This document shows, in pieces, positions 1 to 43,762 of a DNA stretch of 43,762 nt; position 1 is the stretch's first letter; every line of letters begins with the position of its first letter. This DNA is from an uncultured Lachnospiraceae bacterium. Lineage in GTDB: Bacteria; Bacillota; Clostridia; Lachnospirales; Lachnospiraceae. Where the stretch lies: assembly GCA_902781215.1 (NCBI GenBank), contig CACZIO010000021.1:1-43762 (forward strand), written 5' to 3'. Below the pieces are notes generated by a model. That model saw nothing but the letters and a program-made list of their open reading frames with translations, searched no databases and had not been told where the DNA came from. A program made the translations under genes and the position numbers.

Positions 1-89
1 GCGGCTTCTGCAGTGCATCTCATCTGATCTCGGCTTTCCGGAAGGAAACCGGCATGACACCCTTGCAGTTCCGCAACCTATGGAGATAA
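1..89 (+). CDS. AraC-family transcriptional regulator, C-terminal end only
   Basis: The frame starting at base 3 reads 28 codons to a TAA at 87-89. The peptide has the form GFxSxSHLISAFRKETGMTP, which is the second helix-turn-helix signature of AraC/XylS regulators (compare GFSSSSHFSRAFKKETGMTP). The rest of the gene lies outside the window. The PHP gene begins 25 bases downstream on the same strand, so the two may be cotranscribed. No effector can be inferred from so short a tail. Confidence 0.75.
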   Translation, partial: GFCSASHLISAFRKETGMTPLQFRNLWR

Positions 90-114
90 AAGAATCATTT
101 GGGGAGGGGATAAT

Positions 115-510
115 ATGAGCAGAGAAAAAACAGACAAGGGATTCTGCCCTGAAAAGATCGATCTGCACATACACTCAACATTTTCTGACGGCACAGACAC
201 GCCGAAACAGATCCTGGAGCATGCCAGGGAAATCGGCCTGGATCTTTTTTCCATCACGGATCACGATGCCGTTAAGGCGGGACCGATGATCCGAAAGCTT
301 CGAAAAGAAGGAGACCCCGTCTTTGTGACAGGCGTAGAGTTTTCCTGTAAGGACGAAAACGGAAAGTACCATATTCTGGGATACGGATATGATCCGGAGG
401 CTCAGGCGGTGCAGAGTCTTGTGGAAAAATCACATTCCTTCCGGCTGGAAAAGGTGCATGTCCGCCTTGCTTTCCTCAGGGATGAATTCCAGCCTTTTTC
501 TTGGAAATGA
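115..510 (+). pseudogene. PHP-domain phosphoesterase, truncated at its 3' end
   Basis: The 131-residue product opens with IDLHIHSTFSDGTDTP and continues with SITDHDAVKA and TGVEFSC. These are the first metal-binding motifs of PHP-family phosphoesterases such as the TrpH/YciV type (nucleoside 3',5'-bisphosphate phosphatase / 5'-3' exoribonuclease). Intact members run to about 270-290 residues, with further His/Asp metal ligands in the second half. Here similarity stops at LRDEF (bases 475-489). The remaining codons are foreign and correspond, on the other strand, to the start of a transposase gene. The ATG at 115 has a strong ribosome site (GGGGAGGGG, 101-109). The protein lacks the C-terminal ligands and is very probably inactive. 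The truncation is inferred from family length and from the junction. Confidence 0.75.
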
Positions 511-556
511 TTTTGCCCTTCATTTCAGGGATTTTTACTGTGGTATTGAGGTACAT
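476..556 (-). mobile_element. 5' fragment of an IS1634/IS4-type transposase gene
   Basis: On the minus strand an AGGAGG site (561-566) precedes an ATG at 556-554. It opens a 26-codon frame starting MYLNTTVKIPEMKGKII. This matches my memory of the N-terminus of IS1634-like (IS4 superfamily) transposases common in Lachnospiraceae, which normally run on for some 500 or more residues. Here the frame enters the PHP gene around 488-497 and stops at 478. Only the first 20 or so codons and the upstream flank survive, so this is an insertion-sequence remnant. No second end of the element was recognised in the window. Confidence 0.6.
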
Positions 557-567
557 GGCTCCTCCTA

Positions 568-594
568 TATTTAGTGTAACCGTTACACTAAATA
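568..594. repeat. Perfect 13-bp-arm palindrome upstream of the transposase remnant
   Basis: The arms TATTTAGTGTAAC and GTTACACTAAATA are exact reverse complements separated by a single C. The palindrome lies 11 bases from the ATG-side edge of the minus-strand transposase fragment, just upstream of its ribosome site. It could be an operator, or a hairpin of the insertion sequence leader. No other gene starts nearby, since the PHP and transferase genes both end here. I know of no regulator whose box matches exactly. Confidence 0.7.
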
Positions 595-705
595 CACCAC
601 ATCCTGTCGTGAATTGCAAGGGCTGAAAGCCGCATTTCTCCTGTATTTTTCGGGAACCGAAGCAAAAATGGAACTTTTAGTGGAACTCAAATGCAGAGTT
701 CACAT

Positions 706-1407
706 TTACGTAAGGTGAAATGATTTCGAAGGCAGATCAAGGTACAGCAGCCGGCAGCCGGCATGCCTTCTGTCTGTGCAGCATGCCAGAACATAATCTT
801 CCTGAAGGGCAGGATCCGGAAAGGGTATCAGCATGGGATACCCTGCCGTCCGGCGGGTTCTTTCATCAAGGATGCGCTCCGGTACGCCGTCGGCGCCAAA
901 ATAAGTACAGAAGCCGTCAAACGCATCGGACAGACCCCGGCCGGTCATTTTGACATAGGATTCCTTACAGCAGAAAAGCGTATAGAACAGACGCCGGCGG
1001 TCAGTGGGCTCCGCCGTGGAAAAATAGCGTTTCTGTTCCGCGGAATGGAAAAAATCAGCGGCGATATGATCCATTTCGGAAACGGATTTGATTTCGCCGG
1101 TGTATTGGACGTCCGCGCCAACGGGGCCGCTGTCCGAAACGGCACACAGAGCGACGCGGCCCGAATGTGAGAGGGAGAACGCCGGCAGGGACGGGTCTGC
1201 GAAAGCGGGCTTCCCATAGGGACCTTTCCGGACCTCCGGAAGCTGTCCGGCTCCGCCTCCCGGGAATCTCTGCGGATCAAGACGGTGCAGGGAAAGCGCA
1301 AGCAGTGACCACGCGCTATCATGCATCTGCCGAACGCTTTCGGCCCGGGATACCGGACTGCCGCAGTCACGGGCAGCCGGAACAATTGTGTAAAACAGTC
1401 GGATCAT
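706..1407 (-). CDS. Sfp-type 4'-phosphopantetheinyl transferase
   Basis: The enzyme transfers the phosphopantetheine arm from coenzyme A to the conserved serine of carrier proteins. At 233 residues it fits the Sfp/Gsp size (about 225-245). The signature motifs are in order: FSLSHSGRVAL (substrate strand), VGADVQ in the place of GxDxE, and FCCKESYVKMTGRGLS in the place of WxxKEAxxK. The glutamate of the third metal-ligand position in Sfp (DIE) is Gln here (DVQ), as in some other family members; the Asp and the KES glutamate are kept. The ATG at 1407 is preceded by AAGG at a workable distance. It lies immediately upstream of, and divergent from, the NRPS locus. It is the only visible candidate in the window to prime its five PCP domains and the free ACP, and that assignment is inferred from position. 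Confidence 0.88.
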   Translation of the reverse strand: MIRLFYTIVPAARDCGSPVSRAESVRQMHDSAWSLLALSLHRLDPQRFPGGGAGQLPEVRKGPYGKPAFADPSLPAFSLSHSGRVALCAVSDSGPVGADVQYTGEIKSVSEMDHIAADFFHSAEQKRYFSTAEPTDRRRLFYTLFCCKESYVKMTGRGLSDAFDGFCTYFGADGVPERILDERTRRTAGYPMLIPFPDPALQEDYVLACCTDRRHAGCRLLYLDLPSKSFHLT

Positions 1408-1721
1408 ATCTGTTACCTTATCTTATTGTTCTCGGAAAAGTGTCCTCGTCCCCGGCATCATCTGCGCGGGCGCCGCCCTCAGGCCAGGTGAAAACGGCCC
1501 ATGAATAGTAATTATTGTAAGCATATGCCGGAGAAAAAGCAATCGAAGAAGTCGCAGAACGTGATATAGAAGTCGCAGAACATGATAAAAGCATGATAAA
1601 AGAAGTCGCAGAACATGATAGAAGAATGGACAGATGATGAAGATACGTTTATAATTATACTATAAAATGCAAATAGAATGATAGTAGCGTACATTGAATT
1701 ATATCAGAATGGCGTTTGCTT
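1408..1721. other. Divergent intergenic region with direct repeats and an AT-rich promoter zone
   Basis: This gap separates the minus-strand transferase from the plus-strand hydrolase. It holds a GC-rich part (1440-1500), three copies of a 19-20 base repeat (1547-1620), and an AT-rich stretch (1647-1670) with TATACT and TATAAA hexamers. The AT-rich stretch is the likeliest promoter for the first unit. I see no convincing -35/-10 pair and no coding frame I trust. Confidence 0.4.
1547..1620. repeat. Three short direct repeats (AGAAGTCGCAGAAC-RTGATA)
   Basis: Copies lie at about 1547-1566, 1568-1587 and 1601-1620. They are identical except that the first has G where the others have A (AACGTGATA against AACATGATA). 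The spacing is 21 and 33 bases. In one frame the array reads as EVAEHD-type repeats ending in a stop at 1633-1635. This could be a degraded coding tail, a protein-binding array, or the end of an IS21-like element, since such ends carry multiple short repeats. None of these is proven. Confidence 0.6.
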
Positions 1722-2537
1722 ATGACAGGTGCAGCGATAGTTCGGGAAAACAGATTTGTTGCTACAGAAAACGGAACGATTTTTGTGAGAATTACAGGCT
1801 GCGGGGATCCCTTGCTGATGATTCACGGAACAGCATCGGATGCAGACTATTTTAAGGATTCGGTGCCGCTTTTGTCCGATTCCTGTAAGGTGATCAGCTA
1901 TGACAGGAACGGCTGCTCCAGAAGCATTCCGTTTCCGGAGGCAGACTTCGGGATCCGCGGAGAGATGAAGGATGCCGCGGCATTGCTGGATCTGGCAGGG
2001 GACAGAAAGCTCAGCGTTTTTGCTCTGAGTGCCGGCGCTCTGGCGGCGCTTGAACTGGCGCTGTTCTATCCGGAAAGGATCAAGAGGCTGATCCTGTATG
2101 AACCCTCTTTCTGCATCAGCGAAGAGTCCGTGAACAGGTTGAAACGCACGGAAAAAGAGATCGGCAGTCTGGTCTCCGACGGGAGAACGGCTGCCGCATT
2201 GCTGCGCTTTGTGGATCTGATCGGCGGCCTGGATCCGGAGAGCCCGCCGGTATCCGAAAAACAGCAGCTGGCTAATTTTGATAATTTCAGGTTTTTCCTG
2301 GATCATCAGCTGGGGCATTTACCCTGCGGTGAGGAAATTTCCGCCAGGCTGGAGAAGCTTGCCGTTCCATGCTGGATAGTGTGCGGAACGAAGGACGGGG
2401 AAGGGCTTTTTTATCAGGCTTCCCACGAGGCCGCACAGCTTTTGGGGATCCGGCCGGCCTATGTGGAGGGCTTTCATAACTATCCCAAGGACCATCCCCA
2501 GGAATTTTCAGACGTCATCAGATCGATGCTGACATAG
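1722..2537 (+). CDS. Alpha/beta-fold hydrolase (MhpC/MenH-like)
   Basis: This is a soluble serine hydrolase of about 271 residues. The visible elements are an oxyanion-type HGT after strand 3 (MIHGTASDADYF), a nucleophile elbow ALSAGA with Ser about 103, a GTKDGEG segment that may hold the acid, and GFHNYP with His about 252 as the likely catalytic histidine. I place the start at ATG 1722; a TTG two codons upstream is also in frame. Neither start has a clear ribosome site. It is the first gene of a tight plus-strand unit and ends 13 bases before the STAS gene. The substrate is unknown. In this context it might edit or tailor acyl or peptidyl intermediates, but its sequence is not that of a classical type II thioesterase, so that is only a possibility. 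Confidence 0.8.
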   Translation: MTGAAIVRENRFVATENGTIFVRITGCGDPLLMIHGTASDADYFKDSVPLLSDSCKVISYDRNGCSRSIPFPEADFGIRGEMKDAAALLDLAGDRKLSVFALSAGALAALELALFYPERIKRLILYEPSFCISEESVNRLKRTEKEIGSLVSDGRTAAALLRFVDLIGGLDPESPPVSEKQQLANFDNFRFFLDHQLGHLPCGEEISARLEKLAVPCWIVCGTKDGEGLFYQASHEAAQLLGIRPAYVEGFHNYPKDHPQEFSDVIRSMLT

Positions 2538-2550
2538 AGAGGAGACAAAA

Positions 2551-2847
2551 ATGCCGATTAACAAGAAACACGAAGATGGCAGATGGCTTTATACCGTATC
2601 CGGCAGGCTGGACGTGAACACATCTCCGGATCTTCAGAAGGATCTGGAAGAAAACATCACCGGCTCAGAGGATGTTGTTTTTGATTTCAGCGAGCTGAAA
2701 TTTATATCGTCTGCCGGTCTGAGAGTCCTGGTCTTTACAAAAAAGAAGCTGGGTGAAAACGGAAATGTGATCATTCAGGGCGCGAATGAGTTTGTCCTGG
2801 AGATCCTGGAAACGACAGGCCTGAGAAGCGTTTTTGATATCAGGTGA
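2551..2847 (+). CDS. STAS-domain anti-sigma factor antagonist (SpoIIAA/RsbV-like)
   Basis: The 98-residue protein is a single STAS domain. The conserved FISSAGLRVL loop places the serine that aligns with the phosphorylated serine of SpoIIAA at Ser54. Family members are phosphorylated by RsbW/SpoIIAB-type kinases and dephosphorylated by PP2C phosphatases, and bind their partner only when unphosphorylated. Both partner types are in this locus: the RsbW-like ATPase domain on the C-terminus of the MATE exporter (4810-6546) and the membrane PP2C phosphatase (33705-35474). The start is clear, with GAGAGGAG before ATG 2551. The link to those partners is inferred from gene content. No cognate sigma factor is recognisable in the unit. 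Confidence 0.9.
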   Translation: MPINKKHEDGRWLYTVSGRLDVNTSPDLQKDLEENITGSEDVVFDFSELKFISSAGLRVLVFTKKKLGENGNVIIQGANEFVLEILETTGLRSVFDIR

Positions 2848-2893
2848 ACCGGCGGATATGCCGGAATACCGCCTGGGAGGAGCACTGGTTAAC

Positions 2894-3133
2894 ATGAACA
2901 ATACGTTTATGGATGTTGTGAAATTCCTGCAGGATTTTGCAGAGTTTGATCCGGAAGATATTGATATGGCGAGCCGCATGAAGGAGGATCTGGGTCTCGA
3001 TTCTCTGACGCTGATCACGATGGTGGATGAAGCGGAACGCCGGTTCAATATTGTGATTCGGGACGAGCAGCTTATGTCAATCAGAACAATAGGGGATGTA
3101 GTAAGATCTATCGACGAACAGACCCGCTCTTGA
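2894..3133 (+). CDS. Free-standing acyl carrier protein
   Basis: The 79-residue acidic helical protein carries the phosphopantetheine site in DLGLDSLTLI (Ser37 from this start). This is the DSL motif of fatty acid and polyketide type ACPs, rather than the GGDS or GGHS motif of NRPS carrier domains. I chose ATG 2894 because GGGAGG (2875-2880) precedes it. An in-frame upstream ATG at 2858 would overrun that site, and the frame extends back to 2834. It sits between the STAS gene and an acyl-activating enzyme 12 bases downstream. The pairing is typical of loading systems in which an acyl-AMP ligase charges a dedicated ACP to start a lipopeptide. The acyl chain and the direct partner are inferred. 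Confidence 0.88.
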   Translation: MNNTFMDVVKFLQDFAEFDPEDIDMASRMKEDLGLDSLTLITMVDEAERRFNIVIRDEQLMSIRTIGDVVRSIDEQTRS

Positions 3134-3145
3134 GAGGAGTGTCCG

Positions 3146-4786
3146 ATGGAGAAGAAGTACTATTCCAAGATACCGAGAGAAAAGGGAGACTATCCCTTTT
3201 ACGATCTGATTTCGCTGTATGATTACAGACTCCGCACTGCCCCGGATGTACCGCTGTATACATTTACGGATTACCACACGGGCGTAAGGACTCAGATCAT
3301 GCCCGAAGAATTCGTTGCACAGTATCAGGCACTGGGAACGTGGCTTGCGGAGCAGCGGTATGAGAGAAAGCATATCGCCGTGATGGGGGACAGCTCCTAT
3401 GAATGGATCCGCACAATGCAGGCCGTGATCTGCAGCAATAATGTTCTGGTTGCGCTGGACAGAAACCTGGAGATCGGGACGCTTGTGGAGATGCTGAAGG
3501 CGAGCGATGCGGAGCTCCTGTTCTGCTCGGAAAAATATCGGGATAAGGCGGAAAAATTATCCGGAATTCTGGGGATAAAGGTGCTTATTCTCGAAGAAAA
3601 TGCCGGGAGAATAGAAGAGGGGAAAAAGCTTCAGGAAGCGGGAAAATGCGGCTGCATCCGTGAGAAGCTGGATCCTTACGCGCCGGCACTGCTTGTGTTT
3701 ACATCGGGCACCATGGGCAGCAGCAAATGCGTCATGCTGAGCCTTCGCAATCTTGTGACAAACACATTCTGCTGCTGGGAGCAGATGCGGCTGCATTACC
3801 ATATTGTATTCATTCTCCCGTTCCATCATGTGTACGGATTGAACATTGCCCATTTCCCCTATGTTCTTGACGGAAAGACGATCCACATCAATCAGAGTAT
3901 TAGGGATCTTTTCAGGGATATCCGGGCAGAGAATCCCGAAGTGATTGTAGGCGTTCCTTTATTCGTGGAACTCTTTTACAAGATGGTGTGGAAGGATATC
4001 CGGGAGAAGGGGCTGGAAGAAAAAGTCCTGTCGATGATCGAAGAGAACCGGAAGAATCCGGAACTTGCCATGGATGAAAAGCTGGAGATGTTCCGCTTTG
4101 CGACGGGGGTTCTGGGAAACCGGATCAAGGGACTGATCGTCGGCGGAGCGCCTATTTCCGATAAATATTACTACGGCTTCAGAGACCTCGGCCTGGATGT
4201 CAGCCAGGGATACGGTATTACCGAATGCTCTCCTCTGGTTGCGGCCACTTATCTGAACGCCAACAGGCCCGGCAGCGTGGGCAAGGTGCTGCAGGGGACG
4301 GAAATGATGATCGACCAGCCGAACGAGCATGGCGAAGGGGAAGTCTGCGTCAGGAGTCCCGGGGTGATGCTTGGCTATTACAAAGACGAGGAAGCCACCA
4401 GAGAGGTCATCTGGGACGGGTGGTTCCACACCGGAGACATCGGTTATATTGATGAAGACGACTATGTCTATCTCAGCGGGCGGATCAAGAATCTGATCAT
4501 TCTTGCCAACGGGGAAAATGTTTCGCCGGAGGAGATAGAGCTCCGGCTGATTGACCATCCTGCCATACAGGAGCTGGTCGTTTATGCGAAAGGGGACAGG
4601 ATCGCGGCGCAGATTTACGTTTCGCCCGATGCTCAGGAAGAGAATCCCCAGGAAGAGATACGCCGTTTTATTGAACAGTACAATGATTCCGCGCCTTCCT
4701 TTAAGCAGATTTCTGTCGTTGAATTCCGGAATAGTCCTTTTGAGAGGACGGCGAGCCAGAAAATTCTGCGGAATTCTCTTCAATAA
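3146..4786 (+). CDS. Acyl-activating AMP-dependent ligase (fatty acyl-CoA/ACP ligase type)
   Basis: This is an adenylate-forming enzyme of 546 residues, the usual family length. The motifs in order are the P-loop FTSGTMGSSK (about residue 184), GYGITECSP (about 355), the hinge motif YLSGRIKNLI followed by LANGENVSPEEIE (about 442-460), and a C-terminal TASQKILR segment holding the likely catalytic lysine. Overall it looks like long-chain acyl-CoA synthetases. Lying directly after a free ACP gene, with start GAGAGGAG before ATG 3146, it is the best candidate to activate a fatty or other carboxylic acid and load it on that ACP for N-acylation by the first condensation domain. Whether it transfers to CoA or to ACP cannot be decided by eye. 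Confidence 0.85.
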   Translation: MEKKYYSKIPREKGDYPFYDLISLYDYRLRTAPDVPLYTFTDYHTGVRTQIMPEEFVAQYQALGTWLAEQRYERKHIAVMGDSSYEWIRTMQAVICSNNVLVALDRNLEIGTLVEMLKASDAELLFCSEKYRDKAEKLSGILGIKVLILEENAGRIEEGKKLQEAGKCGCIREKLDPYAPALLVFTSGTMGSSKCVMLSLRNLVTNTFCCWEQMRLHYHIVFILPFHHVYGLNIAHFPYVLDGKTIHINQSIRDLFRDIRAENPEVIVGVPLFVELFYKMVWKDIREKGLEEKVLSMIEENRKNPELAMDEKLEMFRFATGVLGNRIKGLIVGGAPISDKYYYGFRDLGLDVSQGYGITECSPLVAATYLNANRPGSVGKVLQGTEMMIDQPNEHGEGEVCVRSPGVMLGYYKDEEATREVIWDGWFHTGDIGYIDEDDYVYLSGRIKNLIILANGENVSPEEIELRLIDHPAIQELVVYAKGDRIAAQIYVSPDAQEENPQEEIRRFIEQYNDSAPSFKQISVVEFRNSPFERTASQKILRNSLQ

Positions 4787-4809
4787 CCACGTTTGAAAGG
4801 AAATGAAAA

Positions 4810-6546
4810 ATGGTTCAGGAAAGAAATGACTATTTGATTTCCTCATCGATGAAGAAATACCTGATGGCAGCCATCGCTGCCATGCTGATCAATAATCTGA
4901 ATGCCATGATCGACGGCATTCTGATGGGACGTCTGCTGGGAAGCTCCGCGTTCTCCGCGGTGAACCTGTGCCTGCCGATGGTCGGCCTGATTACTGCCTG
5001 CGGCATGCTGTTTTATGTCGGGTCGGATGTGCTGGCTTCCATGGCCGCGGGCGCCAGAGAAGAGAGAAAAGCCTGCGTCATTTATACCGTCTCACTGATC
5101 AGCGTCGCGGTTTTAAGCATCGTCATCACGGCAGGATGCCTGAGCGGCCTGCCTGTGATCAGTTCTCTGATCTGCAGAGAAGAGGCGCTGCTTGGCTATG
5201 TGAGCGACTATCTGTCCGTCTGCTTTGCGGGCAGTTCCATCACCATGATTTCCGCAGCGCTGCTTTCCTTTGCACAGGTGGCGGGGAAGCCGTCGCTGGT
5301 TGCACATGCCAGTCTGGTTACTGTCTGTACGAATATCATCTGTGATATTCTGTATGTCGGGTTTTTCCGATTCGGAATCAGGGGCGCGGCGGCGGCTACG
5401 CTGACAGGGTCGCTGTTTGCCATTATTCTTATCCTGGCCGACAGTTTCCTCAAGGGCAGTCAGTTTCACTTTGTCAATCCCGGCAAAGAGTTCCTGCCGG
5501 TGTTAAAGGAGAATGTCCGCTATGGGTTTCCTCTGATGACGCAGTCTCTGGCTATTGTTGCCTATTCGTATCTCTGCAACATGTGCGCGCAGAAGTTCGG
5601 CGGGGTGAAAGGGGCCTTTGCCGTATCCATGCTCACCTATGCCACGATTCTCTGCCAGGGCGTGTCCGGCGGAATCGGCCAGTCCTTCAATGCGATCGGC
5701 GGAATGCTGAAAGGGCAGAAGGATGATGTGGGCGTCTATATGCTCTACAAAAAGGGGATCAGAATTGCTGCTGCGTTTTCCGCTGCCGTATGTGTGGTGA
5801 TTATGGCCGCGGCACCTCTGTTTGCACGCCTGATGGGAGCGGAGGACCAGGAGATCATCCGGTATTCGGCAAGGTCTCTGCGGATGGCGCTGCCGTTTGT
5901 GGTGCCGATCTGCATACTCTGGATCATGCCTGCCGTATATGCCCTGAGCGGCGAACTGAGCATACTGCCGGTGATCAGCTTCTCGCAGCCCGTTCTTACC
6001 GTGATCGGCCTTTACCTTTGCGGAACGCTGATCGGAAATGATTATATGTGGCTGGGCTATCCCGCGGCCGCTGTCCTCTGCTTTCTGATCCTTGTGATCA
6101 TCGTGGAAAAAAAGAGAAGCGGGGCGAAAGATAAGAGAGCTTTCCTGAGTCTGCTTCCCGTGGGTACCGCAGAAAAGAATGTATATGATATTTCTGTCAT
6201 ATGTGATCCCGGTATCCTTGGCGAGCAGATCAGGCAGCTGGATGCGTTTTTTGACCAGCAGGACATTGCGTATAAACAGGGATTACGGATCCGCCTCTGC
6301 ATGGAAGAGATGATGGCCAACATTATCGAGCATGCCGAGAGAAAAAAGAGTCAGTATTTTGATCTGAAGGTGGTTGTGGATGAGGAAAGTATTCTTGCGG
6401 TCATCAGGGATGACGGACAGCGGTTCGATCCTGTCCATGCCGAGAATATGGGTACCGGCCTGAAGATCGTAAAGAGTATGTGTAAGGATATCGACTACAC
6501 CTATGTCTATGGACTGAATATGGTATTCCTGAAATGGATGCGTTAA
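4810..6546 (+). CDS. MATE-family exporter fused to an RsbW-like HATPase domain
   Basis: Residues 1 to about 440 are strongly hydrophobic with about twelve likely membrane segments and the pattern of MATE multidrug exporters, including an early INNLNAMIDGILMG segment. Residues about 455-578 form a cytoplasmic histidine-kinase-type ATPase domain of the RsbW/SpoIIAB class. It has the N-box EEMMANIIEHA (about 498), G1-like DDGQRFDP (about 534) and G2-like GTGLKIVKSM (about 547). The N-box glutamate and asparagine that handle Mg-ATP are present. MATE pumps normally have no such domain and are about 450 residues. With the STAS protein upstream in the same unit and a PP2C phosphatase at the far end of the locus, the fusion suggests that export is tied to a phosphorylation switch. 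The likely cargo is the NRPS product. The frame is uninterrupted, so the fusion is not an assembly artefact within this sequence. Confidence 0.88.
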   Translation: MVQERNDYLISSSMKKYLMAAIAAMLINNLNAMIDGILMGRLLGSSAFSAVNLCLPMVGLITACGMLFYVGSDVLASMAAGAREERKACVIYTVSLISVAVLSIVITAGCLSGLPVISSLICREEALLGYVSDYLSVCFAGSSITMISAALLSFAQVAGKPSLVAHASLVTVCTNIICDILYVGFFRFGIRGAAAATLTGSLFAIILILADSFLKGSQFHFVNPGKEFLPVLKENVRYGFPLMTQSLAIVAYSYLCNMCAQKFGGVKGAFAVSMLTYATILCQGVSGGIGQSFNAIGGMLKGQKDDVGVYMLYKKGIRIAAAFSAAVCVVIMAAAPLFARLMGAEDQEIIRYSARSLRMALPFVVPICILWIMPAVYALSGELSILPVISFSQPVLTVIGLYLCGTLIGNDYMWLGYPAAAVLCFLILVIIVEKKRSGAKDKRAFLSLLPVGTAEKNVYDISVICDPGILGEQIRQLDAFFDQQDIAYKQGLRIRLCMEEMMANIIEHAERKKSQYFDLKVVVDEESILAVIRDDGQRFDPVHAENMGTGLKIVKSMCKDIDYTYVYGLNMVFLKWMR

Positions 6547-6638
6547 AACTACAGGATCAGGATTTAAAAGTATATTCCGGTGTGTGGTCTGCACGGAATA
6601 TGATTTTAAATAAATATCACTCAGAAAGGAGAACTATC

Positions 6639-6908
6639 ATGTCAACACAACAGACACCGGGTGCCGGTTATACCATGCCGACTCCTGACCAGCTGCCGAA
6701 GCTGAGACTCGTGACGCCCCTGTTTCCGGGGATGATCAAGCAACAGGAGCAGGCGCAGGAAGACGCTGCTCCGGAAAAAGAGATGCCATTACCGCAGACA
6801 CCTTATGCCTATGCACAGGGTATGCCGAATCAGACCGCGGCACCTCTGTATGCGGGAGCTCCCAATGCTCCTAAGGCAGAGGAAGAAGAGGAAGAAGAGG
6901 AAGAATAA
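6639..6908 (+). CDS. Small Pro/Gln-rich protein with a nine-glutamate tail, function unknown
   Basis: The protein has 89 residues and starts at ATG 6639, seven bases after AAAGGAG (6625-6631). Longer in-frame starts reach back into the MATE gene and have no such site. The sequence is low in complexity, with prolines throughout, a short PKLRLVTPLFPGMI core, TPYAYAQGMPNQ, and a tail of nine Glu encoded by three GAGGAAGAA units. I see no signal peptide, membrane segment or known domain. Proline/tyrosine/methionine-rich segments and an acidic end also appear in the next gene product (7124-9418). That suggests a shared interaction partner or assembly role, but no function can be assigned. It closes the first unit, just before a terminator. 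Confidence 0.75.
   Translation: MSTQQTPGAGYTMPTPDQLPKLRLVTPLFPGMIKQQEQAQEDAAPEKEMPLPQTPYAYAQGMPNQTAAPLYAGAPNAPKAEEEEEEEEE
6879..6905 (+). repeat. Nine-base tandem repeat encoding poly-glutamate
   Basis: Three perfect copies of GAGGAAGAA form the last nine sense codons of the small protein. Loss or gain of a unit would change tail length by three Glu without shifting the frame. Confidence 0.9.
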
Positions 6909-6978
6909 TTCCCGGGATGGCAGAAGCATGTCCGCTCAGAAAATGACCGGATCAACCGCTTGCTGAGGGACAGGGAAT

Positions 6979-7018
6979 GAGAGGCTGTCTTGCGGGCAGC
7001 CTCTCTTCTTGCTTCTTA
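6979..7018 (+). terminator. Intrinsic terminator ending the first unit
   Basis: The arms GAGAGGCTG (6979-6987) and CAGCCTCTC (6997-7005) pair exactly, with two further pairs inside. A T/C-rich tract with TTCTT and TTCTTATT follows. It separates the STAS-to-small-protein unit from the ligase/NRPS unit. The rest of the 6909-7123 gap shows no gene. A promoter for the second unit is expected in 7020-7100, but I see no clean -35/-10 pair. Confidence 0.8.
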
Positions 7019-7123
7019 TTCACGCACTTGTGTCTGACTTGATAATGATCTTCGGACATTCTGAGGAAAGAACAGGATTCACCGAAACACAAAAATAATC
7101 ATGACAGAGGAGATCAGAAGAAA

Positions 7124-9418
7124 ATGAGTTTGGATAAATTCGATCATGCGGCATTGCAGAAAAGCTGGAAGTATATCAGAGATCTGAATTCCGTAAGCAG
7201 GGAGCGCCTGGACCAGACGGCGCTGGTATCCATGAACAGGAGTTATACATACCGGCAGATGTTCCGAAACTGGGACAGGTATGCGGAAGTTTTTTCGGCG
7301 CTGGGGATTACGGGAGAGAACCATGCAAGGCTGGCTGTGTTTGACTGCGGCTGCGTGGAATCCTCGTTCGCATTCTATGCCGCAAATATGACAGGCGCTT
7401 CGGCGGCCGGCTATGCCCCCGGCTATCTCTCAGAGAAGTTTCCGCTGGACCGGGCGATCAAAACTGAAGGAATCACAGACCTTCTGATCAACGATGTGGT
7501 GATTAACGAAAAGCTCCTGACGCATGTTCTCAAGCTGAGAAAGGAACTGGGGCTTCGGAATATCATTGTTGTCCGGGTTCCTCTTGACGGCGACGGAATG
7601 GATCCTCAGCTGGTCAAAATGAGCAGGCAGAATTACCGCCGGTTAAAGAAAATGCCGGGCGTGGCATTCATGGACGATCTGATGAGTGCCTACGAGGCAA
7701 CGCCGATCCGCTATGGGAAAGAGGAGAATGATCCTCAGGCATTTATCCTTCATACCTCGGGCACGACAAAGGGGATCAGCAAACCGGTTCCCCTCTCGGA
7801 TTACGCCGTCAATATTGCCGCGGAGAGCATGAAGCAGTGTCCGGAATTTGAGCAGTTTAAGGTGGGGACGGTCTCGCTGTGCACCATGGTCGCGACGTCT
7901 GTCTACGGCTTCGTAAACCAGCTTCACGGCCCGCTCTCTTTCGGCTGCGAGGTGGTGGTCCCGCCGATGTCCAATACGAATCCGTGCTTTGTCAAGATGA
8001 TTTCGGATTATAAAGTGAATGTGCTCTTTATTACGCCCTATTACTTCGAGGCATGGAGCAAGATGCCGGAGGAACTGGTTCCCGACTTTTCCACGGTGAA
8101 CTGCGTGATCACGGGGGGCGCCTATCTTTCCGCGAAGGCAAGGAAAAGGTATATGGCTTTCATCAACGCCCACGGCGGAAACGATCCCATGTTCATCAAT
8201 GGATACGGCATGTCGGAGACCTGCGGCGCATGCATTATCCAGACGGGAGATGTGGAGGATGATTCCATTGGCTTCGCGCTTCCCGGCGTGAACATCCGGA
8301 TTTACGATGAGCTGGAGGAGAAGTTTTACGCTGTCGAGGACCGGCATACGGGTGTTCTCTACATCAATTCTGATTCCATCAGTATGGGAAAGATTGATGA
8401 TACCACCTATTTTGAACTGGAAGAGATTGACGGGCTTCCCTATATCTGCACAAATGATGTTGTGCAGGTAAATGAGGACGGAAGTCTGGCGTGCAAGGGA
8501 AGAGCAAACCGTTATTTCGTCAATAATGACGGGATCAAATTCAATGCGGGACTGATCGAGAATCTCGTGGCGGCACAGGACGGCATCGAAGCCTGCGCCA
8601 TGGTTCCCTGGTATGACAAAATTCTCACCCATGATACCGTGCCGGTTCTTTATGTCCAGACTCTTGAACGGAATCAGAACGACGTGGAAACGGTGCGAAA
8701 GGCCCTGGTGGAAGTATTTATCGGCCAGAAAAAGGCGGAGGAAACAAACCTTCCCATGCAGTGCGTGATCACGGGACAGATTCCGCGCAACGACAATGGA
8801 AAGGTCGATATTTACCGGATTACCACGGGGAAGGTGGAAGGCGCAAGGCACATCATCCGGCCGATCCGAAAAGACGGCGTGCTGCAGGATATCCGCCTCG
8901 AATTCGTGCCCGCGAGCAATAAGAGCATAATGAACGGTGCGGTTCCGGAAGAACTGGAACAGGTTTGGAAGGATATCCGTATGTCTGTGCGCGATGAAAC
9001 CGTGGTCAACCAGGCGGCCAACTCCCTGAGCGCCAAAATGATGGGCCCCATGGCCAATCCTTTTATTGCCCAGCAGATGGAGATACTGAAGCAGACCATG
9101 GCTGTTCTGCAGAATATTCATCAGCAGATGGTGCAGGCGGGAGCGCAGATCATGCAAAGCGCCATGAGCCAGTACAACGGAATGCTGTCAGGCATGACCG
9201 GTGCAGGCGGAGGCGCGCAGTTCCCGTATATGGGCCAGCCGCAGCCGACATCCCAGGCGCCGCAGCTCCCGTATATGGGCCAGCCGCAGCAGATGGCGCA
9301 GGCCCCGCAGTTCCCGTTCATGACGGCTTATATGCCGTGGGGTATGGCGCCGGCTGCGCCAAACGCAGAGGCGCAGGGGCCGGAAGAGCATCCGGAAAGG
9401 GAAGAAGATGATGAATAA
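7124..9418 (+). CDS. Adenylate-forming enzyme with a long helical, low-complexity C-terminal extension
   Basis: Residues 1 to about 575 are a complete AMP-binding enzyme: P-loop HTSGTTKG (about 209), YGMSETCG (about 361), KGRANRYFVNNDGIKF as the hinge region, and IPRNDNGKVDI (about 555) with the likely catalytic lysine. The last 190 residues are unusual. A helical stretch rich in Met and Gln (NPFIAQQMEILKQT and onward) is followed by near-repeats of PQxPYMGQPQ and an acidic end EEHPEREEDDE. Known acyl or aminoacyl ligases end near residue 550. The start is ATG 7124 with GAGGAG upstream. Its stop overlaps the start of the serine-hydrolase gene. It is paralogous to the inactive second half of the 30345-32786 product. 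It could activate an unusual acid or amino acid for the NRPS, and its substrate is unknown. Confidence 0.83.
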   Translation: MSLDKFDHAALQKSWKYIRDLNSVSRERLDQTALVSMNRSYTYRQMFRNWDRYAEVFSALGITGENHARLAVFDCGCVESSFAFYAANMTGASAAGYAPGYLSEKFPLDRAIKTEGITDLLINDVVINEKLLTHVLKLRKELGLRNIIVVRVPLDGDGMDPQLVKMSRQNYRRLKKMPGVAFMDDLMSAYEATPIRYGKEENDPQAFILHTSGTTKGISKPVPLSDYAVNIAAESMKQCPEFEQFKVGTVSLCTMVATSVYGFVNQLHGPLSFGCEVVVPPMSNTNPCFVKMISDYKVNVLFITPYYFEAWSKMPEELVPDFSTVNCVITGGAYLSAKARKRYMAFINAHGGNDPMFINGYGMSETCGACIIQTGDVEDDSIGFALPGVNIRIYDELEEKFYAVEDRHTGVLYINSDSISMGKIDDTTYFELEEIDGLPYICTNDVVQVNEDGSLACKGRANRYFVNNDGIKFNAGLIENLVAAQDGIEACAMVPWYDKILTHDTVPVLYVQTLERNQNDVETVRKALVEVFIGQKKAEETNLPMQCVITGQIPRNDNGKVDIYRITTGKVEGARHIIRPIRKDGVLQDIRLEFVPASNKSIMNGAVPEELEQVWKDIRMSVRDETVVNQAANSLSAKMMGPMANPFIAQQMEILKQTMAVLQNIHQQMVQAGAQIMQSAMSQYNGMLSGMTGAGGGAQFPYMGQPQPTSQAPQLPYMGQPQQMAQAPQFPFMTAYMPWGMAPAAPNAEAQGPEEHPEREEDDE

Positions 9419-11174
9419 ACACATCGCATTCGTGCGGTTTTTTGTGTGTTGTCTCCTGCTTTGCTTTCTCCTGTGCATCCCCGCTTACGGGGCGGAAAAC
9501 AGGCTTCCCTCCGGGATCGGATATGAGGAAATAGACGCTGCCATCCGGGACTATATCAAAGAACATGAAGCTTCGACGGCAGGGCTGGCGTGGTCGGTAT
9601 TTGATGAGAAAGAGGAGCTTTCCGCAGGTTTTTACGGCTATGAGGACAGGGAGAATCAACTTCCTGTTGATGAGGAGACCGTCTTTGAGTGGGGCTCCGG
9701 AACCAAGATTCTGGTATGGGTTTCCGTGATGCAGCTCTATGATGAGGGGCAGCTTGATCTGGAAGCGGATATCCGCACTTATCTGCCGGAGGGGTTCCTG
9801 TCAAATCTGCGGTACGATACCCCGGTGACCATGCTGCATCTCATGAATCATACAGCCGGCTTTCAGTATGGCCTGGCGGATGTGAATATTAAGCAGGCGG
9901 GGCTCTATGCCAATCTGGAGGAGGCGGTTTCGGCGCATAAGCCGGAACAGATTTATGAGCCGGGGACGATCACGGCTTACTCAAACTGGGGTACTTCGCT
10001 GGCAGCCTATATCGTGGAGAGGATCAGCGGAATGGAATTCGCGGATTATGTGCACGAGCATATTTTCGCGCCGCTTGGCATGGAGCGAAGCGCCCTGTAT
10101 ATGGATCTGTCCGATAACGGGTGGGTTCAGGAGAAAAGAAAAGAACTGCAGTGCTATACCTCCGAAGGTGAGCTGATGCAGGACAGCTTCGATTATATTA
10201 CCCTGTATCCCTCCGGGCGATGCGTGTCCACCTTCGGGGATTTCAAAGCGCTTGCCAGGGCTGTTCTGACGAAGGATCCCCGGATTATGAGTGCGGAAGC
10301 ATGGGATACCATGTTTTCCCCGTCGGATTATTTTGCGGGAACGGAGCTTCCCAAGAATTATCACGGTCTGTGGGCAGTCTATCTGGGGGTGCCTGCCATA
10401 GGACATATCGGAAGAACCGGGGGGTCTTCCTGCTATCTGCTGGTTGATCCCGAGCACGGTGTGGGATCTCTGTTCGCATGCAACCAGGGGGGAGATCTGG
10501 TTTATACAGAAGGCGTTCGCTCCTTGATCTACGGCGATTTTCAGTATGAGGATTTCGTCGAAGAACCTGCCATACCGGCAAAGACCTACAGGAATGCCAG
10601 TATTGATGCAAATGGCGCATTTAAGCTGATGGCGTACATCTCTGCGACGGGCGCGCCGCTCAATACGGCCGGACAGTACTATCAGGTTTCGCCCTTTGCT
10701 TCCCGGTCCAGGGTGGAATTTGCCTATATGGATTATCAGGAGATTCCGGATTCCCGGGTGCTTGCGGAATCCTTTACCATTTTATCCTATATAGCAGGTC
10801 TGGTTCTGCTGGCACTGAGCGTACCGGTCAGACTGGTGCTCGGCCTGATTGGGATGAGAAAAAGAAAAGAAGGGGGAAGAGAGCTTGTTCTGTGGAGCAT
10901 CATCGCAACCCTGCTGCCGTTTCTCGTCACCGCGTTTTATCTGTATGCAGGTGCTTCCGTGGCATTCCCCTCCACGAGATATGTATGGGCGTTTTGTGCC
11001 ATCGGCGTCATTGCTGTCTGCATGGCGGCCATGGCCGTCTATGGGATGATCAGGACGGTCAGAGGACGGTTTTCATGGAAGAAGAAAGCCTTTTACTATA
11101 TGATCGCCGCAATTCTGATCCTTTCGGTTGTCTATGTATGTTATTGGAATATGTTCATGTTCTGGAAGATCTAG
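9408..11174 (+). CDS. Membrane-anchored serine peptidase/hydrolase of the beta-lactamase fold (ClbP-like architecture)
   Basis: The product of about 588 residues has an N-terminal signal peptide (FFVCCLLLCFLLCIPAYG), an extracytoplasmic class C beta-lactamase/PBP4-type domain, and four C-terminal hydrophobic segments from about residue 455. Catalytic motifs are visible: SGTK with Ser97 and Lys100, YSN with Tyr191, and HIGRTGG near 333. The colibactin peptidase ClbP has the same layout, with Ser95, Lys98, Tyr186 and C-terminal membrane helices, although three rather than four. ClbP, ZmaM and XcnG remove an N-acyl-D-asparagine cap from exported NRPS prodrugs. Here the NRPS starts C-A-PCP-E, which would make an N-acyl-D-aminoacyl end, so the same job is plausible. 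General peptidoglycan-type or esterase function in this broad family is the alternative. The gene overlaps its upstream neighbour by 11 bases. Confidence 0.82.
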   Translation: MMNKHIAFVRFFVCCLLLCFLLCIPAYGAENRLPSGIGYEEIDAAIRDYIKEHEASTAGLAWSVFDEKEELSAGFYGYEDRENQLPVDEETVFEWGSGTKILVWVSVMQLYDEGQLDLEADIRTYLPEGFLSNLRYDTPVTMLHLMNHTAGFQYGLADVNIKQAGLYANLEEAVSAHKPEQIYEPGTITAYSNWGTSLAAYIVERISGMEFADYVHEHIFAPLGMERSALYMDLSDNGWVQEKRKELQCYTSEGELMQDSFDYITLYPSGRCVSTFGDFKALARAVLTKDPRIMSAEAWDTMFSPSDYFAGTELPKNYHGLWAVYLGVPAIGHIGRTGGSSCYLLVDPEHGVGSLFACNQGGDLVYTEGVRSLIYGDFQYEDFVEEPAIPAKTYRNASIDANGAFKLMAYISATGAPLNTAGQYYQVSPFASRSRVEFAYMDYQEIPDSRVLAESFTILSYIAGLVLLALSVPVRLVLGLIGMRKRKEGGRELVLWSIIATLLPFLVTAFYLYAGASVAFPSTRYVWAFCAIGVIAVCMAAMAVYGMIRTVRGRFSWKKKAFYYMIAAILILSVVYVCYWNMFMFWKI

Positions 11175-11214
11175 TGCATGGACTTTTGTGAATCATTGTG
11201 TATTAGTCTAGCAA

Positions 11215-11231
11215 CATATCATAATGATATG
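11215..11231. promoter_or_regulatory. Perfect 8-bp-arm palindrome directly before the NRPS ribosome site
   Basis: CATATCAT and ATGATATG flank a single A in the 74-base gap before the NRPS gene. The right arm abuts the ribosome site GGTGAGG (11231-11237). A regulator bound here, or a small hairpin, could influence NRPS expression separately from the upstream genes. TTGTGT at about 11197 with an AT-rich hexamer near 11217 could be an internal promoter. Confidence 0.5.
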
Positions 11232-11248
11232 GTGAGGTGTCGTTTTAT

Positions 11249-14200
11249 ATGGAAACTTTTCCTTTGTTAAAGTCTCAAATGGGCGTCTTCGTGGACTGCG
11301 TCAAGTATCCCGCTTCCACACAGTACAATATTCCGAGTATTACAGAACTCACGGATGCCGTGGATCCTGACAGGCTTGAGAGGGCTGTCAGACAGATTTA
11401 TCGCTGCCGCCGGGAACTGCATATTCGGTTCCGGATGAACGATCAGGGCGATCCTGTGCAATATATTCCTTCCGAAGACTCCTTTCAGGTGGTCCGAAGA
11501 AAGATGGAAAGATCAAAAGCACTCTCCTACGCAGAGCATGAATTTGTCAGACCTTTTGATCTTTTCGGAAAGGAGCCGCTGTTCAGGGCTGAGATCATAG
11601 AGACTGAGGAGAAGAATTACCTTCTGATCGACTATCATCATATCCTGATGGATGGCATATCTACCATAGAACTCTTCACAAAAAGGGATATGAAAAAAGC
11701 ATACGAGGGCACGCTTGCGCCCGCGGGATACGGTATGCTTGAATATGCCCTGGAGCAGAACCGAAACCCGCAGCCCGATGCCTATCAGAGGGACCGGGCT
11801 TATTTCCTGAACCGTTTTGAGGGGCTGTCGCTGGCCACTTTGTCGGAAGGACAGGGGGATCCGGTGGGGAAGCTGCTGCGGGCGTCTTCTTTCGTTCCCT
11901 GCGGAGAGGTCGATGCCTTTAGCAGAAAATACAATCTGCCCGTCGACGGACTCTTTCAGGCAGCCTTTTCCCGGGTCCTGATCTCCTTCATGACCGGAAA
12001 AAAAGCGGCCTATACCATGATGATCGGCGGACGGCATGACAGGCGGCTGCAGAACAGCTACGGCATGTTTGTGGAGACGATCCCCGCGCTGGCAGAGCTT
12101 GACCGGGATACGACGGTAGTGGAAATGATCCGTTCGTGTGTCCTGGAGAAGATGATGGCAATCCGTCATCACAGCTATCCTTTCACCGATTTCTGTGAAG
12201 AGCTGCATACGGTTCCGGGGATCAGCTTTAATTTCATCTCGACAGATCATGCAGGGGAATATTTTTATTTTGGTGAGGAAGAGTGTCCCATCAGGCAGAT
12301 TGAGCCGGAGAAGAGCATGAGCGATATCGCCGTCTCCATCTACCGGAATCACAGTGATTACGAGATCCGTGTCACTTCCAGTGAGAAACTGAACAGTCAG
12401 AGGACCCTGGCTGCATTCGGCGGCGCCATCAGGCACGTGCTTTATCAGATGATGCGCAATCCGGAGGCGCCCGCCGCCGGGATTCCTGTGCTCACGGAAG
12501 AGGAGACACAGGAAATCTGCCGCCTTTCTGCGGGGGAACCCTGCCGTTTTGAAGATGGAAAAACGTTTGTGGATCTGTTCCTGGAGGCTGCCCTGGCGCA
12601 TCCGCAGTCGCCTGCGGTCACGGACAGCAGCGGTTCCCTTACCTATCAGGAACTGAACCGGCTGTCGGATTCCGTCGCTGCCTGGCTTCTTGCCGAAAAG
12701 TCTTCGCAGGATGTGTTTGCGGCTGTCAGGATGGGGCGGGTGAAGGAATTCGCCGCCGCTGTTCTTGGCGTGATGAAGGCAGGCATGGCCTATGTGCCCG
12801 TTGACGGCAGTTATCCGGAGGGCAGAATCCGGTATATGCTGGAGGACAGCGGCGCCAGGCTTGTGCTGACGGAGGCGTCCTTCGCAGAGATTGTGAAGCG
12901 CTGTGCCGGCGCGGAGCCGGTAAACCTGGCACGTCCCGGGGGATACGCCTATATGATCTATACCTCCGGTTCCACCGGGAGACCCAAGGGTGTGGTGCAG
13001 AGCCACCGCTCGCTGCGGCATTTTGCAGGATGGCGAACAGACCGGCTCGCCATCTGCCACGGCAAGAATTATGGACATTTCAACAGCTTTTCTTTTGACG
13101 GTTCGCTGGATGACCTGATCTGCCCTCTGGCGGCAGGCGCCTGTGTCCATATCTTCCATGAAGAAGACCGCCTGAATATCAGGGAACTGGCGGATTATAT
13201 CATCAGAAAACGAATCAACGGATTAACCGTGCCGACCCGTTTCGGCATGGAGCTGATCAGGCAGAATCCGGATCTTCCGCTGGATTACCTGATGATGGGC
13301 GGAGAAGCTCTGCAGCCTGCGGGAACCCCCGGCTTTCAGGTGATCAACGGATACGGCCCGACGGAATTTACGGTTTGTTCCTCGTACTATATCGTCAGAG
13401 GGGACGAAAAGAGTATCCCCATCGGACGGCCGGTTCCGGGTACGGCAAGCTATATCTGCGACAGTTTCGGCCATCTCCTTCCTGCGGGTATCCGGGGTGA
13501 GCTGTGCCTTGCCGGACCGCAGATCGCGGAAGGGTACTGGCAGCAGGAGAGCCTGACGGAAGAAAAATTAGTCCGCAGCAGCCTACTTCAGGGGGGCAGG
13601 ATCTACCGGACCGGCGATCTTGCCAGATACAATGAGGACGGCAACCTGGAGTATCTGGGACGAATGGATTCCCAGCTGAAGCTCCGAGGCTTTAGAATAG
13701 AGACCGGGGAAATTGAATATCAGGCATCTCTCTATGAGGGGATACAGTCTGCGGCGGTCAGCGTATTTCAGGATCAGCTTGTACTCTATTACACCGTCGA
13801 GCATGAGATCGACAGAAGTGATCTGCGGGCATATCTCGCGGAGCGGCTGACAGAGTATATGCTTCCGGCGTTCTTTGTGCAGCTTCCGCAGATGCCTTTG
13901 AGCCCGAGCGGGAAGATCGACAGGAAGGCGCTTCCGCAGCCTGTCATTACCGGAGCAGGTGTCTATGAAGCGCCCCGGGACGAAGCGGAAAGGACAGTCG
14001 CCGGCGCCGTGCAGGAGCTTCTCGGGATCACAGAGCCCGCAGGAGCGCTGGACAGCTTCTTTGCGCTTGGAGGAGATTCCATCAAGGCCATCCGTCTGGT
14101 CAGCATGCTGAGAGACCGGGGGATGGAGCTTGGCGTCAGCGATATTATGAAGGGAAGAACCGTGCGGGAGATCGCACGGCTGGCGAAGCATGCTTCCGCA

Positions 14201-15540
14201 CCGGAAATCTCTCACGAACCATATGAAGGGCCGATACCGGACACGCCCATCATTGCCTTTTTTAAGGATCTGCATCTGCCGGAACCGGCATATTTTCACC
14301 AGAGCCGTCTGCTGGTATTAAGAGAGCGTGCAGAGATCGGCAGGCTTCAGAGAGCCTGGGATGCATGCGTTGCCCGGCATGATATGCTCCGGGCTGTTTA
14401 CGATTCCGAAAAAGAGACCCTCTTCGTCCGGGAGAGCCGCACGAAGCTTATCATTGAAGAAGCCCGCGTGGACGCAGATGCTGCGCTCACAGCTTTCTGT
14501 CTGCAGGTGAAGTCCCATCTTGTCATGGATGAAGCACTGGTGAGGGCTGTCCTGATCCATGGGGAGGAAAAAGATTACTTCCTGATTGTCGCGCACCATC
14601 TGGTGGTGGACGGGCTGTCCTGGCAGATTCTTCTGGAAGATCTTCGGAATGCATGGGAGCAGAGCGGGACTGAGGAAGAGATCCGACTTGCATCCGGCAC
14701 CAGCAGTTATTTTGACTATGCCAGGGTACTGAAAGAGTATCGCGACAGTTACAGACTCAGCCGTGAGATTCCCTACTGGAGAAGAACGGAAGAGAAGCTC
14801 CGCTCATTGCCGCTTTCCAGGGCAAAAGATTACAGCCGCAGCTTTGACCGTATTTCCCTGTCCATGGACGAAGAAAAAAGCGGCGAACTCGTGCATGCGG
14901 ATTTTGAAAAATGGCATGCGGATATCAATGATCTGCTGCTGACGGCAGTATGCAGCAGTTACGCCAGGGCGACGGGACATATTTCGGTATCTGTCCAGAT
15001 GGAAGGACACGGCCGGCAGGAGTTTGCTGAAAATCTTCATCTCGACAGGACCGTGGGATGGTTTACATCGGTTTATCCTGTTGTCATTGAAGACCTGTCC
15101 GGACAGATCGAAAAGGATTTTGTCACCGTAAAGGAAAGTCTGCACCGGGTTCCGGATAAAGGCGCGGGCTATTCTGTCCTGCGCTATCTGGCGGGGAAAA
15201 AAGAAGCTGCGCTTTCCTCGGAGAATGCGGCCCGTATCGGCTTCAATTATCTGGGCGACCTGGGCCGGAAGAGGGATGATGATTGGATCGAGGATATTAT
15301 CCTTGCCGGCGACGGCCGCATCGATACGGGATATGATGTCAGTCCGGCAAATGTGTTCGGACCGGATCTGTCCGTAAACTGTCTCGTTGAGGACGGCTGC
15401 TTTAAACTGCAGCTGGACTACAACACAGACATTTATGAGGAAGACACGGCCATCGAATTTGTACGGGGCATACCGGAGGAGATCCGCGCCCTTTGCAGGC
15501 TGATGCGGGAGAGCGCGCATGTTCCGGTCACCGCAACAGA
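11249..15540 (+). other. NRPS module 1: C-A-PCP-E (initiating, D-residue)
   Basis: The condensation domain (about residues 1-430, HHILMDG) is first in the only NRPS of the locus, so it probably acylates residue 1 using the free ACP. The adenylation domain (about 434-899) has pocket residues I read as D-G-D-T-M-G-G-V-C plus Lys. This is close to module 5 but matches no code I can name; the T/V/C pattern recalls aromatic-specific pockets, weakly. The PCP has LGGDSIKA. The epimerase (about 988-1428) shows HHLVVDG, EGHGRQEF, RTVGWFTS and NYLGDLG, all intact. Confidence 0.88.
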
Positions 15541-18500
15541 CCTGGGTGAGACGGAGTGGACCGACAGGGAATTCCTTGCCGTTTCGGAAGATTTTCAGGC
15601 AAGAGGGGTAAAGCTCGAACGGATTTATCCTCTGCTGCCCATGCAGGAGAGCATGCTTTTCACCCATATTTCCGAACCGGATTCCAGGGCTTACAGACTG
15701 GTGCATATCTTTGAAATGGAGGGGCTTCCCACAGCCGCGCAGCTTCAGCGCGCCGTTTACAGGCTGGTAAGGAAACATGAGGTGCTGCGCACGGCGATCA
15801 TCTATGACGGCGTCAGCGTGCCCCGGCAGGCAATCACGGACCGCATACCCGTACCCGTTATGGCGGATGTCAGCGGCGAAGCGGATCCGTTTGGGGCTGC
15901 CATGCGGCTGCGGGAGGAGATGATCCGTGACGGGTTCGACCTGAAGACGACGCCCCTGTTCAATCTGTGCTGCGCCAGGAAGGATGCCCACAGCTGCTAT
16001 CTGATCGTGGCCGTACATCACATCATCATCGACGGATGGTGCATCCGCCTTTACCTTTCCGATCTTGCCATGTTCCTGCGTCAGGAAATGGAGGGCGTTT
16101 CCACGGATGAAACGGCGCCTTCCGCACAGGGCGGGTATGAAGCGGCTGTCCGGGAGATTCTTTCAAAAGACATGTTTGAGGGTCTTTCCTACTGGAGAGC
16201 GCTCCTGGATGACTATGATAATAAAGCAGAGATTCCGTCGTACGGGGAAGTGCCCGAGGAACTGCGCTGTGAAGAAAGCGACCTCTCCATCACGCTGGAT
16301 AAAGAGCTGACAGACAGGTTTACGGCCGTATGCCGTCAGGCGGGCGCTACCGTGAGCAACGGGATCGAACTGGCCTGGGGACTGGTGCTTCAGACGTACT
16401 GCAACAGCGGGGATGCGGTATTTGCCAAGGTGGTATCCGGCAGAGGCAATACAAAGGTCGATGTCAGCGGGATGGTCGGCCTCTTCATCAACTCCGTGCC
16501 GGTAAGAGTAAAAACAGAGAAAGAAACAACGGCATTTACGGCGCTTGCGGAGCTCAGAAGGCAGGCGGACGAAAGCGGTGCTTATGATTTCTGCCCGCTG
16601 GAGCGGATCGAGCAGCAGACAGAACTGGGAAGCAATCTGCTGCAGACCGTTCTTACATTTGAAAACTATGACACGGACGGCGGCCCTTCCGCCGATGCCT
16701 TAAAGCCCGTATATACGAAGGAAGAGCTTTTTGACAGCATCATTCCCTCCCTGTATCTCCGTGAGGGAGCGCTTGTTCTGAATATCGCTTTCGACCGCCG
16801 GCTTTACAGGAGAGAGGAGATCACAAGGGTTCTCCGTTTGTTTAAAACACTGGTGGAGGGGATGGCGGCACAGCCTGACAGACCGCTCTGCCGGCTTGAC
16901 AGGCTGAATTCCGAAGACAGGGCGGATGTGCTTGCCCTGTCAGGCGGAGAGAAGCTGGCATACGATGCAAAAGAGACCTGGCTGGATCTCTTTGCAAGAA
17001 CCGTGGACGCCCGTCCCGGCGCTCTGGCAGTCAAGGATGCGTCAGGGCAGTGCAGTTATGCCCGGCTGGATGAGGAATCCGACCGCATTGCCGCATGGCT
17101 GATCGCCCAGGGCGTACAGAAAAATGATCCTGTGATCGTCAAGATGGACAGGGTTAAAGAATTTGTGATTACCGTGGTCGGAATCCACAAGGCGGGTGCT
17201 GCCTATGTACCTGTGGATCCCGCCTATCCGGAGAAGCGGATCCGGTATATGCTGGAGGACTCCGATGCCAGAATGGTGCTGACAGAGGAGAAGGTAAAGG
17301 AGATCCTTGCAAAGACGAGAGGGCAGGCGCATGGCAGGATCAATCTGGCCGAGCCGGATTGCCTTGCCTATATGATCTACACCTCCGGAAGCACCGGAAA
17401 GCCCAAGGGTGTATCGATCACCCAGCGGTCCCTTCTGAACTATGTGTATGCGGTAAAGAAGCACAGAAAAGTGACCGGGGAAGACCGGATCAGCCATCAC
17501 GTATCCTTCTCCTTCGACGGGCATATTGAAGATCTTTATCCGCAGCTGGCTGTCGGGGCAGCTTTATTTATCATGCCCGAAGCCATCCGGAGAGAACCGG
17601 ATGATATTTATGCGTTCCTGGAAAGGAACCGGATCACGGGAGGAAGCTTTACCACCACCATCGGAAAGATGCTGGTCAGCGACTATGACCTGCATATGCG
17701 GTTTATTTCTCTGGGCGGGGAAGCGCTGACGGATATTCAGGCGGGTCATCCCTATACAATTACGAATGCTTACGGGCCCACGGAGTGTACGGATATCATA
17801 GCGCTCTATGATCTGGATCCGAACAGGGATTACAGCAGGATTCCCATCGGACGCCCCATGGCAAACGGATACATTTTCATTATCGACAGAAACGGCAATC
17901 TTCTGCCGCGGGGCGTGGCGGGAGAAATCTGCTATGCCGGTCCCCAGGCGGGCGTGGGCTACCGGAAGCTCCCGGAAAAAACGGCGCAGAGCTTTGAAAA
18001 ATGCCCCTTTGTCGAAGGCCTTCGGATGTATCATACCGGGGATCTGGGAAGATATAACGAAGAAGGCCAGGTGGAATGCCTGGGAAGAGCCGACAATCAG
18101 ATCAAGCTGCGCGGCTACAGAATAGAGCTGGGAGAAATCGAGGCCTGCGCCGCTCACTATGAGGGCGTTCGCCTTGCGGCGGCAGCGGTGCAGAATGACA
18201 GGCTGATCCTGTACTACTGCACGGAAGACGGCAGCACTGTCGATGAGGCGGCGCTGAAAGCATTTATGGAAGAGACGCTGGCATCCTATATGATTCCGGC
18301 TGTATTTGTGCATCTTTCCGAGATGCCCTTTACGCCCAGCGGAAAGATCAACAGAAGAGCGCTTCCGGCGGCTTCGGGCAGAGATGAGGAGATCACACGG
18401 CCCCGGACAAAGCTGGAGGAGCAGCTGATCGCGATTGCGAAAAAGAATCTGGATATCGGTGAATTCGGCGTGACGGATGATCTGGTCAGTCTGGGAATGA

Positions 18501-21500
18501 GCTCCATCATGCTGATGCATTTTGCCGCGGAGATCAAGGCAGGCCTGGGCAGATCCATCACGGTCCGGAAACTGATGCAGGCGCCTTCGATCAGCCGGAT
18601 CGCAGAGATCCTGGAGAATGAGGAAAAAACGCCGGTATTTCATCTGACGCAGGCGGCAGCCGCGGGAACCGGGAAATGCTGTCCTATTACGGAGAACCAG
18701 CGCGGAATCTATCTTGCCTGGGAGAAAAACCGGGAGAGCACGTCCTATAATATTCCGTATCTGTATGAATGTAAGAACATGGATGCCGAAAGGCTTGTCC
18801 GCGCGGTCAAAACCGTGCTGGACAATCATCCTTACCTGAACACCCGCTTCGGTTATAAAGACGGGGATCTGGTGCAGATGCTGCAGGACGAGGAGACGTC
18901 GGTCGCGTATACCGTTCTTGATAAAGAACCTGAGATCGGCTTTTTCCAGGAAAAGGTGCGTCCTTTCAACCTGCTGGAGGGCGGGCTCTGCCGCTTTGAA
19001 GTCATTTCCTTTGAAAACCGGACGTGGCTTTTCAGTGATATTCATCATATCATCTGCGACGGCCTGACTTATGAACTGCTGCTGCAGAATATTCTTACCG
19101 CCTATGACGGAGGAGAGATCAGCAGAGAGACCGTCACGGCCTGTGATTATGCGCAGTATGAAAAAGACTACAGGAACTCAGACCGTTTTTCGGAGGATGA
19201 GGCCTGGTTCGGCGAGCTTGTTGCCGGAGCGGAGACGGCGGTATATCCTGATTCTGCCGTGCCCGACGGCCGCCCCTTTGGCTACTGCGTCTCCAGAATC
19301 GATGCACAGGGGATCGACCGATTCTGCCAGGAGCATCATGTCACACCGGCCGGCTTCATGCAGGCTGCCGTGGCGGAGGTGTTAAAGCGGATTACAAGGC
19401 AGGAAAAGATGCTTTTTGCCACCATCAGCAACGGAAGATCCGCGGATCCGGAGCTTTTGAATGCTGCGGGAATGTTTGTCAAGACACTGCCGGCGGTGGT
19501 GAAGGGCGAAGAAGACGGAGACAGGCCGGCGGCCGACTATGTCAGAGAGATTTATCAGCAGCTGCAGGAGACCATTGCCAGAGAGGACTATCCCTACACC
19601 CGGCTGGTGGAAGAACACCGGGTTCAGGCGGAAATCTTCTTCGGTTTTCAGGACGGCGTACAGAACGCCTCCGATGCGGATGACCGGCTTAAGTCCATCC
19701 CGCTGTTCCTTGACGCTGCCAAATTCCCTGTTTCCATCACCATCAGTCCGGCGGAAGACAGCTATGTCATCACGCTGGAATATGACGGAACCCGTTACGG
19801 CCGGACAGACATGGAGACGCTGGCCTCCGCCATCGGACAGACAGCGCTCAGCCTGGTCACGGCTGAGAAGATGAAGGACGTCTCCATGCTGAACGGGGAA
19901 GAGGAGGAGAAAATCCTTGCACTGTCCCGGGGGGAAGCGCTGGTCTATGATACCAGTAAGACCTGGGTGGATCTCTTCCGGGAGCACGCACGCCGGAATC
20001 CGGACAAAACTGCCGTGGTCGACAGCACCAGCCGCATGAGCTATGGGGAACTTGACCGCATCTCCGACAGTCTTGCCGCATGGCTCCTGAAGGAGGGAAT
20101 CGAAAAAGACAGCTTTGTTGCCATTAAAATGGGGCGTGTGAAGGAGTTTGTCGCCGCCGTGCTGGGAATCCAGAAAGCGGGCGCGGCCTATGTCCCGATC
20201 GATCCCGACTATCCGGAGCAGCGGATCCGCTATATGCTGGATAATTCGGATGCAAAATTTGTCATTACCCGGGACCGCCTCGGAAAAATCCGGGAGCGCT
20301 GCAAGGATGCACCGCCGGTCAACCGGGCGAAAACGGACGGCATTGCCTATATGATTTACACCTCCGGTTCCACCGGTCTGCCCAAGGGTACGGTGCTGAG
20401 GCACAGCGCCGTCAGAGCGCTGGTGGAATGGGGAATCAAATGCTACGGTATTACGTCTGAGAGCGTTCATGCCCATCACCCGAGTTTTTCCTTTGATGCA
20501 TCCGTCAATGATATCGTGTGGGCTCTTTCCGCCGGCGCAGAGCTGCACATCCTGTCGGAGGCTGTGCGAAGAGACCTGGATGCCATGGCTGCCTATCTGA
20601 AGGAAAACAAAGTCAGCGGAATGACGTTCTCCACCCAGATCGGCATGGCCCTGGTCAACCGACATCCCGAGCTGAAGCTGGATTTCATTCTGATGGGCGG
20701 CGAGAAGATGGTGCCCTGTGAAAAAACAGAAATCCGGCTGATGAACGGGTACGGCCCCACGGAATTTGCCGTCTGCTCCTCCTATCATGAGGTGGATCAG
20801 AGTAAAGATATTAATATTCCCATCGGACGATCGGTTCCCGGAACCTGTTCGTTTATTTGTGATACCTATGGAAGACTGCTGCCGCAGGGCATGGCCGGAG
20901 AACTGTGCCTTTCCGGCCCCCAGATGGCGGACGGATACTGGAAGCAGCCGGCACTGACGAAAGAAAAATTCACTGCGATCAGCGCCGCCGGGCAGATTTT
21001 TAAGGTGTACCGGACAGGGGATCTGGCGCATTACAATCCAGATGGGGAACTGGAGTTCCACGGCAGGATCGACAATCAGATTAAGCTTCGGGGATACCGC
21101 GTGGAGCCCGGAGAGATCGAAAACTGCGCTGTCAGGTATCCGGGCGTCCGGCTGGCGGCGGTCATGGAAAAGAACGGGCAGATTGTCCTTTACTATCAGC
21201 CGGAGGACGGTGCCGCTGTGGATAAAGCGGCCCTGAAGCAGTACCTTGCGCAGAGGCTTACAGATTATATGGTACCCTCTGTTCTCATGGGCATGGACAG
21301 ACTTCCCCTGAATGAGAACGGAAAGATCAACCGCAAGGCGCTGCCGGATCCGCTTGCCGAGACGCTGGAGATGCTTCCGCCGCAGACAGAACTGGAAAGA
21401 GAGCTGTTCGCCATTGCCTGCTCCGTGCTGAATACGGATCATTTTGGCGTGACGGATGATCTGGTGGGCCTGGGGCTTTCCTCCATCGGAATGATGAATT

Positions 21501-24500
21501 TCATGGCGGAGATTCACAGCAGGCTCGGCAGAACCGTGGAGATGTCGCAAATCATGCATAACCCCGTCATCAGGGAGCTTGCGAAGATGATGGAAGCGCA
21601 GGACCGGGAGAATGTACAGCGCCATGTCATTACTCCCTGCCCGGGAAGAGCCTTCTATCCCATCACGGAGAACCAGCGGGGCGTGTATCTGGACTGGGAG
21701 AGAAACAGGGACAGTCTGCAGTACAACGTGCCTTCTCTGTACCTGATGAAAAAGTCCGGAGAGGCTTCTTCCGCTTCGGGCGGCCGGAAAGAAGCGGCTG
21801 CGGAGGATGCAAAGAGACTGGCCCGCGCGGTCAGCACCGTGATCAATGCCCATGCGTATCTGAAGACCAGATTTTCTTACGAGCAGGGCGTGCTGGTCCA
21901 GAGACTGGTTAAGGAAGAGGCGCAGGTGCGCTGCACGATCCTGGAGACGGAACCGGAATTGTCCTGGTTCCAGGAGAAGGTGCGCCCGTTTGACCTGCTG
22001 CATGACAGACTTTACCGGGCGGAGGTCGTGGTGTCCGGGGAGAAAATATGGCTCTTCCTGGATATTCACCATATCATTTATGACGGCCTTTCCGGCGGCC
22101 TTCTGCTCCGGGACATCCTGCATGTCTATGAAGGCGGAGAGCCGACCGAAGAACAGATCACGGCTCTGGATTATGCTGTCTATGAGGATCAGTACAGCGA
22201 TACGGAGCGGTACAGGGAAGACGGGAAATATTTTGAAAGCCTTGTGGGCGATGCCCAGGCCGTTTCTCTCCCCGCATCCTCTTATGCCGGAAGCGGGAAG
22301 AACGAACTGGTTTCCGCCTCCGTGGATGCGCAGGAAATCGACGTTTTCTGCCGCACCAGGCGTGTTACGGTGGCAAGCTTCCTGAACGCTGCCCTGGCAG
22401 AGACGCTCTCCAGGATCACCAGGCAGGAGAAACTGCTCTATGCCACCATCAACAACGGAAGATCCGCTGACTCCCGCCTGCTGAACGCCATGGGTATGTT
22501 CGTCAGGACACTGCCCGTGGTTCATATTCCTTCCGAAAATGCAGATATGACCACCGAGGAATATGTGAAGGCCATGCACGGGCAGCTCCAGCAGACCATG
22601 GCCAGGGAAATGTATCCCTACACCAGACTGGTGGATGATTACCGGATTTATCCGGATCTGCTGTTTGTTTATCAGGGCGGCCTCTTTGAGATGGGGGATA
22701 TCGAGGGGATGGTTCAGCTTCCCCTGGAGCTTGATACGGTCAAATTCCCTGTTTCCGTGACGGCCTATCCTGACCGCGGAAGCTATGTCTTCCGGATCGA
22801 GTATGACGGCAGGCGCTTTGACAGAGCGGATATGGAGAGTCTGGGAAAGGCCCTGGGACAGATGGCGCTGTCCATGGCAGAACATGAGAGACTGTCCGAT
22901 GCCGGTCTGGTGGGCGAAAAGGACAGAGAGGCTGTGCTGAAGCTTTCCGCAGGGAAAAAACTGAACTATGACCGGTCAAAGACCTGGCTGGATCTGTTTG
23001 CCGGAGCAGCCGCTGCTTATCCGGAAAGAATCGCCGTGACAGATTATATCAGTCACATCAATTACAGGGATCTTGACATTCAGTCCGATCATCTTGCCAA
23101 ATGGCTGGTGAAACAGGGCGTCAGGCAGGATGAACCTGTCATTGTCAGGATGGACCGGATCAAGGAATTTGTGGTCGCGGTGATCGGCATTCATAAGGCG
23201 GGCGCCGCCTACCTGCCGGTTGACCCCGCTTACCCGGAGAAGAGGATCCGCTACATGACGGAGGATTCCGGCGCAGGGCTGATCCTGACGGAGGAGGTCG
23301 TCAGAGCTGCCCTGCGGGAATTCAGGGATGACAGCACGCAGCCGGTGAATTTCGCGAAACCCGGAAACATGGCGTATATGATCTATACCTCCGGCTCTAC
23401 CGGAAAACCCAAGGGGGCCTGCCTGAATCATGCGGGGCTGCTCAATTATACCTTCGCGATGAAGGAATATATGAATTTCACGGAGGAGGACCGGGTTTCC
23501 CACCATGTCTCCTTCTCCTTCGACGGGCATATCAAGAGCCTGTTCCCGGTGCTTGCCGCCGGAGCGGGTATATTTATCATGCCTGAAAAAATCCGGAGAG
23601 AACCGGATGAGATCAATGAATTCCTGTTAAGACACCGGATCACCAATGCGGATTTCACGACAGCCGTGGGAAAGACGCTGTATAACTGCTTTGATCTGAA
23701 ACTCAGGAATATTGTTATCGGCGGCGAGATGCTGACGGATGTGGTCAGCAGCCGTGACTGCGCTGTGGTCAATTGCTACGGACCTACGGAATGCACGGAT
23801 ATTATCGCTCTGTACCGGCTTGAACCCGGCAGGGTGTACAAGCGGATCCCGGTGGGCCGCCCCATGCCGAACGGCTATATCTTTATCCTTGACCCGAGAG
23901 GACATCTGGTGCCTCCCGGAATCACGGGTGAGATCTGTTATGCGGGGCCGCAGACAGGCAGAGAATACTGGAATAATCCGGAAAAAACAAAGGAAGTATT
24001 TGAGGAATGCCCGTTTGTTGACGGCGTCAGGATGTATCATACGGGAGATCTTGGACGCTACAACAAAGAAGGCTGTCTGGAGTGCCTTGGCAGGATCGAC
24101 AATCAGATCAAGCTTCGGGGCTACCGCGTAGAGCTCGGAGAGATCGAAAGCTGCGCATCCCACTATGAGGGAATCCGCATGGCAGCGGCCGCGGTGAAGA
24201 AGGACAGGCTTATCCTGTATTACTGCCTGAACGAAGAAAACGGCAGCATTGATGAAGAGGCCCTTGGCGCTTATATGGCCGAGACACTGCCCTCTTATAT
24301 GATGCCCTCTGTTTTCGTACATCTTCCCGCCATGCCTTTTACGCCCAGCGGAAAGATTGACCGGAAAGCACTCAGGGATCCTGTCTCCGGCGGATCTGCG
24401 GCGGCAGGTCCCGAAACGAAGCTGGAGGAAGAACTGCTTGCTCTGGCGGAAAAGAATCTGAAGCTTGGGCAGTTCGGCGTCACCGATGATCTGGTCGGAC

Positions 24501-27500
24501 TGGGGATGAGTTCGATCGGACTGATGAGATTCGCTGCGCAGATCAGAGAGAGTCTGGGAAAGAGCATCACCGTGCGGGAACTCATGGCCGCATCATCCAT
24601 TCGGGAGATCGCAGCTGTTCTGGAAGAAGGCGCGGGCAGGGGCCCTGCCGCAGGCAGCGTTGTGAAGGCTGCGCCGGTGCAGGATGCTTATCCCATTACT
24701 GAGAACCAGAGAGGCGTATATCTGGACTGGGAGAACAACAGGGAATCCCTCCAGTACAATACCCCGTCGCTGCTTGATATGGGAGACGTGGACGGAGAAA
24801 GACTGGCAGAAGCTGTCAGGACAGTCGTCGACAATCATCCGTACCTCAAGACCCGCTTTGCCTTCCGGGACGGCGAGCTTGTACAGGAAAGAAATGAGGA
24901 GGAGGCTTATGTCTCCTGCACCCGTGTCGATGAGAAACCGGAGATTTCCTGGTTCCAGACCAGGGTCCGGCCCTTCGATCTTCTAAGCGAACGGCTCTAC
25001 CGGATCGAGGTGATCGCCGCTCCAAATACCTGCTGGCTCTTTATGGATGTGCATCATATCATCTTTGACGGCCTCTCAACGGAGGTCGTGATGAAGGAGA
25101 TCTTCGCCGTCCTGGGCGGGGAGACGCCGGCTCCGGAAAAGGTGAGCGCCTACGATTATGCGCTGTATGAGCAGGAGTATCTGGCTTCACCCGCATGCCG
25201 GGAAGCCAATGCGTATTTTGATGATCTGCTGGCCGGATCAGAAGCAGCGGTCCTCAGGCACTCGAAGGAGCCCGACGGCAGGAGCCTGGCCAGTGTGGTC
25301 TCCCACACGGATCTGGCGGAAATTGACAGCTTCTGCAGAAGAAATGATCTGACCGCTGCCAGCTTCATGCAGGCGGCGTTCGCCGAGACGCTGGGGCGGC
25401 TGAACAGGCAGGACAACATTTTCTATGTGACGGTCAGCAACGGACGCCAGGCGGATCCTGCGCTTTTGGGTACGGTTGGAATGTTTGCCAGAACCCTGCC
25501 GGTTGTGGTAAAAGCAAAGGAGGCTCCTGCAGCCACCGTGGATTATGTCCGGCAGATGCAGAGCCAGCTCCGGGAGACAACCGGGAGAGAGATGTATCCT
25601 TATACCCGCATTGTCTCGGAACTGGGGGAGCGTGCAGGCATTATCTTTGTATATCAGGGCGGTATGTTCGAGGGCGGAACTGCGGATGTGCCCGGACAGA
25701 TCGCGCTGGAACTTGACACGCCGAAATTTGATATTGCGGTTACCGTGTATCCGGAGCAGGACCAGTACAGAATCCATCTGGAGTATGACGGAAGAAAGTA
25801 TAATCAGGAGGATATGCAGCTGTTCGCCGATGCACTGGCAAATGCAGCATCCTCTCTGGCGAAAAAGGAGCTGATGGAAGACGTCAGCCTGTTAAGCACG
25901 CAGGAAGAAGAGAAGATGGCGCTGCTTTCTGCGGGAGATCCGGTATCTTATGAGGAGGGGGAAACCTGGGTAGACCTCTTTGTGAAGGCTGCCGCGGAAT
26001 ATCCCGAATACAGAGCGGTTGTGGACGAGGCCGGCAGCCTCAGCTACAGGGAGCTTGACCGGAAATCGGATGCGGTTGCGTCCTGCCTGATCGAAGCAGG
26101 CGTCAGACCGCGCAGCTTTGTGGCAGTGGAAATCGGCCGGAACAGGGCGTTTGTCATTGCGGTGATCGGCATCATGAAGGCAGGAGCGGCGTATCTTCCG
26201 CTGGATCCCGCCTATCCGCAGGACCGGAGACAGTTCATGCTCAGTGACTCCGGCGCCGGAATAACGTTGACAGAAGAAACACTGGAAACTATGATGAAGA
26301 AGGGGGAGAATTCCGGACCCGTTAATCTCGCCGAAAGCGGCGGCTATGCTTACATGATTTATACTTCGGGTTCTACGGGGACGCCGAAGGGTGTTGTGCA
26401 GAGCCACAGATCCCTCCATCATTTCGTCTCCTGGAGAACAGACAGGCTGGGGATCACGGCCGGCGGAAATTACGGTCATCTGAGCAGCTTCGCTTTTGAC
26501 GCTTCCCTGGATGATCTGACATGCCCGCTTGCAGTGGGGGCAACCGTTCACATTTTCGGCGAGGAGATGCGAAAGGATCTGCTGTCCGTCGAGGAGTACA
26601 TCCGGAGAGAAATGATCAACGGCATGACGGTGCCTACCCTCCTTGGCATGGAGCTGGCTGCCCATGCGCCGGAGCTGCCCATGGATTATCTGATGATGGG
26701 CGGCGAGAAGCTGGCGCCCTGCAGGAAAACCAGTTACCGGATCATCAACGGGTACGGACCTACAGAATTCACTGTCTGTTCCTCCTTCTATACTTTGCGG
26801 GGAGACGAACAGGAGATCCCCATCGGAAGACCTGTACCGGGAACCGCAAGCTATATCTGTGATACCAGGGGCAGACTCCTTCCTGCCGGCATGACGGGCG
26901 AACTCTGCCTGGCCGGCCCGCAGATGGCGGAAGGCTACTGGAACCAGCCGGAGCTGACAAAAGAGAGCTTTACCACGATCCGCGCCGCAGGCAGGACGGT
27001 TCCCGTCTACCACACCGGAGACATGGCGGCATACACGAAAGACGGTCAGCTCATGTATGCGGGAAGAGCGGACGCGCAGATCAAGCTCAGAGGCTTCCGC
27101 ATCGAACTCAGTGAGATAGAGGCCTGCGCACTCCGGTATGTGGGAGTGGCACAGGCGGCGGCCGATGTCAGAAACGATCAGATCGTCCTGTATTACACCG
27201 TTGATGAAAGCAGGACGGAGGAGAGCGATCCTACAAGACTGGAGGGGAAGCTCCGTTCCTTTATGGAGCGTATCCTGGCAGATTACATGGTACCTTCCTG
27301 GTTCGTGCAGATGGAGAAAATCCCTGTCACCGTAAACGGCAAGACGGACAGAAAACGTCTCCCGGATCCGGTGATCGCACAGGAAGAGAATTACGTGGAG
27401 CCTTCCACAGAGTATGAGATCATCGTTGCGAAGTGCATGAAGGAGGTTCTCAAACTCACCCGGATGGTAGGCGCTGCCGACAGCTTTGCTGCCCTGGGGG

Positions 27501-30352
27501 GCGATTCCATCAATACCCTTCGTATGGTCAGCAGTCTGTACCAGTACGGCATCCGCGTGCATACAGCAGATATTCTGAAATATGATACGGTAAGAAACAT
27601 CGCGGCCCATATTGAAGAGCAGCAGACGGCTCTCAGCATCAGCCAGGATCCCATGGAGGGACCGGTGGGAGAGAGCGCCATCATGAGTTTCTTCCGATAT
27701 CTGGAACTGCCGCGGGAGGAAGTGTTTACACAGCAGCTTCTTCTGAAGCTGAATGAAAATACAGAGCACAGAATCCTGGAGGACGCGTTCGGGGCATTGG
27801 CATGGCAGCATGATCTGCTGCGGGCCGTGTATGATGACGGGCAGCTTGTCGTGAAGCCTGCCGGGGCAAAGATCCGATTAAAGGAAGTCTTCCTGGAGGC
27901 GTCGGATAAAGAGCGTCTTCCGCAGCTCCTGAAGGATCTGCGCAGACAGATGGATATGCGCGCGGCGCTTTTCTGCCCCGTGCTGATTCACCGGGGGAAC
28001 GAAGAACTGCTCTATCTGCTGGCCCATCACCTGATCGTGGACGGTGTCTCCTGGAGGATACTGACCGGCGATCTCGAAGATGCCGTCAGACAGCTTCAAA
28101 AAGGCAAAAAACCGGTTCTTGAACCGAAGACAAGTACCTACCGGGATTACGTGAAGGCCCTTTATGAATACCGGAACAGCCCGGCGCTGGCGGAGGAGAT
28201 TCCTTACTGGAACGGAGTGATGAAAAAGCTTCTCGCGCTGCCCACCTCAAACACAAAGGACTATCGCAGAAGATTTTCCTCTGTGTCCGCTGACCTGAAC
28301 CGCGACGGTACGGGAGAGGTGCTGGGAGCCCGCCGCACAAGACTTCACCTGAACATGAATGACCTTCTGATCACGGCGCTGGCCAGAGCCTGGCGCAGGA
28401 TCACGGGCAGCGGAGATGTATCCATTCAGCTGGAAGGCCACGGCAGGGAAAACTTCGGAGAAAACCTTCAGATTGAAAGAACCGTCGGATGGTTTACATC
28501 GGTCTATCCGGTAGTGCTTGACGGAATCAGCGCCGGATCCGGCCGTGAGATCGAAAAAGATCTCATCCGGGTAAAGGAAACGCTGCACCGCGTTCCGGCG
28601 AAGGGGGCAGGTTATAATATCCTGCGCTTTGTACCGGGACAGTCGAAGACAGATTACCTTTCCGACCGGATGGCCAAAATCAGCTTCAACTATCTGGGAG
28701 AAGCCGGCAGCGCCGAAGAGAGCGGCAGTCTGTTCTCCATCGTGCCGCAGGAGGAGAAAGCCTCACGGGGAGAGCGGGAAAACGGCTTTGGTTCGGATAT
28801 CAACATCAACTGCATGATCCTGAACGGGTGCTTCCACCTGGATCTTGACTATAATGAATCCCTTTACCGGCGGGATGAGATGGAGCAGCTTGCACAGAAT
28901 ATCCTGGCTGAGATGAGAAAGGAAACATCTTTCCTGAACAGCCTGCACGGGGATCTCATGACAGCTTCGGATTACGGGGAGACCGCATGGACCGTGGAGG
29001 AATTTGAACAGGTCCGGGATAGCCTTGCCGCAGCCGGAGAAAAGATTCTGTCGATCCGGGCTCTTACGGAGGAGGAAGAAGCGCAGCTGTCCGCTTCCGA
29101 TTCCGCATCAGACCGCAGCGACGCAGCATACGCTTATGTGGGCGTGTTTGAAACAGGAATGCTGCCGGAGAAGGAGGATCTGGAGAAAGCGCTGGAGCAG
29201 CTGGCCGGATCCAACGAGATATTCCGGACGTCCTATGTGCATGAAGGGGTGAGTGTGCCCCGCATGGTCTTCACGGACCGCCGTCTTCACGCCCGGTTTG
29301 TCCGGTGCGGGGAGAATGAGGACGCGCGCCATGCGGCACGGAAGCTGCGGGATAAGCTTCTTTCCGCGAAAGCAGGCACGGCAGCGGATCCGCTGTTTGA
29401 TCTGTATGTTGTGAGCGATGAGGACAGTTCCTGCTGTCTCGTCATGGCCATGCATCAGGCGGTACTGACATGCACCGGTGTATCCGGATTCCTTCTGGCC
29501 ATCAAGCTGATTACGAATATCGCTTATGTGACAGACAAGAGCTTTTCCGTTACGGACCTGATCTGTCCTGCGGATCCGCTGAGAAGACCCAGAGTGGACA
29601 GACAGGGGGTGAAGGTCTGCGAATTCTGCAATGCCTACGAGGAGGAGAAACCGACTATAGTGGTCGTTCTCGGCATCGTACTGCAGATGAGCGTGCAGCA
29701 CCTGCTCGATGACTGGAGAAGACGGTTTAATGTCCTTTTGATCGAAGATGTGAATTATCATTACAATGAACTGTTTAAAGGAGAGAGGTATCCTTATATT
29801 GTTCATTTTTACGCGGAACTGATTGAGTGTATCCTCCCGAAGAAGAATAAAGTATTCGGATATATCGGATACTCTTTCGGAGGAGAACTGGGCTACAGTC
29901 TGACAGCGAAGATGGACCGGATCCGGAACAACAGACCCATCGCATTCCTGGGAGACTCCGACTTGATTCCTTCCCAGGGCGCCGGGTTTGCCAAAACCTA
30001 TACCAGAGAGGATTTCGGAGAGATGCTCCTGGCAAAATTCAGGGAGAACGATATCCCGGAGGAGACCATGCTGTTTGCCTACAGTATGCTGAGTTTCCTG
30101 AACGCCGAGGATAAGATCTTTGATCCGTATGAGGGGAGAACCGTCCTTCTGCGGGCGAACCTGAACAATACGCCCGAGCAGCTGCAGACCAGGGAAATGC
30201 TGGCAAGACAGCACGCACGGGATCTGCGGGTGATCGACTATCCGGACCGTGATCATTTTAACCTGCATAATAATCCGGATATGCTGCCTGTGTACGATGA
30301 ACTGTTTACAGAGCTGATGTCTGAAGAAGGGAAGGCGACAGAAGATGAGTAA
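11249..30352 (+). CDS. Five-module nonribosomal peptide synthetase with terminal thioesterase
   Basis: A single frame of 6367 codons encodes C-A-PCP-E / C-A-PCP / C-A-PCP / C-A-PCP / C-A-PCP-E / degenerate C / TE. I chose ATG 11249, which follows GGTGAGG at 11 bases; a GTG at 11237 is also in frame but overlaps that site. Carrier serines fall at about 944, 2419, 3412, 4422 and 5420. The condensation HHxxxDG motifs are at about 130, 1590, 2599, 3607 and 4602. The epimerase motifs are at about 1116 and 5593, and the thioesterase serine is at about 6209. The second condensation domain has the PLLPMQESMLF signature of D-accepting domains, matching the epimerase before it. Domains 3-5 look like L-accepting ones, matching the lack of epimerases there. 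The predicted product is acyl-D-X1-X2-X3-X4-D-X5, released by hydrolysis or cyclisation. The stop overlaps the next gene by 8 bases. Confidence 0.97.
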   Translation: METFPLLKSQMGVFVDCVKYPASTQYNIPSITELTDAVDPDRLERAVRQIYRCRRELHIRFRMNDQGDPVQYIPSEDSFQVVRRKMERSKALSYAEHEFVRPFDLFGKEPLFRAEIIETEEKNYLLIDYHHILMDGISTIELFTKRDMKKAYEGTLAPAGYGMLEYALEQNRNPQPDAYQRDRAYFLNRFEGLSLATLSEGQGDPVGKLLRASSFVPCGEVDAFSRKYNLPVDGLFQAAFSRVLISFMTGKKAAYTMMIGGRHDRRLQNSYGMFVETIPALAELDRDTTVVEMIRSCVLEKMMAIRHHSYPFTDFCEELHTVPGISFNFISTDHAGEYFYFGEEECPIRQIEPEKSMSDIAVSIYRNHSDYEIRVTSSEKLNSQRTLAAFGGAIRHVLYQMMRNPEAPAAGIPVLTEEETQEICRLSAGEPCRFEDGKTFVDLFLEAALAHPQSPAVTDSSGSLTYQELNRLSDSVAAWLLAEKSSQDVFAAVRMGRVKEFAAAVLGVMKAGMAYVPVDGSYPEGRIRYMLEDSGARLVLTEASFAEIVKRCAGAEPVNLARPGGYAYMIYTSGSTGRPKGVVQSHRSLRHFAGWRTDRLAICHGKNYGHFNSFSFDGSLDDLICPLAAGACVHIFHEEDRLNIRELADYIIRKRINGLTVPTRFGMELIRQNPDLPLDYLMMGGEALQPAGTPGFQVINGYGPTEFTVCSSYYIVRGDEKSIPIGRPVPGTASYICDSFGHLLPAGIRGELCLAGPQIAEGYWQQESLTEEKLVRSSLLQGGRIYRTGDLARYNEDGNLEYLGRMDSQLKLRGFRIETGEIEYQASLYEGIQSAAVSVFQDQLVLYYTVEHEIDRSDLRAYLAERLTEYMLPAFFVQLPQMPLSPSGKIDRKALPQPVITGAGVYEAPRDEAERTVAGAVQELLGITEPAGALDSFFALGGDSIKAIRLVSMLRDRGMELGVSDIMKGRTVREIARLAKHASAPEISHEPYEGPIPDTPIIAFFKDLHLPEPAYFHQSRLLVLRERAEIGRLQRAWDACVARHDMLRAVYDSEKETLFVRESRTKLIIEEARVDADAALTAFCLQVKSHLVMDEALVRAVLIHGEEKDYFLIVAHHLVVDGLSWQILLEDLRNAWEQSGTEEEIRLASGTSSYFDYARVLKEYRDSYRLSREIPYWRRTEEKLRSLPLSRAKDYSRSFDRISLSMDEEKSGELVHADFEKWHADINDLLLTAVCSSYARATGHISVSVQMEGHGRQEFAENLHLDRTVGWFTSVYPVVIEDLSGQIEKDFVTVKESLHRVPDKGAGYSVLRYLAGKKEAALSSENAARIGFNYLGDLGRKRDDDWIEDIILAGDGRIDTGYDVSPANVFGPDLSVNCLVEDGCFKLQLDYNTDIYEEDTAIEFVRGIPEEIRALCRLMRESAHVPVTATDLGETEWTDREFLAVSEDFQARGVKLERIYPLLPMQESMLFTHISEPDSRAYRLVHIFEMEGLPTAAQLQRAVYRLVRKHEVLRTAIIYDGVSVPRQAITDRIPVPVMADVSGEADPFGAAMRLREEMIRDGFDLKTTPLFNLCCARKDAHSCYLIVAVHHIIIDGWCIRLYLSDLAMFLRQEMEGVSTDETAPSAQGGYEAAVREILSKDMFEGLSYWRALLDDYDNKAEIPSYGEVPEELRCEESDLSITLDKELTDRFTAVCRQAGATVSNGIELAWGLVLQTYCNSGDAVFAKVVSGRGNTKVDVSGMVGLFINSVPVRVKTEKETTAFTALAELRRQADESGAYDFCPLERIEQQTELGSNLLQTVLTFENYDTDGGPSADALKPVYTKEELFDSIIPSLYLREGALVLNIAFDRRLYRREEITRVLRLFKTLVEGMAAQPDRPLCRLDRLNSEDRADVLALSGGEKLAYDAKETWLDLFARTVDARPGALAVKDASGQCSYARLDEESDRIAAWLIAQGVQKNDPVIVKMDRVKEFVITVVGIHKAGAAYVPVDPAYPEKRIRYMLEDSDARMVLTEEKVKEILAKTRGQAHGRINLAEPDCLAYMIYTSGSTGKPKGVSITQRSLLNYVYAVKKHRKVTGEDRISHHVSFSFDGHIEDLYPQLAVGAALFIMPEAIRREPDDIYAFLERNRITGGSFTTTIGKMLVSDYDLHMRFISLGGEALTDIQAGHPYTITNAYGPTECTDIIALYDLDPNRDYSRIPIGRPMANGYIFIIDRNGNLLPRGVAGEICYAGPQAGVGYRKLPEKTAQSFEKCPFVEGLRMYHTGDLGRYNEEGQVECLGRADNQIKLRGYRIELGEIEACAAHYEGVRLAAAAVQNDRLILYYCTEDGSTVDEAALKAFMEETLASYMIPAVFVHLSEMPFTPSGKINRRALPAASGRDEEITRPRTKLEEQLIAIAKKNLDIGEFGVTDDLVSLGMSSIMLMHFAAEIKAGLGRSITVRKLMQAPSISRIAEILENEEKTPVFHLTQAAAAGTGKCCPITENQRGIYLAWEKNRESTSYNIPYLYECKNMDAERLVRAVKTVLDNHPYLNTRFGYKDGDLVQMLQDEETSVAYTVLDKEPEIGFFQEKVRPFNLLEGGLCRFEVISFENRTWLFSDIHHIICDGLTYELLLQNILTAYDGGEISRETVTACDYAQYEKDYRNSDRFSEDEAWFGELVAGAETAVYPDSAVPDGRPFGYCVSRIDAQGIDRFCQEHHVTPAGFMQAAVAEVLKRITRQEKMLFATISNGRSADPELLNAAGMFVKTLPAVVKGEEDGDRPAADYVREIYQQLQETIAREDYPYTRLVEEHRVQAEIFFGFQDGVQNASDADDRLKSIPLFLDAAKFPVSITISPAEDSYVITLEYDGTRYGRTDMETLASAIGQTALSLVTAEKMKDVSMLNGEEEEKILALSRGEALVYDTSKTWVDLFREHARRNPDKTAVVDSTSRMSYGELDRISDSLAAWLLKEGIEKDSFVAIKMGRVKEFVAAVLGIQKAGAAYVPIDPDYPEQRIRYMLDNSDAKFVITRDRLGKIRERCKDAPPVNRAKTDGIAYMIYTSGSTGLPKGTVLRHSAVRALVEWGIKCYGITSESVHAHHPSFSFDASVNDIVWALSAGAELHILSEAVRRDLDAMAAYLKENKVSGMTFSTQIGMALVNRHPELKLDFILMGGEKMVPCEKTEIRLMNGYGPTEFAVCSSYHEVDQSKDINIPIGRSVPGTCSFICDTYGRLLPQGMAGELCLSGPQMADGYWKQPALTKEKFTAISAAGQIFKVYRTGDLAHYNPDGELEFHGRIDNQIKLRGYRVEPGEIENCAVRYPGVRLAAVMEKNGQIVLYYQPEDGAAVDKAALKQYLAQRLTDYMVPSVLMGMDRLPLNENGKINRKALPDPLAETLEMLPPQTELERELFAIACSVLNTDHFGVTDDLVGLGLSSIGMMNFMAEIHSRLGRTVEMSQIMHNPVIRELAKMMEAQDRENVQRHVITPCPGRAFYPITENQRGVYLDWERNRDSLQYNVPSLYLMKKSGEASSASGGRKEAAAEDAKRLARAVSTVINAHAYLKTRFSYEQGVLVQRLVKEEAQVRCTILETEPELSWFQEKVRPFDLLHDRLYRAEVVVSGEKIWLFLDIHHIIYDGLSGGLLLRDILHVYEGGEPTEEQITALDYAVYEDQYSDTERYREDGKYFESLVGDAQAVSLPASSYAGSGKNELVSASVDAQEIDVFCRTRRVTVASFLNAALAETLSRITRQEKLLYATINNGRSADSRLLNAMGMFVRTLPVVHIPSENADMTTEEYVKAMHGQLQQTMAREMYPYTRLVDDYRIYPDLLFVYQGGLFEMGDIEGMVQLPLELDTVKFPVSVTAYPDRGSYVFRIEYDGRRFDRADMESLGKALGQMALSMAEHERLSDAGLVGEKDREAVLKLSAGKKLNYDRSKTWLDLFAGAAAAYPERIAVTDYISHINYRDLDIQSDHLAKWLVKQGVRQDEPVIVRMDRIKEFVVAVIGIHKAGAAYLPVDPAYPEKRIRYMTEDSGAGLILTEEVVRAALREFRDDSTQPVNFAKPGNMAYMIYTSGSTGKPKGACLNHAGLLNYTFAMKEYMNFTEEDRVSHHVSFSFDGHIKSLFPVLAAGAGIFIMPEKIRREPDEINEFLLRHRITNADFTTAVGKTLYNCFDLKLRNIVIGGEMLTDVVSSRDCAVVNCYGPTECTDIIALYRLEPGRVYKRIPVGRPMPNGYIFILDPRGHLVPPGITGEICYAGPQTGREYWNNPEKTKEVFEECPFVDGVRMYHTGDLGRYNKEGCLECLGRIDNQIKLRGYRVELGEIESCASHYEGIRMAAAAVKKDRLILYYCLNEENGSIDEEALGAYMAETLPSYMMPSVFVHLPAMPFTPSGKIDRKALRDPVSGGSAAAGPETKLEEELLALAEKNLKLGQFGVTDDLVGLGMSSIGLMRFAAQIRESLGKSITVRELMAASSIREIAAVLEEGAGRGPAAGSVVKAAPVQDAYPITENQRGVYLDWENNRESLQYNTPSLLDMGDVDGERLAEAVRTVVDNHPYLKTRFAFRDGELVQERNEEEAYVSCTRVDEKPEISWFQTRVRPFDLLSERLYRIEVIAAPNTCWLFMDVHHIIFDGLSTEVVMKEIFAVLGGETPAPEKVSAYDYALYEQEYLASPACREANAYFDDLLAGSEAAVLRHSKEPDGRSLASVVSHTDLAEIDSFCRRNDLTAASFMQAAFAETLGRLNRQDNIFYVTVSNGRQADPALLGTVGMFARTLPVVVKAKEAPAATVDYVRQMQSQLRETTGREMYPYTRIVSELGERAGIIFVYQGGMFEGGTADVPGQIALELDTPKFDIAVTVYPEQDQYRIHLEYDGRKYNQEDMQLFADALANAASSLAKKELMEDVSLLSTQEEEKMALLSAGDPVSYEEGETWVDLFVKAAAEYPEYRAVVDEAGSLSYRELDRKSDAVASCLIEAGVRPRSFVAVEIGRNRAFVIAVIGIMKAGAAYLPLDPAYPQDRRQFMLSDSGAGITLTEETLETMMKKGENSGPVNLAESGGYAYMIYTSGSTGTPKGVVQSHRSLHHFVSWRTDRLGITAGGNYGHLSSFAFDASLDDLTCPLAVGATVHIFGEEMRKDLLSVEEYIRREMINGMTVPTLLGMELAAHAPELPMDYLMMGGEKLAPCRKTSYRIINGYGPTEFTVCSSFYTLRGDEQEIPIGRPVPGTASYICDTRGRLLPAGMTGELCLAGPQMAEGYWNQPELTKESFTTIRAAGRTVPVYHTGDMAAYTKDGQLMYAGRADAQIKLRGFRIELSEIEACALRYVGVAQAAADVRNDQIVLYYTVDESRTEESDPTRLEGKLRSFMERILADYMVPSWFVQMEKIPVTVNGKTDRKRLPDPVIAQEENYVEPSTEYEIIVAKCMKEVLKLTRMVGAADSFAALGGDSINTLRMVSSLYQYGIRVHTADILKYDTVRNIAAHIEEQQTALSISQDPMEGPVGESAIMSFFRYLELPREEVFTQQLLLKLNENTEHRILEDAFGALAWQHDLLRAVYDDGQLVVKPAGAKIRLKEVFLEASDKERLPQLLKDLRRQMDMRAALFCPVLIHRGNEELLYLLAHHLIVDGVSWRILTGDLEDAVRQLQKGKKPVLEPKTSTYRDYVKALYEYRNSPALAEEIPYWNGVMKKLLALPTSNTKDYRRRFSSVSADLNRDGTGEVLGARRTRLHLNMNDLLITALARAWRRITGSGDVSIQLEGHGRENFGENLQIERTVGWFTSVYPVVLDGISAGSGREIEKDLIRVKETLHRVPAKGAGYNILRFVPGQSKTDYLSDRMAKISFNYLGEAGSAEESGSLFSIVPQEEKASRGERENGFGSDININCMILNGCFHLDLDYNESLYRRDEMEQLAQNILAEMRKETSFLNSLHGDLMTASDYGETAWTVEEFEQVRDSLAAAGEKILSIRALTEEEEAQLSASDSASDRSDAAYAYVGVFETGMLPEKEDLEKALEQLAGSNEIFRTSYVHEGVSVPRMVFTDRRLHARFVRCGENEDARHAARKLRDKLLSAKAGTAADPLFDLYVVSDEDSSCCLVMAMHQAVLTCTGVSGFLLAIKLITNIAYVTDKSFSVTDLICPADPLRRPRVDRQGVKVCEFCNAYEEEKPTIVVVLGIVLQMSVQHLLDDWRRRFNVLLIEDVNYHYNELFKGERYPYIVHFYAELIECILPKKNKVFGYIGYSFGGELGYSLTAKMDRIRNNRPIAFLGDSDLIPSQGAGFAKTYTREDFGEMLLAKFRENDIPEETMLFAYSMLSFLNAEDKIFDPYEGRTVLLRANLNNTPEQLQTREMLARQHARDLRVIDYPDRDHFNLHNNPDMLPVYDELFTELMSEEGKATEDE
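15541..18645 (+). other. NRPS module 2: C-A-PCP (possibly basic residue)
   Basis: The condensation domain (about 1433-1898, HHIIIDG) is of D-accepting type. The adenylation pocket reads D-G-E-S-S-G-A-D-I plus Lys. Glu at the third position and Ser at the fourth resemble lysine-type codes such as DAESIGSVCK, so a basic residue is a tentative guess. The carrier motif is LGMSSIML instead of the usual LGGHSL. Confidence 0.85.
18646..21620 (+). other. NRPS module 3: C-A-PCP
   Basis: The condensation domain (about 2474-2891, HHIICDG) starts with PITENQRGIYLAWE and is L-accepting in style. The adenylation pocket reads D-A-N-T-L-G-G-V-C plus Lys, a relative of modules 1 and 5. The carrier motif is LGLSSIGM. 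Confidence 0.85.
21621..24650 (+). other. NRPS module 4: C-A-PCP (possibly acidic residue)
   Basis: The condensation domain (about 3468-3898, HHIIYDG) contains an insertion of about 15 residues rich in Ser, Ala, Lys and Glu near 3495-3515 that is absent from modules 3 and 5. The adenylation pocket reads D-G-K-D-V-G-C-D-I plus Lys. Lys and Asp at positions 3 and 4 resemble the surfactin glutamate code DAKDLGVVDK, so an acidic residue is a tentative guess. The domain is closely related to that of module 2. The carrier motif is LGMSSIGL. Confidence 0.85.
24651..28965 (+). other. NRPS module 5: C-A-PCP-E (D-residue)
   Basis: The condensation domain (about 4481-4896) has HHIIFDG. The adenylation pocket reads D-A-D-T-M-G-G-V-C plus Lys, one position different from module 1. 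Long stretches around the P-loop are nearly identical to module 1 (GVVQSHRSL, WRTDRL), pointing to duplication. The carrier motif LGGDSINT is the epimerase-coupled type. The epimerase (about 5468-5904) has HHLIVDG, EGHGRENF, RTVGWFTS and NYLGEAG. Confidence 0.88.
28966..30349 (+). other. NRPS terminus: degenerate condensation fragment and thioesterase
   Basis: Residues about 5909-6118 align with the first half of the D-accepting condensation domain of module 2; GVSVPR, ADPLFDLYVV and SCCLVMAMHQ are shared landmarks. The catalytic motif is lost: HHIIIDG became HQAVLTC. No second half, adenylation or carrier domain follows. The thioesterase (about 6121-6367) has nucleophile GYSFGG (Ser6209) and a likely catalytic His6336 in DRDHFNLH, so release should work. 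Confidence 0.8.
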
Positions 30353-32786
30353 GAATAGTAAGGACTCTGCAATGGGATCGGTCAGGCGCGGCGCGATCCG
30401 CATTGGGCTGGAACTGATCCAGTCCCTCAGTTCAAAGCCTGTTGCTCCGTCCGTCAGAGATGATCTTGAGGGCAGGGTTCTGGAGAAACTGAACAATCCC
30501 TATATCAACAGGGAAGGCGTTCCCCTTGCCATGGATATTTTCAAGCCCATAGGGGAAGAATATGAAGGCCGGGAACTGCCGGTCATCGTTGCCATCCATG
30601 GCGGAGGGCTGGTGACCGGCGACAGGAAGATCTCACTGGATCTCTCCAGAGAGCTTGCACTGAGGGGATATCTGGTTTTTTCCATAGAATACAGGCTTTC
30701 CCCCAGGGCCAATGTCTGCGAGCAGTTTGACGATATCTGCGCCGGCATGGATCTTGTCGGGAGAAAGCTGATCGAGTATGAAGTGGATTATTCAAGGGTC
30801 TTTCTGACAGCGGACAGTGCGGGCGCATTTCTGGCGATCTATACCGCAGCCATGAAGAAATCCAGAAAGCTGCAGGATGCCATCGGGTATAAGCCCAGCC
30901 ACATGACCTTTAAGGCCATCGGTCTTTCCTGCGGGATGTTTTATACCAGCAGGGACGATATTCTGGGGGCGCTGCTGTCGGAGCAGTTTTACGGGGACAA
31001 AAAGGAGGATGCAGAGTTCCTTCAGTTCATGAATCCGGAACATCCGGAGATTATCAATAATCTCCCGCCCACCTTCCTTGTGACCAGTAAGGGTGATTTC
31101 CTGAACAGATACAGCATCATGTATGAGAAGGCCCTGAAAAAGGCAGGCAAGACAACCAAACTGCTTTATTACGGCGATGACGAACTGAAGCACACCTTTA
31201 ATTTCGCCCATCCTGACCTTCCCCAGAGCAAGGATGCCAACGATAAGATGCTCGCCTTCTTTGAGGAACAGGCGCAGATCCAGTATGCCAGGCAGACAGG
31301 CAGGGCGGAGCTGGCCAAAAAGACGGAGGCGATCGAGAGCAAGATCAAACGCGGCACCTATAAACAGCAGCGGCTCTGGAAAACGATCCGGGAGATGAAG
31401 TCACTGGATGAAGACTCCCTGAACAGCATTGCCATCAGAGATGAAGCCAGAAGCGTCACGTACCGGCAGATGTTCAGAAAATGGGACTGCTATGCGGAAG
31501 TCTTCTCCGGCCTTAAAATGACAGGAAGAAGCAATGCAAGGGTGGGAATCCCCGGCGCCATGACAAAGGAGGCCGTGTATGCCTTCTACGGTCTGAACAT
31601 GACGGGCGCGCTGGTTTCCATGCTTCCCTATGCGTATATGGAAGATGCGGAGCGTCTGGCAGAGGCGGTCAGAGAGGAAGAACTGACGGATCTTATCCTG
31701 ACAGATTATCAGGCCAGCCCTTCGTTCGTTAAGAAGCTGATGGAGCAGGAAACAGGTCTGCGCCGGGTGATCATTCTGACGACGGAGATGCGGAGAGCCG
31801 CTGTCCCGCAGGAAGAAATCACCAAAATCAAAAAGAGACGCTCCCTTCTGCAAAAGATACCGGGCGTCATGCTGATGAGCGATCTTCTGGTGGAATATGA
31901 AGCTTATCCGATTGTCTACGGCAGGGGCGGCGATGAAGCGGTCATTCTGCACAGAGAGAACGAAGGCCGTTATGAGCCGGTAGGATTTTCTGATGCGGTG
32001 ATCAATGCCGAGGTCTTTCGCGTGGCAGAGCTGTATGCGGAGAAAAGCAAGGACACGAATATACTGGTGGGCCTGAGTGCGGAGATCAGCAGTTCCTATG
32101 TGCTGGTCAATCAGGTGCAGATCACGTTCTTCATGGGCGAATGCCTCATGATTCCATACAGGACAGGATACAATAAGTCCTTCCTGTCGTTGGTCTGCAG
32201 GTACAATGTCAACGTGCTTGTGCTCTATGCTTCCCGGCTGCAGGCGCTGATCGATGCGGCCGGAAAGTCAGGACAGTGGTTTCAGGCATTGAACCAGGTC
32301 TTTCTTCTGGGAGATGATATTACCGGCGAGCAGATCGGAGCGTTCCAGACTTATTTTGAGGAACATGGAGGGGATCCCGGTATTGCTGTGATGTCTGTGA
32401 AAATGGAGGATTACACGCCCGGAATCCATGTCCCCGGGGAGCTTCAGGTGCCGGCAGAAAAAGCCGGCGGGCAGAAGAAACGCATCCGGACAATGGCTAT
32501 GCCCGGCACTCCGTATATGCCCGGCGTTGCGGCTCTTGGCGGAGAAGAAATGAAGAACCCTCTGGTGTGGGAGGACAAGATCGGCAACAGCCACGACATG
32601 AGGAAAATTTTTGTAAAGCTTGGAACAGCACTGAAAGTCGGCAGGGCAGAAGCGAAAAAACAGGGACCGGCAAAGGACGGTCCGAAGGGCGCAGAAGGCG
32701 ACGGAGAAGCAGCCAAGGAAAGAGTCATGAAAATGCTGGCGGTCATGTTTGATCCGTCGGATATTGACTATTACTATGAAGCCTAA
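30345..32786 (+). CDS. Alpha/beta hydrolase fused to a catalytically dead adenylation-like domain
   Basis: The product has 813 residues in three parts. The first 310 or so form an acetyl-esterase/HSL-type hydrolase: oxyanion HGGGLVTGD, nucleophile ADSAGA (Ser158), Asp in TSKGDFL and His in KHTFNF, so the triad looks complete. Residues about 330-740 are clearly paralogous to the ligase at 7124-9418: RQMFRKWDCYAEVFSGL against RQMFRNWDRYAEVFSAL, and QKIPGVMLMSDLL against KKMPGVAFMDDLM. The ATP-binding P-loop HTSGTTKG is replaced by HRENEGRY, and the YGMSET, hinge and catalytic-lysine motifs are absent. The tail has TPYMPG and a Lys/Glu-rich helix. The dead domain is probably a scaffold or regulator of its active paralog, which is inference. 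The ATG overlaps the NRPS stop by 8 bases, indicating translational coupling. Confidence 0.8.
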   Translation: MSKNSKDSAMGSVRRGAIRIGLELIQSLSSKPVAPSVRDDLEGRVLEKLNNPYINREGVPLAMDIFKPIGEEYEGRELPVIVAIHGGGLVTGDRKISLDLSRELALRGYLVFSIEYRLSPRANVCEQFDDICAGMDLVGRKLIEYEVDYSRVFLTADSAGAFLAIYTAAMKKSRKLQDAIGYKPSHMTFKAIGLSCGMFYTSRDDILGALLSEQFYGDKKEDAEFLQFMNPEHPEIINNLPPTFLVTSKGDFLNRYSIMYEKALKKAGKTTKLLYYGDDELKHTFNFAHPDLPQSKDANDKMLAFFEEQAQIQYARQTGRAELAKKTEAIESKIKRGTYKQQRLWKTIREMKSLDEDSLNSIAIRDEARSVTYRQMFRKWDCYAEVFSGLKMTGRSNARVGIPGAMTKEAVYAFYGLNMTGALVSMLPYAYMEDAERLAEAVREEELTDLILTDYQASPSFVKKLMEQETGLRRVIILTTEMRRAAVPQEEITKIKKRRSLLQKIPGVMLMSDLLVEYEAYPIVYGRGGDEAVILHRENEGRYEPVGFSDAVINAEVFRVAELYAEKSKDTNILVGLSAEISSSYVLVNQVQITFFMGECLMIPYRTGYNKSFLSLVCRYNVNVLVLYASRLQALIDAAGKSGQWFQALNQVFLLGDDITGEQIGAFQTYFEEHGGDPGIAVMSVKMEDYTPGIHVPGELQVPAEKAGGQKKRIRTMAMPGTPYMPGVAALGGEEMKNPLVWEDKIGNSHDMRKIFVKLGTALKVGRAEAKKQGPAKDGPKGAEGDGEAAKERVMKMLAVMFDPSDIDYYYEA

Positions 32787-33699
32787 AAAAACAATTCTTT
32801 ACAGATATGCAGAAAAAATGCAGAAGATGTCTGGCGAGTTCTACGACTCCATACAGATTCAGGTTCCGGATGAGCTGGAGGCAGATCTCGGTCTGCCTTA
32901 TTCCGGGGGAGATGGGAATGCGCTCTCCATGGACGTCTTCCGGCCGGCCGGCGAAAGGCCGGCCGGGCACTTTCTGCCGGTCATTATTATGATTCACGGC
33001 GGCGGGCTCTTTGTGGGAAATGCCAGAATGGAGGCAATGACCTGCATGCGCTTTGCCGGAAGAGGGTTTCTGGTTTTTTCTCTGTCCTATCGTCTACTGA
33101 CCGAGGCAGATGCCTGCGGGGAACTGTCTGATATCTGTGAGGGCTTCCGTCAGGTGGAAAAGCTTCTGCCTGACTACGGAGGCGACAGAGACCGGGTGTA
33201 TGTTGTGAGCGAAAGCGCAGGAGCCTATCTGGCCGTTTTTGCAAATGCCATGCACAGATCCTGGGCACTGTACGAGAAAGTAGGGGGGCGCCTGTCGAAC
33301 CTCCGCGTCCGTATGATGGCGTGCTTTTCCGGCATGTTCTATACGAAGAAGCTGGATTTGATCGGCATGGTTTATCCCAGACAGATCTATGGGGAAAAAC
33401 GATCCGACAAGGAATTTATGAAGATGATGAATCCGGAGCATTCCGAGATCATCGGGAATCTTCCGCCCATGCTGCTGGTAAGCAGCGATGAGGATTTTTT
33501 GAAAAAGTACACGCTGAAATACGAGAAGGCACTGAAAAAAGCAGGGATCCCCTGCCGGCTTTGGTACTATACGGACAATAAAGAATGTACGCATGCTTTC
33601 CCTTCCTTAAGGCCGGATCTTAAGGAAAGTCAGGAAGTCATCGATCAGATAGCGGATATATTTCTCGGATCCGGAGAAGATGACATCAGGCGGGAGTAA
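32776..33699 (+). CDS. Alpha/beta hydrolase (acetyl-esterase/HSL type), paralog of the preceding N-terminal domain
   Basis: The product of about 307 residues has HGGGLFVG, nucleophile SESAGA (Ser147), Asp in SSDEDFL and His in THAFPSL. It shares many stretches with the first domain of the upstream protein (CSGMFYT/CFSGMFYTKK, MNPEHPEIINNLPP/MNPEHSEIIGNLPP, YEKALKKAG), so the two arose by duplication. I chose ATG 32776, which overlaps the upstream stop by 11 bases; a TTG at 32749 is also in frame. No strong ribosome site is visible, so translation probably depends on coupling. The substrate is unknown: an ester or acyl group on the peptide product or its precursor is possible. Confidence 0.83.
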   Translation: MKPKKTILYRYAEKMQKMSGEFYDSIQIQVPDELEADLGLPYSGGDGNALSMDVFRPAGERPAGHFLPVIIMIHGGGLFVGNARMEAMTCMRFAGRGFLVFSLSYRLLTEADACGELSDICEGFRQVEKLLPDYGGDRDRVYVVSESAGAYLAVFANAMHRSWALYEKVGGRLSNLRVRMMACFSGMFYTKKLDLIGMVYPRQIYGEKRSDKEFMKMMNPEHSEIIGNLPPMLLVSSDEDFLKKYTLKYEKALKKAGIPCRLWYYTDNKECTHAFPSLRPDLKESQEVIDQIADIFLGSGEDDIRRE

Positions 33700-33704
33700 A
33701 GAAA

Positions 33705-35474
33705 ATGAAAAACAAAAGGAGCATAGTAAAAAGCGCAGCACTGATTTTTCTTGCTTCCATTCTTCTGACAATGCTGGTAGCTTTTCTTGTTTCACGGGTA
33801 ATTATTGACCAGCTGTATATTAATCAGAGATGGCTGGTATTTGAAGGCATATCCGAGAGCATTGAAGGTACGATCGATAATTATCCATCCCATGAATGGG
33901 TGTTTTCCTATCTTCTGGATCATCTGGACGATGAGCTCGACCTGGATTATGAGGAATGCGAAGAGGCAAGAGAAAAAGAAAGAGACTTTGTAAGCAGACA
34001 TAACAACCAGCCGCTGATCGGGTTCACACAGGAGCAGGTCGAGTCATTTTCGGAGGAAGATCAGAAACGTTTTGCGGAGCTCGTCTACAATCAGTGGATA
34101 GTTCGCATGAATGATCTTCTGCAGAGATTCGGATTCAGCTATCTGTCGATTTTTGCCTCGGATGATACGGCTGCAGAAAAGATTTTTCTCCTCAGTGCCA
34201 GCGACGGGCAGTGTGAGAGGGGCACAGGGAAAGACGACGCCTTTCTTTTTGCCACAAGAATGGAAAACGATGAACAGCAGAAGAGCGAGCTGCAGGTCAT
34301 TCTTTCGGGAGAGGATAAATACAGCCATTACGATGCAGCAGGGCATCTGAGCTTCTACAGCAAGATACTCCAGTCCGGGGACAAGTCCATCATTATTACC
34401 GGGACCACTTCCAATGCCGACACGGCTTCCAAAATGAACAGGGGCCTGGTGATCATCGTGGGCATCCTGGCCCTGCTGCAGGCGATCTCCGCTACACTCT
34501 GTATGGTGATGTTCTACCATTTTATCCTGAAGCCCATACGGAGTATGAGCAGAAGCGTCGTGGAGTATTCGCGTTCTAAAGAAACGGAGAAATCCAAAGA
34601 AGCGCTTTCACGCATCAGGAGCCGGAATGAGATCGGTGAACTGGCGGCAGACTTTTCGAATATGATCGACGAGGTGGATGCGCATATCAATGAAGTCCAA
34701 AGGATCACGGCAGAGAAAGAGCGCATCAATGCGGAGCTGAGTGTGGCAACCCGCGTGCAGGCCGGTCTGCTTCCCAGAACATTCCCGCCGTTTCCCGACA
34801 AAAAAGAATTTGATATCTACGCCAGCATGGATCCGGCCAAGGAAGTGGGAGGCGATTTCTATGACTTCTTTATGCCGGATGATAAGCACGTGGCTATGGT
34901 GATAGCGGATGTTTCCGACAAGGGAATTCCGGCCGCCATGTTTATGGCCACCTCCAAAGCCTTCATCAGGAACCGTACATTGATGGGCGGGAAACCATCT
35001 GAAATATTGTATGATGTCAATAACCAGCTTAGTGCGGATAATATGGGTGAGATGTTTGTCACGGTCTGGCTGGCAATCATTGATATCGAAACGGGACAGG
35101 GGCTGGAAGCAAACGCGGGACATGAGCATCCGGCGCTCAGAAGAGCCGGCGGAAGCTTTGAACTGATCAAATATCCTCATTCCCCCATGCTTGCGGTGAT
35201 GAAGGGGCTGAAATTCAGCGATCATGAATTTGTCCTGCATCCCGGAGACCGGCTTGTTGTATATACAGACGGCATTCCGGAAGCCACCGATCAGAACGAA
35301 GAACTTTACGGCTTCGTCAGAATGATGGAATCCTTCGACAGGAATAAGGATCTCACGCTCGAAGAGTTTCAGGCGGGTGTGAAGCGTGATATTGAAAGCT
35401 TCGTTGGCGAGGCAGAGCAGTTTGATGATATTACCATGCTGGTGTTTGATATGAAGGATAAGAATCAGAAATGA
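33705..35474 (+). CDS. Membrane sensor PP2C phosphatase (SpoIIE/RsbU type) with HAMP domain
   Basis: The product has 589 residues. A membrane helix (about 8-30) is followed by an extracytoplasmic sensor region of about 215 residues, a second helix (about 247-272), a HAMP linker, a coiled coil (about 320-350) and a PP2C phosphatase domain. Metal-binding motifs are present: KEVGGDFYDFF (about 381), ADVSDKGIPAAMFMA (about 401), YTDGIPEATD (about 520) and FDDITMLVF near the end. Such enzymes dephosphorylate STAS antagonists; the only STAS protein in sight is at 2551-2847. It starts five bases after the upstream hydrolase and ends the unit before a terminator. It is the natural signal input of the locus, but the sensor region matches no ligand domain I recognise. 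Confidence 0.9.
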   Translation: MKNKRSIVKSAALIFLASILLTMLVAFLVSRVIIDQLYINQRWLVFEGISESIEGTIDNYPSHEWVFSYLLDHLDDELDLDYEECEEAREKERDFVSRHNNQPLIGFTQEQVESFSEEDQKRFAELVYNQWIVRMNDLLQRFGFSYLSIFASDDTAAEKIFLLSASDGQCERGTGKDDAFLFATRMENDEQQKSELQVILSGEDKYSHYDAAGHLSFYSKILQSGDKSIIITGTTSNADTASKMNRGLVIIVGILALLQAISATLCMVMFYHFILKPIRSMSRSVVEYSRSKETEKSKEALSRIRSRNEIGELAADFSNMIDEVDAHINEVQRITAEKERINAELSVATRVQAGLLPRTFPPFPDKKEFDIYASMDPAKEVGGDFYDFFMPDDKHVAMVIADVSDKGIPAAMFMATSKAFIRNRTLMGGKPSEILYDVNNQLSADNMGEMFVTVWLAIIDIETGQGLEANAGHEHPALRRAGGSFELIKYPHSPMLAVMKGLKFSDHEFVLHPGDRLVVYTDGIPEATDQNEELYGFVRMMESFDRNKDLTLEEFQAGVKRDIESFVGEAEQFDDITMLVFDMKDKNQK

Positions 35475-35514
35475 TGATCAATCTGCAGTGCTGAAAACAG
35501 ATAAGAGGATCAAA

Positions 35515-35564
35515 AAGGATCTGTCACGGCGATGATGCACAGCCGGAACAGATCCTTCTTTTTT
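35515..35564 (+). terminator. Intrinsic terminator ending the NRPS unit
   Basis: AAGGATCTGT (35515-35524) pairs exactly with ACAGATCCTT (35548-35557). An inner CGGC/GCCG pair strengthens the loop, and a TTCTTTTTT tract follows. It marks the right end of the biosynthetic locus. Confidence 0.88.
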
Positions 35565-35619
35565 ACGGTGTTCTTGTAAGCCGCCGGCATAACACGCTGC
35601 GGTCATTTTTATACGTTAT

Positions 35620-35829
35620 TCAGCTGCGGGGAATGACAATATAGTAATACAGAGAATCGCCCTCTTTATTCTCAACAGTGAATCCGACGTGCGTGCCGTC
35701 CGCTCCGACTTTGAAGCTTTTCCCGTTTAATGTTTTGGGATAGGAGTAGTCGGATATGAAAAGCGTTTGCAATCGACAGAGGCAGATTCCGCAGGGAATT
35801 AAAGGAAAGTACGAATGTCTACATTTCAT
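35620..35829 (-). pseudogene. Possible 3' remnant of an unknown gene
   Basis: The minus-strand frame ends in a plausible protein C-terminus (SFKVGADGTHVGFTVENKEG and YYYIVIPRS). Its first 20 codons look non-coding and there is no ribosome site. I do not recognise the family. It may be the tail of a lost gene. Confidence 0.22.
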
Positions 35830-35848
35830 CTACAAAATGTCTACATTT
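35814..35848. repeat. Two direct copies of AATGTCTACATTT
   Basis: The 13-base copies lie at 35814-35826 and 35836-35848, 22 bases apart, about two helical turns. They could be a protein-binding pair or the decayed end of an insertion sequence. No transposase is next to them. Confidence 0.6.
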
Positions 35849-35865
35849 TTCAGAGATTCTGTTCT

Positions 35866-36354
35866 CTACTTACTGCAATAAAACCTGATTTCTTCTGCAA
35901 TATCATTGGAGTTTTCCTGCAGACTACCCCTGAACATGATCTCAAAATTGTCGCGCAGGAAGTCATTTTCTTCTCCGCTATTCCGCATATACTCCAGAAA
36001 ATCGTCAATCTGACTTTTAACAACACTGAAAGAGGGAACAGGAATGCAATACGTTATGGTCAGCTGACGGTCAGTCAGTTGGAAGTCTGTATAGATATCT
36101 GCTCCCAGGCTTGAATAGTAGTCCAGTTCCGACAGAAACTGCGCAAAAAGCTCTTCAGCCTGGTCTGAGGGCGGAGTTAAAAGCTCATTGACTACAAAGG
36201 TAAAACCGGGGCCTTCATATTTGCCTTTGCTGATGAGATTAAAGCGGCGTGCAAAATCAATCTTCTGCTTTTGATGCTCCTGGTGTTTGTGTTTTACAGG
36301 GTGATCCTTGTTTCGTTGATGAAGAAAATTGCAGATGATATAATGATTAAACAT
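35866..36354 (-). CDS. Hypothetical protein
   Basis: A 162-codon frame with a credible soluble composition after residue 30 (GKYEGPGFTFVVNELL, then a helical segment with QIDDFLEYMRNSGEEND). I recognise no domain. The first 30 residues are rich in His, Lys and Gln. AGGTGA directly abuts the ATG, too close for a good ribosome site, so the true start may be internal or the gene may be a remnant. The sequence is more AT-rich than the biosynthetic genes around it. Confidence 0.4.
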   Translation of the reverse strand: MFNHYIICNFLHQRNKDHPVKHKHQEHQKQKIDFARRFNLISKGKYEGPGFTFVVNELLTPPSDQAEELFAQFLSELDYYSSLGADIYTDFQLTDRQLTITYCIPVPSFSVVKSQIDDFLEYMRNSGEENDFLRDNFEIMFRGSLQENSNDIAEEIRFYCSK

Positions 36355-36454
36355 TCACCTGTTGGCTAAATACTGACTATATCACCCGGAGCAAAAGCCT
36401 TTATCATTATTGTGAACGCAGGAAACGCACTGGAAAGAAAGGAGGGCAGCCGCT

Positions 36455-36963
36455 GTGAACAGAGATGATGAATCCTATCGTCAGTTCCTGTCAGGCGATA
36501 CATCGGCTTACGACAGGCTGATGATCCGATATGGCGACAGCCTGACTGTCTTCCTGTACGGATATCTGCGCAACTGGCAGGATGCGGAGGACCTGACAGT
36601 CGAGGCGTTCGCCAGGATCATGGTCAAAAAGCCCCGCATCCGGGAGGGCGGGTTCAAAGCTTATCTGTATAAGACGGCCAGGAACCTGGCTTCCCGCTTT
36701 CACAGCAGGGAAAGCCGGATCGAGAGTTTCAGTCTGGAAGGAGCAGAGAAGGAACTTGCCGGCATTTTTTCGCCGGAGGAGCGTCTTCAGGATAAAGAAA
36801 AAAAGCGTATTCTCCATCTGTGTCTTGAGCGGATTGATCCGGAACTGAAGGAGGCGCTCTGGCTTGTCTATTTTGAGGACCTGAGCTAAGCAGGATACAT
36901 GAGAACAAATGGAGTCACAACGTATAACAGCTCCTATACAAATTTATATAGAATCACGAATTG
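36455..36963 (+). pseudogene. ECF-type RNA polymerase sigma factor, decayed in region 4
   Basis: GTG 36455 has an excellent ribosome site (AAAGGAGGG, 36438-36446). The 144-codon frame carries sigma region 2 (AYDRLMIRYGDSLTVFL, then NWQDAEDLTVEAFARIM) and the first helix of region 4 (IDPELKEALWLVYFEDLS). It then hits TAA at 36887-36889, exactly where the helix-turn-helix should begin. Beyond the stop, same-frame AGYMR and, in a shifted frame, QLLY with nearby Gln-Val look like residual region 4 (compare AGxVMR and KQVxNLLYR). Without that helix the protein cannot contact a -35 element, so I call it a pseudogene. A sequencing error is the alternative. It is separated from the NRPS locus by a terminator, so it is unlikely to be the partner-switch target. 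Confidence 0.65.
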
Positions 36964-37066
36964 ATTAGCGAGCTGGAATGATTCCAGTTGTCGCGTGACA
37001 CTCACGCTGAGTCTGATAATGACAAATCGAATGAGCGTGTGACAGCCTTTAAATATTGTTCAAATC

Positions 37067-37096
37067 AAGCCTTGTGCCAATGGCATGAGGCTTTTT
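37067..37096 (+). terminator. Intrinsic terminator
   Basis: AAGCCTTGTGCC pairs with GGCATGAGGCTT around AAT, using two G-T pairs, and is followed by TTT. It probably ends transcription from the sigma-factor region, or a small RNA covering the hairpins upstream of it. Confidence 0.7.
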
Positions 37097-37154
37097 AACT
37101 TGTATAATCTTGATAATACTGAAAATAGCACTGGCAGTAATCTGCTTCTGCATA

Positions 37155-37219
37155 TATAATAAAAGACAAAGCAAAGGCGCTTTGAGAGAATACCACATTC
37201 TCTCAGGGCGCTTTTTTTT
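37155..37219 (+). promoter_or_regulatory. TATAAT box followed at once by a strong terminator in the purF leader
   Basis: TATAAT (37155-37160) would start RNA near 37167. A 19-bp stem begins at 37173: AAAGGCGCTTT then GAGAGAAT, loop ACCAC, ATTCTCTC, then AGGGCGC and eight T, ending at 37219. Transcripts from this box would stop after about 50 bases unless something prevents it. The -35 position (TGGCAG, 37132) is poor. A very similar arrangement precedes amt. Confidence 0.6.
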
Positions 37220-37282
37220 ATTTCCATATTGTCACATGAAAGTCTTTGAAATGATTTGGGAGATTCCGGGAGGAAATATCCG

Positions 37283-38716
37283 ATGATTCACGAGGAGTGC
37301 GGAGTTTTTGGAATATGGCAGCGGGAGAGCGGCCCGGTGGCCAATGATGTCTATGCAGGTTTATTTGCCCTTCAGCACAGGGGGCAGGAGGCGGCCGGGA
37401 TCGCGGTCAGCCGCCGGGGGGTATTCCGGCATCACAAGGACGTCGGGCTGGTCGATGAGGTGTTTTCGGAAGGCGCCCTGGACCGGCTGGGAGAGGGTAA
37501 TATTGCCGTCGGTCATGTGCGCTATTCGACCAGCGGCAGTCCTGGACGGGCCAATGCCCAGCCCATTGTTGTCCGGCACCGCAAGGGCAATATGGCACTC
37601 TGCCACAACGGGAACCTGATCAATTCGGCAGAGCTGCGCGAGGCACTGGAGATGGAGGGCTGCATTTTTCATACAACCAGTGACACGGAGGTCATCGCCT
37701 TTCTGATCACGCGGGCGCGGCTGAAATGCGGTTCGATCGAGGAGGCGCTGGAAAAGACCATGAACAGGATCGAGGGAGCTTACTCCCTGATCCTGATGTC
37801 CCCTTCCAAGCTGCTGGCGGCGCGGGACCCGCGTGGATTCCGGCCCCTGTGTATGGGGGAGACCAAAGAGGGAGGAACTGTATTTGCATCCGAGACATGC
37901 GCCCTGGATGCGGTCGGGGCCCGGTTCGTGCGGGATCTGGACCCGGGGGAGATCGTGATCGCGGACCGGGACGGAATCCGTTCCATCCGCAGCCACTGCG
38001 GGACTGCGCCTCGTGCTCTGTGCGTGTTCGAATACATTTATTTTGCCAGGCCGGACTCGGTCATCGACGGTGCCTCCGTCCACAGAGCCCGTATTCGGGC
38101 GGGCCGGTTTCTGGCGCAGAGGCATCCGGTCAGCGCGGATGTCGTCATCGGTGTGCCTGATTCGGGCCTGGATGCGGCGATCGGCTTTTCCGCGGAATCC
38201 GGGATCCCCTATGATATCGGGCTGGTCAAGAACAAGTACATCGGCAGGACCTTTATCGCGCCGACACAGACACAGAGGGAGAGGATGGTCCGGCTGAAGC
38301 TGAATCCGGTGCGCCATGTCCTGGCGGGCAGGCGCGTGGTCCTGGTGGATGATTCCATCGTGCGCGGGACGACGCTGGCTGCCCTTATTCGTCTCGTGCG
38401 CGAGGCGGGAGCTGCCGAGGTCCATGTCCGGATCTCCGCGCCGCCCTTCCTGCATCCCTGCTATTACGGGACCGATATCGATTCGGAGGATAAGCTGATT
38501 GCGGTCAGGCACACAGTGGAGGAGACAGCCGGACTGATCGGGGCGGACTCTCTGGGTTATCTGCCTGTGGAGGATGCGATAAAACTGCCCCTCCGGCAGG
38601 AAAAGTATGATCCGGATCAATGCGGCCTGTGCACGGCCTGTTTTGACGGAACCTATCCAACTGCGATTCCGGAACAGGGATCCAAGAATCGTTTCGAGCA
38701 GCCGATCGCGGAATGA
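37283..38716 (+). CDS. purF: Amidophosphoribosyltransferase
   Basis: This enzyme makes phosphoribosylamine from PRPP and glutamine, the first committed step of purine synthesis. ATG 37283 follows GGGAGG at nine bases and gives MIHEECGVFGIW, in which Cys6 becomes the N-terminal nucleophile after propeptide removal. The glutaminase part shows ALQHRGQEAAGI, GHVRYSTSG and CHNGNLIN. The transferase part shows the PRPP loop VVLVDDSIVRGTTL. Cysteines in CVFEYIYFARP, HPCYYGTD and CGLCTACF fit the 4Fe-4S ligands of the Bacillus-type enzyme. At about 477 residues it is full length. No other pur genes follow; the next two genes suggest a nitrogen-related context rather than a purine operon. Confidence 0.96.
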   Translation: MIHEECGVFGIWQRESGPVANDVYAGLFALQHRGQEAAGIAVSRRGVFRHHKDVGLVDEVFSEGALDRLGEGNIAVGHVRYSTSGSPGRANAQPIVVRHRKGNMALCHNGNLINSAELREALEMEGCIFHTTSDTEVIAFLITRARLKCGSIEEALEKTMNRIEGAYSLILMSPSKLLAARDPRGFRPLCMGETKEGGTVFASETCALDAVGARFVRDLDPGEIVIADRDGIRSIRSHCGTAPRALCVFEYIYFARPDSVIDGASVHRARIRAGRFLAQRHPVSADVVIGVPDSGLDAAIGFSAESGIPYDIGLVKNKYIGRTFIAPTQTQRERMVRLKLNPVRHVLAGRRVVLVDDSIVRGTTLAALIRLVREAGAAEVHVRISAPPFLHPCYYGTDIDSEDKLIAVRHTVEETAGLIGADSLGYLPVEDAIKLPLRQEKYDPDQCGLCTACFDGTYPTAIPEQGSKNRFEQPIAE

Positions 38717-38777
38717 AAAGTACCGCAGGGAGGGCAGGTGTCAGGTGTCTCAGTGAATGTGCAGAGGGAGGTGTCGC

Positions 38778-41486
38778 ATGGCAGCATTTGAAAGAATCAG
38801 ATCGGGGATCCCGGCGATGGATCAGGCGCTGGACAATATACGTCTGGGAGATAATGTAGTCTGGGAGGTCAGCTCCCTGGATGAATTCAGGGCCGTTGCC
38901 CAGCCCTTCGCGGAGCAGGCCGTCCGGGACGGGAGGAACCTACTCTATATCCGCTTTGCGGAGCATGACCCCATCCTGCCCCCCATGGAGGGCCTGCGGA
39001 TCATCCGGGTGCCCCTGTCGCACCGGTTTGAGACCTTTACGGTGGAGATCCACAACATCATTGAAGAAGAGGGGTATGATGCCTTCTATGTTTTTGACTG
39101 CCTGTCGGAGCTGGAGGCCGCCTGGGCGACGGACCTGCTCATGGGGGACTTCTTTCACCTGACCTGTCCCTTCCTTTTCATTCTGGATACGGTGGCCTAT
39201 TTTCCCGTCCTGCGGGGCCGGCACTCCTTTGATGCCCTGCAGAAGATCAGGGATACGACCCAGCTCTTTCTGGATGTCTTCACGGAGGAGACAGAAAACT
39301 TGACAGAAAATACACACGCTCTGCAGAATCCTGCCGGTTCGGGGGACGGATCCGTCCGGGGAACCGGGATTGCCTCCATGTATGTCCGCCCGCTCAAGGT
39401 CTGGCGGCGGGAGACGGAGGAGATGCTGCAGCCCCATCTCTACGACCTGCGGACAGGGTCTTTTGCGCCCGGGCGGGAGGGCGTGCAGATGAGCCGCTAT
39501 TACCGGCAGATGAACCGGACGGGTGCGGCTGCAGTCAACCAGACCATGGACAGCTGGGAGCGCTTTTTCCAGAGGACCAGGATCAAGCATGAGAACGGTC
39601 TGGATGTGACGCAGGAGTGCAGCCGCATGTGCAACATCATGCTGACCCGGGATGAGCGGCTGCGCGACCTGATCAAGGAGCATTTTGCGCCGGAGGACTA
39701 TTTCGAGGTCCACGACCGCATGGTCGGGACGGGCATGATCGGCGGCAAGGCCACGGGGATGCTGCTGTCCCGCAAGCTGACGGAGAATCTGCGGCCGGAC
39801 ATCTACGCCCGAATCGAGCCCCATGACTCCTTTTACATCGGGTCGGATGTCTTTTACACCTATATCGTGGACAACGGCTTCTGGGATCTGCGCGTGAAGC
39901 AGCGGACGGAGGAGGGGTATTTTGCCCTGGCCGCGGAGGTGGAGAAACGGCTCCTGCACGGGTCCTTTTCGGCGTCCATGGAGGCGGAATTCCGGCGCCT
40001 CCTGGAGTATTACGGCAGCGACCCGGTCATCGTGCGGTCCAGTTCCATCCTGGAGGACGGTTTCGGCAATGCTTTTGCGGGCAAGTACGAGTCTGTCTTC
40101 TGCGCGGGGACAGGGACCCTGGAAGAACGGCTGGAGACCTTTGAAAATGCCGTCCGCACGGTATATGCCAGCACCATGGGCCTGTCCGCCCTGGACTACC
40201 GCAAGCGCCGCGGCCTGGAAAAGCGGGATGAACAGATGGCCATTTTGGTCCAGCGGGTCTCGGGTTCCCGATACGAGAATTTCTATATGCCGGCCGCGGC
40301 AGGGGTCGGATATTCCATCAGCCCCTACCGCTTCAGTGCCGACCATCCCAGCGAGGGCATGCTGCGCCTGGTCATGGGCCTGGGGACGGCGGCCGTGGAC
40401 CGGCGGACCGGCTCCTATCCCCGCATGGTCATGCTGGAGGATCCCTCCAGGAACCTGCTGACCTCCGCCTCCGACCGCCACCAGTTCTCCCAGAGGCTGA
40501 TCGATGCGGTAAAGTTTTCCTCGGGAGAGGTAGAGGGCCTGGATCCGGAATATGTACAGAAGGAGATTCCCGCATACCTGAACCGCCTTCTTCTTTCCCA
40601 TGACTGGGATGCGGAGCGGACCTTCACGGACCGGGGCATTGACCGGAGCATCTACTATGTCTCCTGCGACGGCCTGGTCAAAAACAGGCAGCTCATGGAC
40701 GATATGCGGGGGATCCTGCAGCTTCTGAAGGAGGCCTACGCCTACCCTGTGGACATCGAATATACGATCAATATAGCGCCGGACGGGGCGTATGTGATCG
40801 ACCTGCTCCAGTGCAGGCCTCTGCAGCAGACAAAGGAGGGGGATGCGGTCCATGTCCCTGACCTGCCGGCGGACAGGATCCTGCTGGAGACAAAAAGTGT
40901 CTCCATGGGCTTTTCGCGCACCTATGCGGTCGACTATGTCGTCTATATCGACCCTGTCAATTACTATCATATGCCCTACCGGGACAAATACCTGGTGCGG
41001 GACGCCCTGTCCGCAGTCAACTGGAAGCTGCGGGGACAGGGAAAGCGGATGCTGCTGCTGACGCCGGGGCGGATCTGTACCTCCTCTCCGGAGCTGGGCG
41101 TGCCCTCCGCTTTCTCCGATATCAGCGAGTTCGACATGATCGCGGAAATCTCCGAGTCCCGGGCGGGCTATGTGCCGGAGCTGAGCTACGGCAGTCATAT
41201 CTTCCAGGACCTGGTCGAGGCGGAGATCCTCTACACGGCGGTCTTTGAGTCTGAGACCACGGTCCATTTTTCGCCCGGTCTGCTGGAGGCTTTTCCGGAC
41301 TGCACACAGACCTTTCTGACCGGCGAAAAAGATATGATCGATATGACCGGGGAAGCGGCAGCGACCGATGGGGGAGGCGCGCTCTCAGAGATCATTCATG
41401 TCTATGATGTACATGGCAGCGGACTGACTCTGTACTATGACATGTCCGATGAGCATCTGATGGTGGGCGTAAATGACCCGGAATGA
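38778..41486 (+). CDS. PEP/pyruvate-binding (PPDK N-terminal type) domain protein
   Basis: The product of about 902 residues starts at ATG 38778, five bases after GGGAGGTG; an in-frame ATG at 38757 lacks a site. The N-terminal 200 residues (IPAMDQALDNIRLGDNVVWE onward) resemble a RecA/KaiC-type fold without a Walker A loop, which is a weak inference. From about residue 320 the nucleotide-binding half of pyruvate phosphate dikinase / PEP synthase is clear: GTGMIGGKATGMLLSRK, RSSSILEDGFGNAFAGKYES and an ILVQRVSG strand. I see no phosphohistidine domain and no PEP-binding barrel, so it is not a complete PEP synthase. Proteins of this type are common but uncharacterised in clostridia. It lies between purF and amt on the same strand. 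Confidence 0.75.
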   Translation: MAAFERIRSGIPAMDQALDNIRLGDNVVWEVSSLDEFRAVAQPFAEQAVRDGRNLLYIRFAEHDPILPPMEGLRIIRVPLSHRFETFTVEIHNIIEEEGYDAFYVFDCLSELEAAWATDLLMGDFFHLTCPFLFILDTVAYFPVLRGRHSFDALQKIRDTTQLFLDVFTEETENLTENTHALQNPAGSGDGSVRGTGIASMYVRPLKVWRRETEEMLQPHLYDLRTGSFAPGREGVQMSRYYRQMNRTGAAAVNQTMDSWERFFQRTRIKHENGLDVTQECSRMCNIMLTRDERLRDLIKEHFAPEDYFEVHDRMVGTGMIGGKATGMLLSRKLTENLRPDIYARIEPHDSFYIGSDVFYTYIVDNGFWDLRVKQRTEEGYFALAAEVEKRLLHGSFSASMEAEFRRLLEYYGSDPVIVRSSSILEDGFGNAFAGKYESVFCAGTGTLEERLETFENAVRTVYASTMGLSALDYRKRRGLEKRDEQMAILVQRVSGSRYENFYMPAAAGVGYSISPYRFSADHPSEGMLRLVMGLGTAAVDRRTGSYPRMVMLEDPSRNLLTSASDRHQFSQRLIDAVKFSSGEVEGLDPEYVQKEIPAYLNRLLLSHDWDAERTFTDRGIDRSIYYVSCDGLVKNRQLMDDMRGILQLLKEAYAYPVDIEYTINIAPDGAYVIDLLQCRPLQQTKEGDAVHVPDLPADRILLETKSVSMGFSRTYAVDYVVYIDPVNYYHMPYRDKYLVRDALSAVNWKLRGQGKRMLLLTPGRICTSSPELGVPSAFSDISEFDMIAEISESRAGYVPELSYGSHIFQDLVEAEILYTAVFESETTVHFSPGLLEAFPDCTQTFLTGEKDMIDMTGEAAATDGGGALSEIIHVYDVHGSGLTLYYDMSDEHLMVGVNDPE

Positions 41487-41579
41487 TCCATGCGCTTTTT
41501 GTTGCGGAAAGAGACGATCCTCTGAAAAAAGTGCACAAAGATTGATGACTTTAAATAGTATTATTGTATACAATGCCAT

Positions 41580-41666
41580 TTGACCTTTTCACGAAACTGC
41601 GTATAATATACTTCATAAAAGCAAGGGCGCTGCAGGAATCATTCCTGCGGCGCTTTTTCTTTTTAT
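41580..41666 (+). promoter_or_regulatory. amt promoter with immediate terminator hairpin
   Basis: TTGACC (41580-41585), 16 bases, TATAAT (41602-41607) is a good vegetative promoter. RNA starting near 41614 would at once meet AAGGGCGCT-GCAGGA (41623-41637), which pairs with TCCTGC-GGCGCTTTTT (41643-41657) followed by CTTTTTA. The left flank AAAGCAAGGGCGCT differs by one base from AAAGCAAAGGCGCT in the purF leader. This suggests attenuation or a roughly 50-base RNA. Confidence 0.7.
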
Positions 41667-41804
41667 TCCTTATCCTTATACTTTTCCTTTCCTTTTCCCA
41701 TACGGGGACTGCCTACGGTCATACAGCCGGCGGACGGTACACGGTCTCCTGCGGGAACAGGGACTGTGAAAAACAAGATCCTTTTTGAAAAGGATATCCT
41801 GCGG

Positions 41805-41843
41805 ACAAAGGGGTCCGGGTGCCTGCGCATCCGGGCCCTTTGT
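41805..41843 (+). ncRNA. Strong hairpin in the amt leader
   Basis: ACAAAGGGGTCCGGGTGC pairs with GCATCCGGGCCCTTTGT around a CTGC loop, with a few G-T pairs and one bulge. No T-run follows, so it is not a simple terminator. A second small perfect hairpin (ATCCTTTT-TG-AAAAGGAT) lies about 20 bases upstream. Confidence 0.5.
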
Positions 41844-41870
41844 AGTTGTCAGAAGTGCTTTTGCGTACAG

Positions 41871-41986
41871 AGAGGGACCTTCGACTTTGCAGGAGCATTT
41901 TGCATCCGGAGAGGGACCTTCGCTTTTGCAGGAGCATTTTGCATCCGGAGAGGGACCTTCGCCTTTGCAGGAGCATTTCTGCATTC
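41871..41986 (+). repeat. Three tandem 39-bp repeats upstream of amt
   Basis: Copies begin at 41871, 41910 and 41949 (unit starting AGAGGGACCTTCG). Each of the first two contains a potential small hairpin, GGAGCA-TTT-TGCATCC; the third diverges in its last part. The period is 13 codons and the frame stays open into amt. If translated it would give FAGAFCIRRGTF-type repeats, but amt has its own start after the array. Confidence 0.85.
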
Positions 41987-42005
41987 TGAGAAAGTGAGGC
42001 AGAGT

Positions 42006-43202
42006 ATGGATTTCAATGTTTCAACAGTTACATGGGTATTGATCGCGACAGCCCTGATTTATTTCATGCAGGCGGGATTTGCCCTGTGTGAGGCGGGACT
42101 GACCAGGGCCAAGAACACGGGCAACATCCTGATGAAGAACATGATGGATTTCTGTATCGGGACCCCCTGCTACTGGCTGGTGGGCTTCGGTCTGATGTTC
42201 GGGAGCACGGCGCCTCTGATCGGGCGCCTGGATCCCATGATCCGGGGGATCTACGGGGCGGAGAACACGGTCGTGCCCCAGACCATGCCGCTCTGGTGCT
42301 ATGTCATCTTCCAGACGGTCTTCTGCGCGACGGCGGCGACCATCGTGTCGGGCTCCATGGCGGAGCGGACCAATTTCAAGGCCTATTGTGTCTACTCGGC
42401 GGCCATCTCCCTGCTGGTCTATCCCATCGGCGGCCACTGGGCCTGGGGCGGCGGCTGGCTGTCCGGCCTGGGCTTCCACGATTTCGCCGGCAGCGCCGTC
42501 GTCCACAACGTGGGCGGTGTGATCGCCTGCCTGGGGGCCTGGATGCTGGGGCCCAGGATCGGCAAGTACGACCGGGAGGGAAAGGCGCGGGCCATTCCCG
42601 GACACAACATGACAGCCGTTGCGCTCGGTGTCTTCATCCTCTGGTTCTGCTGGTTCGGCTTCAACGGAGGGTCCACGGCCTCCATGGCGGACGGGGCGGA
42701 TGCCTTCCACGCCTCGCTGGCCTTCATGAACACCAACCTGGCGGCGGCTGTGGCGACGGTCGTGACCATGATCTTCACCTGGCTGCGCTACGGTAAGCCC
42801 GATGTCTCCATGACCCTCAACGCCGCCCTGGCGGGCCTTGTGGCCATCACGGCGGGCTGCGACTGTGTGACCCCCTTCGGCGCCTTTATCATCGGCCTTG
42901 CAGCCGGGATCCTGGTCGTCTTCTCCGTGGAATTTTTTGACAATATCGCGAAGATCGACGATCCGGTCGGCGCGGTCTCGGTCCACATGGTCAACGGGAT
43001 CTGGGGCACCATCGCGGTCGGTCTCTTCTCCAACGGCGAGGACGGCGTGATGAAGGGTCTCTTCTATGGTGGCGGCGCAAAACTCCTTGGCGTTCAGGCT
43101 CTGGGCATTCTGGCAATTGATGCCTATGTTCTGATCGTCATGTTCATCGTCTTCAAAGCCATCGATGCTGTCATCGGCCTGTCCCGCCCAGGTGGAGATT
43201 GA
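42006..43202 (+). CDS. amt: Ammonium transporter, Amt domain of a broken Amt-PII fusion
   Basis: The Amt channel conducts ammonia/ammonium across the cytoplasmic membrane. ATG 42006 (MDFNVSTVTWVLIATALIYF) follows GTGAGG; upstream in-frame codons pass through a tandem repeat and are not expected. About eleven membrane segments are visible. The family landmarks are FALCEAGLTRAKN, DFAGSAVVHNVGG and GAVSVHMVNGIWG, the latter two with the twin pore histidines, and WFGFNGGS. The frame runs out at TGA 43200-43202 after AIDAVIGL. At that point the neighbouring frame continues with PAQVEIDGLDLHEHGLASAY, the linker that joins Amt to a PII domain in clostridial relatives. A deletion of about five bases near 43186 would explain the break. 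Transport may survive, but the fused sensor is lost. Confidence 0.9.
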   Translation: MDFNVSTVTWVLIATALIYFMQAGFALCEAGLTRAKNTGNILMKNMMDFCIGTPCYWLVGFGLMFGSTAPLIGRLDPMIRGIYGAENTVVPQTMPLWCYVIFQTVFCATAATIVSGSMAERTNFKAYCVYSAAISLLVYPIGGHWAWGGGWLSGLGFHDFAGSAVVHNVGGVIACLGAWMLGPRIGKYDREGKARAIPGHNMTAVALGVFILWFCWFGFNGGSTASMADGADAFHASLAFMNTNLAAAVATVVTMIFTWLRYGKPDVSMTLNAALAGLVAITAGCDCVTPFGAFIIGLAAGILVVFSVEFFDNIAKIDDPVGAVSVHMVNGIWGTIAVGLFSNGEDGVMKGLFYGGGAKLLGVQALGILAIDAYVLIVMFIVFKAIDAVIGLSRPGGD

Positions 43203-43533
43203 TGGTCTGGATCTGCACGAGCACGGCCTGGCAAGTGCCTATTCCGGCTTTGCTATCAGCGATGTTACCAACATGGTCATGGATGTCAATGAGAACACAG
43301 ACCTGGGAGAGGGCGAGTATGACAAAGCCACCGGCGCCCAGATTCAGGCAGCGGTCAAGGTCGTGGATACTTCCGGTGTCACAGCAGCTGCGGTATCCGG
43401 AGTTGGATCTGCCAAAGCACCTGTCGGGACTTGGGCTGATCTGCCCGCAGCAGCGGGAGCTATCCCGGATTCCGGCATCTACCGCCTGTCCATCATCTGC
43501 CGTCTCAACAAGTTTGATGAACTACAGGCATGA
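43183..43533 (+). pseudogene. Linker and start of the PII domain, out of frame with amt
   Basis: This frame carries PAQVEIDGLDLHEHG, a variable Ala/Val-rich linker, and the first PII strand IYRLSIICRLNKFDELQA, ending at TGA 43531-43533. It has no ribosome site of its own and reads as the middle part of the fused amt gene. Compared with PII proteins, roughly nine codons between DELQ and GMTMTQVMG are missing, and the frame changes there. Confidence 0.75.
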
Positions 43534-43762
43534 CCATGACCCAGGTCATGGGCTGCGGCATCCAGAGAGGCTCCAGCGAGCGCTACAGAGGCGCTGTCGT
43601 CGACGCAACCCTCCTGCCCAAGGTCAAGGTCGAGGTCGTCGTAGCAAAGATCTCCGTGGACAAGGTCATCGAAGCTGCCCGCAAAGCCCTCTACACCGGC
43701 CACATCGGTGACGGCAAGATCTTTGTCTACAACGTCCTCCACGTGGTCAAGGTCCGCACCGG
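43530..43762 (+). pseudogene. PII signal-transduction domain (GlnB/GlnK-like), third segment, runs off the window
   Basis: From ATG 43530 the frame gives TMTQVMGCGIQRGS, a T-loop with RYRGAVVDATLLPK, KVEVVVAKI, and the B-loop ALYTGHIGDGKIFVYNV. This is unmistakably PII. The tyrosine uridylylated in enteric PII (T-loop position 51) is absent, as in many clostridial members. It continues the reading of the broken Amt-PII gene after a second shift near 43525. No independent ribosome site is seen. The gene may continue beyond the window. Confidence 0.8.

Follow-up and report, generated by a model that had tools for sequence, protein, structure and literature searches.

The RsbU-RsbV-RsbW and SpoIIE-SpoIIAA-SpoIIAB partner switches resemble the locus analysed here in their STAS protein with a conserved Ser, their HATPase_c_2 domain with N and G1 boxes and their SpoIIE-type phosphatase, but in our locus the HATPase is carried on a MATE exporter and no group-3 sigma factor is present. 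ClbM-type MATE exporters transport NRPS/PKS products; our protein shares the MATE fold and also lies among NRPS genes, a neighbourhood that suggests an export role, and unlike them it carries an extra C-terminal HATPase.

Partner switches with other outputs have been described, in sources of which part was available to us. In Pseudomonas SiaABCD the output is not a sigma factor but the diguanylate cyclase SiaD, which SiaC activates by binding to it. A SpoIIE-type phosphatase is common to SiaABCD and the window (the whole stretch of 43,762 nucleotides analysed), for which we likewise propose an enzyme or membrane function as output rather than a sigma factor; unlike SiaABCD, the window has the kinase on an exporter, and a Pfam scan of its cluster genes detected no GGDEF domain or diguanylate cyclase. 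Bordetella BtrU/BtrV/BtrW is linked to type III secretion (PMC8256260) and is thus similar to the window, as proposed, in joining a partner switch to secretion, while the secretion system differs and the available part of that source mentions no transporter fusion.

In Methanobrevibacter ruminantium M1, the genes mru0066-0071 comprise NRPS with serine phosphatases, an anti-sigma antagonist and MatE, and a second cluster, mru0513-0516, includes a PPTase, an anti-sigma antagonist, a phosphatase and a kinase (Leahy 2010). The initial annotation of our locus had pointed to such a report, and the part of Leahy 2010 available to us bears it out. The M1 loci are archaeal, were read as expression control and are likened to the window by their description, in which no kinase-MatE fusion is mentioned. 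A survey, as far as its available part goes, speaks for a bacterial origin of archaeal NRPS (PMC8241843). The literature searched, partly seen as excerpts and with subscription papers outside its scope, yielded no description of a MATE-HATPase fusion.

Organization of the NRPS locus

The host is probably a bacterium of a gut-dwelling family. The STAS protein, the HATPase domain and the SpoIIE-type phosphatase, which the initial annotation had placed around the NRPS genes, were each confirmed by Pfam (Table 1). Intergenic distances across 1716-35474 range from -38 to +62 bp, with the sole exception of 215 bp between 6908 and 7124. Since this gap holds a strong hairpin, the two transcription units that had been assumed are plausible (1716-6908 and 7124-35474). 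The first alpha/beta hydrolase gene probably belongs to unit 1, because only 13 bp separate its end from the STAS start. The promoter-like element 5' of it came from consensus scans whose upstream yields were close to those of shuffles (promoters, 11 vs 9.3; terminators, 10 vs 8.6). The last ORF of unit 1 gave no match in a Pfam scan at 0.01.

Table 1. Features of the window.
Feature	Position	Strand	Evidence or remark
4'-Phosphopantetheinyl transferase gene	706-1407	-	PF01648, 7.7e-13
Promoter-like element	1627-1655		Consensus scan, 11/12 matches
Alpha/beta hydrolase gene, probable first of unit 1	1716-2537	+	Pfam Abhydrolase_1
STAS-domain protein, anti-sigma-antagonist type	2551-2847	+	PF01740, E=1.4e-15
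Codon of predicted phospho-acceptor Ser54	2710-2712		Second Ser of FISSAGL
Acyl/peptidyl carrier protein	2834-3133	+	PF00550, 5.9e-11
Acyl-AMP ligase, probable fatty-acyl starter	3146-4786	+	PF00501, 1.8e-49
MATE exporter with C-terminal HATPase_c_2	4810-6546	+	PF01554, PF13581
HATPase_c_2 domain, residues 474-576	6229-6537		PF13581, E=8.8e-12, above cut-off
Small Pro/Gln- and Glu-rich ORF, final gene of unit 1	6534-6908	+
Terminator-like hairpin between units	6979-7005	+	dG -25.5, z -4.5
ANL-family adenylating enzyme, low-complexity C-terminus	7124-9418	+	PF00501, 3.4e-38
Beta-lactamase-fold serine hydrolase	9408-11174	+	PF00144, 2.6e-47
Five-module NRPS, 6371 aa	11237-30352	+
Alpha/beta hydrolase fused to partial adenylation domain	30345-32786	+
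Alpha/beta hydrolase	32749-33699	+
Membrane SpoIIE-type (PP2C) phosphatase, HAMP-like linker	33705-35474	+	PF07228, E=1.1e-43
Phosphatase catalytic domain	34878-35453
Terminator-like hairpin 3' of phosphatase gene, approximate limits	35516-35564	+	dG -25.5, z -5.0
Truncated ECF-like ORF, 144 aa	36455-36889		Sigma70_r2, without region-4 match

The STAS protein also matched TIGR00377 above the cut-off of that model. Its Ser54, presumably phosphorylated as judged by homology, has an equivalent in all 58 STAS domains of the loci collected. In the HATPase domain of the exporter (E499, E500, N504, D534, G536, G550 and N570) the N and G1 boxes are intact (E500, N504, D534 and G536). An AF2 model of the protein had a pLDDT of 88.3 and a pTM of 0.87, and the fold match to 4z3n spanned roughly the MATE part alone. 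The HATPase profile matched the RsbW and SpoIIAB structures weakly (E 0.004-0.02), with the histidine kinase VraS scoring equal to RsbW, and a sequence search of PDB restricted to the HATPase part retrieved no HATPase. The phosphatase has hydrophobic segments at residues 11-29 and 248-266 and a HAMP match below cut-off; its best NCBIfam match was SiaA, far below cut-off.

The NRPS was read as C-A-T-E-C-A-T-C-A-T-C-A-T-C-A-T-E followed by a C-like remnant and TE, with seven HHxxxDG, five YTSGSTG and one GYSFGG motifs and five carrier serines; the E domains are putative assignments by motif. In NCBIfam the acyl-AMP ligase scored best, though under the cut-off, against a subfamily of long-chain acyl-CoA ligases. 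By hydropathy, the serine hydrolase has one N-terminal and four C-terminal hydrophobic segments, the latter presumably fitting ClbP. A ClbP-like role was considered and dropped, as no ClbP-named entry was among its 15 PDB matches at 1e-10.

Recurrence of the MATE-HATPase fusion

Two sets of fusions were collected. The less biased one, found without an NRPS-biased query, holds 44 MATE-HATPase genes in 40 loci, the window included; L206 was entered on its length, having no HATPase match, and one copy in L200 is partial. Of the probable fusions, G012:C1 and several long HATPase frames were left aside. Within 10 kb, STAS was found for 15 of these genes, PP2C for 14 and NRPS for 13, and STAS and/or PP2C for 20 of 44. 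None of 20 plain-MATE controls had STAS, PP2C, HATPase or NRPS (A plus T or C) within 10 kb (Fisher p=1e-4 for STAS and/or PP2C, relatedness ignored); one control locus, L207, had a lone condensation-domain ORF. The second scan used profile A2, built from five NRPS-adjacent fusions, so NRPS frequency in its loci is biased. It detected 229 relatives; among the 80 fusions of the best 79 loci, an NRPS lay within 10 kb in 73 cases, STAS in 40 and PP2C in 18. The association with NRPS genes, suspected at the outset to be recurrent, is supported. STAS and fusion were on one strand in 56 of 58 pairs.

The window fusion is 19-26% identical to the other aligned fusions. No ortholog was seen among 36 other genomes of its genus, three of which carry fusions 23-26% identical to it (E<=1e-30), one with an internal stop. 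Plasmid copies were not found at E<=1e-15.

Condensation-fused STAS domains and degenerate HATPases

A STAS domain fused to an NRPS condensation domain was found in 21 places in 20 of the 121 genomes searched, within one family of the phylum, and was Pfam-scanned and confirmed in one case. At 20 of the 21 places a MATE-HATPase lies on the same strand, with no intervening ORF in 14 and one NRPS ORF in six; the sole exception is on a 7.5-kb contig. The window STAS is a free protein, unlike these condensation-fused relatives. The STAS-condensation loci are relatives of one another.

Ten MATE-fused HATPases lack both the N504 and the D534 equivalents, and one of them, L166, retained the fold when modelled. 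PP2C was nearby for 9/10 of these degenerate fusions vs 21/103 intact ones, and a separate HATPase for 7/10 vs 21/103, a pattern that a STAS-receiving role of the MATE-borne domain would predict. Since the degenerate fusions are essentially one clade plus L064 (two changes on a tree of 94 of 124 rows, with 29 near-identical, partial or odd loci and, by length, one partial copy left out), the 9/10 count is not independent, and a loss of kinase residues independent of phylogeny was unsupported. Across 33 loci, each having a single STAS and intact motifs and chosen with 11 named loci removed by hand, STAS and HATPase distances correlated (r=0.58); co-evolution beyond the MATE part was unsupported (partial r=-0.05, p=0.75). 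HATPase matches also fell on an SDF transporter in L123 (HATPase_c_2, below Pfam cut-off) and marginally on an ABC ATPase of the same locus, and some phosphatases, as in L142, include a HATPase of their own.

Output of the switch

We favour, with modest confidence, an output on the exporter and the assembly line instead of a sigma factor, by which the switch would probably tie peptide making to export. The membrane phosphatase would sense a signal and dephosphorylate STAS at Ser54, and the unphosphorylated STAS would bind the HATPase domain hanging from the MATE exporter. This docking may gate the exporter and/or recruit the synthetase, so that the peptide, probably N-acylated, would leave the cell during synthesis, until the window HATPase, its motifs intact, phosphorylates STAS and ends the interaction. 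The proposal draws on observed genes, domains, motifs, recurrence and complementary fusions. Less favourable to it are the kinship among the degenerate fusions and among the STAS-condensation loci, the missing co-evolution signal beyond the MATE part, the fusions that have neither STAS nor PP2C close by, the free STAS and divergent fusion of the window, the poor specificity of the structural matches of its HATPase and the ECF-type genes near three fusions. For this locus, control at the level of export or of enzyme assembly, and not of transcription, had already been suggested as a possibility; the STAS-condensation fusions beside MATE-HATPases lend that suggestion indirect support, at the level of gene architecture. 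More tentatively, STAS and HATPase may form a phospho-switchable docking module in which a sensor phosphatase times the plugging of a synthetase into a pump, HATPase_c_2 domains being general STAS receivers on transporters. The HATPase of such a module would sit on MATE, also on SDF and perhaps on ABC proteins, STAS would be free or on the condensing enzyme, and some transporter HATPase_c_2 domains may be pseudokinases.

If true, a partner switch would exert direct post-translational control over a natural-product pump and its assembly line, and would do so in a protein family found repeatedly among gut and rumen bacteria. It would also explain 'anti-sigma' genes without an obvious sigma in such NRPS loci, including those of a methane-producing archaeon, and offer a handle to turn on silent clusters. 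The STAS-condensation fusions put the idea within reach of two purified proteins.

It is unlikely that the HATPase is instead a membrane-tethered anti-sigma holding a sigma factor encoded elsewhere, with release by STAS turning on the NRPS operon. Anti-sigma/antagonist pairs are built from domains of these types, and regulation of NRPS expression was proposed for Methanobrevibacter (Leahy 2010, available part). Against this, no sigma factor was found within 2551-35474, in agreement with the earlier description of a complete set without one in either transcription unit, and the window contig gave no Sigma70_r3 (group-3 type) match. The two Sigma70_r3 matches of its own genome, an RpoD-like one and a weak one of 259 aa, sit on other contigs, and the closest such match seen in 20 fusion-carrying genomes was ~25 kb from a fusion (by eye, with short contigs limiting). 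Among the matches listed, three fusions (L074, L191 and L192) do have Sigma70_r2 (ECF-type) genes at a distance of ~3-4 kb, and the truncated ECF-like ORF lies 980 bp downstream of the phosphatase gene, though past a terminator-like hairpin and so outside the set; to our knowledge, ECF sigmas are not usual clients of RsbW-type kinases. A sigma output would also leave unexplained STAS on a condensation enzyme and the HATPase match on another transporter.

Quite unlikely, in our view, is that the MATE part acts as sensor, its flux or substrate occupancy setting the kinase domain and STAS relaying product feedback to the synthetase. The same anatomy would serve, and STAS on an enzyme suits a pump-to-enzyme signal, but fusions that lost kinase residues would have little to signal with, and a separate membrane phosphatase already provides input. 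That the fusion serves just to tether a STAS kinase to the membrane near the phosphatase, leaving export unregulated while STAS acts on the NRPS or on some unrelated target, appears very unlikely: the phosphatase, too, is a membrane protein and the HATPase-bearing phosphatase of L142 suggests that kinase placement matters, yet degenerate MATE-HATPases would be poor kinases and the modelled one retains its fold. A chance neighbourhood of unrelated genes is hardly conceivable, for although STAS and PP2C are both missing from the 10-kb surroundings of 24/44 fusions, the other 20 stand against 0/20 controls and a MATE-HATPase accompanies nearly every STAS-condensation fusion.

Switch proteins and gene cluster of the window

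The initial annotation had placed a STAS antagonist, a HATPase-bearing gene and a phosphatase around the NRPS genes, and Pfam and sequence bore out all three positions. The HATPase domain has the N box (E500, N504), G1 (D534, G536) and the G2 glycine (G550), and the metal-binding motifs of the SpoIIE domain are in place. Behind STAS come the genes of a carrier protein and an acyl-AMP ligase, then the MATE-HATPase and a small ORF; a second adenylating enzyme and a beta-lactamase-fold hydrolase precede the NRPS, and two hydrolases separate it from the phosphatase. The spacing of the genes and the hairpins point to two transcription units. In the NRPS (6371 aa) there are five A motifs and as many carrier serines, one thioesterase motif, and seven HHxxxDG motifs, of which two are followed by SW, as in epimerisation domains. 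This motif count, together with the ACP-ligase pair and the leading condensation domain, suggests an N-acyl pentapeptide as product. The beta-lactamase-fold hydrolase, which shares its cluster with a MATE exporter and with an NRPS that has an epimerisation-like domain early on, resembles ClbP-type prodrug peptidases and could act in prodrug activation. Low-complexity Pro/Gln-rich repeats and a poly-Glu tail were seen in the 6534-6908 ORF, the C-terminus of 7124-9418 and the gene at 5722 of locus L079.

Switch proteins and the putative prodrug hydrolase in the window
Feature	Position	Composition
STAS	2551-2847	Ser54 within FISSAGL
MATE-HATPase	4810-6546 (+)	final ~105 residues are HATPase_c_2
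SpoIIE phosphatase	33705 (gene)	two hydrophobic segments, SpoIIE domain, HAMP match below cut-off
beta-lactamase-fold serine hydrolase	9408-11174	one N-terminal and four C-terminal hydrophobic segments

AlphaFold models of the window fusion (mean pLDDT 88.3) and the degenerate fusion of locus L166 (87.1) appear on reading to have the GHKL strand-helix order on a MATE fold. The best 50 PDB matches to the window model were MATE/MOP transporters, ClbM included. The C-terminal part of the profile gave weak PDB matches to VraS (E 0.0031), RsbW 6m36 (E 0.0036) and SpoIIAB (E about 0.02), and the HATPase part searched as a single sequence found no HATPase there.

Recurrence of the fusion and its neighbours

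The window protein matched at 1e-20 in 56/200 family genomes, full-length fusions being a minority of them, and, when 398 phylum genomes were searched with a profile, the matches listed included full-length fusions from G000, G341, G333, G214, G228, G444, G470 and G515. The supposed association of STAS, MATE-HATPase and PP2C with NRPS genes does recur. Within 10 kb of 44 fusion genes (40 loci) retrieved without an NRPS-biased query, STAS was found for 15, PP2C for 14, either for 20, both for nine, a separate HATPase for nine and NRPS for 13. The window scored as STAS and NRPS only, because its phosphatase lies 27 kb away behind the NRPS. None of these four was found within 10 kb at 20 plain MATE control loci, one of which (L207) has a lone condensation-domain ORF; Fisher tests, with relatedness ignored, gave p values of 1e-4 (STAS or PP2C) and 0.006 (NRPS).

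When five NRPS-adjacent fusions served as the query for a collection scan, the best 79 of 229 relatives (79 loci, 80 fusions) gave NRPS for 73, a count biased by the query, STAS for 40, PPTase for 29 and PP2C for 18, with many loci cut by contig ends. Taxa include Lachnospiraceae, Ruminococcus/Oscillospiraceae, Acholeplasmatales, Erysipelotrichaceae, Christensenellaceae, Clostridiaceae and one Riflebacteria record. Two gene orders were repeated: PP2C-HATPase, STAS, NRPS, MATE-HATPase (L140, L142, L143) and STAS, NRPS, MATE-HATPase, PP2C-HATPase (L172, L174, L185, L188). NRPS adjacency changed at least 17 times on a tree of 94 fusions. Neighbours other than NRPS include, in some MATE-HATPase/PP2C loci, GH3-type acyl-amido synthetase genes (L068:6920 and L194:4283 by profile, L061:7123 and L076:7115 by eye), which suggests an acyl-amino-acid cargo.

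The source assembly (3.33 Mb; the window is its contig C21) encodes two further MATE-HATPases, on C30 and C87, and a free HATPase-STAS pair on C1, with four STAS matches and four SpoIIE matches, one of the SpoIIE matches partial, in all. Fusions 23-26% identical were detected at E<=1e-30 in 3/36 other genomes of the genus; one (L271) adjoins PP2C-HATPase and STAS, another (L272) adjoins PP2C, and at L270:9662-11440 the MATE-HATPase gene is broken by an internal stop codon.

Domain fusions and loss of kinase residues

Locus L197 encodes a 530-aa STAS-condensation protein (Pfam STAS 8.5e-13, Condensation 7e-37), which matched at 1e-20 in 36 of 121 genomes of family f39. Near-full-length matches occupied 21 places in 20 genomes, all fetched (L197, L250-L269), the remaining matches covering the condensation part alone. 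All 21 keep the second STAS serine, and their condensation domains have YHxxMDG or a motif close to it, in which the second His is retained. A same-strand MATE-HATPase lies at 20/21 of these related, hence not independent, loci, with no ORF >=90 aa between the two genes in 14 and one NRPS ORF in six; the one locus lacking it, L253, is a contig of 7.5 kb. Since the query was the STAS-condensation protein, the search did not select for this neighbour except at L197, without which the count is 19/20. PP2C is present in 12/21. Only three of these 20 MATE-HATPases have Asn at the N504 position and 19 have Asp at the D534 position, the alignment being uncertain there.

Of 124 fusions, 103 have Asn at the N504 position and 113 have Asp at the D534 position; both were lost in ten, one in nine, and two were not scorable. 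Within 10 kb of the ten, PP2C occurs in 9/10 and a separate HATPase in 7/10, versus 21/103 for each beside fusions with both residues. Because the ten form one clade plus L064, the double loss counts as a single evolutionary event, or two at the most. The second STAS serine was kept in 58/58 STAS domains of the loci covered by that count.

HATPase-like domains, some of them weakly supported, are also joined to SDF symporters or ABC ATPases close to these switch genes. Locus L123 (at 7101-9881), with PP2C, STAS, MATE-HATPase and NRPS, has a HATPase_c_2 match below cut-off (E 1.4e-5) at the N-terminus of an SDF symporter; an ABC ATPase encoded there has a HATPase match at its C-terminus that is marginal (E 0.0095). 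In a similar ABC ATPase (L163:16430-17578) the HATPase was seen by our own profile, not by Pfam, and an SDF protein (L074:10922-12514) has a HATPase-like N-terminus by eye only. The MATE-HATPase on C30 directly adjoins a STAS-APH fusion; such APH-fold fusions adjoin MATE-HATPase and an HD-CE domain at L054:8067-12217 (the C30 locus) and L202:6777-10666; in the latter the MATE-HATPase and HD-CE form one fusion protein. Neither stretch fetched contained an NRPS, and YfhO and glycosyltransferase genes lie near L054.

Proposed output of the switch

The simplest common reading, in which we infer every functional step, is that STAS-HATPase binding would join or gate pump and synthetase, under the control of STAS phosphorylation. 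It is drawn from the HATPase on the pump, the STAS on the enzyme in relatives, the phosphatase and sometimes a separate kinase alongside, and the loss of kinase residues on some pumps. As its kinase residues are intact and a scan of the window found no second HATPase, the window MATE-HATPase would be receiver and kinase at once. SiaC-SiaD and Btr (PMC8256260) offer precedents for a non-sigma output, and no description of the MATE-HATPase fusion was found in the literature searched.

Control of transcription is a rival, and the rival explanations need not strictly exclude one another. The NRPS neighbourhood mentioned for a rumen methanogen in the initial annotation is indeed reported by Leahy 2010, which proposes expression control for it; a rumen survey (PMC8241843) favours bacteria-to-archaea transfer of archaeal NRPS. 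The claim that the window set is without a sigma factor stands for the set itself, and a truncated ECF-like ORF (36455-36889, Sigma70_r2 only) lies downstream, outside it. In the source genome Sigma70_r3 matches one RpoD-like gene and, weakly, one of 259 aa; neither is on the window contig. Across 20 fusion genomes the Sigma70_r3 nearest any fusion is about 25 kb away (G470:C4) and the next about 33 kb (G056:C38), judged by eye and limited by short contigs. Sigma70_r2 lies about 3-4 kb from fusions in at least three loci (L074, L191, L192).
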